In this document: positions 1 to 51,124 of the stretch, piece by piece
Position numbering within the stretch: the first letter of the stretch is position 1
Layout: every line of letters starts with the position of its first letter
Source: a virus
Direction: 5' to 3' (one strand)
IMG/VR virus record: IMGVR_UViG_3300046451_000447
Coordinates: 1 to 51,124 of that record
DNA length: 51,124 bases
Position numbers and translations under genes: made by a program
Notes under the pieces: generated by a model
Databases searched by the model: none
What the model was told of the DNA's origin: nothing
Seen by the model: only the letters and a program-made list of their open reading frames with translations

Positions 1-120
1 TTTGGAGACAGTGTTGCGAAAGTAACGAAATCTTTAGGGTTAGACAAGCTAGCCCCTAAAGATTGCGGTTGTAAAAAACGCCAAGAGTTTTTAAATAAAA
101 TATTACCTTATAAAAAATGA
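1..120 (+). CDS. C-terminal fragment of a small hypothetical phage protein
   Basis: The reading frame is open from base 1 to a TGA at 118-120, so the 5' end lies outside the window and about 39 residues are visible. The end of the protein carries a Cys-Gly-Cys followed by Arg and Gln, then a Lys/Tyr/Pro-rich tail. I recall similar short CGC-containing tails in small proteins of Bacteroidota phages, but no function is known to me. The stop overlaps the next start (ATGA), which suggests translational coupling. Confidence 0.6.
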   Translation, partial: FGDSVAKVTKSLGLDKLAPKDCGCKKRQEFLNKILPYKK

Positions 121-713
121 AAACGTTTAATTTATTTGTAGTTAAATTAGAGAGCAGGCTTAAGGATACAATTACCTCGGATAGCGGATTTGAGCTATAT
201 GTAGACGCAAGGTTTAACGACTTTGATAACCGAACAACTGAAGGACCTGTTGTATGTGTCCCTTTTAAGTTTGATACAGGAGTAGAGGTAGGGGATACCT
301 TATACTTTCATCACTTAGTAGTTTTAGGTGGGGACAATAGCGGTCAAATCTTTACTGAAGACGACAACACTTATATCGTTACCTACGATCCAAACAATGC
401 GATTGGGAACCAAGCCATAGCGTATAAGAGCCAAAAGGACGGTAAGATACGTTGCTTAGCAGGTTGGTGTTTATTAAAATCTGTAGAACAAGAGGAGCTA
501 AAGCTTCAATCAGATCTTATAGAAATAGTAGACCTAACGGAAACCTTACCTACTAAAGGTGAAGTAGCCTATACGTGTAAGTCGGCTGACGAACAGGGGG
601 TTATGCCAGGAGACGTCGTAGGGTTTAAACAGAACAGAGATTATCGTATAACTATAGACGGGGTGGAATATTACCGCACTCGCGCAGAAGATTTAATGTA
701 TGTCGAAATATAA
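117..713 (+). CDS. GroES-like protein, possible phage co-chaperonin
   Basis: This 198-residue protein looks like two GroES-type beta-barrel halves. The last 40 residues (PGDVVGFKQNRDYRITIDG, then YYRTRAEDLMYVEI) follow the GroES pattern of a GDxV strand, a charged turn, a xxIDGxEY strand and a terminal acidic helix ending in a hydrophobic strand. The first half repeats a VxVGDTLYFHH strand pair near residues 57-68. Phages such as T4 carry their own co-chaperonin (gp31) to let host GroEL fold the capsid protein, and that would fit this head-gene cluster. The fold call is from pattern memory, so function is inferred. The start is in an ATGA overlap with the gene before it. Confidence 0.45.
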   Translation: MKTFNLFVVKLESRLKDTITSDSGFELYVDARFNDFDNRTTEGPVVCVPFKFDTGVEVGDTLYFHHLVVLGGDNSGQIFTEDDNTYIVTYDPNNAIGNQAIAYKSQKDGKIRCLAGWCLLKSVEQEELKLQSDLIEIVDLTETLPTKGEVAYTCKSADEQGVMPGDVVGFKQNRDYRITIDGVEYYRTRAEDLMYVEI

Positions 714-990
714 ATTCACTACCGTAAGCGCCTCTAAAAGGCTTATGCAAAGCATGGAGATAGCTATAGACAACATGATTGAAGAGATTAAAAAACCTGT
801 AGATCCAGAGATAAACGGGAGTGCACGTAAAGCGGAACTTCAGTCTATAAAGCAAACCGCCACGGACTGTAAGGAGCTTATTATAGAGAGGCAGAGGTTA
901 GCGCAGATGGTAAAGGATCTTGAGGTTAGCGGGGATATAAAAGACATAAAGGACTACTCTGGAGGATTTGCAGAAAGATTTTCTAAGTAA
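700..990 (+). CDS. Small helical hypothetical protein
   Basis: A 96-residue, charged and mostly helical protein. Residues about 15-80 are rich in Lys/Glu/Ile with heptad-like spacing and could form a coiled coil. No signal peptide, membrane segment or catalytic motif is seen. It overlaps the preceding gene by 14 nt, and its TAA shares a base with the following ATG (TAATG), so it is probably co-translated with both neighbours. I do not recognise the family. Confidence 0.6.
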   Translation: MSKYKFTTVSASKRLMQSMEIAIDNMIEEIKKPVDPEINGSARKAELQSIKQTATDCKELIIERQRLAQMVKDLEVSGDIKDIKDYSGGFAERFSK

Positions 991-1364
991 TGTGTATTGT
1001 TACTGAATATAAAGAATGTAAAGATTGTAAAGAAGTTAAACCTAAAAAGGACTTTACCCCCCATAAAAAATGCGTAGATGGGGTTGAGGGCTCATGTAAA
1101 AAGTGCAGAGCAAAAAGAAAGCGTGAAACTCATCAAATAAAGAAAAAACAATTAGTTTCTCTTGCAGGCGGAAAATGCGAGGTTTGCGGTTATAATAAGT
1201 GTGATTCGGCTTTAGAATTTCACCATCGAGATCCATCACAAAAATCTTTTGCTATTAGCGAGTCTAAAAGATCATTTAAAAACTTATTAGCTGAATCTAA
1301 GAAGTGCGCTCTTTTATGTGCTAATTGCCATAGGGAGCTTCACGCGGGGTTAATTAAGTTGTAA
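990..1364 (+). CDS. HNH endonuclease with N-terminal zinc ribbon
   Basis: A 124-residue protein with two cysteine modules. Residues 10-39 hold C-x2-C and C-x2-C (C10, C13, C36, C39), a likely zinc ribbon. The HNH core has C63/C66, the paired histidines H78-H79 in EFHHRDP, an Asn/Lys-rich helix, and C110-x2-C113-H114, the usual zinc-bound beta-beta-alpha-metal nuclease. Such genes occur in phages as free-standing homing-type nucleases or as packaging helpers near the terminase. The terminase here lies about 2.3 kb downstream, so either role is possible. The start is a TAATG overlap. Confidence 0.85.
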   Translation: MCIVTEYKECKDCKEVKPKKDFTPHKKCVDGVEGSCKKCRAKRKRETHQIKKKQLVSLAGGKCEVCGYNKCDSALEFHHRDPSQKSFAISESKRSFKNLLAESKKCALLCANCHRELHAGLIKL

Positions 1365-1369
1365 CTTTA
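1362..1369 (+). promoter_or_regulatory. Promoter-like box TAACTTTA, 4 nt before the start
   Basis: This is a one-base variant of the Bacteroidota -7 element TAnnTTTG (last base A). It starts inside the HNH gene's stop codon and is followed by exactly 4 nt and the ATG at 1374. The same 4-nt arrangement occurs at four other genes in the window. No clear -33 TTG is seen at the normal distance. It could drive the secreted two-gene unit on its own. Confidence 0.4.
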
Positions 1370-1373
1370 CGGT

Positions 1374-1733
1374 ATGAAGAAATTATTATTTATCTTACTC
1401 TTACTGCCTGTATCTGTTCTATCTCAATGTAATCAGCATGTCTTTAGCTCTGTAGGGGCTGAGAAATGGACAAACTTTCAGTACCAAGACTGCGATGGAG
1501 GGGCTCATTATTTTGGGTTGCCTGCAGGTGGATATACTATAATATATTGCGCCGACATAGGTACTGCATTTGTCCTTAATGGTGATGGGTTTGTTTACCC
1601 ACTACAAGCAGAACATCCTGCATATGCTTCGTGCGTACAGGATGATTGTCCAGGTGATTTAAACAACGACGATGTAATTGATGTACAGGACTTACTATTA
1701 TTTTTAGAAAACTATGGACTTCCATGCGAATAA
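1374..1733 (+). CDS. Secreted protein with C-terminal dockerin-like calcium repeat
   Basis: A 119-residue exported protein. Residues 1-18 form a signal peptide (MKK, a Leu-rich core, then VLSQ) and the mature form begins near QCNQ. The middle (20-90) is Cys- and aromatic-rich with no family I recognise. The last 28 residues hold a dockerin type I-like F-hand: GDLNNDDVIDVQDLLLFL, with Asp/Asn ligands at the usual loop spacing and the following hydrophobic helix. In marine Flavobacteriales such single motifs are common near the C-terminus of secreted proteins. The gene overlaps the T9SS protein that follows by 10 nt, so the two probably act together outside the cytoplasm. Partner and role are unknown. 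Confidence 0.75.
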   Translation: MKKLLFILLLLPVSVLSQCNQHVFSSVGAEKWTNFQYQDCDGGAHYFGLPAGGYTIIYCADIGTAFVLNGDGFVYPLQAEHPAYASCVQDDCPGDLNNDDVIDVQDLLLFLENYGLPCE

Positions 1734-2956
1734 ACCTAATACTTTTATTAGCTTTATGGGCCCCTATTTTATCTGCTCAATGTGATGTAAGCATAAGTAG
1801 CTGGGATGCGGCATCAGGGGATATCGTCATTGAGGCTATCAACAGTGAGAACTGCGGGTGTAATGAGTTTACGTCTGAAGCCAACACCTGCGAGAATAGT
1901 GGGAGTCCTTCCGTAAATAATAATACAACTGTATCTCATATAGTCCTGGGACTGCACGTAGAGGGATTAGATTATAACTGGGGATGCATTTCCGCTACTA
2001 ATCATCCAGGGTGGACGTTTAAAGCGTTTACTTTATTTGGGAATCAAGTCTTAGAGAGCGGAGATACATGGAGTGCTAATGTATATGACTCCCCAAGTAG
2101 TAATGACTGCTGGGCTGAGATACTATCAAATGATACTTTGTGTACCGAATTGGTACTATGGCAGATTAACCTATCTCAAACGGCTACAACAGATAACGGA
2201 GGGTGGGCCGTAAACCCTAACGTTGCGGCTCAGACACAGAGTTACCCTGATGTAGATCTATCTAATAACACTGCGGTTAACTGCGCTCTTCCTGCGTGTG
2301 ACACAGTGTACGTAGATGTAGAAGTTATTGAATACCTTACTGATACTATAGTAGAATATGTAGATGTTGAGTGGATAACAATTGACACTTTTTATATTAC
2401 GCAAGTGGACACATTAGTAGAGTATGTCCAATTACCCCCAGATACTGTACAGGTAGTTGAGTATGTAAATATTATAGAATACCTATACGATACTATTGTA
2501 TTAGTAGAAACAGATACTCTTGTTGAGTATGAGTATATCTACTTAACCGATACGATGTATGTAGAAACGGTTGTATACGAATACATCTATATTTACAATA
2601 CAGACACTATAACTGAATTTGTATCTGAGTCTATATATATTGATTGTAATACTGGAGAGCAGTGCAATCAAACATTCCCGTGTGACGAGGTATCTATTTT
2701 TGCCCCTAATGCCGTTACCCCAAACGGGGATGGCTGGAATGATACGTGGATGGTTATTGCGGACGGAGCTTGTTGGGATCAATGGGAAGTTCGTATTTAC
2801 AACCGATGGGGTGGGCTAGTGTGGATTAGCGCTTCCTCAATGGATGAGTGGGATGCTGACGTAGCTACGGGGGTTTATGTATATACCATAACGGCTCACA
2901 GCGCTGTAAATGTTAATGTGTATCAATTTAACGGAACAATAACGGTATTGTATTAA
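1724..2956 (+). CDS. Secreted T9SS cargo-like protein with gliding-motility-type sorting domain
   Basis: A 410-residue exported protein in three parts. Residues 1-18 are a signal peptide (MRINLILLLALW...LSAQ). Residues 20-190 are a Cys/Trp-rich, probably beta domain. Residues about 190-305 are a low-complexity stalk of Asp-Thr-[ILV]-Val-Glu-Tyr units. Residues 327-410 match the CHU_C / TIGR04131 pattern: APNAVTPNGDGWND, then IYNRWGGLVW, a WDAD turn, GVYVYTI, and a final GTITVLY. Known proteins with this end are exported by the type IX system of Bacteroidota and delivered to the surface. Its presence in a phage genome is unusual. It ends in Tyr instead of the more usual basic residue. Surface display is inferred, not shown. 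Confidence 0.85.
   Translation: MRINLILLLALWAPILSAQCDVSISSWDAASGDIVIEAINSENCGCNEFTSEANTCENSGSPSVNNNTTVSHIVLGLHVEGLDYNWGCISATNHPGWTFKAFTLFGNQVLESGDTWSANVYDSPSSNDCWAEILSNDTLCTELVLWQINLSQTATTDNGGWAVNPNVAAQTQSYPDVDLSNNTAVNCALPACDTVYVDVEVIEYLTDTIVEYVDVEWITIDTFYITQVDTLVEYVQLPPDTVQVVEYVNIIEYLYDTIVLVETDTLVEYEYIYLTDTMYVETVVYEYIYIYNTDTITEFVSESIYIDCNTGEQCNQTFPCDEVSIFAPNAVTPNGDGWNDTWMVIADGACWDQWEVRIYNRWGGLVWISASSMDEWDADVATGVYVYTITAHSAVNVNVYQFNGTITVLY
2293..2640 (+). repeat. Degenerate DT-[ILV]-VEY repeat stalk (coding)
   Basis: This stretch encodes repeated short units such as TDTIVEYV, DTLVEYVQ, DTVQVVEYV, YDTIVLVE and DTLVEYEY. Spacing is irregular (roughly 12-20 residues) and the codons differ between units, so the repeat is old or maintained at the protein level. 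It is extremely rich in Asp, Glu, Tyr, Val and Thr and almost free of Lys and Arg, which suggests an extended, strongly acidic beta spacer. Confidence 0.7.
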
Positions 2957-2978
2957 TATTTAGTATATTGCAAGAGTT

Positions 2979-3206
2979 ATGAAAGCTATAAAAAGAGATT
3001 ATAAAAAAGAGTACGCTAAGTACGGATCTAAGCTTAAAGCTAAGCAATATCGTGCAGAGTTAAATCAAATTAATAGAGAAAAAGGGAATTACGGAAACGG
3101 AGATGGACTGGATGAAGCTCATTTTGGAGGAGGTGGAAAAACAAGAAAACAAAAAGCATCTATAAATAGAGCTAACAATAGGCCTAAAAAAAGGAATAGC
3201 GTATAA
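2979..3206 (+). CDS. Small basic phage protein of a widespread unnamed family
   Basis: A 75-residue, strongly basic protein. It begins with Lys/Tyr/Glu-rich KEYAKYGSKLKAKQYRAELN, then has a Gly-rich turn (GDGLDEAHFGGGGK) and ends in a RANNRPKKRN tail. I recall many small proteins of this shape near packaging genes of Bacteroidota phages, with a degenerate HNH-like centre (a [DE]xxH and an Asn-Arg pair). The charge suggests DNA binding, possibly in the virion. A nuclease role is doubtful because the histidine/cysteine set is not complete. Confidence 0.55.
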   Translation: MKAIKRDYKKEYAKYGSKLKAKQYRAELNQINREKGNYGNGDGLDEAHFGGGGKTRKQKASINRANNRPKKRNSV

Positions 3207-3230
3207 GCTATTAAATTTAATTTATATATA

Positions 3231-3440
3231 ATGAAATATTTACTTATCTTCATGTCTGCTATATTACTAGCGTCATGTTCTGTTCAAAACAAACACAGAA
3301 GGTCTCAAGTGAGACATTACAATCAATGCTGGTGTTTAGACCCCTGGAATGGTGGTGCTGAATGGTGTTGTGATGGACCAGCGCCAAAATACATGGCCCC
3401 ATACAAACACTCTAAAGGTTACATTAGAGCTAAATTTTAA
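3231..3440 (+). CDS. Small predicted lipoprotein
   Basis: A 69-residue protein with a lipoprotein signal peptide: MKYLLIFMSAILLASC, the lipobox being LASC with Cys16. The mature part is only about 53 residues, Cys-, Trp- and His-rich. Lipidation would anchor it in the inner or outer membrane of the host. Small phage lipoproteins are sometimes superinfection-exclusion factors or outer-membrane spanins. It has no coiled coil to support a spanin role, and it is far from the holin. The preceding 24 nt are almost pure A/T. Confidence 0.6.
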   Translation: MKYLLIFMSAILLASCSVQNKHRRSQVRHYNQCWCLDPWNGGAEWCCDGPAPKYMAPYKHSKGYIRAKF

Positions 3441-3444
3441 TAAG

Positions 3445-3633
3445 ATGGCAGAGTATAAATGTGAATGCAGCGATGACGTTGTAGATAAATCAGGTGTAAC
3501 AATAAGATATATTGAGGGGGAAGGGGTAATACATGACGTAAAGTGCGAAAAATGTGAGAAGTACATGGATTTAGCTAACCCAAAATCTGGTGCGCCTGGT
3601 TTTCGATCTAATAGATATGGTCAGACATTTTGA
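3445..3633 (+). CDS. Small zinc-ribbon-like hypothetical protein
   Basis: A 62-residue protein starting MAEYKCECSD. It has C-x-C near the start and C-x2-C (CEKCEKY) in the centre, a likely single zinc site. A longer frame opens at 3349, but its first 32 residues lie inside the lipoprotein gene and look like out-of-frame translation. The ATG at 3445, four bases after the lipoprotein's stop, is therefore preferred. The TGA overlaps the TTG start proposed for the terminase. Role unknown. Confidence 0.6.
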   Translation: MAEYKCECSDDVVDKSGVTIRYIEGEGVIHDVKCEKCEKYMDLANPKSGAPGFRSNRYGQTF

Positions 3634-5747
3634 GTATACTCCTAGATGTTAAAGATTATGAAGACCCAGCTGTTAAGATTTGTCCCAACGGTACGGAAGG
3701 TGAGCTTATCGAACTCGGTGGGCTACTCATTTGTCTTCCAAAAAGGCCTCCGAAGAAAGAAATTTCAGGATATAAAGAACCAAACTCTATGCAAATGTGG
3801 GGAAGGGTACTTATGCCGCAGGAATTGTCTCGTATTCGTTCTATGGATGAGTGGGCGGAAATGCCACGGGAGTTTAGAGCGAGGTTTCGTCCATATATCG
3901 AGGAAGAGTTTAGGCGTAGGCGTGAAGGTTTTTGGTTTTATAACAACGGTACAGCTACATATATTACGGGGCGTCACTACATGATGATACAGTGGACCAA
4001 GATGGACATTGGTTACCCGTACTTCCTGAACTTTCAAAGAGATATCTTCTTGCATTTAGCTGCGTGTGAAATCGATCCTAGATGTATAGGGCAGCTATAT
4101 ACTAAGTGTCGTCGTAGTGGGTACACAAATATGTGCTCATCTGTACTTGTAGACGAAGGGACTCAAGTAAAAGATAAACTTATGGGTATACAGTCTAAGA
4201 CTGGTAAAGACGCCCAAGAAAATATATTTATGAAGAAGGTAGTCTTTATGTTTAGAAACTATCCTTTCTTTTTTAAACCTATTCAAGACGGTACAACTAA
4301 TCCTCGTATGGAGTTAGCTTTTAGGGAGCCGTCGAAAAGAATAACCAAGAAGAATAAAACCTCTCAAATGGGGGAAGCTTTGAATACGGTTATCAACTGG
4401 AAAAACACAACAAACAATGCATATGACGGTGAAAAGCTACACCTGTTGTATTTAGATGAAGCAGGAAAATGGGAAAGACCTACAGACATAAGAGACGCTT
4501 GGAGGATTCAGAGGACTTGTTTGATCGTCGGAAGAAAAATCGTGGGGAAGGCAATGGTCGGAAGCACGGTAAATCCAATGGACAAAGGAGGGAGTCAGTA
4601 CAAGGATCTATGGGAGGACTCAGATCCTTTGGAGAGGAACGCGAATGGGAGGACTAGAACTGGTCTATATAGACTTTTTATCCCTGCATATAACTCTTTA
4701 GAAGGATTCTTTGATAAGTTTGGCTACCCTGTAGTTGACGACCCTATAGAGACTATAGAAGGTATAGACAATGAGTATATCTATACAGGAGCTAAGACAT
4801 TCTTAAAGAATGAAAGAGACTCTTTAAAAAACGATGCGTCGGAATTAAACGAGGTGGTAAGGCAGTTCCCGTTTACCGAAGATGAGGCCTTTAGAGATAG
4901 TATAGAGGGGAGTGTATTTAATATCGGTCAGATTTACGAGCAGATAGAACATAATGACGAGCTTTTCCCAAACCCCGTTGTAGCGGGAAATTTTGTATGG
5001 AAAGGGGGGGTAAAAGATACTGAGGTAGTATTTAGCCCAAATGCTCAAGGTAGATTTAAAATTGCTTGGATGCCTCCTCCTGACTTTAGAAACCAAAAGA
5101 AAACAGAAAGAGGTAAGCGAGTAGCCCCTCATTCAGACTTTGGCGTAGGAGGGGTTGACTCATATGACCTTGACGCTACCGTAGATGGCAGAGGATCTAA
5201 AGGTTCTTTGCATTTATATAACAAGTTCCATATGGAGCACCCTTGTAACATGTTTGTTTTGGAGTATGCCTCAAGGCCACCTTTAGCTAAAATATTCTAC
5301 GAAGACGTTTTAATGGCCGCTGTATTTTATGGTTACCCTATATTAATAGAGAATAATAAATATGGTATAGCGAGGCACTTTGAAGCTAGAGGGTATGACG
5401 GGTACCTAATGGATAGACCTAAACACTTAGTTAGCGCTAGTGGGATGAAGTCTAAAACAAAAGGTATACCATCTAACTCTCAAGACGTTATCCAGGCTCA
5501 CGCACACGCTATAGAATCCTTTATACATGACCATGTAGGAGTGAATAGAGAAACGGGAGATGTTGGGAAAATGTATTTTAATAAAACGCTAGAGGATTGG
5601 ATAGGTTACAAAATAGACGATAGAACTAAATATGACCTTACAATTAGCTCTGGATTGGCTCTACTAGGAGCGCAAAAAGCCAAGCCAAAAAAGACTTCTG
5701 ACTTGTCTGAAAAACGATTCTTTAGGAGATATCAAGTAATCGGATGA
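3630..5747 (+). CDS. terL: Terminase large subunit
   Basis: A 705-residue ATPase-nuclease that pumps DNA into the prohead. A Walker A-like element lies at residues 159-166 (KCRRSGYT), unusually without the final GKT. Walker B is HLLYLDEAG (271-279). The C-terminal RNase H-like nuclease begins near residue 510 with the acidic strand FGVGGVDSYD. The first possible start is TTG at 3630, overlapping the preceding TGA. The first in-frame ATG is only at 3789, but the N-terminal stretch between them (ICPNGTEGELIELGG, then CLPKRPPK) resembles what I remember of related terminases, so the TTG is kept. The portal gene follows directly, as is normal. Confidence 0.88.
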   Translation: MSILLDVKDYEDPAVKICPNGTEGELIELGGLLICLPKRPPKKEISGYKEPNSMQMWGRVLMPQELSRIRSMDEWAEMPREFRARFRPYIEEEFRRRREGFWFYNNGTATYITGRHYMMIQWTKMDIGYPYFLNFQRDIFLHLAACEIDPRCIGQLYTKCRRSGYTNMCSSVLVDEGTQVKDKLMGIQSKTGKDAQENIFMKKVVFMFRNYPFFFKPIQDGTTNPRMELAFREPSKRITKKNKTSQMGEALNTVINWKNTTNNAYDGEKLHLLYLDEAGKWERPTDIRDAWRIQRTCLIVGRKIVGKAMVGSTVNPMDKGGSQYKDLWEDSDPLERNANGRTRTGLYRLFIPAYNSLEGFFDKFGYPVVDDPIETIEGIDNEYIYTGAKTFLKNERDSLKNDASELNEVVRQFPFTEDEAFRDSIEGSVFNIGQIYEQIEHNDELFPNPVVAGNFVWKGGVKDTEVVFSPNAQGRFKIAWMPPPDFRNQKKTERGKRVAPHSDFGVGGVDSYDLDATVDGRGSKGSLHLYNKFHMEHPCNMFVLEYASRPPLAKIFYEDVLMAAVFYGYPILIENNKYGIARHFEARGYDGYLMDRPKHLVSASGMKSKTKGIPSNSQDVIQAHAHAIESFIHDHVGVNRETGDVGKMYFNKTLEDWIGYKIDDRTKYDLTISSGLALLGAQKAKPKKTSDLSEKRFFRRYQVIG

Positions 5748-5752
5748 TTTAC

Positions 5753-5760
5753 TATATTTG
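5753..5760 (+). promoter_or_regulatory. Promoter-like box TATATTTG before the portal gene
   Basis: A perfect match to the Bacteroidota -7 element TAnnTTTG in the short gap between terminase and portal, 26 nt before the portal ATG. No TTG is seen 17-23 nt upstream. It could give a separate transcript for portal and downstream head genes. Confidence 0.45.
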
Positions 5761-5786
5761 CTAAATAGAAATACCATATCTTAAGG

Positions 5787-8225
5787 ATGTATAATAACGA
5801 TAATAAAAGTAAGCAGGGTTTCCCCGATCCATTAGAATCTACGGAATTAAAACAGGGGAAAGAATATGGTATTCAGTATGCTAAAGCTATTGAGTCTCAA
5901 TGGGGGAAAACTACGGATGACTCTTCTTTGGTAGGCAAAAGGAATAAAACCTTTGAAAAAGACCGAGATTACGCTATTGGAGTTCAGGATACAAGTATAT
6001 ATAAACAACTATTAAGCTCTCTCAATCCAAATAAAGCGGACGGAGCTTTGTTGAATATGGATTACACCCCAGTTCCTATCCTACCTAAATTTGTAAGAAT
6101 TGTAGTTAATAAGATACTGTCTGTAAATCCCTATCCTAATTTAGAAGCAGTAGACCCATTGTCTTCTTCTGAAAAGAATGAAAAAAAGAAGAAGATTTTA
6201 ATGCAAGTTGAATCTAAGGGTAAGCTTAAAGAGCTAAAAGATAAGACTGGTGTTGTTTTAGATATGGATCCAGATTCCATTCCAGACACTCCAGAAGAAG
6301 CAGAAATTTTATTCGACACTAATATTAAAACAGACGGAGAGATATCTGCTCAGCTAGGGGCGGAACTTACTCTCACTTGGAATAACTTTGTAGACAACAC
6401 TTTCCGTAGGTGTGTAAACGACTTAGCTACCCTAGGTATGTCTGTAGTAAAAAGATCTAACGATCCCAACGAAGGCATTAAAACATCCTACGTAGATCCG
6501 TGTATGTTTATACATAGCTACACAGAAGACCCTAATTTTGAAGACCTTATATACGCTGGGCATATAAAAAAGATCTCTATACAAGAGTTAAAGCGTTTGG
6601 CTGGAGAGGAGTTGAATGAGGAGGATTATAAAAAGATTGCTGAAAAATCTAAAGGAAGAAATGGAAATGATTCTAATAAGTATAACAAATCTAACTATAG
6701 TCACGCTTTAGGTAAAACCTCATTTGGCTATGACGACTATATGGTTGAAGTTTTAGATTTTGAGTTTATTTCTGTTGATTGTATTCACTTTGAAGAAAAA
6801 GAAAACAAACACGGTAACACAGGGTTTTATTTTAAAGGCTTTGAAGCTCAACCTAATAAGAACAGCGTTTTCGAGCGCACTCCTCATAAATTAGAGGTGT
6901 CTACTGTTTATGGAGGCAGCTATGTATTGGGTTGTGATTATCTATTTGGATATGGCAAAACTAAGAACGTACCTAAAAACATACACGATATATCTAAAGC
7001 TACATTATCTTACTCTGTAACGGCGACTAATATTCGTAACATGATGCCTAAATCTATGGTAAATAGCTGTGTAGGCTTTGCCGATATGCTACAGCTCACT
7101 CACTTAAAGATACAGCAGGCTATAGCAAAAGCTAAGCCAGATGGTTTGATCATAGATATAGAGGGTTTAGAAAATGTACAGTTAGGGAAAGGTGGGGAGT
7201 TACAACCTTTAGACCTTCACGATATATACGAGCAGACAGGTGTTTTCTACTACAGGAGTAAGAACCCCGAAGGTGGATTTCAAAACCCTCCTGTTAGAGA
7301 AATAAGCAACAGCATAAGAAACATTAATGAACTTGTAGGTTTATACAACCATTACTTAGGTTTAATAAGAGACACAACGGGTATTAATGAAGCAATGGAC
7401 GCATCTTCCCCTAAAGGTGATGCTTTAGTTGGTGTTCAAAATCAGGCTATAGCTGCGGGTAACAACGCTATATATGATATAACAAATGCCGCTATGGTTT
7501 TGTTTAAAAAAGTATGTGAGGATATAGTTAAATGTATTCAAATTATACCTCCTGAATCCGTTCTATATAAAATATACGAGAACGCTATCGGAGACACGAA
7601 TATGGAGGCTTTAGCTTCCTTCAGAGACCTTCCTATGTATAACTTCGGGGTTGTTGTTGTAAAGGATATGGAGGAGAAAGATAAGGCCTACCTAGAGCAA
7701 AACATCCAGATGGCTCTCCAACAGCAAGAGTTAGATTTAGAAGACGCTATAGCCGTTAGAGGTTTAAAAGATATTAATCAAGCGGAAAGGCTTCTTGTTG
7801 TTAGGCGTAAAAAAAGAATGGCTATGAAGCAGCAGATGGCTCAGCAGAGCTCTGAGCAGCAAGCTAAAATGCAGGGTCAAATAGCTCAGCAGGCACAACA
7901 AGCTAAAATGGCTGAAATGCAAGCGCAGGGTCAAATTGACACTCAAAAAATTCAAATGCAAGCGCAGGTCGATATGAAGATGGCGCAAATGAGGCATGAG
8001 TTTACTAAAGAAATTGAGATGCTTAAAGCTCAGGCTACGCTTGGCTTTAAAGAAGATGACAAAGAGTTTAAAGAAAAGCTTGAGGTTTTAAAAGAGACCC
8101 GTAAAGATGACAGGCTAGACCAACAGACTTCAGACCAAAGTAAACTTATATCCCAAAGGCAAGGCAAAAGAGAAGAGCTACCTGAAGGGTCAAACAAACT
8201 AATTAATGCATTATTAAACGAATAA
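5787..8225 (+). CDS. Portal protein
   Basis: An 812-residue protein forming the ring through which DNA enters and leaves the head. It lies right after the terminase and has the expected size for portals of short-tailed Bacteroidota phages. The N-terminal half is alpha/beta (residues 90-430, containing NKILSVNPYPNLEAVDP and the helical stretch DMLQLTHLKIQQAIAK). Around residue 530 there is LGLIRDTTGINEAMDASSPK, a loop type common in portals. The last 180 residues are a Gln/Met/Lys-rich coiled coil (AQQAQQAKMAEMQAQ), which is typical of portal barrels. The nearest promoter-like box is at 5753. Confidence 0.85.
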   Translation: MYNNDNKSKQGFPDPLESTELKQGKEYGIQYAKAIESQWGKTTDDSSLVGKRNKTFEKDRDYAIGVQDTSIYKQLLSSLNPNKADGALLNMDYTPVPILPKFVRIVVNKILSVNPYPNLEAVDPLSSSEKNEKKKKILMQVESKGKLKELKDKTGVVLDMDPDSIPDTPEEAEILFDTNIKTDGEISAQLGAELTLTWNNFVDNTFRRCVNDLATLGMSVVKRSNDPNEGIKTSYVDPCMFIHSYTEDPNFEDLIYAGHIKKISIQELKRLAGEELNEEDYKKIAEKSKGRNGNDSNKYNKSNYSHALGKTSFGYDDYMVEVLDFEFISVDCIHFEEKENKHGNTGFYFKGFEAQPNKNSVFERTPHKLEVSTVYGGSYVLGCDYLFGYGKTKNVPKNIHDISKATLSYSVTATNIRNMMPKSMVNSCVGFADMLQLTHLKIQQAIAKAKPDGLIIDIEGLENVQLGKGGELQPLDLHDIYEQTGVFYYRSKNPEGGFQNPPVREISNSIRNINELVGLYNHYLGLIRDTTGINEAMDASSPKGDALVGVQNQAIAAGNNAIYDITNAAMVLFKKVCEDIVKCIQIIPPESVLYKIYENAIGDTNMEALASFRDLPMYNFGVVVVKDMEEKDKAYLEQNIQMALQQQELDLEDAIAVRGLKDINQAERLLVVRRKKRMAMKQQMAQQSSEQQAKMQGQIAQQAQQAKMAEMQAQGQIDTQKIQMQAQVDMKMAQMRHEFTKEIEMLKAQATLGFKEDDKEFKEKLEVLKETRKDDRLDQQTSDQSKLISQRQGKREELPEGSNKLINALLNE

Positions 8226-8226
8226 T

Positions 8227-8721
8227 ATGGCTAGTTCAGTAAATTTAGATACATCAGATGTCTTAAATATAACGTGCAGGAAAGGGGACACCTTTTCTAT
8301 TACGCTTACTCTAAAAGATTCTGCGGGTACTGCCCTTACGTTATCTACTAGTGAATATACTTTTTTAATGCAGGTTAAATCTACGAGAGTAGCTAAAAGA
8401 GGAAGACCTAGTATATCAACTTTAATTTTAGGGACGCCTAATGCCGCAGCAAAAGATCAGGTCCGAGTTAAGTCTAAGTCTAGGATTACGCCACCACCTG
8501 TATCGTCTGGTGGAAAAACATTTGAAACCCCTACTGTTGACGATAGCGGAAATGTAACTATTGAAGCTTCTGCTGAAACTATGAGTAAAGTTCCTTCTGG
8601 AAGTTACTCTTACGACCTTCAGTACATCCTTCCTAACGCTTCTGGTTTGGATACTCACAGGACTGTTTTAAGGGGAAAGTTTTCTGTTAACGCAGATATA
8701 ACGGAAGCATTTGAAAGATAA
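8227..8721 (+). CDS. Small beta-rich virion protein (BppU/Ig-like pattern)
   Basis: A 164-residue protein: an ITCRKGDTFSITLTL strand pair, a FLMQV strand, a basic loop, then GSYSYDLQYIL and a closing GKFSVNADIT strand. This order (GDTF...MQV...YDLQ...G.F.V..DIT) is one I associate with Ig-like or baseplate-upper-protein N-terminal domains in phage virions. The exact place in the particle is unknown. Its TAA overlaps the next ATG. Confidence 0.55.
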   Translation: MASSVNLDTSDVLNITCRKGDTFSITLTLKDSAGTALTLSTSEYTFLMQVKSTRVAKRGRPSISTLILGTPNAAAKDQVRVKSKSRITPPPVSSGGKTFETPTVDDSGNVTIEASAETMSKVPSGSYSYDLQYILPNASGLDTHRTVLRGKFSVNADITEAFER

Positions 8722-8891
8722 TGAGTGTATCTGTAAACACAACACCTGGTAATACTGTTAGCGTCTCTGTTAATGGTAACACATCTGTTAGTTTTATAAA
8801 AAAAAATTCTTTCGTTTCCGCAACTTTACCTTCTGCATCTTCAACAATATTAACTGAAAAATCCCTTAAATCAATACAAGTGGTTGTTTAA
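8721..8891 (+). CDS. 56-residue Ser/Val-rich small protein
   Basis: A short gene beginning in a TAATG overlap with the preceding virion gene and ending at a TAA at 8889-8891. The product is rich in Ser, Val, Thr and Asn (MSVSVNTTPGNTVSVSVNGN) in alternating beta-like order. The coupling and composition suggest it completes or decorates the product of the gene before it. I know no family. Confidence 0.5.
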   Translation: MSVSVNTTPGNTVSVSVNGNTSVSFIKKNSFVSATLPSASSTILTEKSLKSIQVVV

Positions 8892-8902
8892 CAACATGTA
8901 AA

Positions 8903-9223
8903 ATGAAAGCCTGTAAATGCGAACATAAAGAAAATGAATACAAGAAAGGAGGTAAGACTCCTGCTTGGACACGCAAAGCAGGAAAGAATCCAAAAGGCGG
9001 ATTAAACGCTAAGGGTGTAGCTTCTTACAGGAAGGCAAATCCAGGCAGTAAGCTTAAGATGGCTGTAACAGGGAAAGTTAAAGCGGGGTCTAAGGCTGCA
9101 AAGAGACGTAAATCTTTTTGCGCTAGAATGAGTGGAATGAAAGGACCTATGAAAAAGCCAAATGGCAAACCTACAAGGAAGGCTTTGTCTTTACGTAAAT
9201 GGCGTTGTAGAAAAAAGAAGTAA
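8903..9223 (+). CDS. DUF6321-type basic phage protein
   Basis: A 106-residue Lys/Arg/Gly-rich protein. The sequence runs KKGGKTPAWTRKAGKNPKGG, LNAKGVASYRKANPGSKL, then RRKSFCARMSGMKGPMKKP and a final TRKALSLRKWRC. This strongly conserved order is that of the DUF6321 family found in many marine phages (family recalled, not searched). The charge indicates nucleic-acid contact, perhaps inside the head. The role is unproven. TAATG overlap with the next gene. Confidence 0.7.
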   Translation: MKACKCEHKENEYKKGGKTPAWTRKAGKNPKGGLNAKGVASYRKANPGSKLKMAVTGKVKAGSKAAKRRKSFCARMSGMKGPMKKPNGKPTRKALSLRKWRCRKKK

Positions 9224-9591
9224 TGAAAGCAATTAAAAAAGTAATTAAGAAATTTAATCACGGAGGTAAGCATAGCGAAAAAGAACCTAGGGTTAGCCTA
9301 TCCTCCACCAATTCGAGCACTTCGGAGGCCACTACGAGAACAAATAGGAGAGGCAAAAAAAAGACAACTACATCTTCCAGTAACACTAGAGTTAGCACTC
9401 ATAAATATCCTGATGGAGAGAAACCAAATACCACTACTACATCTGTAAACACCGTGGTTTTTAAGCCAAAGATTTTTGGATCAGGGACGAGAAGGAGAGG
9501 CACAAGCACTACTGGCACTGAAGTTCTTAACGAGGACGGGACTCAAAGAAGCCATACTTACAGTAAGAAAAAAGTAAAAAGACCTAAATAA
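9223..9591 (+). CDS. Basic Ser/Thr-rich hypothetical protein
   Basis: A 122-residue low-complexity protein. It opens with a Lys-rich MKAIKKVIKKFNHGGK segment, continues with long Ser/Thr runs between Arg/Lys clusters, and ends in KKKVKRPK. It is likely disordered and may bind DNA or the capsid. Both ends overlap neighbours in TAATG, so it sits in a tightly coupled run of three basic proteins (8903, 9223, 9591). Confidence 0.55.
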   Translation: MKAIKKVIKKFNHGGKHSEKEPRVSLSSTNSSTSEATTRTNRRGKKKTTTSSSNTRVSTHKYPDGEKPNTTTTSVNTVVFKPKIFGSGTRRRGTSTTGTEVLNEDGTQRSHTYSKKKVKRPK

Positions 9592-9773
9592 TGAAACCCG
9601 TTAAAAAAAATACTAAGCTAAAGGTATCTAGTAAGAAGATAGAAGTAGCCCCTCCCAAGGGCTACCATTGGATGGAAGAGAAGGGCAGGTACTACCTCAT
9701 GGAAGGTGAGTATAAACCACATCCTGGAGCTATTGAAAAGGCCTTATTTAAAACAACTACCCATCCAAAATAA
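9591..9773 (+). CDS. Small conserved-looking basic protein
   Basis: A 60-residue protein with a Lys-rich start and a compact centre containing APPKGYHWMEEKGRYYLMEG, a pattern I recall in small proteins of marine phages but cannot name. It ends the run of basic proteins before a promoter-like box at 9791. Starts in a TAATG overlap. Confidence 0.55.
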   Translation: MKPVKKNTKLKVSSKKIEVAPPKGYHWMEEKGRYYLMEGEYKPHPGAIEKALFKTTTHPK

Positions 9774-9790
9774 GGCAACGTAATAATAGT

Positions 9791-9798
9791 TATATTTG
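9791..9798 (+). promoter_or_regulatory. Promoter-like box TATATTTG before the small virion genes
   Basis: A perfect TAnnTTTG element in the 44-nt gap between 9773 and the ATG at 9818, leaving 19 nt to the start. No TTG is found at the usual -33 distance. It would transcribe the paralogous virion cassette from 9818. Confidence 0.5.
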
Positions 9799-9817
9799 CA
9801 TATAAATAATTCTTAAA

Positions 9818-10231
9818 ATGGCTACGATCTCAGCGACAATAAATCTTACTAGTCCAGATATTACTGGCGACCCTTTAAATTTAAGTAAAAGAACTAACTT
9901 AAATAAAGCAGGTACTGCTACTGGTTTAGACCAGTTTACAGGCGTTACTACCGTAGTATATGCAACTGCTCAAACGGCAAAACAAATTGTTGATGCTGGA
10001 GATTATGTAGGCACAACAGCTTCTCATAAGGTATATATTAAAAATTCTGCTATTGGGTCTAGCGATTTTGTTACTGTTGAGTTAGGAGGTGATAATGTTT
10101 TAATGGGGAGACTTTACCCAGGAGATTGGTGTTTCTTCCCATACGACGGAACTTTAGACGTAGATATAGATACTAGTGCAGCTAATATGAAGGTTGAATA
10201 TGCTGTTTTTTCTCAATCAACCGCATCATAA
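9818..10231 (+). CDS. Virion-type protein, paralogue 1 of a four-gene cassette
   Basis: A 137-residue beta-rich protein and the first of four neighbouring paralogues. Shared elements in order are: an N-terminal strand with LTSPDITGDPLNLS, a TKAGTATGLDQ-type segment, HKVYIKN, DFVTVELG, and MGRLYPGDWCFFPYDGTLD before a final YAVFSQSTAS. The GRLYPGDW-[FP]-P motif is the best marker of the group. It lies between portal and scaffold, where auxiliary head proteins are often found. Capsid decoration or head fibre is a reasonable guess, not shown. Confidence 0.6.
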   Translation: MATISATINLTSPDITGDPLNLSKRTNLNKAGTATGLDQFTGVTTVVYATAQTAKQIVDAGDYVGTTASHKVYIKNSAIGSSDFVTVELGGDNVLMGRLYPGDWCFFPYDGTLDVDIDTSAANMKVEYAVFSQSTAS

Positions 10232-10242
10232 TAACATAGACT

Positions 10243-10653
10243 ATGGCAACTACAACAGCAACATTAGTCCTTAGTAGCGCGGACGTTACAGGACATAGCT
10301 TTAATATGACGCAGACTGCTACCTTAACTAAGGCAGCCTCTACGACAGGGTTAGATGAATTCACAGGTATTACTAGTAGAAAGTATCCGTCAGCACAAAC
10401 CGATACGGTTGTTGTAGCGGATAGCGTATATGTACATCCAACTGTAGCTCATAAGGTTTATATTAGAAATACAAGCACTGGGAACAGCGACTACATCTTA
10501 GTGGAGCTTGAAGGTAATGTTATTGTTGGAAGGCTTTACCCAGGAGACTGGATGTTTATTCCTTATGCAGGAACGTTAGATATTCAAGTAACTACCATAG
10601 CTGCAAACGTAAGCATTGAATATGGAGTCTTCTCTCAATCAACTGTATCATAA
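10243..10653 (+). CDS. Virion-type protein, paralogue 2 of the cassette
   Basis: A 136-residue protein nearly collinear with paralogue 1: LSSADVTGHSFN, ASTTGLDEFTGITS, HKVYIRN, and GRLYPGDWMFIPYAGTLD. Even the ending FSQSTVS matches FSQSTAS. The DNA ends of both genes (TTTTCTCAATCAACC / TTCTCTCAATCAACT) are also close, so the duplication may be fairly recent or kept similar by recombination. TAATG overlap with paralogue 3. Confidence 0.6.
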   Translation: MATTTATLVLSSADVTGHSFNMTQTATLTKAASTTGLDEFTGITSRKYPSAQTDTVVVADSVYVHPTVAHKVYIRNTSTGNSDYILVELEGNVIVGRLYPGDWMFIPYAGTLDIQVTTIAANVSIEYGVFSQSTVS

Positions 10654-11384
10654 TGGCAAGAACAGCAACGACAACGGCAAGCTTTTCTTTATCTAGTGCA
10701 AACTTAACCAGTAGCCCTACTAATATTAGTGCGTCTACTACTCTAACAAAAGCCGCCTCTAAGCTTGGGCTATCCCAAACCACAGGGTTGGCTATTAAAA
10801 CGACTTCTTCTGCAAGCGCAGCGGTTATTACCGCAGATCCTTTATTTAGAGGTGATGGTGCTACTGCTGATAAAGCAAACAAAGTTTACTTAAGAAACCT
10901 TTCTACTATTGCTTCAGAGTACTTTACTGTATATATTGATCAGGAAGAAATGGGGAGGCTTTACGCAGGGGATTTTGCATTCTTCCCTTGGAAAGCTGCA
11001 AGTGGAACCAAAGAAACTTTTGTTGTTACTTCAGCTGGAACGGTTGCCGCTGGAGACTCTTGGGATTTTGACGGTGTTACTACTGTAAGCGCTGATGCGG
11101 TCTCAAACAATTTTGCAGCAGCTGTTAACGCTAAATTTTATCCTAACTGGACAACTACAGTTTCTACAGCAGCGGTAACGTTTACTGCTAGGCAAGCTGG
11201 AGCAGCAGGGGTTGTAACAGGAACTACAGCTATAACAGGAGACACTATAACGGACTTAGGTGGTTCTGATCTAACTATGGCTATAACTAGTGCTGCAGCA
11301 GGAACACGATCGGAATCTGACATTTTTGTAAAGCCTAGTGTTCACACGGAAATGTCAATAGAAAACATGTTAATACACGAATAA
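10653..11384 (+). CDS. Virion-type protein, paralogue 3 with an inserted domain
   Basis: A 243-residue member of the cassette. Residues 1-113 carry the shared parts (LSSANLTSSPTN, KVYLRNLSTIASEYFTV, MGRLYAGDFAFFPW) and the last 27 residues the shared closing strand. Between them, residues about 115-215 are an extra Thr/Ala/Val-rich domain (TSAGTVAAGDSWDFDG, AVTFTARQAGAAG). It resembles the Ig-like or repeat inserts often found in phage surface proteins. The insertion replaces the turn after the FFPW motif, so the core fold can probably still close. Confidence 0.6.
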   Translation: MARTATTTASFSLSSANLTSSPTNISASTTLTKAASKLGLSQTTGLAIKTTSSASAAVITADPLFRGDGATADKANKVYLRNLSTIASEYFTVYIDQEEMGRLYAGDFAFFPWKAASGTKETFVVTSAGTVAAGDSWDFDGVTTVSADAVSNNFAAAVNAKFYPNWTTTVSTAAVTFTARQAGAAGVVTGTTAITGDTITDLGGSDLTMAITSAAAGTRSESDIFVKPSVHTEMSIENMLIHE

Positions 11385-11791
11385 TGGGGAATCTTAGAGT
11401 AGGCTTATCATTAAGTAGTACGGACTTGCTCTCAAGCCCGTTAAGCATCTCTGTAGCTACATCTTTAATAGTAGACTCAGGAAGCCTTATTAGAGCCAAA
11501 GTAAAAGGAACAGCAGCAGACACTAACGATTTAGCTATATATATAGTTGATCAGTGTAGCGATAGAGCGTACCTATACATAAAGAATTTAGATTCTCAAT
11601 TAGAGAATTACATATACATACATAACGACACAGATACTGGTTTAGTAGCTAAGGTTGGTGGCGGAGAGTTTGCTTTCATTCCTGTTGCTGTAGACAAGAA
11701 GTACGAAGTGTATGGTACTAAAATAGACACATTAATCGAGTACGGGGTATTCGGAAACGATAACTCAGCTGCACCATACGGTGGCACATAA
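11384..11791 (+). CDS. Virion-type protein, divergent paralogue 4
   Basis: A 135-residue, most diverged member. It keeps LSLSSTDLLSSPLS at the start, then AYLYIKNLDSQLENYIYIH, a GGGEFAFIPV segment in place of GRLYPGDW, and ends IEYGVFGND. The start overlaps the previous stop by one base. Its retained strand order suggests the same fold and the same site in the particle. Confidence 0.55.
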   Translation: MGNLRVGLSLSSTDLLSSPLSISVATSLIVDSGSLIRAKVKGTAADTNDLAIYIVDQCSDRAYLYIKNLDSQLENYIYIHNDTDTGLVAKVGGGEFAFIPVAVDKKYEVYGTKIDTLIEYGVFGNDNSAAPYGGT

Positions 11792-11803
11792 TAACATAAA
11801 GAC

Positions 11804-12154
11804 ATGGCACATCCAAGTAATCTTATAGGTAGTAACCCCCATTATATCACAGGGGATGTCACAGCGACCCTTAGTGGGGATGATTATTTTCATACCGTTA
11901 CTGTTTCAACAGGTGGCACGCTGGCTATTAAAGGCGGAGGAATTTTTGAATTCCTAGCAAGTGGTGCTGATGGTACTGGTCATATTGACCCAGATACAGG
12001 TGTTGCTCATACTGAAAATACAGATGCCGCTGGATTTTATGAAGCCTTAGGGAGCACGCCTGTTTCTTTTGTTCTTACTGCAGGAATCACTATATATGGA
12101 AGGTTTACAGAGATAGATTCTGACGGTACTGCTATTTCAATAGCATATAAATAA
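11804..12154 (+). CDS. Virion-type protein with AYK C-terminus, copy 1
   Basis: A 116-residue beta-rich protein with GDDYFHTVTVSTGG early and a C-terminus GRFTEIDSDGTAISIAYK. The pattern G-[RN]-F-x-[ES]-I...AY-[KA] is shared with the two genes that follow. The centre holds a Gly/Asp-rich loop that may bind metal. TAATG overlap with copy 2. Probable head or fibre decoration; no known family. Confidence 0.5.
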   Translation: MAHPSNLIGSNPHYITGDVTATLSGDDYFHTVTVSTGGTLAIKGGGIFEFLASGADGTGHIDPDTGVAHTENTDAAGFYEALGSTPVSFVLTAGITIYGRFTEIDSDGTAISIAYK

Positions 12155-12402
12155 TGCCTAATTTAACAAGCATGTTAAACAGTCAAATTTATAATATTGG
12201 CAAATCGCAGGCAGTTAATTTAACTAACGGCTCTTTTTTTCATACAGTTAACTGTGTGGATTCGGGAATTGTTTGGTTGGACGGAGTATTTGTTCCGTAT
12301 TTTTATTATCCTCCTACTGGTGTAGCATTTGGAGGCAAAACAATAACAGGTCGGTTTACAAGCATAGTCACCTCAACGGCTCAAGTAATAGCATATAAAT
12401 AA
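12154..12402 (+). CDS. Virion-type protein with AYK C-terminus, copy 2
   Basis: An 82-residue short version of the 11804 product: SFFHTVNCVDSGIVWLDG aligns with YFHTVTVSTGG..., and GRFTSIVTSTAQVIAYK is the shared end. It lacks the central loop and is probably close to the minimal fold. Starts and ends in TAATG overlaps. Confidence 0.5.
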   Translation: MPNLTSMLNSQIYNIGKSQAVNLTNGSFFHTVNCVDSGIVWLDGVFVPYFYYPPTGVAFGGKTITGRFTSIVTSTAQVIAYK

Positions 12403-13163
12403 TGCCTAGTCCAGCAAGCAGAAATGCTCACATATATGTATTCCGCGCAGACGAGGCGGCTAATATGCCTTCTTTTGGCGCAGATTCACGCAGAATGATT
12501 CGTGAGATTACTTGTTTTGAAAGTATTAATCCTCAACTCCCCAGCCTCCTTCATTTCGCCCTTGTGTCAGCTCCGATGGTTGGTTCTATTTCGGGACCCC
12601 TTGTAAACGGAGCACGAAGATTAAGTTGGTACGAGCAATATGGAGATTTTGGATGGGACGGAAGATTGACTGGGAAGCTAATTAACAATGATGTTAGTTT
12701 ATTTCGGTTTGTAACAGGAACATTTACAGCAAGTCAAAGTGGCGGGACTGTTGCTGCAGATACAGTAACTGTAACTAGAGCAGGTGTTGATGTCACTGCT
12801 AGCGTAACCCCACCTGCATTTGACGGGATTATAACAAGCGGTAGCGGTGTTATAACCGCTATACTCCCAACAAGTACAGTGGGAGCAGATTTAGAGATAG
12901 GAGATGTTTTAACCTTTGAGGTTATGAAAAACGGATCTAGTATCGGTGATGCAACCCTAACATTAGATGCTCATTCTATGGGTTTTACAGCTGGTATGTA
13001 CGAAGTTAAGAACGTAGTGAGGTCTGAGGATCGCCCTTGGGGGGGTATTGCGTCATACGTCAACCCGACAACCTCAATAGAGATGAAGGTCGGGCAAACC
13101 GTTACTGGAAATTTTAAGTCAATTTCCGTAACCAACGTGGGCGTAATAGCATATGCATATTAA
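12402..13163 (+). CDS. Larger virion-type protein sharing the AYK-type C-terminus
   Basis: A 253-residue protein ending GNFKSISVTNVGVIAYAY, related to the ends of the two genes before it. Residues 1-100 are alpha/beta with no family I know. Residues about 105-190 form a Thr/Val/Gly-rich beta segment (SGGTVAADTVTVTRAGVDV) that could be an extra Ig-like domain. It closes the decoration cassette just before the scaffold gene. Confidence 0.5.
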   Translation: MPSPASRNAHIYVFRADEAANMPSFGADSRRMIREITCFESINPQLPSLLHFALVSAPMVGSISGPLVNGARRLSWYEQYGDFGWDGRLTGKLINNDVSLFRFVTGTFTASQSGGTVAADTVTVTRAGVDVTASVTPPAFDGIITSGSGVITAILPTSTVGADLEIGDVLTFEVMKNGSSIGDATLTLDAHSMGFTAGMYEVKNVVRSEDRPWGGIASYVNPTTSIEMKVGQTVTGNFKSISVTNVGVIAYAY

Positions 13164-13183
13164 TAATAAACTAATTTAATATA

Positions 13184-14344
13184 ATGGAAAATAATAACGA
13201 ACAATTTGAAAAAGTGGAGATCTTTGATACTCCCGAACAGCTTGCTGAATCGATGCAAGCAGACGCACAACCTACTCAAGAGGCTCCACAGCAGGAGTCT
13301 CAACCTGTTTCTGAACCCCTTCAGGAACAAACAGAGCAGGAAGCTCCGCCTCAGGTAGAGCCAGTACAGGAACAGACTAACGAACCTGTACAACAAGAAG
13401 AATTTCAATATCAAGCGACGACTGACGATAATATCGAACAACAGGCGTCAACGGATAATGATAATACAACTCAGCAGTATTCTGACGACGACATAGAATC
13501 GGCGGTGTTTAACTACGTAAGCGAAAGGCTTGGACGCGAGGTTAAATCATTCGACGAATTTAGTCAACCACAGAACGCTATGGATGAGAGGATCCAAAAG
13601 ATCGCGGAATTTGTAAAAGATACAGGTCGCGGTCCTGAAGATTGGTTTAAGTATCAGTCGTTAAACCCATCCGAAATGGATGATATGACGGCAGTGAAGA
13701 TTAAATATTCACAAGATTACCCACAGCTAAACTTCAATGAGATCAACACTCTCGTTAGTTCTAAATACAAGACGAATCCTGATGAGTTTAGTGAAGGTGA
13801 ATTACAGGTCTCAGCTTTACAGCTAAAGATCGATGCCACGGACGCACGTAATAATATTGAAGAGATACGCAATACTTACGCCGCTCCTATGCAACAGGAA
13901 ACATCTGAACAACAAGAATCTTACTTTACTGAAGATTGGGCTCAAAATATGCAAAGAGAAACATCTAGTTTCGAAGGCTTAGAGTTCGATTTAGGGAATG
14001 GTAAGAGTTTTAATTTTGGTGTAGGTGATAACTATAGAAACACTCTAGTTGACAACCATCAGAATGCTGAGAATTATTTAGACAGGTACGTTGACCCTAA
14101 TGGAAATTGGGATTACGATACCTTTAATTCTCATCAAACGCTCATCGATAATATCGACAACATCGTCTCTTCGGCGTATCGTCAAGGTATGGGAGATGGG
14201 CAGAGAGGGCTAGTTAATAAGGCGGCTAACGTCTCTACTAACACACCTTCTCAAAACTCTGCTCAAAACAACACTAATTCATTAGCAGAGCAAGTAAAGA
14301 ACATCATGGGGGCTAACTCCAATAAGATGACATTTAACATTTAA
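13184..14344 (+). CDS. Probable capsid scaffolding protein
   Basis: A 386-residue, acidic protein directly before the major capsid gene, the standard place of the scaffold that shapes the prohead. Residues 10-110 are Gln/Glu/Pro-rich and probably disordered. A helical part follows (SERLGREVKSFDEF, then EFVKDTGRGPEDWFKYQSLN), and the C-terminus ends in a short amphipathic helix SLAEQVKNIMGANS, the kind of end that binds capsid subunits. No protease gene is recognised in the window. Function is inferred from position and composition. Confidence 0.65.
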   Translation: MENNNEQFEKVEIFDTPEQLAESMQADAQPTQEAPQQESQPVSEPLQEQTEQEAPPQVEPVQEQTNEPVQQEEFQYQATTDDNIEQQASTDNDNTTQQYSDDDIESAVFNYVSERLGREVKSFDEFSQPQNAMDERIQKIAEFVKDTGRGPEDWFKYQSLNPSEMDDMTAVKIKYSQDYPQLNFNEINTLVSSKYKTNPDEFSEGELQVSALQLKIDATDARNNIEEIRNTYAAPMQQETSEQQESYFTEDWAQNMQRETSSFEGLEFDLGNGKSFNFGVGDNYRNTLVDNHQNAENYLDRYVDPNGNWDYDTFNSHQTLIDNIDNIVSSAYRQGMGDGQRGLVNKAANVSTNTPSQNSAQNNTNSLAEQVKNIMGANSNKMTFNI

Positions 14345-14365
14345 AATAACAAAAACTAAGAAACA

Positions 14366-15790
14366 ATGGCAACATTAGGAAATTCTAGGGCGGCAGGTAC
14401 AGCAGGTACCTTACCCCCTATCGACGGAGCTGCAGGTACATTCAGGATTTCACCTGAAACATATACAGATATCGGCACTCTTTTAAACACAAACAAAGAT
14501 GAGCATATGCCTCAACTCATCGAGACTTACGGCGATCAAGGTATCACTGGATTTCTTAAACTTACAGGCGCAATCAACAGCGGTGGATCTTCAGACGAGA
14601 TCAACTGGTGGGAGGCAGGACGTCGTCACAAATCTTTTACATATGCAATTGGTGACATTACGGATAACGCCTCTTCTGTTACTGTAGCCGCAGGGACTAC
14701 GGATAGTTTTGCGTCTAGCGTACAGGCGAATGACGTAGTTATGGATAGCTCTACTGGAACACGCTGGGTTGTAAAATCTGGTGGATTTGGAACAGGACTC
14801 GCAGCCCCAGTAACAATGGTTAAGTTAGATCAAAGCGTTGTAACGATTGCTGCTGATTTAGACCTAGTAGGTGGAGAGTTTATTAAACTCGGTAACATCT
14901 ATGCTCAAGGAACAAACCAACCTACAGCATACGACGATTTTGCAGCAGTGAAGCACACTAACCCATATATGATCGTTAAAGATCGTTACGAGGTTAATGG
15001 GTCTCAGGCTACGAATATCGGTTGGGTAAATGTAGGTGGCGGAGAATACCGCTGGTTTATGAAGGGTGAGCAAGAGGCTCGCGCTCGTTTTGAAGACCGT
15101 CGTGAGATGATGATGCTTTTAGGGCAGAAGTTCGATGTAGGTGGCTCAGGCGTATCTCTTGATGCTGACCTAGCTGGATCTGAAGGATACTTCTCAGCTA
15201 TTGAGGACCGTGGAATTCAAGTTAGTAACGCTAACGCGAACCCATTAGACTCTTTCTCTGAGTTCGACGATATTATCATGGAGCTTGATAAGCAAGGTGC
15301 ACCTTCTGAGTACGCTATGTACGTAAACAGAAAGCAAGACCTCGCTATCGACGATATGTTAGCATCAGGTATCTCTACAGGAGTTACTGCTGGTTTACCA
15401 GGACAGTTCGGAGCATTCAATAACTCAGCAGATATGGCTGTACAGCTTGGATTTAAATCTTTCACTCGTGGAGGATATACTTTCCATAAGCACGATTGGA
15501 AGCTATTGAACGACCCAACTCTTCTAGGCGCATCTAACTACGTACAGGGAGCTATGATTCCTTTATCGCAGGTTACAGACGCACGTAGCGGAATGAAGGC
15601 ACCAGCTTTATCTATGTCTTACAAGGAAGCTAACGGGTACAACCGTGAACTTGAGCACTGGGTAACTGGTAGCATCTTGGGTCATACTAACAACGGAGAT
15701 GTAGGAACAGACAACGCTGTCTTCCACTACCGCTCTGAGATCGCTCTTTGCACTCGCGCTGCTAACCAGCACGTAATGATTAAAGGATAA
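14366..15790 (+). CDS. Major capsid protein
   Basis: A 474-residue protein, the most likely shell subunit. It follows the scaffold, and its arginine codons are mostly CGT/CGC whereas most neighbours favour AGA/AGG, a sign of high expression. Features fit an HK97-type subunit: an N-terminal arm (1-60), EINWWEAGRRHKSFTYAIGD, a long helix at KGEQEARARFEDRREMMMLL, and a C-terminal domain with LAIDDMLASGIS, GGYTFHKHDW and HWVTGSILGHTNNGD. A hairpin terminator follows at 15811. I cannot name the closest phage; the assignment rests on order, size and codon use. Confidence 0.8.
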   Translation: MATLGNSRAAGTAGTLPPIDGAAGTFRISPETYTDIGTLLNTNKDEHMPQLIETYGDQGITGFLKLTGAINSGGSSDEINWWEAGRRHKSFTYAIGDITDNASSVTVAAGTTDSFASSVQANDVVMDSSTGTRWVVKSGGFGTGLAAPVTMVKLDQSVVTIAADLDLVGGEFIKLGNIYAQGTNQPTAYDDFAAVKHTNPYMIVKDRYEVNGSQATNIGWVNVGGGEYRWFMKGEQEARARFEDRREMMMLLGQKFDVGGSGVSLDADLAGSEGYFSAIEDRGIQVSNANANPLDSFSEFDDIIMELDKQGAPSEYAMYVNRKQDLAIDDMLASGISTGVTAGLPGQFGAFNNSADMAVQLGFKSFTRGGYTFHKHDWKLLNDPTLLGASNYVQGAMIPLSQVTDARSGMKAPALSMSYKEANGYNRELEHWVTGSILGHTNNGDVGTDNAVFHYRSEIALCTRAANQHVMIKG

Positions 15791-15810
15791 TAATAATAGT
15801 TAGGTAGAGT

Positions 15811-15836
15811 GGGGAAGCATTCGGTTTCCCCCCTTT
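15811..15836 (+). terminator. Hairpin terminator after the major capsid gene
   Basis: GGGGAAGC (15811-15818) pairs with GTTTCCCC (15824-15831), including one G-T pair, around loop ATTCG. A short C/T run follows instead of a strong T tail, so termination may be partial. It lies 20 nt after the capsid stop, which fits control of capsid transcript level. Confidence 0.6.
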
Positions 15837-15861
15837 AGCTACAATAAATAACTTATATATT

Positions 15862-16182
15862 ATGGAAAAATACCTTATATTTAAAACAGCGGCAGCCGAT
15901 TCAATTTGTCTGCCTGCTCGCGATTTATCACACATGCACATTGATGCTGCAGGAACCGCTTTGGACATAAACTTTGTAAATCCTCTTACAGGAGATGATG
16001 GAGTAGGAGAATACAATGTACCTGTTGTTATAACCGACAATCAAGGGAGAGTAGTTATGAAAGCTATCGCTGAAGAAATCAGATCTGGGAAGGAACAACT
16101 TATCGTCGTTGTAGACGATATTGCTAAGGAATACCTTCATTCTGATATTACATCATGCGGTGATCTTGGAGTAATTAGTTAA
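15862..16182 (+). CDS. Small virion domain protein A1
   Basis: A 106-residue protein closely related to the product of 17234: LIFKTAAADSICLPARDL, HMHIDAAG, a central strand, VVITDNQG, VVMKAIAEEIRSGKEQ, and HSDITS. The same domain heads larger proteins at 17547 and 19872 in a more diverged form. It pairs with the related but distinct gene at 16204, and the A-B order is repeated at 17234/17547. Position after the capsid suggests a head-surface or fibre-base subunit; this is inference. Confidence 0.55.
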   Translation: MEKYLIFKTAAADSICLPARDLSHMHIDAAGTALDINFVNPLTGDDGVGEYNVPVVITDNQGRVVMKAIAEEIRSGKEQLIVVVDDIAKEYLHSDITSCGDLGVIS

Positions 16183-16203
16183 TAACATATAAAAAAAGAA
16201 AAC

Positions 16204-16545
16204 ATGGATTTATCAAAGAAATTTTTATATATTAATACAGCCAGCGACCCTGCATTGTTTGTAGACGAGGCTAGAACATATCCCGCAAGTGGCTTAAAAG
16301 CTATTTATGAAGAGGATGCAACTAATGTTGTATTAGCTCTTCAGAATAACGTTGCAGTTGATTGCGATGTATTTACTGTTACTGTTACCTCTGGAGAGGC
16401 TAGAACTTTTATGAAAGATCTCGTTAACGCGATCAATTATGGGAGTGAAGCCTTTCTTGTTGTTGGTGACAACTATACGCATGAATCTTTATCAGGTGCT
16501 GTTGTTTTTACAACTGACATCACTTTAGATAACGAGGCAGCATAA
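16204..16545 (+). CDS. Small virion domain protein B1
   Basis: A 113-residue protein of the B type: KKFLYINTAS, YPASGLKAIYEED, FTVTVTSGEARTFMKDLVNA, INYGSEAFLVVG, and VVFTTDI at the end. It matches residues 1-120 of the fibre at 17547 (KFLLLNADT, YPVRYLRGLD, FVNEINFGEKAVI, GALIFND). In this copy no fibre is attached, so the domain is stable by itself and may form the base or plug where fibres are absent. Confidence 0.55.
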   Translation: MDLSKKFLYINTASDPALFVDEARTYPASGLKAIYEEDATNVVLALQNNVAVDCDVFTVTVTSGEARTFMKDLVNAINYGSEAFLVVGDNYTHESLSGAVVFTTDITLDNEAA

Positions 16546-16561
16546 CAACTAAGACTGAAAG

Positions 16562-16592
16562 GAGGGGAGGAAAGACTTCCCCTCACTTTTAC
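16562..16592 (+). terminator. Intrinsic terminator after the A1-B1 pair
   Basis: GAGGGGA (16562-16568) pairs with TCCCCTC (16578-16584), loop GGAAAGACT, followed by ACTTTT. It lies in the 88-nt gap between 16545 and 16634, separating the A1-B1 pair from the next virion gene. Confidence 0.65.
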
Positions 16593-16633
16593 AAACTTAA
16601 CTTTTTAACAAACAAAAACAAAAATTAGAAAAT

Positions 16634-17167
16634 ATGAATGAATTAATTCTTTCGAAACTAGAAGTAGACAAACTCAATGGGATTTCCCAGGCAAAACTGT
16701 TTGGTTTTGCAAATATGGTTGATCCTGCTAGTGGAATGACTGCAGTGGCTCTTACAAGCGATCAAGTTGATGCTGACCCTACATTAGGGGCTAACACAAT
16801 TAACACGGCTGCATTTGACGCTAACGAGACTGTAGACATCACACTTCCACCTGCTACAGTTGGTACTTATGTTATCTGGAGACAATCAGATTTAGCCGAC
16901 GAAGCTACTGCTATGGACTGGATATGTGCTGGAGCAGACACGTTTGAAGCAAATCAAGTTTGCAGCATTGGTGAGATTGCAGCTCAACACGATACTACTG
17001 TTGCAGCTGACGTAAAATTGATTATTACGCCTGCTGCCACCAACCCAGGTTGGGGACAAGTCGGTAGTCAGTGTCACTTTCTATGTCGCCAAGATGGCAA
17101 ATGGTTAGTAAAAGTTCAAGGCATGAAGCTTGGAACTGGAGCTGTTGGTACTCTTTCTTTTGCTTAA
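16634..17167 (+). CDS. Virion-type protein bracketed by terminators
   Basis: A 177-residue soluble beta-rich protein with Thr/Ala/Val-rich strands (FDANETVDITLPPATVGTY) and a C-terminal half with QCHFLCRQDGKWLVKVQGMK. It has hairpin terminators on both sides (16562 and 17192), so it may be a single-gene transcript, as is common for abundant cement or decoration proteins. Size and place fit such a role; no family is recognised. The preceding 45 nt are A-rich, without a clear TAnnTTTG box. Confidence 0.5.
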   Translation: MNELILSKLEVDKLNGISQAKLFGFANMVDPASGMTAVALTSDQVDADPTLGANTINTAAFDANETVDITLPPATVGTYVIWRQSDLADEATAMDWICAGADTFEANQVCSIGEIAAQHDTTVAADVKLIITPAATNPGWGQVGSQCHFLCRQDGKWLVKVQGMKLGTGAVGTLSFA

Positions 17168-17191
17168 TAGCTAACCTTATACTACTACGAG

Positions 17192-17218
17192 AAAGGCCCT
17201 TCGGGGCCTTTTTCTTTG
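17192..17218 (+). terminator. Strong intrinsic terminator with UUCG loop
   Basis: AAAGGCCC (17192-17199) pairs perfectly with GGGCCTTT (17204-17211) around the very stable TTCG tetraloop, followed by a T-rich tail TTTCTTTG. It ends the 16634 transcript and is immediately followed by the promoter-like box at 17222. Confidence 0.9.
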
Positions 17219-17221
17219 TCG

Positions 17222-17229
17222 TATATTTG
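17222..17229 (+). promoter_or_regulatory. Promoter-like box TATATTTG, 4 nt before the start
   Basis: A perfect Bacteroidota -7 element placed between a strong terminator and the ATG at 17234, with only 4 nt (CTAT) between box and start. Because the -7 box lies only a few nt before the transcription start, the mRNA would have almost no 5' leader. Confidence 0.6.
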
Positions 17230-17233
17230 CTAT

Positions 17234-17545
17234 ATGAAGAAATTCTTATTCTTTGCTAATAGCGTCGCCGATGTTCGTATGCTCCCTGCTGACGACCTTG
17301 TGCTCATGGAGATAGATGCGGATGGGGACAGCCTGGAGATGCATTTCAAAAGCTTAAGCGGAACCTTAGGGGGGTCAACAATGATACCATTAACTATAAC
17401 GACGGACTCAGGGCTCGATATAATGAGAGCGATTACTGAGGAGATCGCGTTTGGGGAGGAAGCGATGGTGGTGATTGCAGATGAGATAAACTCAATTTTT
17501 CTTCATGGCGACATAACCGCCGTAACAAACTCACTAACAGCATAG
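17234..17545 (+). CDS. Small virion domain protein A2
   Basis: A 103-residue paralogue of the 15862 product: KKFLFFANSVADVRMLPADDL, MEIDADGDSLEMHF, PLTITTDSG, IMRAITEEIAFGEEAMVV, LHGDIT. Starts upstream at a TTG (17216) would read through the promoter box, so the ATG at 17234 is chosen. One base separates it from the fibre gene 17547, whose N-terminus is the B-type partner. Confidence 0.6.
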   Translation: MKKFLFFANSVADVRMLPADDLVLMEIDADGDSLEMHFKSLSGTLGGSTMIPLTITTDSGLDIMRAITEEIAFGEEAMVVIADEINSIFLHGDITAVTNSLTA

Positions 17546-17546
17546 C

Positions 17547-19193
17547 ATGGCTTTATCTCCAGACGATAAATTTTTATTATTAAACGCAGACACCACGGCT
17601 GGTGAATCTGATGCGGCTATGTACTACCCTGTCAGGTATCTACGAGGGTTAGATTGTCCATCGGATGGTGCTGTTAGTTTTTATTTTAGAGGTCCAAACG
17701 ATACCACCAGCACACGGGTTATTGTCTCTACCACTGCTGGTTTTGTGAAAGAGTTTTTTTTACAGTTTGTAAATGAAATTAACTTTGGGGAAAAGGCAGT
17801 TATAACGTTAGCGTCAAAAAACACATCGGTAAGCGCAACGGATGGAGGGTCTGATTTTGTTTATGTAAATGCTTTTGTTGGGGCTCTTATATTTAACGAT
17901 GACACAACAGCATTTGAGAATCTACAGGTTGCTGAAAATTTAAACGTAGGGGCCACTATTTCCGCAACTGCTTTAAACTTAACGAGCAATTTAATTGTGG
18001 GGTATGGTGGGACAGGCGCTAGCTCTTTAACAGACAACGGGGTGCTGTTTGGCAATGGGGCGGCCGCTATATCCGCCGTGGATCTTTCTGCTAACGGAAA
18101 CGTCATCGTGGGTGGGGCGACACCTGCGGTAGTAACGGGGGCCAACCTAGCGGGTGCAGGCCTTGCGGCCACGGTAGGAGATGGAACCTTAGTTTTAGCT
18201 GTGGAGACTTTAAATCAAGACACAACGGGGAGTGCAGCAACTCTTACAACCCCACGAGCCATCAACGGGGTGGACTTCGACGGCTCTGCCGCGATAACTG
18301 TTACGGCGGCTGGATCGACTTTATCGGATACGGTAACCGTAGCTAAGGGTGGTACTGGGGCGACATCTTTAACGGCGGATGGTGTTTTGTTTGGTAACGG
18401 AACGTCTGCGGTTTCTGCGGTAGATTTGTCCACTAATGGTAACATCGTTGTAGGTGGTTCCACCCCAGCTGTGGTAACAGGAGCTAATTTGGCTGGATCT
18501 GGCCTAGCCGCAACTGTAGGGAACGGAACCTTGGTTTTAGCTGTAGAGACCTTAAATCAAGACACAACAGGTAATGCCGACACAGCAACTCTCGCCGCTG
18601 ACGCTACGACGCTAGCCACACCGAGGGCTATATTTGGGCATAACTTTGATGGCAGCGCCGCGTTAACAGGTGTTATTGCATCTGCAAATTTAGACGCTGA
18701 TACAGCTCACTTGTCTGGAGCACAATCTTTTACGGGGGCAAAAACATTTTCAGCGGGTATAATCCCTTCTTTTGTAAAACACTCTATCAGTGGTAATGCT
18801 ACCGCAGATTACGGTCCTGGCGCGGAAATTTTATTTGGCATCAGTGCTGAAACCACTACAGCAGGCGCTATATATGTTCTGCGATCTGGAACATGGACTT
18901 TGATGGATGCTGACTTTCCAAATAGGTGTAGACAGTTAGCAGCAGTAGCAGTAGGTACAGACTCAGCGGTAGACGGTATGTTAATAAGAGGGTGTGTGAC
19001 ACTAGCCTCAGCATATACGGCTGGAACAGATGCCGAGGGTATTAGAGTTTTTGCTTCCACAACAGCTGGTGAAGCAACCCTTACAGCGCCTAGCGCAAGT
19101 GGAGACACCGTGAGAATATTAGGTTACTCGCTTAATGCTGGTGATAAAAAAATGTTTTTTAATCCTGACAACTCTCACGTAGAGATTGCATAA
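17547..19193 (+). CDS. Fibre protein with B-type anchor and GGTGA repeats
   Basis: A 548-residue fibre. Residues 1-120 are the B-type domain found alone at 16204 and probably fix the fibre to the virion. Residues about 150-380 hold two copies of a tail-fibre repeat: GGTGASSLTDNGVLFGNG and GGTGATSLTADGVLFGNG, each followed by VVTGANLAG, a TVGxGTLVLAVE strand, LNQDTTG, and TPRAI-[NF]-G-xx-FDGSAA. The C-terminal 130 residues (from GAIYVLRSGTWTLMDAD) form a globular tip ending DTVRILGYSLNAGDKKMFF, a fibre-tip pattern common in phages. It probably binds the host surface. TAATG overlap with 19193. Confidence 0.8.
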   Translation: MALSPDDKFLLLNADTTAGESDAAMYYPVRYLRGLDCPSDGAVSFYFRGPNDTTSTRVIVSTTAGFVKEFFLQFVNEINFGEKAVITLASKNTSVSATDGGSDFVYVNAFVGALIFNDDTTAFENLQVAENLNVGATISATALNLTSNLIVGYGGTGASSLTDNGVLFGNGAAAISAVDLSANGNVIVGGATPAVVTGANLAGAGLAATVGDGTLVLAVETLNQDTTGSAATLTTPRAINGVDFDGSAAITVTAAGSTLSDTVTVAKGGTGATSLTADGVLFGNGTSAVSAVDLSTNGNIVVGGSTPAVVTGANLAGSGLAATVGNGTLVLAVETLNQDTTGNADTATLAADATTLATPRAIFGHNFDGSAALTGVIASANLDADTAHLSGAQSFTGAKTFSAGIIPSFVKHSISGNATADYGPGAEILFGISAETTTAGAIYVLRSGTWTLMDADFPNRCRQLAAVAVGTDSAVDGMLIRGCVTLASAYTAGTDAEGIRVFASTTAGEATLTAPSASGDTVRILGYSLNAGDKKMFFNPDNSHVEIA

Positions 19194-19855
19194 TGGCTAC
19201 GATAAATGTAAACAGGCAAGGCTCAGGAACAGGGATTGCCAATGGAACCTTTGCTACAGCCAGATCAAATGCGGCCTCAGCCGTTTCAGATGGTGCTTCA
19301 GGTAGTTTTACTGTTCAATACTTTACAGGCAGAACAAAAAGATTTAAAAGAGCCTTCTTACACTTCGACACAAGCGGGATAACAGGGACGTTGAGCGCGG
19401 CTCATATCGACATTAACGGAAGTGATGGGTCAACTGACCCTGACCCTAACGATACTATAATGGTTAAGAGTACCGCTTTTGGCGGTGACGGTGGGACAGC
19501 TTTGGCTACGTCAGATCACTTTAGTTCTTTAGACTACAGTACAGCTTACTCTGACGAGCTTACTACGTGGTCAACAGGTAACAATGAATACACTTTAACA
19601 GCGGCAGCTTTAGCGGATATAAAGAACAACGATAATTTTACCTTAGCTGTAATAGATCACGACAATGACTATGCTAACTCAGCCACTACGGGAACTTCTG
19701 ATATTCGCATAGACTTTAATACAACAATAACTTTAGATTTCACCCTTGCTGCCGCTGGGTATGGCCATGATGTCATAGGGGTTGCCGCGGCAAGCATAGG
19801 TAAGGTAAACTCTGTAGCCACAGCAAGCATAGGAAAAATTAACAGCGTTGATTAA
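19193..19855 (+). CDS. Virion-type beta protein with C-terminal SIGKVNSV repeats
   Basis: A 220-residue protein. Residues 1-180 look like a jelly-roll or carbohydrate-binding beta sandwich (RFKRAFLHFDTSGITGTLSA, a DPNDTIMV strand, FTLAVIDHDNDY). The tail is YGHDVIGVAAASIGKVNSV followed by ATASIGKINSVD, two copies of a short (A-S-I-G-K-[VI]-N-S-V) unit that I recall at the ends of many marine phage structural proteins. Possibly an accessory fibre or receptor-binding subunit, co-translated with the 17547 fibre. Confidence 0.55.
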   Translation: MATINVNRQGSGTGIANGTFATARSNAASAVSDGASGSFTVQYFTGRTKRFKRAFLHFDTSGITGTLSAAHIDINGSDGSTDPDPNDTIMVKSTAFGGDGGTALATSDHFSSLDYSTAYSDELTTWSTGNNEYTLTAAALADIKNNDNFTLAVIDHDNDYANSATTGTSDIRIDFNTTITLDFTLAAAGYGHDVIGVAAASIGKVNSVATASIGKINSVD

Positions 19856-19859
19856 TTAG

Positions 19860-19867
19860 TATATTTG
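19860..19867 (+). promoter_or_regulatory. Promoter-like box TATATTTG, 4 nt before the start
   Basis: A perfect TAnnTTTG box in the 16-nt gap between 19855 and the ATG at 19872, again with exactly 4 nt (TATT) to the start codon. No terminator lies before it, so read-through from 19193 is also possible. Confidence 0.5.
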
Positions 19868-19871
19868 TATT

Positions 19872-21224
19872 ATGGTATCTAAAAAGTTTTTCTTATTCCG
19901 TAGAACGGATCCAGTAGGGTCTGACAAAAGGTTTTCCGAAAACGGAACAGATATACCAATATTGGGTATTCCTGCGGATCAGGTAGCCTTTATAACTGCT
20001 GGTAGAGGCTCGGTAACTTTGACTTTTAACGGAGCGGGAATGTATGAAAATAGCGAGTTGTTTATTGGGGACTCTATAGAGAAGACAAATGTATCTATAT
20101 CTTGTAAAGAAGGTTCGGAATTAAAACTTATAGAGAAGATTATTTTATTTGCATCTAAACCTGACGGAAAGACTATAATGAAATTTGATGCTGTAGAAGA
20201 AAGAGCTGCATTTGACGATGTTGTTATTTCTAATGTTACGGACATTAAAGCTAAGATTAAGTCTCAACCTACGGAAAGGGTTTCTCAAAAGATTAGTACA
20301 GGGGACCCAGCTAGTAGGTTTAGGAATGTTATCGGAGGAATTAACTTTGGGAGCGCAACAAATAAGCCTTTCCTGGATTATAATCATGAGTTACTTACAG
20401 GAGCTGACGATAGCACTTTAACTTTATGGAGAAACTCAGGTACAGGGTCTTCAGCTTATAATTTAGCCAACCATACTGGAACGGTAACGGTACAAACCGA
20501 AGCCACGGCTTTAGCTACAGGGCTAAGCAAGGCTTGCGCTCAGTTTGCAGTAGGCACGTTTTTAGATATACCATCAGTAACTATAGAAGACGATTACACT
20601 ATATACTTTGCTATAGGTGACCCTGGTGTAGGAACAAACTCTTTTGGAGTTTTATTTGGAGACGACGACGGAGAGACTTTAGGCTTTTCTAGCGAAGGTT
20701 ATAACAGTTTGTTTACTATGAGGCACGATGGGTTATCGGGTAAGCCTTTTGATGTAGATGCAAACACGGATGAGAACGGAAGTATAAGATATGCCTTTCC
20801 TGATAAATCTAGGACAACAGAGATCGGGTCGAGACAATTCTGCTACACATTCGTCATCAGAAGGGATAAGGATTTTAACGTATATTTACACAATCACGAA
20901 GGTGAGATTGTAGCTTTTGTCCCCGCCTTTACGGAGAAGAGCACAAGTAAAGTTGTAACTAAAATTAAATCTAAACCCACTGAAAAAAGTAAAGGCATAT
21001 ACGAGAAAACTACCACCCCTATTACTTCTAAGGTAACAGCAGGTTCTTCAAATAGAACTGACGGAAACCTTCTTTTAGAACAACTTGGGTCATCTGACGA
21101 GAATATCACATCTAGCTTTTCTGGTACTCTAGCAAGATTTGGCGTTATAAAAAGAGACATAGGGAACGGAGGTGCATCGCAACTAGCAAAAGATTTGTAC
21201 GAGTTGTACAAACCAAATTTATAA
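19872..21224 (+). CDS. Virion protein with A/B-type anchor and ConA/LamG-like domain
   Basis: A 450-residue protein. Residues 1-120 resemble the small A/B virion domain (KKFFLFRRTD...IPADQVAFI...IMKFDAVEERAAFDDVVIS-NVTDI). Residues about 160-340 fit a concanavalin A/LamG-type beta sandwich: an early FLDYNHELLTGADDSTLTLW, a TIYFAIGD strand, FGVLFGDDDGE, FTMRHDG, FCYTFVIRRDKDFNVYLHN. The end returns to LARFGVIKRDIG...AKDLYELYKPN, a short helix common after such domains. Sugar binding on the host surface is likely, but the exact ligand cannot be read. Confidence 0.65.
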   Translation: MVSKKFFLFRRTDPVGSDKRFSENGTDIPILGIPADQVAFITAGRGSVTLTFNGAGMYENSELFIGDSIEKTNVSISCKEGSELKLIEKIILFASKPDGKTIMKFDAVEERAAFDDVVISNVTDIKAKIKSQPTERVSQKISTGDPASRFRNVIGGINFGSATNKPFLDYNHELLTGADDSTLTLWRNSGTGSSAYNLANHTGTVTVQTEATALATGLSKACAQFAVGTFLDIPSVTIEDDYTIYFAIGDPGVGTNSFGVLFGDDDGETLGFSSEGYNSLFTMRHDGLSGKPFDVDANTDENGSIRYAFPDKSRTTEIGSRQFCYTFVIRRDKDFNVYLHNHEGEIVAFVPAFTEKSTSKVVTKIKSKPTEKSKGIYEKTTTPITSKVTAGSSNRTDGNLLLEQLGSSDENITSSFSGTLARFGVIKRDIGNGGASQLAKDLYELYKPNL

Positions 21225-21240
21225 TTAAATATAATATATC

Positions 21241-22083
21241 ATGACCGATAAAGTCAAAACGGCCCCTGAGCGCCCTAAAGCTCAAACAAAAAAGGCTTCA
21301 ACAGAGCCAACGTTTACTCCCGCATCTCCTGTAAAGAAGCAGCGCTCTATTAAGCGTAAAGAACAGATCCTTCACCACGCGGAATATGAAATTCCGAAAA
21401 ACGCTGGGATAGTATATATGTTACCTCAAAAAGGCATCACTGTATACGACGCGGAGAAAGATACTGTACGTGAAATGCGCTACTGTCCAAACGAACCCTC
21501 TATATGGGCGGATGAACAGGGGAAACATGCTCGTAAAGAAACCGTAGCCTTTAGGGAAGGTAAGTTATTTGCCCCTAAAGACAAACCTAACTTGCGTCAG
21601 TTTTTAGACCTACACCCTATGAACATTAAAAATGGGGGAAAGATTTTTAAGCAAATAGATAAGAAGCAAGATGCAGAGATCGAGTTGAAGAAAGAATTCC
21701 TTCTTACAGATGCCATCGGTATGGTAAGAGATAAGGATATCAACGAACTTCTTCCTATTGCGCTATACTTCGGAGTAAATATCAACACTCCTGTAACGGA
21801 GATTAGATACAATCTACTGAATATTGCTAAAAAGAAGACAGAGGAGTTTATTCAATCCTTTGATTCTCCGCAGGTTCAAACTAGATCTACCGTGCAACAA
21901 GCGAAGGACTACCAGATTATAAACGTTAACGACAATGGGTGTTACTGGTTCGATTCAAATAGACTTATTGTCTCAGTCCCAGTGGGGCAGGACGCTATGG
22001 ATGTTATGGTAAGGTTTTGCCTTACTGAAAAAGGAGCATCTGTATTATCAACTTTAGAAGATAGGTTAGATAGATTAGGGTAA
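21241..22083 (+). CDS. Conserved-type phage structural protein, function unknown
   Basis: A 280-residue protein. The first 45 residues are a basic, Pro/Lys/Thr-rich tail. Then come EYEIPKNAGIVYMLPQKGIT, REMRYCPNEPSIWADEQG, ETVAFREGKLFAPKDKPNL and a LHPMN segment, a pattern I recall in virion-gene clusters of marine phages. The C-terminal half is helical and ends MVRFCLTEKGASVLSTLED. Neighbours are fibre and connector genes. A strong terminator follows at 22104. Confidence 0.55.
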   Translation: MTDKVKTAPERPKAQTKKASTEPTFTPASPVKKQRSIKRKEQILHHAEYEIPKNAGIVYMLPQKGITVYDAEKDTVREMRYCPNEPSIWADEQGKHARKETVAFREGKLFAPKDKPNLRQFLDLHPMNIKNGGKIFKQIDKKQDAEIELKKEFLLTDAIGMVRDKDINELLPIALYFGVNINTPVTEIRYNLLNIAKKKTEEFIQSFDSPQVQTRSTVQQAKDYQIINVNDNGCYWFDSNRLIVSVPVGQDAMDVMVRFCLTEKGASVLSTLEDRLDRLG

Positions 22084-22103
22084 ATATATTCTAACTTGAC
22101 AGG

Positions 22104-22135
22104 AAAGCCGCCTTAATAGGGCGGCTTTTCTTTTT
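22104..22135 (+). terminator. Strong intrinsic terminator
   Basis: A perfect 9-bp stem, AAAGCCGCC (22104-22112) with GGCGGCTTT (22120-22128), loop TTAATAG, followed by a T-rich run TCTTTTT. It ends the transcript of 21241 and is followed at once by the promoter-like box at 22138. Confidence 0.9.
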
Positions 22136-22137
22136 CG

Positions 22138-22145
22138 TATATTTG
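22138..22145 (+). promoter_or_regulatory. Promoter-like box TATATTTG, 4 nt before the start
   Basis: A perfect TAnnTTTG element directly behind the terminator at 22104 and exactly 4 nt (TGGT) before the ATG at 22150. The terminator/box/start order matches that at 17192-17234 and marks a new transcription unit for the tail genes. Confidence 0.6.
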
Positions 22146-22149
22146 TGGT

Positions 22150-22902
22150 ATGGTTAGCGTACTACAAGTATATAACACACTAAAAGATCTTGCTAATAAA
22201 GACCAAAAAGGCTTTATTACACCTGCTGTGTTTAATAATTTTACTAATGTAGCTCAGATTAACATATATAACGAGTTATTCCAAGAGCTTATTAAGGCTA
22301 AACAAATCCAACGCCAAAACTTTGACCCAGGTAGAGATAAATCTGTCCGAAAGCAAGTTAAAGAAGACCTTTCTTATTTTGTTGTTGGCGATTTAGAGAT
22401 TACTGGTGACGAGACTATATTCTTTAAACCAGATAACCTATCTAAGATTATATCAATATCTACATCGGAAGAAAAAAAAGGTGACGAAGATTACGAAGAT
22501 AGCGAATACACTAGGAGACCCGTTGAACTTGTTTACGACGTAGAGGAAATAGATAGAATCCTTACTAGTAATCTTTCTACGCCTACAGAAAGCTTTCCTG
22601 TTGCTTTAATCACTCAGGATATTGAAGTTTTCCCATCCACTATAACCAATATTAAATTAACATACTATAGACTGCCTGGCTCTATTAAAGAATCAGACGG
22701 AAGTTTTGGTGACTATTCTCCTGCATATACTGAGGTTTCAATAGGGGGTGTGAATGTCTTCAGCCCTTTAAATAGTTTGAACTTTATGTTACCTTCTCAT
22801 TACTTAACGGAGTTAGTTATGGAGATGGCAAAGTTAATCGGGGTAAGACTAAGAGACCCTAATATCGTCGGGTTTGCGGCACAAGAAGAAGCATCTGAGT
22901 AA
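22150..22902 (+). CDS. Probable head-tail connector protein
   Basis: A 250-residue protein beginning with helices (LQVYNTLKDLANKD, FTNVAQINIYNELFQELIKA). Then come strands ELVYDVEEIDRILTS, FPVALITQDIEVFP and IKLTYYRLPG, and a final helix LTELVMEMAKLIGVRLRDP. This all-alpha plus beta layout fits connector or ring proteins between portal and tail in short-tailed phages. The assignment rests on pattern and on its place just before the tubular and muzzle genes. TAATG-like overlap with 22902. Confidence 0.6.
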   Translation: MVSVLQVYNTLKDLANKDQKGFITPAVFNNFTNVAQINIYNELFQELIKAKQIQRQNFDPGRDKSVRKQVKEDLSYFVVGDLEITGDETIFFKPDNLSKIISISTSEEKKGDEDYEDSEYTRRPVELVYDVEEIDRILTSNLSTPTESFPVALITQDIEVFPSTITNIKLTYYRLPGSIKESDGSFGDYSPAYTEVSIGGVNVFSPLNSLNFMLPSHYLTELVMEMAKLIGVRLRDPNIVGFAAQEEASE

Positions 22903-23780
22903 TGAGTATGAACAAAGTAAAACTATCCCAGATTATAAATGACTTTATAATTACCTCTGATGGAGATGACTATGCTAATAACGCATCGGATTCTGCAATA
23001 AGAAACTTTGCGCTTAGAGGGATTAGAGAGATAGGATTTGATTTAGGTAAAAAGATTAAATCTATAAAAAGGACTGTAGATACTACTAACGATACAGTAG
23101 CGTTACCAGACGACTTTGTAGATTTACTCAAATTAGGTATTGTTGGGGCGGATGGAGTAATCCATGTACTCAACCAAAACAAACATATTAACTACTCTGG
23201 ACAAATAAAGCAGGATACAACTGCAGCCACAACGAATGCAGCTGGCACTGTTATAGATGATGACACTACAAGTGTAAAAGATAGCCAGGATGGACCTTTA
23301 AATATTGAAGCGAACGAAATATTAAATAGAGAAGCATCTAAAAGCTCTACTACAGGCTCTACGGCTTCAGGAGACCAAGATTTCTACCTATTTCAGAACT
23401 ATCTCCACCAGGGGGGTCTAGGAGGCCTATACGGCGTAGGAGGGGGTCATGCGGTAGGTCAGTATAGATTGAACCTAGATCAGGACAGAATAGAGCTTAA
23501 AATGAGCGGTTCGGGTTCTGAGGTGGTATTAGAGTATATTGCTGACGAAGCTAGATCTACCGATCCAGAGGTGCATGTGTATGCAGAAGAGGCCTTACGT
23601 TGCTATATATACTATAAAATAGTAGAAAGGAAGTCTAGTGTGCCTGCAAACGAAAAGGCTAGAGCTAGGGTGGAATATTATAACGAGAGAAGAAAAGCTA
23701 ATTCTAGATTAAGCAACTTTACTAAAGAAGAAGCATTAAGTACTATACGTAGAAACTTTATGCAGGCACCTAAGTACTAA
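22902..23780 (+). CDS. Probable tail tubular/ring protein
   Basis: A 292-residue protein. The N-terminal half has SAIRNFALRGIREIGFDLGK, a helix, and VALPDDFVDLLKLGIVGADG, the [LV]PDDFVxLxKxG signature I associate with T7 gp11-like or crAss-type tail tubular/ring proteins. The C-terminal half has VLEYIADEARSTDPEVHVYAE and a helical tail that ends FMQAPKY. The middle (200-240) is a Gly/His-rich loop. It is co-transcribed with the 2121-residue protein, with a TAATG overlap. Confidence 0.65.
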   Translation: MSMNKVKLSQIINDFIITSDGDDYANNASDSAIRNFALRGIREIGFDLGKKIKSIKRTVDTTNDTVALPDDFVDLLKLGIVGADGVIHVLNQNKHINYSGQIKQDTTAATTNAAGTVIDDDTTSVKDSQDGPLNIEANEILNREASKSSTTGSTASGDQDFYLFQNYLHQGGLGGLYGVGGGHAVGQYRLNLDQDRIELKMSGSGSEVVLEYIADEARSTDPEVHVYAEEALRCYIYYKIVERKSSVPANEKARARVEYYNERRKANSRLSNFTKEEALSTIRRNFMQAPKY

Positions 23781-26700
23781 TGGCTATAGATAAGATCATA
23801 CCAATCAGACTAGATAAATCGTCTGACTTTAAGTTGGTGCCTAAAACCAGCATGGTTGATGCTCTTAATATGCTTATTACAGAGAATGAATCTAGTGGAG
23901 ACAATGGATCTACTGGTAACTTAGGTGTACTTAAAAATATAAAAGGTAACGATCCAATATCATACCTATCGGGACATAATATAGCGGCGGGGAATGCTAA
24001 GATAATTGGTAGTGTTACAGACACTAAGCTTAAGATAGTATACTTTTTTGTTTGGCATACAATTGCTTCGGAGCACGGGGTATATGCTTACGATCAGATT
24101 GGGAAGCTTCCTATTTCTGGGGGTACCAAAGGAAAAATAGTAAGGATACACAAGTCCGCTTTATATGCCTTCCCCGAACATGGATACGTAAAGGGTAATA
24201 TAATATACACCTCTCAGACTAGGTTAGATGATAGTGAAATAAAGCCAGGGGCAAAGAAAGACTTTGAGAAAGACGCTATACTCTACTTTACTGACAATAC
24301 TAACGAGCCACGTAAGATAAACGTATATCAGGCTATGTTGGGAGAGGATAGCTCTTATGAATTAGATGATAAGATAGACTTTATTACAGCCTGCCCAAAG
24401 ACGCCTTTAACTCCTATAGAGTTTGAGTTTATGGCTGACTCGTCTAGAACAACAAGTAACTTTAAGTCTGGTCCTGGATTTCAATTTGCATATCAATTCA
24501 TCTCTAAAGACGGGGTGGAGTCTGCTATATCTCCGTATTCAGATATAGCTTTTTCTCCAGGTATAATAAACCAAGGCGGGCTAACCGTCGTAGACCATTC
24601 CCTTCATAACGTATGTATTCTTAAAATACCTAACGCTGGAGCGGAAATAAAAAACATTCGGATATTAGCTCGGCAGTTTAACAACCCAGAATTAGTCGTA
24701 TTAGACGAGGTTTCTAATACTGAAATTCAAGAAAATTGGGTGCTCGCAGCTAGGGCGTATTATTTCTATAACGACAGAATTGTTAGGGGGGTTAGTAATA
24801 ACGAAGTAAATAAACAATTTGATAACCTTCCCAGAAAAGCCCAAGCGCAGTCTGTAGTAGACAACAGGTTGATGTACGGGAACTACTTAGAAGGCTTTGA
24901 TAACGTAAAAACGCAATGTAGCGCTAGTGTTTCTTTTGAAAACAGAGGCGTAGAGTTGATAGATTTAAAAGTAAGGCTAATTCCAGCCATATCTGAGCAG
25001 CAGTGGGCGTATGATGTTGAATATGGGGCGGGAAATATAGACACGACGGACAATCTTGGTCAAAGTCTAAATCAATCTTCTGGGGCTAGGAATAAAAGTG
25101 CTGGGTATATAATAGATTGCCAAGAGATGCCTATAGATATTGCAGCGGGATCTGTATATAACATTACCGTTCAAATCAGCCCTAACAATAATTTTCATGT
25201 ATATCAAGCCACTGACTCTTACCATCAGTCTAGGCATAGGGGAGCTTTTCAACAAGGTCTTGAGTATCAAATAGATTACTCAATGCTTCCAGAAGCTGGC
25301 AACTGGTCTGGAGAAGGAAGTATTAACCAAGCGTCACCATATGGCGGTGAAGAAGGACAATGGGTAAACAATGAAGGAAATGACAATCCCTTTTATGGTC
25401 ATCAAGGATTAGGTAGATCGGGAGCGGAATGGATCGGAGATAGGATACCTAACCCTATTCTTGCAGGCGAAGGCATGTATTCTACTTCTAACGCTGAGTT
25501 CTGGGGAATACCTTATTCTGGAGACAATTTTGGTGTAACTGGCAACTCTGATATTGGTAACGCGGGAACTGGACCTGATGCTCCAGAATGGAAGACGATT
25601 ATGGGGGCTAGTTTAAGCTCTGGCGAAACATCAAAAAAAGTAAACTTTGGTACTAGCGCAGGAAACCCCTTAATTATTAAAGGGGGCCAGCTAGAGTTCT
25701 CATGTACGATTGAAGCTTTAATAGACATAGATAGCGTAGGAAGAGACGCTTTAACTTCGGCAATAGCTCAGGCTTTATCTGGGCAAGATATTACCTGGGA
25801 AGGATATAATGCTTTTGAAGTAGTTAATGATGAGGTTGAGCCTCTTTACTCTTTAGATTTAGGGGGTGACATTTTTGATGGGAAACAAATACCTGAAGGT
25901 AATTATCTTAGTAAACTTATTGTAGGGGCTGTAGAGGATGAACCTGGAGAAAGTACTATTTATAAAGCTCCTTTAGGGCATTTTATTGTGAATAAAGCAG
26001 ACGTAACGTTTTCCCTTGAAAGGGATGCGCCCTTTGCTGATATTGACCCTAAATACGAGATGGTAAGGCTTTGTATATCAAGTATAGAAAACGTAGAAAC
26101 ATATAGTGTTTTTAAAAAGAAGTTCTATAACTCTCCGTGGTTTGCTTTTTCAAAAGACTACCTTACTGGATCTGGATCCGTTTTTAATCAAAATGATTTT
26201 TTTGCTGACACTTCGTATGGGTTTGCTGGGGCTAGCGGAACGTTCAATCAGACTCTTTTTCAATATGAAGAACAAAATAATCTGGAAGATTGGGATTATA
26301 TTTTCAATAATATTGTTGACGACTTCAATCCTAACGATTTAGATATAAGCGGAGATTTTGGAGTAACGGGTGTAGAAATAGCTGGCCTTGAAACTAGCTT
26401 CTTAGCGGAGTCTATGGGGACTCCAGTAGGTGTAGATGCAGCGCCTTACGCAGCGCTTTTAGCAAACGTAAATCAATTACAAGAGCAACGGTTTTTAGGG
26501 TATTTAGACTTTACGCAAGACGGTGTTTTTAATCAATTTTTTAGATTTAATAAATCTCAATATCAGAATAAACCTCGATTATCTGGAGTAAAAGAATTGT
26601 CACCGTTTTCCGTCGTTGACGGAGAAGGAGGAATGGGAGGTAATTTATCTCACAATTTAGAGAATAGCCCTGGCTCAGTTAGTTTATCTTCTCACCCTAG

Positions 26701-29700
26701 AAGAATGCGTTTTAACGAAAGGCTTGTTAACAGCGAGCTTACTGGCTCTACTCAAGACCAAGTTATTCGTACTATTAGAGTAGCTGGACCTGAATTTACA
26801 GGTACGATAAACTCAAGGTATATACCGTCGCTTGACTCTTTAGTGCAGAACAATGTTGGAGGAGGTGGGGCAATTCAGCAACTTCAATCCACTAGAACTT
26901 TTATTCCTCTTATGCAGGGTTCCCCAATTGAGGGTTTAAATACTGGAGATGATTTTCAATTTCCATATTCTTTTTACTCCACACAAGCTGTAGATTGGCC
27001 TTTTGTAATAGATTTCAATCAAAAACATTCTTATATAGAGTTATTAGGTGTCCCCTTTCTTTTTATTCCTGGAGGAGGTGAAGCTGTTTTTGACCCAAAC
27101 TCTTCCGTAGACAGGACTTTTAAATCTAATGCTGATCACGACTTTGGTATAATCTACTACGATGAGAGAGGAAGACATGGGTTCGTTAACCACTTAAAAA
27201 CAGTTCACGTACCAGGATATTCTTCTGCAGAAAGATTAGGAGCTATACACGGAAGAAGCGTAATAAATTTAAGTTTTTCTCATGACCCTCCTAAATGGGC
27301 TCATTATTATAAATTAGCTTACACAAAAAACACTAGCGTACAAAACTTTATTCAATATTCAGCGGGAGGAGCTTTTCGTGAGGATTTTGAAGGAAGCGGA
27401 GCGGAAGTCAGTAGTACGCTTATATATGTCTCTTTAAATTACTTGCAAGAAAGTTCTATGTCTTATGTAGCTGAATGGGGGGCTAGAAACCCACAGGGTG
27501 GCTTAAGTATGTTTAAAGCTATAGATGGGGTTAGCCAAAAGCTAAGGGTTATTTCTGCGTATACCGATGGTGAGAATAGAGATTTCTTTTATAACTATGA
27601 ATTCGACATTGTTAATATGGTTCTTTTGGGGGATTCTGAAAACCCTTTAACTACAACGCCAGAAACTCACCCTGAAATGCAAGGGGAGTTTGTAATATTA
27701 AAAGACAATAGTAACGCAGATGGGTTTAATTGGGCATCTGTATTCGACGGATCGCATAAGTGGGGAAACAATTGCATAGTGGAGCTTTTTACACCTGCTA
27801 GAGATAGAGATGAAGACACTAGGTTTTATTACGAAATAGGCGATACTTACAATATTAACAACCCAGAAACAGACAACCCTACTCACAGTGTATCTTCAGT
27901 AGTTTTAGATAAAGGAGATGTTTGGTGGAGAAGGGTTCCTGTTAACCTTAGGGAATATGATGGGGGGGAATTTACAGATTTGATTTTAAATGGTGACCCA
28001 GACGACTCTCTAACCTCTAATTTTAAACCTTATTATTTAGAGACAGAAACAGCTTCAGATCTATTTAAAGCTGACGCGACACTAATAGGAAGGCCTAATA
28101 TAATCCTTGAAGACGCCATAGAGACTATTAGAGAGGCCAGTATAACATACTCAGGTCAAAGCAATCCTAACTCTAGCAAGATAAACTACTCTTCATTTAA
28201 CCTAACCTTATCTAATTTTAAAGGACTACAAGAAGAGTTTGGGGATATAAACTACATGTGTAACATGGAGGGGGACGTATTCGTTATACAGTCCGATAGG
28301 TGTACGCTTGTCCCAGCTAGTAAGACTTTATTCTCAGACGTTCAAGGGTCAAGTACCGTAGCCGCCTCAAAGAGTCCTTTGGGACAGGAAAGGGTTTTTG
28401 CGGGTAGAGCGGGATGTGACAATAACCCAGAGTCTGTGGTACAGGTTGGAGCATACGTATACTTTGCACATAAAAACCTAGGGAGGGTCTATAGATTCAA
28501 TCCTGCCAACGGAATACAAGAGATTTCAGAGCAAGGTATGGCAAGCTACTTTAGAGGGATCTTTAAAGATGCTATGGATAAATCAGTTACCGCTGGCAAC
28601 TTTATAAACTATGATGACGTAAGAGTAGTGGGTGGGTTTGACCCCGTAAACGAAGAGTACTTACTTACTGTTTTAGACCCTGAGACTTATGGGGTTACAG
28701 AAGGTACTGGTGGAGGCGGTTTCCCTGAAGGAGGAGGAGAAGTTATTGAAGACCTTACTACGATTAACTCTTTGGAGCAGCAGCTAAAGAATGTAATGAC
28801 AGCCTTCCTTACGGCGACACAACCTGATGGAGTTACACCTGCTTTTGATATTACCACTCTCCCACAAGAACTGCAAGCCTTCTATAACACACCGTTAACA
28901 GACGGTAGAGATATTACTGCTTTTGACGGCAACGAAAACGATGTGTTTGATGCAGGGGAGATTGTTTCGATGTCGGATATACAGGTTGGCGTTCAGGAAT
29001 CACTCAATAACTTCCTTGTTTCAGAGTTGGATATAACATTAGAAGCTATGGTGGAGATAATAAATCGTGCAGATGTTACTACTACTGATCGAGTAGTATT
29101 GTACGTGAATACAATGTTGCAGAGAATGGTAAACATTGATCACCAACTTAAACAAGGGGTTGTAAAGTTAAACGATTCTAGAAAATCGAGAGAAAGTAAG
29201 CACAATCAAAGTGCGCTGGACGCAAGCGTACCTGGTTTTGAAAACCCTTATTGGAAAAATACATATGACTTCAACGTTCAAGTTGAAGAAGGCTGGAGTG
29301 GCACATCTGACCTTCTTGTTGAGGCATATGAAGCATCTGGAGGTGATTTTACTGATCCAGCCTTGTTAGAGGCTATAACTGCGCTTCAAGCGGCACAGGA
29401 CGCTTGGGGAGAAGAAAGCGGGTATACTAACAAACCCAGCAGAATTCAAACCCTAAAACAACTTTGGCTCTCTGCGGAATATCACACGCTCTTACAAAAG
29501 GTTTTTTCAGGTTACAACGTGTCGGGGGATGATAAAAGAGTTGGAGTTAATGAAATTTCTTCGAATACTCCTATGTATTCTTGGGGGGTTGAAAGTACGG
29601 GTGAATATTTAACGCCATTCACGCTTGCTAATAATCTTGGTGGAGTTTTAGAAGAGTTTAAAATTTATTTAAGAGGTTTAAAAGATGCGCGTATGAGTAT

Positions 29701-30145
29701 TGGGGGGCTAACAGAAGCAGAGGCTATACAAGAGATTGTCCCTGAAGAGTTCTTCAGTTCTTACATCGCAGCAAATCCGTTCCTTCAAGCGTCTTTACAA
29801 ACTATTCTACAAGGTATAGCTACCTCTAATGGCGTAGAGGTTTCAGGGGTAACAGGATCGATGTTAGATGTCTGGGCAGGTAGTCAAACATCTAATGGAA
29901 ATGGAGCATACAATTCGGTAGCAGAGGCTGTAGCTGCGGAAGGCATATCTACTAATCAAATTCAAGATTTTTTACAACAAATTGAATTAGTAAGCGCATC
30001 GCTCCCATCTGGAGGGTTTGATATTCTAAAATGGAAGTCTGATATTAATGGAGATGGTCAGATTGGGTCGGCAGATTTACTTTTCTTTTTAGCTACTTTC
30101 GGTGAACAACAATTATTCCCTGGGGATATAACATGGCTAATTTAA
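23780..30145 (+). CDS. Giant tail stabilisation (muzzle-like) protein with C-terminal dockerin repeat
   Basis: A 2121-residue beta-rich tail protein. The start IPIRLDKSSDFKLVPK...ML is typical of phage stabilisation/tubular-B proteins. So are FQFAYQFISKDGVESAISPY, IKNIRILARQFNNPELVVLD and a KAQSVVDNRLMYGNYLEGFD segment (residues 220-375). The later block GCDNNPESVVQVGAYVYFAH, RVYRFNPANG, EISEQGMASYFR (about residues 1550-1610) is the usual end of that family. After it come about 500 extra residues, mostly helical. The last 35 residues hold a dockerin-like F-hand, SDINGDGQIGSADLLFFLATF. The protein probably forms the tail tip and may contact the surface. Confidence 0.78.
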   Translation: MAIDKIIPIRLDKSSDFKLVPKTSMVDALNMLITENESSGDNGSTGNLGVLKNIKGNDPISYLSGHNIAAGNAKIIGSVTDTKLKIVYFFVWHTIASEHGVYAYDQIGKLPISGGTKGKIVRIHKSALYAFPEHGYVKGNIIYTSQTRLDDSEIKPGAKKDFEKDAILYFTDNTNEPRKINVYQAMLGEDSSYELDDKIDFITACPKTPLTPIEFEFMADSSRTTSNFKSGPGFQFAYQFISKDGVESAISPYSDIAFSPGIINQGGLTVVDHSLHNVCILKIPNAGAEIKNIRILARQFNNPELVVLDEVSNTEIQENWVLAARAYYFYNDRIVRGVSNNEVNKQFDNLPRKAQAQSVVDNRLMYGNYLEGFDNVKTQCSASVSFENRGVELIDLKVRLIPAISEQQWAYDVEYGAGNIDTTDNLGQSLNQSSGARNKSAGYIIDCQEMPIDIAAGSVYNITVQISPNNNFHVYQATDSYHQSRHRGAFQQGLEYQIDYSMLPEAGNWSGEGSINQASPYGGEEGQWVNNEGNDNPFYGHQGLGRSGAEWIGDRIPNPILAGEGMYSTSNAEFWGIPYSGDNFGVTGNSDIGNAGTGPDAPEWKTIMGASLSSGETSKKVNFGTSAGNPLIIKGGQLEFSCTIEALIDIDSVGRDALTSAIAQALSGQDITWEGYNAFEVVNDEVEPLYSLDLGGDIFDGKQIPEGNYLSKLIVGAVEDEPGESTIYKAPLGHFIVNKADVTFSLERDAPFADIDPKYEMVRLCISSIENVETYSVFKKKFYNSPWFAFSKDYLTGSGSVFNQNDFFADTSYGFAGASGTFNQTLFQYEEQNNLEDWDYIFNNIVDDFNPNDLDISGDFGVTGVEIAGLETSFLAESMGTPVGVDAAPYAALLANVNQLQEQRFLGYLDFTQDGVFNQFFRFNKSQYQNKPRLSGVKELSPFSVVDGEGGMGGNLSHNLENSPGSVSLSSHPRRMRFNERLVNSELTGSTQDQVIRTIRVAGPEFTGTINSRYIPSLDSLVQNNVGGGGAIQQLQSTRTFIPLMQGSPIEGLNTGDDFQFPYSFYSTQAVDWPFVIDFNQKHSYIELLGVPFLFIPGGGEAVFDPNSSVDRTFKSNADHDFGIIYYDERGRHGFVNHLKTVHVPGYSSAERLGAIHGRSVINLSFSHDPPKWAHYYKLAYTKNTSVQNFIQYSAGGAFREDFEGSGAEVSSTLIYVSLNYLQESSMSYVAEWGARNPQGGLSMFKAIDGVSQKLRVISAYTDGENRDFFYNYEFDIVNMVLLGDSENPLTTTPETHPEMQGEFVILKDNSNADGFNWASVFDGSHKWGNNCIVELFTPARDRDEDTRFYYEIGDTYNINNPETDNPTHSVSSVVLDKGDVWWRRVPVNLREYDGGEFTDLILNGDPDDSLTSNFKPYYLETETASDLFKADATLIGRPNIILEDAIETIREASITYSGQSNPNSSKINYSSFNLTLSNFKGLQEEFGDINYMCNMEGDVFVIQSDRCTLVPASKTLFSDVQGSSTVAASKSPLGQERVFAGRAGCDNNPESVVQVGAYVYFAHKNLGRVYRFNPANGIQEISEQGMASYFRGIFKDAMDKSVTAGNFINYDDVRVVGGFDPVNEEYLLTVLDPETYGVTEGTGGGGFPEGGGEVIEDLTTINSLEQQLKNVMTAFLTATQPDGVTPAFDITTLPQELQAFYNTPLTDGRDITAFDGNENDVFDAGEIVSMSDIQVGVQESLNNFLVSELDITLEAMVEIINRADVTTTDRVVLYVNTMLQRMVNIDHQLKQGVVKLNDSRKSRESKHNQSALDASVPGFENPYWKNTYDFNVQVEEGWSGTSDLLVEAYEASGGDFTDPALLEAITALQAAQDAWGEESGYTNKPSRIQTLKQLWLSAEYHTLLQKVFSGYNVSGDDKRVGVNEISSNTPMYSWGVESTGEYLTPFTLANNLGGVLEEFKIYLRGLKDARMSIGGLTEAEAIQEIVPEEFFSSYIAANPFLQASLQTILQGIATSNGVEVSGVTGSMLDVWAGSQTSNGNGAYNSVAEAVAAEGISTNQIQDFLQQIELVSASLPSGGFDILKWKSDINGDGQIGSADLLFFLATFGEQQLFPGDITWLI

Positions 30146-30161
30146 TTATAAATAGATAGTT

Positions 30162-31409
30162 ATGGCAAATTACACAGGGAAAACAATAGCGTTCTCACAT
30201 AAAGGTGGGTTCTGGAAGACTAGATATAGTTATACCCCGACATGTTATGCCGTTGTAGATAACGTTATGATCTCTACTAATAAGACATCCCTTGATACTT
30301 CTACTAATTCAACCGCTTTTTTCTGGGAGCACGAAGTAAACGCTAAGCGTAATGTATTTTACGAGACGCAATATAAATCATCGTTAACGTTGGTTTCTAA
30401 CCAAGACCCTAGCGCTGTAAAGCTATTTAAGGCCTTATCTCTAGAGAGTAACTCTAAAGATTGGGTTGGAACGGCAGCTACGAATATTAACCCTGCAGGA
30501 TCCCCTCAAAATGAGTTACAATTAGGTAGTATTAAGGGATTTGTAACTAAAGAAGGAAATCAATACAGTGAGTTACCTAAATCTTTAAATAACTCTAACA
30601 GCAATTTAGACTATGTGTGCCAGCTGGATTCAATTATAGACAGCTCTATGCTTACTGGATTGGATGAGCTTTCAGCAGATCTTAATAATGATGGAGTTGT
30701 TGACGTTTCTGATATTCTTATATTTTTAGGACAATTCGGAGGCCTTGATCCGTTGGGTATTGCTGATTTAGATTTAGATGGAACAGTAACAACTAATGAC
30801 CTCCTTTTATTAACAGCGCAATTCGGAACTTTTACTAGCAATGCTGATTCTTCAAATTTATTTTTTGATCTTAGTCAACCACTTCTTTCTCTAGTTGCTT
30901 CGGGTTGGGCAGCCTCAGTCTTGTCTTCTTCCTTAAACACTCCTCTTTTAGGTGGGGGCGGAAGTCAAGCTGTTTTTGTAAGCGCACTGGAAGATGTTTA
31001 TACATTAAGTTATTCTTCCAATGCGTGGAATTTTGTGAATTTTGTTTCTGAAACCACAGTCTTTAACGTAAATAGTCCGTATGTATATGTACACTCGTAC
31101 ACTAGTGACGGGAATGTAATTTTAGGGGTTAGCGGGGATGTTACATTGGACGCAATTACAGCTTTAATAAGTTTCACAAATAGTCTAGGTCCTGAATGGG
31201 ATACAATACAATTATATTCTATTACCTCGCCAGACATAAACGGTGACCCCATGAGAGGGCAATATCTACATCTCCATTTAGAGAACGATAGCACCACCCC
31301 TGTAGAGACATATGCTATAAACGTAGACTTTGAGAATACTAAGCTAGACGGGAGTAAAGGTAGCACTCAAAAGAAGCCTAAACAAAAGGCTTCCCCTAGT
31401 TCAAAGTAA
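30162..31409 (+). CDS. Tail-associated protein with paired dockerin-like repeats
   Basis: A 415-residue protein. Residues 1-140 carry TGKTIAFSHKGGFWKTRYSY and a Trp/His-rich beta region seen next to stabilisation proteins in related phages (recalled). Residues 172-222 are two F-hands in tandem, SADLNNDGVVDVSDILIFLG and DLDLDGTVTTNDLLLLTAQF, the classic two-repeat dockerin length. The second half (240-390) is beta-rich, ending in a Lys/Ser-rich tail. Placed right after the giant tail protein, it probably sits at the tail tip. The dockerin pair should bind two calcium ions; a cohesin partner is not seen. Confidence 0.65.
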   Translation: MANYTGKTIAFSHKGGFWKTRYSYTPTCYAVVDNVMISTNKTSLDTSTNSTAFFWEHEVNAKRNVFYETQYKSSLTLVSNQDPSAVKLFKALSLESNSKDWVGTAATNINPAGSPQNELQLGSIKGFVTKEGNQYSELPKSLNNSNSNLDYVCQLDSIIDSSMLTGLDELSADLNNDGVVDVSDILIFLGQFGGLDPLGIADLDLDGTVTTNDLLLLTAQFGTFTSNADSSNLFFDLSQPLLSLVASGWAASVLSSSLNTPLLGGGGSQAVFVSALEDVYTLSYSSNAWNFVNFVSETTVFNVNSPYVYVHSYTSDGNVILGVSGDVTLDAITALISFTNSLGPEWDTIQLYSITSPDINGDPMRGQYLHLHLENDSTTPVETYAINVDFENTKLDGSKGSTQKKPKQKASPSSK

Positions 31410-31422
31410 GCACTTTTTGTAG

Positions 31423-31430
31423 TATTTTTG
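31423..31430 (+). promoter_or_regulatory. Promoter-like box TATTTTTG before the internal-protein genes
   Basis: A TAnnTTTG match (TATTTTTG) in the 48-nt gap between 31409 and the ATG at 31458, 27 nt before the start. It would drive 31458-41089. An ATG at 31447 opens only a 3-residue frame (Met-Lys-Asn, stop at 31456) whose stop codon overlaps the 31458 start. Confidence 0.4.
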
Positions 31431-31457
31431 TACAAACTGTAATAATATGAAGAATTA

Positions 31458-32774
31458 ATGCCATACGATAACCAAGGAAATTGGGTTCAAGGAGGTGTTC
31501 CACAAGGCAATCCTTTTTCTGATATGTTTAACTCTACGGGGAGCTATAGCCAATACGCTGGTGGGAATACTGGTGGATGGGGAGTTGGCGGAGCAGAAGC
31601 GTTTGGGAATGCTTGGGGCGGACAAAACGAAGGGCCAGGACCCATGCAGGGTTCAATGAATCCACATGCTCTTAAGTATGACAATATCTTTGATGTTGAC
31701 ACATCTTTTTTAGATTACACCCCTACTGGTCTTGACTTTTCAATAGATGGAGCTGATGGAGCTGATGGAAAAGGAGGAACTCCAAGAACCAAGGAGGACT
31801 ATGCAAATAAGGCTGCAGGGATTTCTATGATGGTGAGTGGAGCAGCGGATTGGTTTGGGTCTAAAAAACGTATGGGTGTGCAGCAAGGTTTGGCCGATGC
31901 TGCGAAATTAGATATAGATCAATTCCGTGATGACGCGACAGCTGGCAAGTATGACGCTAAGACGAACAAACAGAAGATGGATTCCGTTTCTTTTGGGAGG
32001 CAGGATCTCGATATAAATCCTTCTTTATCTATGGCGGCAACGACAATGGATAATATGTCCACAGACCCTAGGATGATGGCGTCGACTTTAGGTAGTATGA
32101 ATACCTCTAATACTAAATCTATGCAAAATTTACAACAGACAAATCTCCAAAACGAATTAGCTAACACACAGAGGTATGGAGATTATATGGGGGGCTTACA
32201 GACTCAAAACGAAGGTTTCCAAAGAGGGTTAGCGACAGATAAGTTCCAAGACGATAAGCTGGCATTTTCAACAGCTACGGATAACAAGATGATGATGGAT
32301 GAAAAGAGACGGCAGGGGATAGCGAACGTAGTTGGTGGGGGATTGCAATACTTTAGTGAGCAAGGAATGAAGATACCAGAGTTTCAAGAAGGGGGTGATG
32401 TAATGCAGCAGATATTAGCTGCTCAAGGTGAAGGCGGTATCCCACCAAGACAAGACCTTCCAGGAGAGGAGAGTCACGAAGCCAACCCAATAAGTATGGT
32501 TGCTCCTGATGGGGAGGTAGTTGGAGAGGCTACGGGAGGGGAGATAATCCTTAACGGAGAACAAACAGAAGATATAGAGAACGCTGTAGCGATGGTAGAC
32601 CAAGCTGTAGAGTCGGGACAAGAGCCTTCTATGGAAGCTCTTATGGCTCTTTACGAAGCGGTAAGCAAGACCTTATCTCAACCCCAATTCCAAGACGGAG
32701 AACAACAAGAATCTTCTAGCCCAGAACAAGAAAGAATGATGGCTATGTTAGATGGCGGTCAACAAATGGCATAA
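31458..32774 (+). CDS. Probable internal virion protein (first of three)
   Basis: A 438-residue protein. Residues 1-80 are Gly/Asn/Trp-rich and flexible. An ADGADGADG repeat lies near residue 100. Helices follow (AAGISMMVSGAADWFGSKKR, NLQQTNLQNELANTQRYGDY). The last third runs MKIPEFQEGGDVMQQILAA, PISMVAPDGEVVGEATGGEI and ILNGEQTEDIENAVAMVDQA. The GE-[VA]-TGGE-[IF]-[IV]-[LI]-N motif recurs in phage internal or ejection proteins as I remember them. TAATG overlap with 32774. Confidence 0.6.
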   Translation: MPYDNQGNWVQGGVPQGNPFSDMFNSTGSYSQYAGGNTGGWGVGGAEAFGNAWGGQNEGPGPMQGSMNPHALKYDNIFDVDTSFLDYTPTGLDFSIDGADGADGKGGTPRTKEDYANKAAGISMMVSGAADWFGSKKRMGVQQGLADAAKLDIDQFRDDATAGKYDAKTNKQKMDSVSFGRQDLDINPSLSMAATTMDNMSTDPRMMASTLGSMNTSNTKSMQNLQQTNLQNELANTQRYGDYMGGLQTQNEGFQRGLATDKFQDDKLAFSTATDNKMMMDEKRRQGIANVVGGGLQYFSEQGMKIPEFQEGGDVMQQILAAQGEGGIPPRQDLPGEESHEANPISMVAPDGEVVGEATGGEIILNGEQTEDIENAVAMVDQAVESGQEPSMEALMALYEAVSKTLSQPQFQDGEQQESSSPEQERMMAMLDGGQQMA

Positions 32775-34456
32775 TGGCGAATTACAATTACGTAGCTCCG
32801 ATAGAGTATAAGTCTTATTCAGAAATGAATAAGGAGCGACTAGCGGCGAAAGCAGAAAGAGATGCACTTAAGGTACAGCAACTCTCTGCGGGAGATAAAC
32901 AAAGACAGAAATATTTAGATCAGCTCTCTGGGTTAAAAACCGAAGGTTGGTCTACACTTCATAGGGATGAGTTTATGGCTGAAGTAGAAGAAGCTAGGCG
33001 GTATATACAAAACACCCCTATAAACCAAGTGCAATTTGGACCCGTATCCGATGCTATTATCCGTATGCAAGGTCTTGGAGATAGCCACGCTAAATTAAGA
33101 ACAGGGCAGACGGAGTATGAGACTCATTTTGGAGTCAATGCTGTGGATTCTGAAGATGATACTTTTAATACTACGACTACTTATGATAGTGAAGGCTGGG
33201 AGAAAAGGCTTAACACCTTTAATAACGTAGGTTTAATAAATTACTCTAACGGTAGAGGAGATTTCCCTAACCCTAACTACGATCCAAAAGCGGAGCCAGG
33301 GACAGAAGGTAGCTTTAGGAGTGTACGAGAGATGTTGGAGAGCCAAGGGATTGCTATAGAGACGGGTCCTGACGGAAAAGATTACGCCAATGTAAACGGT
33401 CAACAAGTCCCCGTTAACGGTGGTGCGTTTGACGTAGCCGACGGTGGGTTTGGTAACCTATGGAACGGAGATAGAAAGACTAGAGAAACTCATACTCCAG
33501 GAGATACGTATTTAAACTTTAAAGCTAATGAGAAAGGGGCTTCTGTGTTTACAACTTTAGGTAATAAGTATTTTTCTGAGGTAAAAAATGAAGGCATGAC
33601 TCCAGAAGAAGCCCACGCCGAATTAGAAAAAGATGTTATGCTTTATCTAACGGGGCAAGACCCTTCTGCAAGTTTAAGAGCTTCTGCTATTAGAATGTGG
33701 GAGGATAAGTATAATATGGAGTGGGAGGCTATGAATGAGCATATCGCTCGTTCAGAAGCTGCAGGGGGAGATATTCCACCTATCCCAGAAACCCCTTGGG
33801 AGATGTATGCTAAAGCCGTGGCAGATAAAGCTCCTTTCACACCTAAACCTCCAGGAGAAGATTCTGAGGGTAGATGGGGAACCTCTTTAGCTCTTTTTAA
33901 CAGCGTAATTACGAATAAATATCTAAATCTAGAGGAGGCTTCTACTGGAAGAGCAATGAATAACCCTGCGCTTAAGAATGAGCAATGGAAAGATATGTTG
34001 TCAAGAAACTTAGGCCCTGAGTTTAACGAAACTGGTAATAATATACAGACGATTAGAACCAAAATAGAAGACGCTGAAAACGATAGCGGAAACTTAAATG
34101 TTTCTATGCCTGAAGGTAAATTTGTGTACGATGGGCAGAAAATAAATAGAGTGACTTATTACCCTGATGAAGATTATGTTATCATTTGGAGAGCAGTTGA
34201 AGACCAGGGGACTTCAGGACCTCTTCCTGCGACATCTTCTTGGGCATATACTCCAATAGGTGGTGGAGATCCTGCAGCTTTGCCTTTTCAGATTATATAC
34301 AAACATAAGGATGGGGAAAGTTCTGATGGAACACCTACTACTCAACAATATAAAGACCTTCAAACAGTATTTAATAAGATGCAAGAAGGATCGGGCTCGA
34401 TGGACCCATTACAGGCCCTTTTTGATAGAGCTGAACGAGGCAATTTAGATCAATAA
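32774..34456 (+). CDS. Probable internal virion protein (second of three)
   Basis: A 560-residue soluble protein. The first 110 residues are coiled-coil-like (MNKERLAAKAERDALKVQQL). The rest is mixed, with Asp/Asn/Gly-rich segments and no membrane segment or catalytic motif I recognise. It lies between two proteins of internal or ejection type and shares their composition (many Glu/Asp/Lys, AGA/AGG arginines), so a virion or injected role is likely. Confidence 0.55.
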   Translation: MANYNYVAPIEYKSYSEMNKERLAAKAERDALKVQQLSAGDKQRQKYLDQLSGLKTEGWSTLHRDEFMAEVEEARRYIQNTPINQVQFGPVSDAIIRMQGLGDSHAKLRTGQTEYETHFGVNAVDSEDDTFNTTTTYDSEGWEKRLNTFNNVGLINYSNGRGDFPNPNYDPKAEPGTEGSFRSVREMLESQGIAIETGPDGKDYANVNGQQVPVNGGAFDVADGGFGNLWNGDRKTRETHTPGDTYLNFKANEKGASVFTTLGNKYFSEVKNEGMTPEEAHAELEKDVMLYLTGQDPSASLRASAIRMWEDKYNMEWEAMNEHIARSEAAGGDIPPIPETPWEMYAKAVADKAPFTPKPPGEDSEGRWGTSLALFNSVITNKYLNLEEASTGRAMNNPALKNEQWKDMLSRNLGPEFNETGNNIQTIRTKIEDAENDSGNLNVSMPEGKFVYDGQKINRVTYYPDEDYVIIWRAVEDQGTSGPLPATSSWAYTPIGGGDPAALPFQIIYKHKDGESSDGTPTTQQYKDLQTVFNKMQEGSGSMDPLQALFDRAERGNLDQ

Positions 34457-34462
34457 TAGAAT

Positions 34463-37400
34463 ATGGAAATTAACGAACTAGGATATACCAACGAGCCGCT
34501 AGCAGTAGAAGAACCTATTGCTGCAGCACCGCTTGTTCCTGAAGGCGAACCACAAGGCGATCCTGAAAAGAAAAAGAAAAAGGATATGGTCTGGGAAGAA
34601 GACAGCGAGGCTGTTTTGCTTGGGTTGTATAACGACGGGAAACCTTTAGGGCGAGCAAGAAAAATTATAGCGAATCAATATAAGTGGAAGAGTAAGGACC
34701 AGATGCAATCTGTAGTAGACTTCTACGCAGTTAAAGACGCTGAAAAAAAAAATCTTGGCGGGTCGGAATCGGGCGGTTCTACTTCGGGTGGGAGTGATGG
34801 TTTAGATAATGCTTTAGGTGCGTATAGCGGAACGGACTCCTTAGCTTCTGGATATAACAATATAGGGTCTGCGATAATTATAGGGGGTAATACTCATGAT
34901 GTTCCCAACGAAGAATATACCAGAAAATATGGGAAAGGAATGGTATATAGGTTCGGTGCCGTTAGAGAAGGGGAGACTAAGGACGACATCCAAATCCTAC
35001 TAGACAATAACGGAGATAATCCTTATCTGCTAAACGCTATGGATGAGCTTCAGAAAGACGCCTTTCAAAGGTGGGTTTTTAAAGAGGTGGACGGCAACCC
35101 TTTGTTTACCAATATATTAAACCTTCCAGGAAACGAAGATGTAAAAGAACTTTTTGAGACTACCAACCTTGTAAATCCTTTAATATTTCATAAGGAGTTA
35201 GTTATGGACCTCCTTGCTAGAGCGAGCCGAGACTATAAAAAAGATTTACAGGTTGATGGGTATTCTTTTCCTATACCAATCACAAGTGCCAGAAGTTTAC
35301 AAAAGAGTTATGATGAACCAGCAGAAAAAACATTAAAAGGATTAAATACTTCCTTTATGGATTTCTATGGGGGGATGATAAAAGATAGTTTACCTAATCG
35401 CATTTCTAGAGATGATGAGAAGTTAAAGGATTTAGAATATATCTTTAAAGTGACGAAGGGGTATAGCTTTGACCTTACAGGGGAGGGTACGGTAGGAAAT
35501 CAAGATTTCTGGGAGCAGACTGGAGGTCATTTAAAAATCATGGGTTTAACTGTAGCTAATATGTTCTCTTGGCTAAGCATGAAGCTAGGAAAAGGGATGC
35601 AGGATAGTGCGGAAAATCAGGAAAGCAAACGACAGGCGATAGATGAAAGAAAGGATCGCATAGAGGCCGTTCAGATGAAAATGAATTCTTACAAGAAAAA
35701 CATTACAGAGAATGTACAGGCGTGGTGGAATAGCGGGGGAGAGACAGATTGGGATTGGGACTTACTAAGGAGCGGAACGGCTCAGTCTTACGGGATGATG
35801 ATAGAGGCTTCACCTTATGTCGTTGGTGCAGGGCTTATGGCTTACACAGGTGCGTCACCACTTCAGATGGCTTTTGGGATGAGCACTTACGGGGCTACGC
35901 AAGACGCTATGCTTATTGAAAACAACATTCAATTCGATAAATTTGTAGATAAAGAAACAGGAGAGGTATATACATATCACGGGGACGATAAAAGAGACGG
36001 GGCGATTAATATGATCGATTACACAAGCGAGGATACTAGAGAAGATATAGATAGAAAAATCTTAGAGAAATTTGATCTTCAAAGAAATGACGAGAATAGA
36101 CTTTGGTACCTAACTAAAACTTTTGCTACTGGATTTGTAGCCGACAGGGTTACATTTGGGATTTTCAATAGGGCCATGCAGAAAGCAACTACAGGTGGGC
36201 TTTTGAGATATGGCAAGCCTATGGATATTGCGAAGGAGGTATTTAAAGGTATGGGTATAGCTGTACCGCAAGGGGCTTTAGGGATTTTCCCAGACGCCTA
36301 TATGAGAGCTTTATCCGAAGGGGTAGCTACAGGAGACCCAGACTTAGATGCAGAGAACGCCTTTAAAGTAGCTATAGAAGTTACGCTAGGGACTTTACCT
36401 TTAGGTTCTACTATGTTTGGTCTTGGTTGGGCGAAAGGAAAAGCAATCCATTTCTCTAAAAGTAGAGTTGGCCGCGACGGAATGAACGTATATCATAGAG
36501 AGCAGATAGCAGCTTTAATGAAGGTGGTAAATAACAAAAGGGTTTCCTATACGGATAGGATGAATGCTAGGAGGGAGATACTACATATGGAGCAAGAAGG
36601 AAGGATTCGCCAGCAAGACGACGCTAATTTTTACGATTATGTCTCTAGAAAGAAACCGTCCGATATGGATGAGATTGGGAGATTAAATATTCAGATCGAG
36701 CGCACAATAAATAGCATGAATACGCTCTCTAAGGCTCCAAAAGTTATGGGGTTAGATGGTAACGAGGGAGCTAAAGCGGTATATAAAAAAGCACTAGATA
36801 GTTTAATCCAAAAGAAAGGCGCTATAGAAGAGAGCCATAGGGCGGGGTATGAGGCTAGTAAAGGAGGTGGTGACCCTGCAACAAAAACCGAGGTAAAGAT
36901 AACTGCAAGTAAAACAATTGCAAAGCAATCTTTAATAGATGGGGGGGTTAAAAAACCCACTCCTAGCCAAGTGACGGAAGAGCAGGTAAGACTCTCTGAG
37001 GTAGATTTCAGAAAGACTCCTGAGTGGGTAACAAAAAACATAGAGGACAAACCAAATACAACCCTTACAGAAGAGAGCTTAAGGAATTTACTTAATTCTG
37101 AAAAGTTCGCTATACTTACAGCGGAGAACCCGAAAGGTAAAGGTCAAAGTGAGGCTCAGAATAAAGCAGCTAACGATCAGCTTATACAGTGGCTTAAAGA
37201 AAACGGGTATGTATACCATGAAGTTACAGGGAAGTTTGGATCGGGGGAGAATAGTATATTGGTAGAAAATATGTCACGGAAGGAGGCTAGAGATTTAGCA
37301 AGAATATTTGACCAGCATAGTGTAGCGACTAAAAAAGGCTTAGTTAAATCCGATGGGAGCTCTGTTGATTTTAAAAAGAAAGTAAATATAACAAAGGGTC

Positions 37401-40400
37401 TCCCGAATTCTAAGGCAGATAATTACACAACGATTAAATTAGAAGACGGTACTGTAATAACAGTATCCATGGACACTAAGGTTAAAGGGAAGGGGGCTGA
37501 TAAGAAAAACATAACGACGGACGAGTTCTTTAATACTGGTTCAGAGAATTTTTTAGTAAAAGAATCGCAGGTTAGGATTTCCGATTCCGACGCTGTAGTA
37601 GGGCTTGAAAAGAGTGGGACAAAACCTAAAGGAAAGGATGGGGAATACACGGCGCAGCAAATATCGGATAAGAAAATTCAACTTTTTAATGATGCCGCTA
37701 TAATAGCAACTCAAGGGAAAGGGGGGACTACACCTGTAAATAAACTACCAGATATGACGCCTGGGACTAAGGCTTGGGAGAAGATGCTTGCTGGAGTAGA
37801 TCAGATATTACGGAATACCCCTGAAGGCGGACCAAAAACTATAGAGGTAAAACCACCTACAATTAATCCGTATCCTGTAGACAATACACCCAAAGGTCCA
37901 GTACGCTTAGCTTTAAATAAACTAGGGAATAGATTGAGGGGTATACGTAACAACTGGCTTGTAACAAATCCTATGGGATATAGTGAGCGAGGGTGGAATA
38001 TTTTCAAGAGAAGAGAAGGGCCTAAAGAAAGAGCGGGGGATATAATAACCCTTCAGGGTCGTGATCAAAGAGTACGTGACGATCAATTAAATCGTGACGC
38101 TTTAGAGATAATGAATATATTTAAAAGTATAAGACGCGATGATGCAGGGAAAAGAATAAAGAAAGACGTACACAAAAGAAATATTATTGAGATAAATGAA
38201 TACCTAAGGGGGAATGATGATGCTAGAATATCTTTTCTATCTGAAGCTCAAAGGTCTCAACTAGATTACGCGCGGCAAAAAGTAGACGGTTTGACTGAGA
38301 TCCTTATTGATTTAATATCAAGTAAAGGGAAGCTTAGTGATTCGGAAAAGAATTTTATTCAGAAACTAAGGGGTAACCAAGGCACTTACCTAAAGAGAAG
38401 TTATGAGGCCTTTTCTGATAACGGGAAATGGATTGAACAGTTAAATTCAACGAAGGGCGAAATGCCTAAGGCGAAGCAGGCTCTTATCGACGATGCGGCT
38501 AGATTTGTTATGGAAGAACAAGGTAAATCTTTTGACGATGCTAGGGCTGTTGTACGAGGATACATTCAGGATCTTGCGGGTGGATTTAACAGCGGAGGGA
38601 TCGCTAAAGGACAGGGTCTTATAGGGGCTTTAGATACACGAATGTTTAAGGGGAGGAAGGAAATTCCAGAAGCGTTTAGAAAGCTACTAGGTGAGATTGA
38701 AGACCCAATCTTTAATTACGCTGCTACGGTGAATAAACTAGGGAACTATGTAGGCGATTGGCAATTCCAAAATAATTTTAGTAACCACTTAATTGAGACT
38801 GGATTAGGTAGAAAAAGTGACGCTAATGGAAATGGACCTCAAGGATGGGAAAGGTTAGCCGTTAAAGGAAAGGCTTTTGATGTTTTATCTGATGTATGGG
38901 TACCAAAAGAGTTTAAGAAGATGTATAACGACATGCAACCTCTAGGGCAACCAGGAGGTAGTCTCTTTAGATTGTACTTAAGGATACAAGGTACAGTGAA
39001 AGGTTACAAAACGGTTTTCTCCCCTGGAACTATTGCAAGGAATATGGAGAGTGGAATCCTTCTATCCGCTAATGCTGGGCACTTTGCTTTGGCAGATTTT
39101 AAAAATATAGGTGAGATTTCTAAGATGGCTTGGGGGGACTCAGAAGGCTTAGTTAAGAACCGTAAAACTATGGAGTCGGATAAACTAAAGAGGTTAGGGG
39201 TTATTGGGGATACGGCTAGAGCGGGGGAGTATATGATGATGATGAGAGATTTCAGTTCTGCTGACGCGGCGGTAAAAGCTGCAGAGATATCTGGTAAAGG
39301 TTTAAAGGGGGCTAGAAAAAGATTTAATGACGTAGCGCAAAAGGTTTACGCTTTTGGAGATGACTACTATAAGCTTAGTGGGTACTACCAAGAGGTAAGG
39401 AAATTCTTGAGAGATGATCCTAATATGTCTAGGGCAGATGCCGAGATTAGAGCTGCAGAGCGTATCCGTGGGGGATACCCTACATATTCTGGCTTACCTA
39501 GAAACATAAAGAGGTTAAGAAGGTTTCCTCTTACTGGTATGTTTGTTTCCTTTGCTTACGAGGTACCTAGAACTACAGCCAACAACGTAAGATATGCAGC
39601 TCAAGATTTACGTGAGGGAAGAACTCAAATGGGTATAGAGAGACTTTTAGGTTTAGGGCTATCTACTTCATTAATTTCTGCAATGGTAGCAAAATCTCAA
39701 ATAGAGTTTGGGTGGGATGACGATGACACTAAAGCAATACAAGGAACAGGAGCATTTTGGGATAGGAACAGTCAATTTGTAGCGGCGGATTATGCTGACG
39801 AAAGGGGTGAAGATGGGGTGTTAAAGTATGTAAACCTTTCTAGTATAGTTCCTAATGAGACTTTTTTAAGACCTATAAGAACTTTATTTAAAGATGGGGC
39901 ACCTACATTAGAAAGTACTCAAGCCGCTTTATTAGATCTCATGGGGCCTTACATAGCTCTAGACGCTACAACCAACTTTGTTAATGAGATGATGACGGGA
40001 CAAAAGAAAGGTGGGGGGACAATAGGCTATTGGGATAAAGATAAACATCCGCTTGAAAATATAGATGAGAACTGGGATAATATACTTAAGCATATGATGG
40101 TTGGGGTGGGCCCTGGATATTTTCGTAACATACAAGACTTCGCTAGGGCTAATAAGATTATGCCAGAATTCTTCGGTGGGAAAGCAAATGAATATAAAGA
40201 GTATACCAACGAAGAAGCTTTCTTGAGGATGATGGGTATTAGTATACAAAGCTTTGACTTAGGTTTGGCTGTCCCTTGGAAGGTCTCCGAAGAGGCTAGA
40301 GACTACCAAAGCTATAAGAAGTTCCACGAGAAAGCGGATAAGATAGATTTATGGATGGGTAAGGATTTCCCTAGCGGGGATGAAACCCCTCCGTTTGATC

Positions 40401-41089
40401 CTGAGATGTCTACTGAGGATAGAATCGCCGAATACAATGGGGTTGGACCTGACTTTGAATACTTAGAGGAATATGGGACTGAGAGAGCTCGAAAACAATA
40501 CAACTCTTTTGTCCGCGCCCAAGGGTATGCAGACCTAGCGTTTAAATCTGGTATCTCGCAAGAGAAGTTTCTTTTCACTTTACAGGACGCTAATATCTCT
40601 AAAGCAGACGCGCAGGCGTTGTGGGTTAACGCTCAAGGAGAAATTCCTTTAAGCCTAGCTAAAAAAACATTAAAAGAGGAAAGGTTTGTAGATCTAAGAA
40701 ATCAGCTTGGATGGGAAAATGCACCTAAAACAGTTGATGACGTAGAAGATCCTACTAAGAGCGAGATAGCGGAAAAGCGTGAACAAATGCTAGAAACTAG
40801 AGGCGATCGGGATGTAATGCCGTGGGCTATAGATGTAATCTCTAAAGAAAGGACTAATACCCTTAGGGAAAGAGTTATATACATACAAGAGAAACTTGGT
40901 AGCGATCAAACTGTAATAGACGCTAAGATATTGGAGCTATATAATACTATAGGTAAAGTAAATAGCTGGTATTTAGATGAGTGGGTAAGGTTAGCTGGGA
41001 AAGGTCCAGGCTTAACTCCTGAAGAACAAAAAGAAGCAAACAGACTACGTTTAGAAAAACTTGAAAATGAGCAAGAAAAAGAAGATTAA
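34463..41089 (+). CDS. Giant internal/ejection (cargo) protein
   Basis: A 2208-residue, mainly helical protein, the largest in the window. The acidic N-terminus is followed by VWEEDSEAVLLGLYNDGKPL. A small hydrophobic patch near residues 450-485 (ASPYVVGAGLMAYTGASPL) may enter the membrane. The centre is charged and coiled. A later block is characteristic of phage injected proteins: YKTVFSPGTIARNMESGILL, FGDDYYKLSGYYQEVRKFL, GGYPTYSGLPRNIKRLRRFP, LTGMFVSFAYEVPRTTANNV. The probable job is to leave the capsid with the DNA and help form the path across the host envelope, as in T7 gp16 or crAss-type cargo. No peptidoglycan-cutting motif was identified. Confidence 0.7.
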   Translation: MEINELGYTNEPLAVEEPIAAAPLVPEGEPQGDPEKKKKKDMVWEEDSEAVLLGLYNDGKPLGRARKIIANQYKWKSKDQMQSVVDFYAVKDAEKKNLGGSESGGSTSGGSDGLDNALGAYSGTDSLASGYNNIGSAIIIGGNTHDVPNEEYTRKYGKGMVYRFGAVREGETKDDIQILLDNNGDNPYLLNAMDELQKDAFQRWVFKEVDGNPLFTNILNLPGNEDVKELFETTNLVNPLIFHKELVMDLLARASRDYKKDLQVDGYSFPIPITSARSLQKSYDEPAEKTLKGLNTSFMDFYGGMIKDSLPNRISRDDEKLKDLEYIFKVTKGYSFDLTGEGTVGNQDFWEQTGGHLKIMGLTVANMFSWLSMKLGKGMQDSAENQESKRQAIDERKDRIEAVQMKMNSYKKNITENVQAWWNSGGETDWDWDLLRSGTAQSYGMMIEASPYVVGAGLMAYTGASPLQMAFGMSTYGATQDAMLIENNIQFDKFVDKETGEVYTYHGDDKRDGAINMIDYTSEDTREDIDRKILEKFDLQRNDENRLWYLTKTFATGFVADRVTFGIFNRAMQKATTGGLLRYGKPMDIAKEVFKGMGIAVPQGALGIFPDAYMRALSEGVATGDPDLDAENAFKVAIEVTLGTLPLGSTMFGLGWAKGKAIHFSKSRVGRDGMNVYHREQIAALMKVVNNKRVSYTDRMNARREILHMEQEGRIRQQDDANFYDYVSRKKPSDMDEIGRLNIQIERTINSMNTLSKAPKVMGLDGNEGAKAVYKKALDSLIQKKGAIEESHRAGYEASKGGGDPATKTEVKITASKTIAKQSLIDGGVKKPTPSQVTEEQVRLSEVDFRKTPEWVTKNIEDKPNTTLTEESLRNLLNSEKFAILTAENPKGKGQSEAQNKAANDQLIQWLKENGYVYHEVTGKFGSGENSILVENMSRKEARDLARIFDQHSVATKKGLVKSDGSSVDFKKKVNITKGLPNSKADNYTTIKLEDGTVITVSMDTKVKGKGADKKNITTDEFFNTGSENFLVKESQVRISDSDAVVGLEKSGTKPKGKDGEYTAQQISDKKIQLFNDAAIIATQGKGGTTPVNKLPDMTPGTKAWEKMLAGVDQILRNTPEGGPKTIEVKPPTINPYPVDNTPKGPVRLALNKLGNRLRGIRNNWLVTNPMGYSERGWNIFKRREGPKERAGDIITLQGRDQRVRDDQLNRDALEIMNIFKSIRRDDAGKRIKKDVHKRNIIEINEYLRGNDDARISFLSEAQRSQLDYARQKVDGLTEILIDLISSKGKLSDSEKNFIQKLRGNQGTYLKRSYEAFSDNGKWIEQLNSTKGEMPKAKQALIDDAARFVMEEQGKSFDDARAVVRGYIQDLAGGFNSGGIAKGQGLIGALDTRMFKGRKEIPEAFRKLLGEIEDPIFNYAATVNKLGNYVGDWQFQNNFSNHLIETGLGRKSDANGNGPQGWERLAVKGKAFDVLSDVWVPKEFKKMYNDMQPLGQPGGSLFRLYLRIQGTVKGYKTVFSPGTIARNMESGILLSANAGHFALADFKNIGEISKMAWGDSEGLVKNRKTMESDKLKRLGVIGDTARAGEYMMMMRDFSSADAAVKAAEISGKGLKGARKRFNDVAQKVYAFGDDYYKLSGYYQEVRKFLRDDPNMSRADAEIRAAERIRGGYPTYSGLPRNIKRLRRFPLTGMFVSFAYEVPRTTANNVRYAAQDLREGRTQMGIERLLGLGLSTSLISAMVAKSQIEFGWDDDDTKAIQGTGAFWDRNSQFVAADYADERGEDGVLKYVNLSSIVPNETFLRPIRTLFKDGAPTLESTQAALLDLMGPYIALDATTNFVNEMMTGQKKGGGTIGYWDKDKHPLENIDENWDNILKHMMVGVGPGYFRNIQDFARANKIMPEFFGGKANEYKEYTNEEAFLRMMGISIQSFDLGLAVPWKVSEEARDYQSYKKFHEKADKIDLWMGKDFPSGDETPPFDPEMSTEDRIAEYNGVGPDFEYLEEYGTERARKQYNSFVRAQGYADLAFKSGISQEKFLFTLQDANISKADAQALWVNAQGEIPLSLAKKTLKEERFVDLRNQLGWENAPKTVDDVEDPTKSEIAEKREQMLETRGDRDVMPWAIDVISKERTNTLRERVIYIQEKLGSDQTVIDAKILELYNTIGKVNSWYLDEWVRLAGKGPGLTPEEQKEANRLRLEKLENEQEKED

Positions 41090-41504
41090 AGACACGAAGC
41101 TAGGGATCTGGCTGAAAGAAAAAGCACCTGACATTCTGGGGATCGTAGGAGACCTTCTACCTGATAGCGGAGCTTTAGGTGTAGTTAAAAATCTTCTAGA
41201 TAAAGATGATAGTGTAGACCCCGAAGAGGCTCAGCGCATGATCGATGCAGAGGTTCTTTTCCAAGGGAATGTAACCGAACGCTGGAAGGCAGATATGAGC
41301 AGTGATGTAAAGCTCGCTAAATATATAAGGCCTGTAACTTTAATTGCTCTAATGGTTATTTTTTTAGGGGCAATGGTTGCAGACAGTATAGATATATGGG
41401 ATTTTAACGTTAAGGAGTCTTACGTATCTTTGTTAGAAATACTTATGTTAACTGCTTTTGGGGCTTACTTTGCAGGCCGAAGTTTAGAAAAAATTAAAAG
41501 ATAA
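41067..41504 (+). CDS. Holin-like protein (3-TM GTA-holin type)
   Basis: A 145-residue protein. The first 90 residues are soluble, with EKAPDILGIVGDLLPDSG, an amphipathic helix, and the signature RWKADMSSDVKLAKYIRPVT. Two clear membrane segments follow (LIALMVIFLGAMVADSI and LLEILMLTAFGAYFAGRSLE), ending EKIKR. This layout is that of the holin family known from gene-transfer agents (GTA_holin_3TM, from memory). A TTG two codons earlier also opens the frame, but the ATG at 41067, inside the 34463 gene's end, is preferred. It would form the pores that start lysis. Confidence 0.75.
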   Translation: MSKKKKIKDTKLGIWLKEKAPDILGIVGDLLPDSGALGVVKNLLDKDDSVDPEEAQRMIDAEVLFQGNVTERWKADMSSDVKLAKYIRPVTLIALMVIFLGAMVADSIDIWDFNVKESYVSLLEILMLTAFGAYFAGRSLEKIKR

Positions 41505-41509
41505 TCTTA

Positions 41510-41647
41510 ATGTCAAAACGAGAGATAGAATATCTAAAGAAACTCAACAAGGCTCTTGAATCTGAGAACCAACTCCTTCAAGAGAGGTTAAAAGTATCGG
41601 AAATGGTAGTAGAGACTTTGTTCTCGCATGCAAAAGAAATACAATAA
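41510..41647 (+). CDS. 45-residue coiled-coil protein of the lysis cassette
   Basis: A short gene between the holin and 41647, five bases after the holin stop, ending in a TAATG overlap. The product (MSKREIEYLKKLNKALESEN..., then QLLQERLKVSEMVVETLF) is a single heptad-patterned helix and may dimerise or bind a neighbour. Its place suggests a lysis regulator; this is inference only. Confidence 0.5.
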   Translation: MSKREIEYLKKLNKALESENQLLQERLKVSEMVVETLFSHAKEIQ

Positions 41648-41982
41648 TGAAGGCGCAGAAAGATATTATAGAGAAGATGGCAAAGGACTTAAAGGACCTT
41701 AAAAAAACACAACCTAACGGAGAGTTAAAGAGAATAGAGGATTGCGTTAACAGACTAGACAGAACGGTCACCTCATTACACGACAAGATTATGGATCCAG
41801 AGTCTGGCATAATAGTTCAAACTAACAAGAATACTGAATTCCGTGAGCTATGCTCTCCTGAGAGAGAGTCTCTCCTTGAGAAGTTTCAAGCTGTCTTACG
41901 ATGGAAGAGAACAGTAGAGTGGGGCCTAGGTGTTTTATTTGTGGGTATTGTAGGAGCCCTTATAAAGGTTTACCTCGGCTAA
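41647..41982 (+). CDS. XhlA-like tail-anchored membrane protein
   Basis: A 111-residue protein: a charged coiled-coil N-terminal part (KAQKDIIEKMAKDLKDLKKT, RIEDCVNRLDRTVTSLHDKI) and one C-terminal membrane segment (WGLGVLFVGIVGALIKVYLG). This shape is that of XhlA-type holin partners. With the holin and the 45-residue protein it forms the lysis cassette at the end of the late block. Its TAA is immediately followed by the stop of the convergent gene, with no spacer. Confidence 0.55.
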   Translation: MKAQKDIIEKMAKDLKDLKKTQPNGELKRIEDCVNRLDRTVTSLHDKIMDPESGIIVQTNKNTEFRELCSPERESLLEKFQAVLRWKRTVEWGLGVLFVGIVGALIKVYLG

Positions 41983-42576
41983 CTAGTAGCATCTAATCTC
42001 TTCGCTATACACCCCGTTATAGAAGGTGTTTAGCTTCCTCTGAATAAACTCCTCCGTATTTGGCTTTGTGCGGACGCTTATAATACTGTATAGCTTCTCA
42101 AACTTCTCGTTATACATCCTCAACTTCTCATCAATCATCTCGTTTCGTTTGTTAAGCAGTAGGTGTACGTGCTCAAGCCTTTTTACCTCACGGGTTAGAG
42201 TGGAAGCATGAGAGCGTTCAGAGTTAATCTTATCTTTCAGTTTGTTTATCTCTTTAGAAACGAAGTCGTTACCAGATCTCTCTATCTTTTTAAGAAACAT
42301 CATGGAAGCCGTATCGTATCTTTTTGCAAAAGCGGAGTCTGTTTGTAATATACCTTCTATCCCTCTCACGTAATGGATAACAGTAGCGTGGTTCTTATTT
42401 AAAACCTCCGCAATCTTAGTATAGGAGTGGCCTTCGTTCCTTAGGATAGCACAAAACGCTCTTCTTCCGTCAACATTCCCCCTACACCTGACGGTACTCA
42501 TTACGTCAGACTGAAAAATATTATTTACTATTTCTAGTAATATGTCTGAATGTTTCTTGTTTATTTTAGCTTTCAT
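41983..42576 (-). CDS. Protein with DnaA domain IV-like DNA-binding fold
   Basis: A 197-residue protein. Residues 28-77 match the C-terminal DNA-binding domain of DnaA: an Arg, VDGRRAFCAILRNEGHSYTK, then IAEVLNKNHATVIHYV, where [DN]H-[SA]-TV contacts the DnaA box in known DnaA. There is no AAA+ domain. The rest (90-165) is a long coiled coil (KEINKLKDKINSERSHASTL). It could recognise an origin or DnaA boxes, as initiator or as competitor of host DnaA. It is the last gene of the minus-strand operon and follows 42576 with a one-base overlap. Confidence 0.7.
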   Translation of the reverse strand: MKAKINKKHSDILLEIVNNIFQSDVMSTVRCRGNVDGRRAFCAILRNEGHSYTKIAEVLNKNHATVIHYVRGIEGILQTDSAFAKRYDTASMMFLKKIERSGNDFVSKEINKLKDKINSERSHASTLTREVKRLEHVHLLLNKRNEMIDEKLRMYNEKFEKLYSIISVRTKPNTEEFIQRKLNTFYNGVYSEEIRCY

Positions 42577-43100
42577 TAAATTGTATTTAAGTTACCTTCA
42601 GGAGAGATATACTCCTTTGAGTAGGTGATTATATTATAACTATTTAATTGTTTAAGATCCTCTATTATAAGCTTAGTGATTTTATCCTGCCTGCCTTTCC
42701 TTTGGTATATCTTACGGTAGGCATTTGTCTTACTTGTAACTTTCTCTGGAGAAACGTTTTTGTAACACCACTCTAAAAGCTCTTGTCTTTCCACCCTAAT
42801 AAAACCTCCCACCTCACACATCTCGAAGGCTATCCACTTAGCCGCTCCCTTGGTCCAACCAGGTTTACCGAGGACGTTGGCAAACTCCACCCAGATTTCG
42901 TCAGGTAGGTTGTTTCCTTTTACATCCACCCCGTCTTCTCCGTGCCAGAAGTCTACATGTAAATTTATATCCTCGTATTTATTAGACACACGAGCATCAG
43001 GGCAAGCTCTCTTGTATCTAGTGGCGGAGATGTTCCCATCTCTCCAAGACTGTTTATATCTAGCTTTACTTACAACATTAGAATGGTAACTCGTTTTCAT
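42576..43100 (-). CDS. PD-(D/E)XK-like nuclease
   Basis: A 174-residue protein. Residues 42-110 fit a restriction-endonuclease-like core: YEDINLHVDFW with D50, GVDVKGNN with D59-x-K61, IWVEFANVLGKPGW with E72, then AAKWIAFEMCEVGGFIRVER. The D...DxK set is the catalytic metal site of the fold. I recall the [IVE]WVEFxNxxGxxGW pattern in phage proteins annotated as nucleases. The C-terminal 60 residues are basic and helical. Likely substrates are branched or foreign DNA. Start overlaps 43078 by 23 nt. Confidence 0.6.
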   Translation of the reverse strand: MKTSYHSNVVSKARYKQSWRDGNISATRYKRACPDARVSNKYEDINLHVDFWHGEDGVDVKGNNLPDEIWVEFANVLGKPGWTKGAAKWIAFEMCEVGGFIRVERQELLEWCYKNVSPEKVTSKTNAYRKIYQRKGRQDKITKLIIEDLKQLNSYNIITYSKEYISPEGNLNTI

Positions 43101-43299
43101 GTTCTTTACATATTTCTCGGACTAGGTCTATTTCTATATTTACCCAATCCCTAAAGGATTTAATTTGGACTAACACATCTTCCAATTCAGTTAAGGCTTC
43201 ACCCTCTTCTTCGTGTAGGGATTCATACAACATATCTGCCGCATCGTGAATCCTTTCACAAGCTTGGAAGTAAGTTTTACTTACGTTACTATTATTCAT
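43078..43299 (-). CDS. Small acidic helical protein
   Basis: A 73-residue acidic protein, mostly one long helix (FQACERIHDAADMLYESLHE, EDVLVQIKSFRDWVNIEIDL). It lies between two nuclease genes and overlaps both, so it is co-translated with them. It might be a regulator or DNA mimic, but nothing shows this directly. Family unknown. Confidence 0.55.
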   Translation of the reverse strand: MNNSNVSKTYFQACERIHDAADMLYESLHEEEGEALTELEDVLVQIKSFRDWVNIEIDLVREICKEHENELPF

Positions 43300-43738
43300 T
43301 TTCCATGGATTTTTTAATCTCTAAGACACACTGATCGACTTGTCTTTTATTTTTAGCTAAATATACGTCATAACCTAGCTTATTATCCATAATATGCTTT
43401 AAAAATATCTTCCATCTCATGGGAAAATCATGATGGGAGGGTAAGTACCCTTTTGTTTCAATGATCCACTTGGAATCCTTCCCTACAAAATCAGGTGTAT
43501 ACCTAATAGGCTGTTGAACGGAGTTAGTCCTATCGGACATATCCTTACCCTTAGGGGTCATCTTGAAGTACTTATGTTCAAATCTAAAAGACTCCATTAA
43601 AACGAACTGCTCGCTCTCATAAGAGAAAGCTATCCCAGATTCACGTAACTTGTCTGAGCAGTACTTCTCTATGGCACTAGCAAACTTCCCTAGCGATTTT
43701 TTTTTAGGTTTAAGTTTCTTTCTTGTTTTTTTATGCAT
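43292..43738 (-). CDS. PD-(D/E)XK endonuclease, T7 endonuclease I-like
   Basis: A 148-residue protein with a Lys-rich start (KKTRKKLKPKKKSLGKF). The catalytic pattern is TPDFVGKDSKWIIETKGY: P82-D83, then E94-x-K96. This spacing and the following helix match small Holliday-junction resolvases of the T7 gp3 kind. It would cut branched replication intermediates before packaging. It has its own promoter-like box 4 nt upstream (43743). Start overlap with 43078 is 8 nt. Confidence 0.75.
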   Translation of the reverse strand: MHKKTRKKLKPKKKSLGKFASAIEKYCSDKLRESGIAFSYESEQFVLMESFRFEHKYFKMTPKGKDMSDRTNSVQQPIRYTPDFVGKDSKWIIETKGYLPSHHDFPMRWKIFLKHIMDNKLGYDVYLAKNKRQVDQCVLEIKKSMENE

Positions 43739-43742
43739 GTGG

Positions 43743-43750
43743 CAAAGTTA
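43743..43750 (-). promoter_or_regulatory. Minus-strand promoter-like box TAACTTTG, 4 nt before the start
   Basis: On the minus strand TAACTTTG fits TAnnTTTG and is followed by exactly 4 nt (CCAC) and the ATG at 43738. It lies in the 38-nt gap after the primase-helicase gene. The same spacing occurs at four plus-strand genes. No TTG is seen 17-23 nt upstream. Confidence 0.5.
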
Positions 43751-43776
43751 CACTCCAAGTATCTACCCTTCCTAAT

Positions 43777-45579
43777 TTATTTTGCTAAAAAATCTACGAA
43801 AGGAAGAGCCTTTTGCTTATCTTGCTGAAAATCAATGGGTAAGAATAAAGGCTTCTTTTCTAGCCAAGAGATAAATCCCGTATGAGAGAGGTTCATAAGG
43901 ATCTGATAGGGGTCATCTACAGACGTTGGTTGACCTCCAGTCTCCACTTCCCTAACTTTCCTTACGTGTAACTCACTCATCTTCCGTATGTTATGGTCTG
44001 GCGATTGAACCTTTCGATGAATAGTAAGGAAGCAATCGCATCTATTTACAAATTTACCGCCTCCCTCTGTATCCTCCGCATACGGGGCAACAGGAAGACC
44101 GTCTGGTCCTTTACGTCTTTGAGCCTCAGTGAAGGCATGCATATTTAACCATACAGCTACGTCGTTAGCTTTTGAGAACGTAAGGAACTGACTAGCAGCC
44201 TCATAGTGGTAGTCATGTACACCTATACTTGAGTTACGCATATCTAACCTCAATGAATTATAAGGATCTATGAAGATCGCGTCTACATGTTGCTGCCTCA
44301 TAACCTTCTCCATGAAAAGGATTATATCTGAGTAGCTATATACTTGATTGTTGTTGATGATAGTAAAGTGCTCCTGGACCCACTTGTAAGCCGCCTTACG
44401 TTGAGCATAGTTCATATCCTGAACCTTCCTATCTGAAGCGAATTGCATGAGGTGCATCTTAACGGAGGCCGTTCTATTCTCCGAAGAGTATATCACCCAC
44501 TTCCATTTGTGGCGCACAACAGAGTTTGCGATAAGGTATAGAGCCGTAGTTGTCTTACCTACGTTACTATGACCGTTCATAATAACAAACTCCTTCTTGT
44601 ATCTAAAGTATTTATCTAGCACAGCATCCCCAGTATCTAGACCTATCGCCACCTTCCCTTGAGAGTAGTCGTCGATCCATCTAAAGTCCTCATCATCCGA
44701 GGATATGAATGACATGTCCCCATCGTTAATGAGCATCTCCCTTTGTGCTGTCTTCTCGTCCTCTATAATCTCCTTAATAGGTAAGGCCTTCCCTTTCTCT
44801 ACCCCAGCAATTATAGTTTGCTTAGCATGGTCATCCGAATCTATATCCCTCTTCTCTATCTCTCTAAAAAGGATTCTCAATACTTCATCCTCCTCCATGC
44901 GTCCTGCAGAAATATATCCTCCGCATAGTATAGCAGCTCTATTAAGTGTTACCCACTTCTCCCCGTCCTTAGCGTTCCGTATCATGCGGGCAGCTAGGTT
45001 AAGCTTCATGTAGTCCGTATAAGAATAAGCCTCATTGCTTGGGACCTGAGCTTCAGCGTGTTCGGATGTAAATGCCCCAAACTTTAAGTAATCATCCTTA
45101 ACTATTAAGTCAGGATCGTAAGACTCAAAGCAGGCCCTAGATTCGTTTATACCTGACTCGTCAACCTCTAGTCCGTGCTGACGGTTAAAGTACGCTATAA
45201 GGGCTCTAAAGTGGTCTCTGTGGCGTTCAGGGTGTGTTATCTTAACCAGCGCCTTAACTCCATCCCCACTCGGCGACATCCAACATGAATGAATATAATC
45301 ATCCGTGGCAAGGGCTTTCTTCGTCGCCTCAACATCAACGTGATCGAAGTCCAGAATAATAAATCCAGAGTGTTCGAATAAGCCTTCATCAGTCCTAGAT
45401 GAAAACTCCCCGCTGAAACATACAACAGGGAGCTTAAGCTTCTTTTCTTTATTTCCTTTTCTGACTTCAAGAATCAGATCCTTGCTCCTCCCATCCTGAA
45501 TACGTGACAGTGCAGTCTCCAGCTGTATGTGATGCGCCTCCTTTATGAGTTTTACGTCTTTGAATATTGTTACCTTCAT
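43777..45579 (-). CDS. Primase-helicase (BT4734-type N-terminus, DnaB/RecA-type C-terminus)
   Basis: A 600-residue replication protein. Residues 50-165 match the BT4734/VirE N-terminal domain: VCFSGEFSSR, HSGFIILDFDH, SPSGDGVKALVKI, and SRACFESYDPDL. This domain is thought to be primase-like, with DFD as metal site. Residues 330-560 are a RecA-fold helicase: Walker A GHSNVGKT (336-343), SSEN sensor (365-368), Walker B AIFIDPYNS (434-442) and WLNMHAFTEA. It would prime and unwind DNA at the phage fork. The first 113 nt overlap the 45467 gene. Confidence 0.82.
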   Translation of the reverse strand: MKVTIFKDVKLIKEAHHIQLETALSRIQDGRSKDLILEVRKGNKEKKLKLPVVCFSGEFSSRTDEGLFEHSGFIILDFDHVDVEATKKALATDDYIHSCWMSPSGDGVKALVKITHPERHRDHFRALIAYFNRQHGLEVDESGINESRACFESYDPDLIVKDDYLKFGAFTSEHAEAQVPSNEAYSYTDYMKLNLAARMIRNAKDGEKWVTLNRAAILCGGYISAGRMEEDEVLRILFREIEKRDIDSDDHAKQTIIAGVEKGKALPIKEIIEDEKTAQREMLINDGDMSFISSDDEDFRWIDDYSQGKVAIGLDTGDAVLDKYFRYKKEFVIMNGHSNVGKTTTALYLIANSVVRHKWKWVIYSSENRTASVKMHLMQFASDRKVQDMNYAQRKAAYKWVQEHFTIINNNQVYSYSDIILFMEKVMRQQHVDAIFIDPYNSLRLDMRNSSIGVHDYHYEAASQFLTFSKANDVAVWLNMHAFTEAQRRKGPDGLPVAPYAEDTEGGGKFVNRCDCFLTIHRKVQSPDHNIRKMSELHVRKVREVETGGQPTSVDDPYQILMNLSHTGFISWLEKKPLFLPIDFQQDKQKALPFVDFLAK

Positions 45580-45832
45580 CTTCTTTTGAAATCATTAAGA
45601 GGATTATGTATCCCGCTATATCTATTAGTGTATCTTCAGTGTCTTCAACTAGTCCAGCATTCGCTATACGTTTTAGCTTGTCATCTAAACGTACCTTTAT
45701 AGAAGTAGATGCGTTACACGCTGAGAAAATATTTAGAGGGTTCAATGCTGAGTCCCCATACTTTTTATTTTTATCAATGAGTAAGTCTTCTATCTCCTTA
45801 CACTTTTGTTTTATTCGATCCTTGGTGTTCAT
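45467..45832 (-). CDS. Nmad1 (DUF1599)-type nucleotide-modification-associated protein
   Basis: A 121-residue protein. Residues 15-80 match Nmad1/DUF1599: DKNKKYGDSALNPLNIFSAC, IKVRLDDKLKRIANAG, EDTEDTLIDIAGYIILLMI. The conserved Glu/Asp set (EDT..D..GY) recalls all-alpha NTP pyrophosphohydrolases. The family was named from its links to DNA base modification (knowledge from memory). After residue 82 the domain is complete, yet the frame runs on for about 39 residues (HKGGASHTAGDCTVTYSGWE) inside the primase gene. The tail may be meaningless read-on. Confidence 0.72.
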   Translation of the reverse strand: MNTKDRIKQKCKEIEDLLIDKNKKYGDSALNPLNIFSACNASTSIKVRLDDKLKRIANAGLVEDTEDTLIDIAGYIILLMISKEDEGNNIQRRKTHKGGASHTAGDCTVTYSGWEEQGSDS

Positions 45833-46094
45833 CTATAGTTAGATTTGAATATGTTAAAAGTTTTTTATCTATAATTCGTCTTATTATTATCTCTTTATTT
45901 TTAGCCTTACTCGCCTTCCCATAGATGCGTCTAATCAATCTATCGACAGTTCTTATATCATGCTTCATGATATCGAAAGGCTTATCGTAAATAGATACTA
46001 TCCACAATAAACGCTCAGACACAACCTTATTTTTTTTAAAGGCGATCTGAGCGTTCATGTAGTAGATAGGGGCCTTACTAGAACGGCATGTCAT
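45798..46094 (-). CDS. Small basic hypothetical protein
   Basis: A 98-residue basic protein with helical regions (FDIMKHDIRTVDRLIRRIYG, KAKNKEIIIRRIIDKKL). The longest frame starts at 46094, inside the end of the SSB-like gene. A second ATG at 46058 (MNAQIAFKKN) would place it after that gene's stop, and both are possible. Its 3' end overlaps the Nmad1 gene. It may bind nucleic acid; no family is recognised. Confidence 0.5.
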   Translation of the reverse strand: MTCRSSKAPIYYMNAQIAFKKNKVVSERLLWIVSIYDKPFDIMKHDIRTVDRLIRRIYGKASKAKNKEIIIRRIIDKKLLTYSNLTIDEHQGSNKTKV

Positions 46095-46380
46095 CCGTTG
46101 CAGCTTCCGCCTTAGCTAGCTTTGCAGCTCGCTTTTCTTTAGCACCCTCACTATTCGGATCAAAGACCGAACAACAAGACTTACCAGACTGAGACATGAA
46201 GATCTTGAGGTAGATGTTACCACCTTCCCCTGCTTCGTTACGCCTTGTAGCGTATTTCTCAATCATCTCTTTCAACTCGGTGTCCTTAAGACGAACACTC
46301 CAACTAGAAAGTTGACCCTCATATAGATGAGGCTCTTCTGCGTACCCAACGAGTACTGAATCATACTTTTTATCACTCAT
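46078..46380 (-). CDS. SSB-like single-strand DNA-binding protein (small)
   Basis: A 100-residue protein whose last residues, ATDDMPF, copy the acidic tip of bacterial SSB (DDxPF), which recruits partner proteins. Residues 5-75 have strand patterns that could form a small OB fold (SSWSVRLKDTELKEMIEK, GGNIYLKIFMSQSGKSCCSV). It lies among the primase, annealing and nuclease genes, where a phage SSB is expected. At 100 residues it is short for an SSB, so the fold is uncertain. Confidence 0.6.
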   Translation of the reverse strand: MSDKKYDSVLVGYAEEPHLYEGQLSSWSVRLKDTELKEMIEKYATRRNEAGEGGNIYLKIFMSQSGKSCCSVFDPNSEGAKEKRAAKLAKAEAATDDMPF

Positions 46381-46398
46381 GTGAAAAAATTTAAAAGG

Positions 46399-46518
46399 TT
46401 AGAAAAAAAATGTATAATATATAGCGTTAACTATAACATAAAGACAGGCTCCATAAAAAAATACGTAACCTAAAGCGTCTATCGCTTTTGCAATCAAACT
46501 AAACAACGAATGATGCAT
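46399..46518 (-). CDS. 39-residue single-pass membrane microprotein
   Basis: A short frame in the gap between the SSB-like gene and the RecE-like nuclease. Its ATG is at 46518, 20 nt inside the nuclease end, and its TAA at 46399-46401. The product begins MHHSLFSLIAKAID, then has about 23 hydrophobic residues (LGYVFFYGACLYVIVNAIYY), ending in FFF. It is a convincing membrane segment with a likely coupled start. No similarity is known to me. It may act on the host membrane early in infection. Confidence 0.4.
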   Translation of the reverse strand: MHHSLFSLIAKAIDALGYVFFYGACLYVIVNAIYYTFFF

Positions 46519-47281
46519 AACAATTTAACTCAGGCTCTTTATCTTTTAGATAAGCCTTAATATTCTCCAGGGCTTGATGATATTTCATCTCCCCCTTGAA
46601 CAGGGTTTCCTCCGAGCATTTTATCTCTGCGGGGTAATATGGGTGCGTCTTCTCTTGAACTACCCAATAGTAGTCTTTGATATCAAACACCTTCGTATAT
46701 ATATAAGCTTGTATGTCATAGCTGAAGCTATTAACGTCGTATCTAAACTTGTCTACACTTCTCGAACTCTTGCTGTCAGTAATGAAGCCATCACCTAGGC
46801 AATCTAAGAATCCTCTTAGCGGTACACCATCGATATCTTCATTGAATTCAACTTGGTACTTACCTGTGAGTCTCTTCTTAAGTAAACCACATACGGCTAG
46901 TCTCTCAACCATGTCGTTAGCAGTCTTCCAATCTGCGCTACTAGTTAGCGTTTGACCTTTAGCTTTGTACTCTTCCTCCATAGCAGCTTTAACCTCCTTG
47001 TAGTCTTTCGTCAACTTAGGGTTCTTTGCTTCGATAGTTTTACTTTGGCATCTTTCTAATACATCCCCCTCATTAAGGACGATATATTCGCTCATTGCTT
47101 TGTCGCGCTCAAATAAGAGCATGTCGTACATAGTCCCGAATACCAAGGCATCAGAAGTGTAAGGCGCTTGGCCCTTCATCTTCATCTCCCATAACTGCAT
47201 GTCTCCAAGAGCATACTTAATAGAAGAGTAAGATAAGTGACCTTTACCCGTAGCGGCTGTTAGTTGTTCTCTTAAAGTCAT
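46499..47281 (-). CDS. RecE/Cas4-like PD-(D/E)XK nuclease
   Basis: A 260-residue nuclease. SYSSIKYALGD and VFGTMYDMLLFE form the N-terminal helix pair typical of RecE/exonuclease VIII-like proteins. The catalytic motifs are GFLDCLGDGFITDSKSS, with D160 and D169-S-K171, then Q191-x3-Y195 (QAYIY). It should digest double-strand ends 5' to 3' to feed the annealing protein at 47514, as in RecE-RecT or lambda Exo-Beta pairs. A 78-residue gene of unknown role lies between them. Confidence 0.8.
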   Translation of the reverse strand: MTLREQLTAATGKGHLSYSSIKYALGDMQLWEMKMKGQAPYTSDALVFGTMYDMLLFERDKAMSEYIVLNEGDVLERCQSKTIEAKNPKLTKDYKEVKAAMEEEYKAKGQTLTSSADWKTANDMVERLAVCGLLKKRLTGKYQVEFNEDIDGVPLRGFLDCLGDGFITDSKSSRSVDKFRYDVNSFSYDIQAYIYTKVFDIKDYYWVVQEKTHPYYPAEIKCSEETLFKGEMKYHQALENIKAYLKDKEPELNCYASFVV

Positions 47282-47514
47282 CTCTTCTTTTTCTTAGGGA
47301 AATAGATAAGATCTTTTTGCTCGCTACATATCTCTTCGATATCATATAAAGCTTTACTTTGATTTTCATCTACGCCATCAATACCTCTAAACAAATGAGT
47401 CAATTGCATGATCTCATTCCAAGCCTGTAGAGGCGTGAAGTTGTCATACTTTTCTCTTTCTCTTTTAGATATTTCAACTAGCTCTCCGATGGTGTGTTTA
47501 GTAAAATATTCCAT
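47278..47514 (-). CDS. Small protein between annealing protein and nuclease
   Basis: A 78-residue charged protein (KHTIGELVEISKREREKYDN, FTPLQAWNEIMQLTHLFRGI) ending in a KKKKR tail. Both ends overlap neighbours (47514 by one base, 47281 by four), so all three are co-translated. It may be an accessory subunit of the recombination pair. Family unknown. Confidence 0.6.
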   Translation of the reverse strand: MEYFTKHTIGELVEISKREREKYDNFTPLQAWNEIMQLTHLFRGIDGVDENQSKALYDIEEICSEQKDLIYFPKKKKR

Positions 47515-48098
47515 TATCGTACGAATTTCATTATACCTTCAACTTGCTTCTCAGTAAACTGGTCTCCTTTTGTCCTCATGACAAAGTCGAAAGCCTTTTG
47601 CTTATCTGATTGGGTCTTTATATACCCTATGACTTTACTCATAAGCTCAGGATCACGCTCCTCCTTAGCTGGCTTCTTAGCAGGAGTTTTCTTTGCGATA
47701 GGCTTGGTTGATGATAGTGTTTTCTTAGGTGCTGTCGCCTCTTGTTTAGCAATAGCTTCCGTCACCTCGTTAGCCGAAGCTATGGAGGCATCTATACCTA
47801 TACCCATCATGGCCAAGGCTCTACCTATGGCAGAGGTCTCGCAGTTCTCAACATAGCTTGTCTTGTTGATGTTACCGTTAGACCGCTCTTCATGGGCATG
47901 GCCAGTAGCTACCACACGTTGCGTAGTGTCGGCTATAATAGCTCTACATACACACATATCCGAATCCAACGCTGTGAATTCAGTGGAGATAGTCCAGTGT
48001 TTATACTCGTCTTCCTGACGGAAGAATTTGATACGCTCGTTTACTTCGACGTATTGTTTGCCACGTATGTTCGTGGTCTTAAATTTATAATTAGACAT
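47514..48098 (-). CDS. Single-strand DNA-annealing protein (ERF/Rad52-like)
   Basis: A 194-residue recombinase. Residues 10-115 run GKQYVEVNERIKFFRQ, WTISTEFTALDSDMCVCRAI, VVATGHAHEERSNGN, SYVENCETSAIGRALAMMGI. The ENxETSAIGRALA motif is a hallmark of ERF/Rad52-type phage annealing proteins. Then follow a Lys/Pro/Ala-rich linker (120-145) and a small C-terminal helical domain. It anneals the strands exposed by the nuclease at 46499. The full promoter at 48122 lies just upstream. Confidence 0.8.
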   Translation of the reverse strand: MSNYKFKTTNIRGKQYVEVNERIKFFRQEDEYKHWTISTEFTALDSDMCVCRAIIADTTQRVVATGHAHEERSNGNINKTSYVENCETSAIGRALAMMGIGIDASIASANEVTEAIAKQEATAPKKTLSSTKPIAKKTPAKKPAKEERDPELMSKVIGYIKTQSDKQKAFDFVMRTKGDQFTEKQVEGIMKFVR

Positions 48099-48121
48099 GT
48101 ATTAAATTAAATTAGGGTTTA

Positions 48122-48152
48122 CAAATATAACAAAAGCTTTTAACAAAAACAA
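48122..48152 (-). promoter_or_regulatory. Full Bacteroidota-type promoter, TTG-N20-TATATTTG
   Basis: On the minus strand, TTG (48150-48152) is followed by 20 nt and TATATTTG (48122-48129), a match to both elements of the Bacteroidota housekeeping promoter (-33 TTG, -7 TAnnTTTG, spacer 17-23). It lies 23 nt before the ATG of the annealing protein (48098) and would drive the recombination/replication operon. It is the only site in the window where both boxes are clear. Confidence 0.7.
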
Positions 48153-48153
48153 A

Positions 48154-48294
48154 TTAAAAGCCATATTTTCTCGCATCGTCGTATAGATTATGTATTGATT
48201 TATTAAATTTCTTTTCTGTCTGATGTGTATCTCTACAGATCTCCATGAATTGTTGCACTATAGTAACAGCATCTTGTTTTTCTATTTCACTCAT
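48154..48294 (-). CDS. 46-residue small acidic protein
   Basis: A short gene starting at 48294 and ending in TAA at 48154-48156, next to the promoter at 48122. The product (MSEIEKQDAVTIVQQFMEIC..., ending YDDARKYGF) is one or two helices. The frame is intact and sits 6 nt after the 48301 gene. Unknown role. Confidence 0.45.
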   Translation of the reverse strand: MSEIEKQDAVTIVQQFMEICRDTHQTEKKFNKSIHNLYDDARKYGF

Positions 48295-48300
48295 TATCAA

Positions 48301-48456
48301 TTAGTTATCAAAGGTTATATTAAGTATTAGTTTAAGACAGAAAGCATCGACGACCCACTCTACTGCTTCAGTATCTTCAACTTGAGTGAAGTTTACGTAG
48401 GCTATGCATAGCTCATCTAGAGATAGATCTCTGAAAGGATTCTTTATGTGTGTCAT
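48301..48456 (-). CDS. 51-residue small protein
   Basis: A short gene from 48456 to the TAA at 48301-48303. The product begins MTHIKNPFRDLSLDELCIAY, then has an acidic helix (QVEDTEAVEWVVDAFCLKLI). It lies two bases after the zinc-ribbon gene's stop. No family known. Confidence 0.45.
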   Translation of the reverse strand: MTHIKNPFRDLSLDELCIAYVNFTQVEDTEAVEWVVDAFCLKLILNITFDN

Positions 48457-48458
48457 GT

Positions 48459-48662
48459 TTATTCAGGGCCCATATCGGCCCAGTACTCTTTGTTGCATTC
48501 TTTAGAGCAGGGTTGACCCTCAACCTCTACCTCTTGCTCGCCGCAATTGATACACATGTGAGAGGATATAAACTCACAATGCTCTAAGCAGTCAGGGCAT
48601 ATACCCATTTCTGTATCTGTTGTGGAGGTCCCACAGCAGTCACTAAATGTTTCGTCATTCAT
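48459..48662 (-). CDS. Small zinc-ribbon protein
   Basis: A 67-residue, Cys-rich acidic protein: FSDCCGTSTTDTEMGICPDC, EHCEF, SSHMCINCG, and PCSKEC. Two zinc sites are likely. Similar small CCG...CPDC.EHC proteins are frequent in phages and lack a known role. A longer frame starts at 48689, but the ATG at 48662 forms an ATGA overlap with the stop of 48659 and is preferred. Confidence 0.6.
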   Translation of the reverse strand: MNDETFSDCCGTSTTDTEMGICPDCLEHCEFISSHMCINCGEQEVEVEGQPCSKECNKEYWADMGPE

Positions 48663-49036
48663 CTTGTTATCTCGATTAGTCCCCAGCATAGCTTTATAGA
48701 GAAGCCACGCTTAACTATAACTTCAGGTCTAGGGGAAGGTGTAGGATCAGCAGTAGAGAAAGGGATCTTAATGGTTTCAGTATCCTTCTTCTTTCCTGGG
48801 TTATCTATTACAGTAACACCTTTCTTAAGGAATTTTAAGAATCTAGGATCCTTCTTCTTATACTGAAAAGTAGACTCTCCGTTTCTTACTCTTGCAACGG
48901 CACTCCTAACAGAGGTGTGAGGTCTATCTAATTCCCTAGCAATTAAGGGGTAGATACTGTCGTTATACTCGAAGTCTTTTGCAATCTTGCAAGCGCTTAA
49001 CAGCTCTTCGGCTGTCCAATGTTGATTGGTTTTCAT
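48659..49036 (-). CDS. SANT/Myb-like or HTH DNA-binding protein
   Basis: A 125-residue protein. Residues 6-52 form three helices with Trp and Arg in the places of a SANT/Myb or small HTH domain: HWTAEELLSACKIAKDFEYN, PLIARELDRPHTSVRSAVAR. The C-terminal half is basic and Pro-rich, then has a strand pair. It might regulate early genes. The start is chosen at 49036 because 33 nt of mostly A/T sequence precede it. Confidence 0.55.
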   Translation of the reverse strand: MKTNQHWTAEELLSACKIAKDFEYNDSIYPLIARELDRPHTSVRSAVARVRNGESTFQYKKKDPRFLKFLKKGVTVIDNPGKKKDTETIKIPFSTADPTPSPRPEVIVKRGFSIKLCWGLIEITR

Positions 49037-49068
49037 AATGTATTGTTTTATATAGATTAATTATTTAT

Positions 49069-49662
49069 TTATGCCATCCATCTATTCCGTATCGTTACCC
49101 ATATGGTAGCTTGTAGGACAGAGGGGAGGACGTTATACTTCTTGGCTACCTTCTGGCAGTCCATTTCTAATTGCTTATACTGCAGTGCAGTTACTGAGGT
49201 TTTACAGTCTTTAGGTGAGAGACTTCTCGTCTGTGTAGCACGTAAGTGCCACTTGTCGATCGTAACTCGGTTGATGTCTACTCCACTAATGTTTTTAGCG
49301 AAGGCATATGTTTTAGGTGATTGTTTTAATATCTTTATGTCCCCATTGGCAATAGCAAAGGCTTTGCGCTTGTTATTATTATAAGTGCATACCTTAACCT
49401 GATCAGGGGGGATGCCTTTACTTACCGCATCCAGCACAGCATGAGCGTCAATCTTATTCCTCTCCCATCTGTTATTAGGGGAGAGTGCAGATACTACACC
49501 CGCACAAATAATCTGAGGGGTATCGAATCTTAATGAAAGGATTTTAACGTACTCCCTAGCTTCGTTGTACCACACCTTGCCTGCCTCACGTTCTTCTGAG
49601 GTGGACTCGTTATACCAGTAATTTAAAAGGACTCGACCTTTACTTCTTTGTTGTAGCGTCAT
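49069..49662 (-). CDS. DUF7178-like protein, possibly glycosylase-related
   Basis: A 197-residue protein with WYNEAREYVKILSLRFDTPQ, ICAGVVSALSPNNRWERNKI, a KAFAIANGDIKILKQSPKTY segment and VTIDKWHLRATQTRSLSP. These match a phage family I remember as DUF7178. The VSALSPNNxWERN and TIDKWHLRA parts recall the HhH-GPD DNA-glycosylase helical core, with the Asp of IDKWH where a catalytic Asp would sit. Base excision or sensing of modified DNA is therefore a hypothesis. The start overlaps 49640. Confidence 0.55.
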   Translation of the reverse strand: MTLQQRSKGRVLLNYWYNESTSEEREAGKVWYNEAREYVKILSLRFDTPQIICAGVVSALSPNNRWERNKIDAHAVLDAVSKGIPPDQVKVCTYNNNKRKAFAIANGDIKILKQSPKTYAFAKNISGVDINRVTIDKWHLRATQTRSLSPKDCKTSVTALQYKQLEMDCQKVAKKYNVLPSVLQATIWVTIRNRWMA

Positions 49663-49777
49663 GATGATAGTTGATTTGTCCGCACTTACGGACGATTTGT
49701 GGCTTCATTACAAGGTCTCGTGCAAAGTCTTGCATGTTGAATGATGCGAACTTAACTTGATTTTTCTTTTTCTTCAT
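49640..49777 (-). CDS. 45-residue basic small protein
   Basis: A short gene starting at 49777 (MKKKKNQVKFASFNMQDFAR) and ending at a TAA at 49640-49642. Its start lies in the end of 49752 and its end overlaps the 49069 gene's start by 23 nt, so it appears as a coupled small gene. Lys-rich; unknown role. Confidence 0.4.
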   Translation of the reverse strand: MKKKKNQVKFASFNMQDFARDLVMKPQIVRKCGQINYHHDATTKK

Positions 49778-50072
49778 TGTTGTATATGTTTATTAAGTAT
49801 ACTGCTACGTTATATGTGTCCTCGATTGAACGTCCTTTCGGGCTCGTACGTATCCACAAAGAGTTGTCAATCATTCCGTGTGGATCGAGTCCGTCATTTT
49901 CTATCTTATCTACTACGGGCATCAACCAATCCCATGATGTGTGGTATCTCATCTCGTCAGGGTAAACGTGCATCCCCAACCCTACTGACTCCGCGTCTTC
50001 TAATGTAGGCGAGAAGTACTTATCCCCATCTCCTAACCCCATAAATTCTGCTATTAGTTTATTATTTTTCAT
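49752..50072 (-). CDS. Acidic early protein, paralogue 1 of three
   Basis: A 106-residue acidic protein of a family present three times here. Shared parts are: N-terminal NKLIAEFMGL, a variable middle with MRYHTSWDWLMPVV followed by DKIEND, and a C-terminal helix TYNVAVYLINIYNNE. The SWDWLMPVV motif (Trp-rich) is the marker. I recall such proteins as very common in Bacteroidota phages, without a function. Early position and high acidity would suit host-takeover or anti-defence proteins; this is inferred. Confidence 0.65.
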   Translation of the reverse strand: MKNNKLIAEFMGLGDGDKYFSPTLEDAESVGLGMHVYPDEMRYHTSWDWLMPVVDKIENDGLDPHGMIDNSLWIRTSPKGRSIEDTYNVAVYLINIYNNEEKEKSS

Positions 50073-50310
50073 CGTTATATGTTTTAATAAATTCTACTAC
50101 TGCTTGGTATATATTCTCCATATCTATTGTGCCTACTGCGTTGTATATAGCATCCCACTCATGCTCATCCTCCCCTTTTGTTAAGCACTCTTGGACTACT
50201 GGCATCAACCAATCCCATGACTCGTGGTATTTGTATGCGCTCTCTTTATATACAGACAACCCTGTGTTACGTATGTCCATAAAGTTTCCTATTAGTTTAT
50301 TGTCTTCCAT
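50062..50310 (-). CDS. Acidic early protein, paralogue 2 of three
   Basis: An 82-residue shorter copy: NKLIGNFMDIRN, YKYHESWDWLMPVVQECLTK, and IYQAVVEFIKTYNDEK. It lacks most of the variable middle and is the minimal form. It overlaps the start of paralogue 1 by 11 nt. Confidence 0.65.
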   Translation of the reverse strand: MEDNKLIGNFMDIRNTGLSVYKESAYKYHESWDWLMPVVQECLTKGEDEHEWDAIYNAVGTIDMENIYQAVVEFIKTYNDEK

Positions 50311-50356
50311 TTTATTTTCACTTTTAGTTATGCTATTAGGTGAGTTTATTCACTTA

Positions 50357-50369
50357 TTAGGCACAATTA
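50357..50369. repeat. Left arm of an imperfect inverted repeat around the 83-residue gene
   Basis: TTAGGCACAATTA, which includes the stop codon of the gene at 50357-50608. It is the inverted partner (12 of 13 bases) of TAACTGTGCCTAA at 50612-50624. Confidence 0.4.
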
Positions 50370-50608
50370 GAATCCGTAACATTTTCATCCTCCCACTCCA
50401 AGTGCATTATTACCGTGTTTTTAGTCCACCCCTTACCAAAGTCTATTACATTATGTGTGCTAAAATGTTGCTTTGTTTTGGTGTTTTTAATAGAGAAGTG
50501 CAAGGCTCTATCTTCAAATCCTTCTTTTTTTGCTAATTCATACAATTCTTTAATTGTTAGGTCTCCGTTTATAACAAAGTCTCCCATTTCATTTTTTGTT
50601 CTTTCCAT
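50357..50608 (-). CDS. Small hypothetical protein framed by inverted repeats
   Basis: An 83-residue alpha/beta protein (GDFVINGDLTIKELYELAKK, EGFEDRALHFSIKNTKTKQH, NTVIMHLEWEDENV). It lies between paralogues 2 and 3 of the acidic family but is not related to them. An imperfect 13-bp inverted repeat lies at its stop and just before its start, which may reflect insertion of the gene into the cluster. Function unknown. Confidence 0.55.
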   Translation of the reverse strand: MERTKNEMGDFVINGDLTIKELYELAKKEGFEDRALHFSIKNTKTKQHFSTHNVIDFGKGWTKNTVIMHLEWEDENVTDSNCA

Positions 50609-50611
50609 AAT

Positions 50612-50624
50612 TAACTGTGCCTAA
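50612..50624. repeat. Right arm of the imperfect inverted repeat
   Basis: TAACTGTGCCTAA, three bases upstream of the ATG of the 83-residue gene, inverted relative to 50357-50369 with one mismatch. It could be an operator arm, a transcript-end stem or a trace of insertion. Confidence 0.4.
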
Positions 50625-50722
50625 CAATGTATAAAAACAAAAGCTATTTTAGGCTGTTTATAAGGCTTCTGTTTGTTTATTAATGTATTTATTTACTCTA
50701 AGTTTTTACGTACTTACACGCT
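50625..50722. other. AT-rich intergenic stretch
   Basis: Between the 83-residue gene and paralogue 3. It is strongly A/T-rich with T runs on both strands. No gene, perfect promoter pair or clear hairpin is seen. A minus-strand promoter for 50357 could lie here, but no TAnnTTTG box was found. Confidence 0.4.
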
Positions 50723-51022
50723 TCAATTTTTATACTCAACATTATTGTATTCTTTAATAAATTCTACTACTGCTTGGTATACATCTCCTATCTCATCATA
50801 GAAACTGACGTCAAGCAATTGCTCAGGTACACCCCCGCACTCTTCCTCAATCTTCTGTACTACGGGGATTATCCAACCCCACTCTGAGTCGTATAAGAAA
50901 CACGATTCGTGTATTGCTTCGTAGCCTTCATCTTTGCTCTCGTCTATTAGGTAACCCGCATCCTGATGATGGGGCTTCAACCCCATGAATAGGGCGATTA
51001 GTTTGTTGTCTTTATCGTTCAT
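50723..51022 (-). CDS. Acidic early protein, paralogue 3 of three
   Basis: A 99-residue copy: NKLIALFMGLKPH, a longer acidic middle, YDSEWGWIIPVVQKIEEECG (the SWDWLMPVV motif has become EWGWIIPVV), and VYQAVVEFIKEYNNVEYK. The C-terminal helix is nearly identical to paralogue 2. Its start overlaps the end of the gene at the right edge. Confidence 0.65.
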   Translation of the reverse strand: MNDKDNKLIALFMGLKPHHQDAGYLIDESKDEGYEAIHESCFLYDSEWGWIIPVVQKIEEECGGVPEQLLDVSFYDEIGDVYQAVVEFIKEYNNVEYKN

Positions 51023-51124
51023 TCTTTCTCTCGTTTATATATTCTGATATTGTACGTCTTAGCTTACCTACCTTAACTTCATACATGTTTACCCTTTCTG
51101 AGTAAGCAAGGATCGTTTCTCGTA
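51012..51124 (-). CDS. Fragment of a small basic protein at the right edge
   Basis: A minus-strand frame is open from the window edge to a TAA at 51012-51014 and encodes RETILAYSERVNMYEVKVGK and more (about 37 residues). The 5' end may lie outside the window, or the gene may start at the inner ATG (MYEVKVGKLRR). It overlaps the start of paralogue 3. Confidence 0.35.
   Translation of the reverse strand, partial: RETILAYSERVNMYEVKVGKLRRTISEYINERKNER

Follow-up and report, generated by a model that had tools for sequence, protein, structure and literature searches.

A phage gene ending in a type B T9SS sorting domain is half of a two-gene cassette that moves between unrelated phages

The cargo gene described here is a phage gene that ends in a type B sorting domain of the type IX secretion system (T9SS). 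It lies in the window, by which we mean the whole 51,124-nucleotide stretch of viral DNA that was analysed (IMG/VR record IMGVR_UViG_3300046451_000447), and it belongs to a cassette of two genes, dock119 first and then the cargo gene with its head, Asp/Thr/Tyr-rich stalk and type B domain (Table 1). The family is under purifying selection and is moving between unrelated phages. Our reading, which we regard as modestly probable, is that the product of the cargo gene is a phage-specific T9SS cargo and that the two genes form a mobile cassette for surface display, which uses the T9SS of the host together with a borrowed carrier of the PorP/SprF family. An initial annotation of this DNA had already proposed that a phage gene product is addressed to the host T9SS and so predicted to reach the cell surface, and this agrees with the profile matches and with the phage origin of the DNA on the left. 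It had missed the two-gene cassette, the phage specificity and the exchange among unrelated phages.

Table 1. Features of the cassette, its flanks and the virion genes in the window
Feature	Position	Strand	Description
GroES-like co-chaperonin, left flank	117..713	+	phrog_13932, E = 1.7e-42
HNH endonuclease, left flank	990..1364	+	phrog_2255, E = 5.3e-33
Putative promoter box TAACTTTA	1362..1369	+	Close to Bacteroidota -7 box TAnnTTTG; 4 nt before dock119 start codon
dock119	1374..1733	+	Predicted secreted protein of 119 aa; putative signal peptide, six invariant Cys and, at the C-terminus, a dockerin-like Ca-loop motif (DLNNDDVIDVQDLLLFLENYG)
T9SS type B cargo	1724..2956	+	410 aa; PF13585 and TIGR04131 matches; 79 loci with full or partial relatives
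Putative signal peptide of cargo (residues 1-18)	1724..1777	+	Cleavage predicted before QC; not a lipobox; sequence read directly
Cargo head domain (residues 19-188)	1778..2287	+	Cys-rich, predicted beta-rich, no known family
Cargo stalk (residues 189-315)	2288..2668	+	Repetitive Asp-Thr/Tyr/Val/Glu, without Lys or Arg; length varies among relatives
Type B T9SS C-terminal sorting domain (residues 316-410)	2669..2953	+	HMMs, Foldseek; four sequence types family-wide
Small phage gene, right flank	2979..3206	+	phrog_6437, E = 3.2e-11; not a PorP/SprF carrier
Terminase large subunit, right flank	3630..5747	+	phrog_6681, E = 1.1e-199
Dockerin-like module, C-terminus of 2121-aa virion protein (23780-30145)	30035..30109	+	dock119 profile E = 8.7e-4; lead only
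Dockerin-like module in muzzle-like virion protein (30162-31409)	30669..30740	+	dock119 profile E = 3.8e-5; lead only

Two profiles match the C-terminus of the cargo above their cut-offs, which upholds the CHU_C/TIGR04131 domain that the initial annotation had named from its motifs. PF13585 (CHU_C) covers residues 327-394 (E = 4.4e-15, 56 bits against a cut-off of 27), and TIGR04131 covers residues 327-380 at 35.2 bits, a margin of only 0.2 bits over its cut-off of 35. No other CHU_C match occurs in the 51-kb record; Por_Secre_tail, the type A signal, has no match in the window, and the signal of the cargo is of type B. The sorting domain sits at the extreme C-terminus (residues about 316-410 of 410) and has a four-strand beta fold, with strands at residues 351-359, 365-369, 383-393 and 399-408 in the AlphaFold model. 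This model is confident for the sorting domain only (block mean pLDDT 81-91 over residues 320-410); the head is modelled with moderate confidence and the stalk is unordered, with pLDDT below 35 over most of its length. Against the PDB, Foldseek matched the modelled domain to 8glk_D, a T9SS NucA-substrate chain (probability 1.00, TM over target 0.74), at 13% identity and with a modest E of 0.011. At the other end of the protein, residues 1-18 (MRINLILLLALWAPILSA^QC) show by eye the n, h and c regions of a signal peptide, and the model predicts a helix at residues 3-17. A chance reading frame is excluded: some 90 viral contigs have members of the family, and their dN/dS is roughly 0.05-0.3.

The head is well conserved, with a mean column identity of 65% and 35 invariant columns in the family alignment (A2). 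It has no sequence match in the PDB, and the fold search returned nothing at E <= 0.001. The idea of the head as a cohesin that would pair with the dockerin-like dock119 found no support in these two results.

The reading frame of dock119 overlaps the cargo gene by 10 nt in the window. Relatives of dock119 were found at 61 viral loci in the IMG/VR scan, and the cargo gene adjoins them in every case where the contig reaches far enough. The order dock119-cargo with an overlap of 10-13 nt was kept at 38 loci, the reversed order with a gap of 1-2 nt at 11, and an extra gene stands between the two at eight; some diverged cargo loci are without dock119. The six invariant Cys and the dockerin-like tail are features of the family alignment (A3), where most members have a single loop-helix motif and not duplicated Ca-binding loops. 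No Pfam match was obtained for dock119, the cut-off of PF00404 (Dockerin type I) not being reached; its structure model is of low confidence (pLDDT 57.6), and the protein is itself without a sorting domain. Upstream of dock119, an exact TAnnTTTG occurs within 40 nt in 8 of 24 non-redundant loci, compared to 0.6 expected from shuffles, and a loose form precedes 11 of the window's 57 other genes. Because other genes in the window also show such boxes, the box says little about a promoter at dock119.

Several relatives carry additional genes around the cassette. In one phage lineage, a gene with BspA-type leucine-rich repeats (DUF285) is inserted between dock119 and the cargo gene (L011, 7515-10001; L081, 8658-9944; the DUF285 HMM match was computed on the L011 copy), and sequences reading as GroEL and GroES stand just before dock119 in the same two contigs (4835-6672 and 5947-7814, respectively). 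Beside the cargo gene of L045, a secreted M43 metallopeptidase (8692-10008) has a dockerin-like module, an apparent type A T9SS tail and an N-terminus that resembles dock119 (STQHVFSSV). In L028, a contig of another gene-content group, a tRNA-Arg (2022-2098) ends directly 5' of dock119.

The full-protein scan of IMG/VR gave 89 relatives, of which 79 loci were kept, and the scan with the head alignment gave 91 viral loci. Among 84,980 species genomes of bacteria and archaea, the same head scan had a single match, which lies in a Pseudomonadales MAG on a contig of 61.6 kb. By eye, this contig carries genes for GroEL and for an M15-type endolysin-like protein amid repetitive structural-looking genes, and we regard it as phage DNA that was misbinned. 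The head domain appears to be phage-specific at the depth of these scans, which rely on short conserved patterns that distant bacterial homologues could escape. Exactly one CHU_C domain was present in 37 of the 40 carrier records, including those of 100-199 kb, and in the other three the cargo gene is cut by the contig end; 7 of 35 carrier records also encode a T9SS signal of type A. Neither the head nor dock119 had a match in isolate phages. CHU_C-level matches were found at several places in each of two uncultured phages of about 640 kb (L212 and L213; LR745206.1 and LR756502.1), with no head domain or dock119 in the 8-kb stretch around one such match in each. Two carriers encode an outer-membrane-like protein of about 350 aa together with a thioredoxin-like secreted protein (L019, 2180-6584; L030, 1993-3768), and L019 has a further protein, of 712 aa, with a T9SS tail of type A.

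The carrier contigs fall into at least 10 gene-content groups with few or no other genes in common. These groups were taken from a gene-sharing matrix, single-linkage grouping having been dropped as it chained unrelated phages. Among them are three lineages whose terminases are of the phrog_6681 type, and others show T4-type hallmarks (terminase phrog_2, baseplate wedge phrog_219). On the head-domain tree, 21 changes of phage group are needed, compared to a minimum of 11, and the starred branches force more than one change for several groups. Selection has meanwhile kept the protein: dN/dS was about 0.05-0.2 in most comparisons and rose to 0.31 in the stalk.

The sorting domain has a history of its own. 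Between the window and phages with a 96-98% identical terminase, the heads are about 80% identical but the sorting domains no more than 37-39%; in phages with terminases 79-83% identical to that of the window, the sorting domain stays at 83%. In the L031/L015 pair, dN is 0.03 in the head and 0.73 in the sorting domain. Three of the four sorting-domain types cross gene-content groups. Therefore, the sorting domain has been exchanged as a unit.

The window terminase is 31-40% identical to those of podophages of Flavobacterium, Cellulophaga, Maribacter and Tenacibaculum, and 49% identical to one uncultured record. Since the nearest isolate terminases are those of Flavobacteriaceae phages, the host of the window phage is most likely a T9SS-bearing member of the Bacteroidota. 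The cassette carriers are all uncultivated, and marine or freshwater Bacteroidota are suggested as their hosts by the hosts of the nearest isolates rather than by sample metadata.

We infer export, surface display, carrier borrowing and the purpose of the cargo from sequence, which supports display on the infected cell well. During infection, dock119 and the cargo would be co-translated and exported by Sec, as the two putative signal peptides and the gene overlap of 10-13 nt suggest. In the periplasm, the host T9SS would recognize the type B domain of the cargo and push the protein through the outer membrane; the HMM and fold matches point to this recognition, which the literature demonstrates for host proteins. 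Type B substrates are mostly adhesins and need a cognate carrier of the PorP/SprF family, usually encoded next door; a porP/sprF gene directly downstream is usual but not obligatory, and orphan substrates exist (PMC12618676). The gene directly downstream of the cargo is not porP/sprF but the phrog_6437 gene, and PF11751 (PorP/SprF) had no match in 35 carrier records, in a search whose control was silent too. Because a type B cargo needs a carrier and none is recognisable beside this one, we suggest that the cargo borrows a PorP/SprF-family carrier of the host and behaves as an orphan substrate. The carrier would stay bound and anchor the cargo, as type B substrates stay bound to theirs at the cell surface (PMC9143113, PMC12635249). 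In some relatives, an outer-membrane-like phage protein of about 345 aa, for which no Pfam match was obtained, could be a divergent PorP/SprF carrier. Exchange of sorting domains between phages may then re-match the cargo to the carriers of a given host.

Once outside, the cargo would coat the infected cell, its head kept at a distance from the surface by a flexible, acidic stalk whose length varies. The changed surface may keep competing phages from adsorbing or divert them, whether the cargo masks it or takes up the carriers of adhesins that the host exports through its T9SS. Such exclusion is plausible because T9SS and gliding (gld/spr) mutations make Flavobacterium columnare resistant to phage (PMC9233685). 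Taken alone, it is perhaps the likeliest benefit of the cargo, at somewhat less than an even chance. A point against it is that many exclusion genes are early ones, while the cassette of the window stands among late or structural genes.

The architecture of the cargo, with a beta-rich head, a repetitive stalk of variable length and a surface sorting domain, is also like that of the known and predicted type B substrates, which are adhesins (PMC12618676). The cargo might then be an adhesin by which infected or surviving cells, or debris bearing progeny, stick to particles, algae or neighbours, with better transmission or host fitness as the result. The BspA-type repeats in the cassette and the adjoining secreted M43 peptidase of some relatives would fit such a role. 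However, these virulent-looking phages leave little time for a benefit of this kind and the head matches no known adhesin or carbohydrate-binding family, and we consider attachment a rather unlikely purpose.

It is less probable still that the head is not the agent at all and that the cargo is a decoy, saturating the PorP/SprF shuttles and removing host adhesins such as SprB on which flavophages depend. Exchange of the sorting domains as units would suit a decoy, as would the resistance of gld/spr mutants to phage (PMC9233685) and the behaviour of type B carriers, which are cognate and become limiting when the cargo is overproduced (PMC12618676). The head, however, is more conserved than a mere decoy needs, with omega of 0.05-0.17 and its 35 invariant columns.

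Phages carry other Ig-like decorations, and the gene stands among structural genes in the window and in several relatives. It could be a component of the virion, for example a decoration or a receptor-binding fibre, that resembles a sorting domain by accident or uses this likeness on the particle. We think this very improbable, because the protein has an apparent signal peptide, many conserved Cys and a T9SS domain above two curated cut-offs, and its position relative to the virion genes is not fixed across phage groups.

The initial annotation had left room for the left 3 kb being host DNA joined by misassembly, and this part of the window proved to be phage DNA. The cargo stop codon is followed after 674 bases by the terminase gene, close to the 0.7 kb first estimated, and after it come the portal (phrog_6547) and a virion protein (phrog_13704) genes. 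A contig from a different metagenome (L002) matched the first 5,979 bases of the window, across the junction, with one mismatch. Further left, L002 has genes that read by eye as structural and lysis genes, and a 159-aa protein of L008, homologous to one of these left-hand genes, has a DUF5675 match. Although CHU_C proteins are common in Bacteroidota hosts, a misassembly or host contamination of viral bins has next to no chance of being the explanation, given this independent contig, the order GroES-u96-(HNH)-dock119-cargo-TerL kept in many contigs, a head that is virtually absent from bacterial genomes and the single CHU_C per carrier contig.

Dockerin-like modules were also picked up by the dock119 profile in two virion proteins of the window (Table 1), and we treat both as leads only. 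The muzzle-like protein matches crAss_MUZ_C above cut-off (6e-9) and Dockerin_1 below cut-off; only one relative of this protein was found for tracking the virion modules against the cassette. A further virion protein of 2208 aa (34463-41089) has a DUF3293 domain (1e-11) and a weak match to S-adenosylmethionine lyase, which is unusual in a giant virion protein. In its widest form, our surface-display reading would be that unrelated Bacteroidota phage lineages share a dedicated, phage-specific display module, which works through the T9SS of the host and a PorP/SprF carrier borrowed from it, has exchangeable sorting domains fitted to carriers and takes over the surface against competing phages, while dock119 and the dockerin-like modules of the virion tie the displayed head to a binding partner. 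We put this forward tentatively, as a doubtful extension.

The initial annotation knew of no described system of this kind, a view that does not hold, because phage-encoded T9SS cargo was already published as a concept in 2019-2020. Cryophage encodes type A T9SS cargo, for which superinfection exclusion was proposed in 2020 (PMC7468147). Like the cassette, it has phage proteins with a C-terminal T9SS signal, and we also count as shared their variation between close relatives and the proposal that the host system secretes them, perhaps with superinfection exclusion as the result. The Cryophage signals are of type A, on an endoglucanase, a GH39 protein and a PA14-domain protein, whereas the cassette has a type B signal, a phage-specific head-and-stalk protein, a constant partner gene and many unrelated phages as carriers. 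In BACON-bearing gut phage contigs, proteins with T9SS sorting domains were noted upstream of the head genes in 2019 (PMC6949934), a placement like that in the window; this was a passing mention, with BACON instead of the cassette head, and it reported neither a partner gene nor an analysis of the family. SprB and other type B substrates of Flavobacterium johnsoniae (PMC12618676, PMC9143113, PMC12635249) have a Sec signal, which the cargo has by eye only, and share with it a type B C-terminal domain, and their repetitive adhesin-like body, bound to the surface through a PorP/SprF carrier, is counted as shared with the predicted cargo. They are, however, bacterial genes, usually with porP/sprF directly downstream, whereas the phage cassette has dock119 instead. 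Full-length homologues are already present, unnamed, in viral databases. One of them, A0A7S9STS8 (Virus NIOZ-UU157), a family member of 406 aa, aligns with the cargo over its full length (35% identity, Foldseek E = 9.7e-28). It is annotated automatically only, as a "gliding motility-associated C-terminal domain-containing protein", and a functional description of it was not found in the open-licence literature searched. In the same literature, we found no description of the head-stalk-type B family, its partner gene, its restriction to phages, its movement or the sorting-domain swaps.

Bacteroidota build their outer surface mainly through the T9SS, and it is this surface that flavophages depend on. 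A phage-specific cargo shared so widely would mean that phages, too, make regular use of the system. The cassette is a concrete candidate for the remodelling of infected cells by Bacteroidota phages, and it gives some 90 entry points into viral contigs that otherwise have no annotation. It is also a natural probe of how sorting domains choose their PorP/SprF carriers.

Follow-up and report, generated by a model that had tools for sequence, protein, structure and literature searches.

F-hand loops of the dockerin type in the split tail-tip muzzle and in a predicted secreted protein of a crassvirus-related phage

The analysis covered the whole of a 51,124-base IMG/VR record of an uncultured marine virus (the window) and revealed F-hand loops of the dockerin type in two independent places, namely in a tail-tip muzzle that is encoded as two polypeptides and in a small predicted secreted protein that is encoded together with a type IX secretion system (T9SS) cargo protein. 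On balance, we lean towards reading these loops as calcium loops of the dockerin/EF-hand superfamily which would act as interchangeable surface modules. Their most likely use would be as calcium-folded modules for host contact, both at the tail tip and on surface proteins that the phage encodes; throughout, what we infer is calcium binding by the modules, their exposure and secretion, their binding partner and their function.

The portal, terminase and structural genes of the window gave profile matches of crassvirus type. Its nearest cultured relatives were found to be flavobacterial podoviruses (Elemovirus, Cellulophaga and Tenacibaculum phages), with a best portal identity of 29%. Because the records of the three cultured relatives that were opened (NC_055854, NC_021796 and NC_062747) give no Crassvirales placement, the window is labelled crassvirus-related and no further. 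Two other proteins of the virus are recorded here. A 2208-aa virion protein (34463-41089) contains a DUF3293 domain at residues 885-954 (1e-11), together with a weak S-adenosylmethionine lyase match, and a structural protein of phage elemo is likewise annotated as DUF3293. In the structural block, a 220-aa protein (19193-19855) gave a weak match to the carbohydrate-binding family CBM96 (0.0026), which was below the cut-off.

Four F-hand loops in three genes

Scanning the 16,325 aa of predicted window proteins with a strict F-hand pattern revealed exactly four matches, which are distributed over three genes (Table 1). The loop of the 2121-aa product comprises D2088-D2099 (nt 30041-30076) and is located 34 residues from the C-terminus, and those of the tandem pair in the 415-aa product start at D173 (nt 30678, DLNNDGVVDVSDILIFLGQFG) and D202 (nt 30765, DLDLDGTVTTNDLLLLTAQFG). 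Calcium-ligand positions 1, 3, 5 and 12 are intact in all four. Chance was rejected as the origin of the loops, as the strict pattern was matched in none of 1000 protein shuffles of the window proteome. In AlphaFold models whose confidence is too low to confirm a fold (pLDDT of 39 for the 415-aa and 55 for the 119-aa product), helices follow the loops at residues 104-113 of the 119-aa product and at residues 182-193 and 211-221 of the 415-aa product.

Table 1. Positions of the cassette, muzzle and F-hand features in the window.
Feature	Position	Strand	Match, relatives or sequence
HNH endonuclease immediately upstream of the cassette, perhaps a mobility gene	990..1364	+	phrog_2255, 5.3e-33
119-aa predicted secreted protein, C-terminal single F-hand	1374..1733	+	60 IMG/VR relatives
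F-hand loop, 119-aa product	D95-D106, nt 1656-1691	+	DLNNDDVIDVQDLLLFLENYG
410-aa partner, CHU_C T9SS type B sorting domain	1724..2956	+	PF13585, 4.4e-15
Muzzle, first polypeptide, 2121 aa	23780..30145	+	phrog_14478, 1.3e-76
F-hand, C-terminus of the 2121-aa muzzle extension	30041..30110	+	DINGDGQIGSADLLFFLATFG
Muzzle, second polypeptide, 415 aa	30162..31409	+	PF25729 crAss_MUZ_C, 6e-9, above cut-off
Tandem F-hand pair (dockerin-like) inserted in MUZ_C loop, 415-aa product	30672..30830	+	

A sequence-only reading of the same DNA had described F-hand repeats in three proteins, two of them tail proteins, and had counted three separate uses. All four loops were found at the positions it had given, and the assignment of two proteins to the tail agrees with the phrog_14478 and crAss_MUZ_C matches listed in Table 1. 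Judged from profile matches and alignment, the 2121-aa and the 415-aa ORF are two halves of one crassvirus-type tail-tip muzzle; hence, the number of uses comes down to two.

The split muzzle and its F-hands among relatives

According to the alignment, the 2121-aa ORF is composed of a conserved body up to about residue 1635, and the remaining part, about 480 aa, is a hypervariable extension with the F-hand at its end. The 415-aa ORF comprises crAss_MUZ_C and the last conserved part, NGDPMRG..ETYAINVDFENTKLD. In the cultured phages elemo, phi38:1 and Gundel, the muzzle is a single chain with significant matches to both the body and the MUZ_C profiles, and in elemo and phi38:1 the MUZ_C profile starts 7-20 residues after the end of the body profile. 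It is exactly at this body/MUZ_C junction that the gene is broken in the window's clade and that the hypervariable extension, in most cases 150-1000 residues long, is located. Neither sequences nor profiles of the muzzle retrieved a crassvirus chain from the PDB.

For the muzzle gp44 of PhiCrAss001, contact with the host cell has been proposed, and its length has been reported to vary by insertions in the crass and IG2 domains (PMC10172136). The muzzle of the window is a homologous tail-tip protein, recognised via the MUZ_C domain, and likewise varies in length among relatives. It differs from gp44 in being split into two ORFs, with an extension at the break that carries F-hands and GCTDP repeats in the clade and whose site appears to be distinct from the insertions described for PhiCrAss001.

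Through MUZ_C, 51 distinct related muzzles were collected, the window included; some contigs are near-copies, and identical muzzle starts were collapsed. By the strict pattern, at least one F-hand is present in 25 of the 51. The extensions, with 20,337 aa in total, contain 27 F-hands; 5 were counted over 17,009 aa of MUZ_C, and 2 over the 77,754 aa that make up the conserved body. Conservation of the ligands in these muzzles is partly circular, because the loop positions are prescribed by the pattern used for the search; F-helix positions outside the pattern are also conserved (L17 in 29/32, an aromatic residue at position 20 in 26/32 and G21 in 24/32). The location of the F-hands varies. In L084, the closest relative (51% identity in the muzzle), a pair is located in the extension and MUZ_C is free of F-hands, G004 has a pair in MUZ_C, and L001 has no F-hands; at the MUZ_C site of the window, the tandem pair is absent from the L084 and L001 homologues. 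As these positions differ, we conclude that the placement of the module varies among relatives. GCTDP-type repeats, which are known from marine Bacteroidota surface proteins, were also detected in five muzzle extensions.

Since about half of the related muzzles are without an F-hand by this pattern, it is neither essential to the muzzle nor needed for joining the muzzle halves, and an obligatory clamp between the halves was rejected for the same reason. A purely structural role is a rival proposal, in which the F-hands would be calcium-stabilised caps with no partner outside the virion, either capping the ends of fast-evolving linkers or aiding the assembly of the muzzle polypeptides. Such a role is made plausible by the fact that F-hands are often located 30-120 residues from the end of the first polypeptide, adjoining the gene break, and it would suit the predominance of single F-hands, which do not pass the Dockerin_1 profile. 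It is less easily reconciled with the muzzles that have no F-hand, with the different number and place of F-hands in close relatives such as the window and L084, and with the GCTDP surface repeats that share the extensions and suggest display, so that we regard it as a possibility of some weight, albeit a rather unlikely one.

In the reading we prefer, that of interchangeable surface modules, the muzzle is encoded as two polypeptides with the hypervariable extension inserted at the parting point, and F-hands, in some relatives also GCTDP-type repeats, are plugged either into that extension or into the MUZ_C loop next to it. In calcium-rich seawater, the F-hands would fold into small rigid knobs at the tail tip, which may contact variable structures of the host surface. 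Host recognition by crassvirus-type phages is largely open, and no description of a receptor-binding module of a crassvirus-type muzzle was found in the literature; the present comparison points to a specific, mutable and probably calcium-dependent module that is located at a hypervariable site of the muzzle.

A two-gene cassette with a CHU_C partner

The 119-aa product starts with a predicted signal peptide (cleavage before Q18), to which a Cys-containing domain, QCNQHVF...GGYTIIYCADIGTAFVLNGDG, is joined. Its gene overlaps by 10 nt with that of the 410-aa partner, whose layout is a signal peptide (MRINLILLLALWAPILSAQC, read by eye), an N-terminal domain, a repetitive stalk and CHU_C, the latter matching PF13585 with 56 bits and, thus, above the cut-off of 27. 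A CHU_C T9SS gene is present near the 119-aa gene, on the same strand and usually overlapping, in 59 of the 60 loci, and the sole unlinked locus is at a contig end. Calcium-ligand positions are kept in all 45 distinct proteins of the 119-aa family, for which the pattern had included position 1 but none of positions 3, 5, 6 and 12. G6 occurs in 44 of the 45, the exception being the window's own protein. The median dN/dS of the family, where dS was measurable, is 0.058.

No relatives of the 119-aa gene were found in the 50,697 phage records of the GenBank phage collection, and 84,980 species genomes yielded one match, on a phage-like contig of a Pseudomonadales MAG. This contig carries chaperonin and tail-fibre-like genes, and the only CHU_C match of the MAG adjoins; a bacterial origin of the gene was rejected on these grounds. 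A crassvirus-type portal is present in eight of the larger records that contain the cassette or the CHU_C gene, the window being one of them, and a T4-type portal in five. The two-gene cassette is common to unrelated ocean viruses of crassvirus type and T4 type.

Upstream of the cassette, where the window has its HNH endonuclease, different HNH-like ORFs are found at the same place in relatives (L005, L006), which suggests mobility of the cassette. In L047, L050 and L083, the two cassette genes are separated by one that encodes a BspA-like repeat protein (MLGIATRIAIDSGTTSGGGGD...). Near the cassette, the window has a phage GroES-like gene (117-713), and L047 and L083 have a GroEL-like gene.

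The cassette would act in the infected cell. Its small F-hand protein would be secreted, its stalk protein with the CHU_C domain would rely on type IX secretion of the host, and the two may together coat or modify the host surface, for instance by masking the receptor. This widespread cassette of uncultured phages appears to employ host type IX secretion for the surface placement of phage proteins and offers a way to study how marine phages from different lineages remodel surfaces. The recurrence of the muzzle modules in about half of the relatives and the occurrence of the cassette in unrelated viruses suggest, together with the T9SS domains, that such phages may have borrowed a component of surface proteins from their hosts. 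A comparable case is 'Cryophage', where phage genes with T9SS sorting domains and variable cargo are presumed to use the host secretion system (PMC7468147). There, type A CTD proteins form the cargo and a single phage group carries them, whereas the cassette described here is a conserved two-gene CHU_C unit with an F-hand protein, occurring in crassvirus-type and T4-type phages.

Both the window and G004 carry the same module type on the tail tip and on the secreted protein, and in either copy the F-hand is followed by a helix end of the form FLxxYG/FG. The secreted protein could, for this reason, be a decoy or receptor mask that competes for the host surface partner of the tail-tip F-hand and, thereby, prevents superinfection or shields the progeny from debris, for which phage-encoded T9SS cargo sets a precedent (PMC7468147). 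The two uses are, however, uncoupled across phages, given that the cassette occurs in T4-type phages and that muzzle F-hands occur without the cassette (L084, L085-L089); in addition, the genes around the cassette are late genes, and early expression would be the better fit for masking. We therefore consider a decoy function improbable. Similarly doubtful is the more general proposition that marine Bacteroidota phages may draw on one pool of host surface modules (F-hand, GCTDP) for both tail tips and T9SS-displayed proteins, the displayed copy competing for or masking the receptor, which would make a ligand-decoy pair in unrelated lineages.

Comparison with dockerins and further T9SS proteins in relatives

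The phage loops resemble type I dockerins (PF00404; 2y3n_B) in the F-hand loop, D-x-N-x-D-G-x-V-x-x-x-D, in the F-helix ending with FG, and in the tandem pairs of the window's 415-aa protein, the L084 muzzle and the G022 protease. With the Pfam Dockerin_1 profile (PF00404; cut-off of 22.9 bits), the L084 muzzle pair scored 23.0 bits. The 415-aa pair scored 19.9 bits in hmmscan, below the cut-off, and 21 bits in a genome-level search, where it reached 24.2 bits with its frame neighbours and was counted as over the cut-off. The single loops at 1656 and 30041 scored 13.3-13.4 bits, below the cut-off. Furthermore, the 415-aa pair matched the PDB dockerin 2y3n_B (3.7e-5), and a profile built from 31 phage F-hands was aligned with the 2y3n dockerin at 93% probability (hhalign). 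Among the dockerin-like repeats described in the sequence-only reading, the profile reached its cut-off for the tandem pair alone, and that in the genome-level search only.

In contrast to dockerins, the phage loops are mostly single F-hands and are found in the virion tail and in phage-encoded secreted proteins instead of cellulosomal enzymes. As regards a cohesin among the phage proteins, for which the sequence-only reading had proposed to look, a search of ten phage records with the PF00963 profile and a Pfam scan of window proteins revealed none. Searches of plasmids and phages with F-hand fragments gave no matches, probably because the query was too short, and nothing comparable was found in the literature on phage dockerins. 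A true cohesin-dockerin system, in which cohesins of the host surface or of the phage's own tail would serve as the docking site, is very improbable in view of the missing PF00963 matches in these records and scanned proteins and the mostly single loops, even if the tandem pairs are dockerin-like, pass or approach Dockerin_1 and include one that matches a solved dockerin. With no cohesin match in the records searched, with single loops in the majority and with two uses that are found separately, the common element is, as far as sequence comparison can tell, a module and not a docking system. The shared docking principle of the sequence-only reading is, thus, not supported, whereas its suggestion of host surface contact is retained as a sensible reading of what the modules may do.

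Relatives also carry other T9SS proteins that are predicted to be secreted. In L140/L141, the small cassette gene is replaced by an M43 protease (Pfam run on L140), L170-L172 carry M43 protease-CHU_C fusions (Pfam run on L170), and G022 has a secreted M43-like protein (by eye) with a dockerin pair above the cut-off. The secreted M43 (pappalysin-like) metalloproteases are located at L140:1692-3011, L170:1035-3890 and L235:604-1749 (G022). A type A T9SS domain was matched in 10 of 26 muzzle-bearing relatives, in seven of them above the cut-off, and the six proteins that were opened are GCTDP-repeat proteins. These large proteins with GCTDPxAxNYNPxA repeats and a T9SS type A sorting domain, which are predicted to be secreted, are encoded in L305-L310 (G051, G021, G001, G024, G045 and G057), and several of their genes are followed by an ORF of about 360 aa that is membrane or outer-membrane-like. 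Another type of F-hand was observed in the lysine-rich proteins of L235, L237, L238 and L241, which have FPDLNKDGKITKADILKGRGVF-like stretches near the N-terminus and several of which adjoin small structural-like genes.
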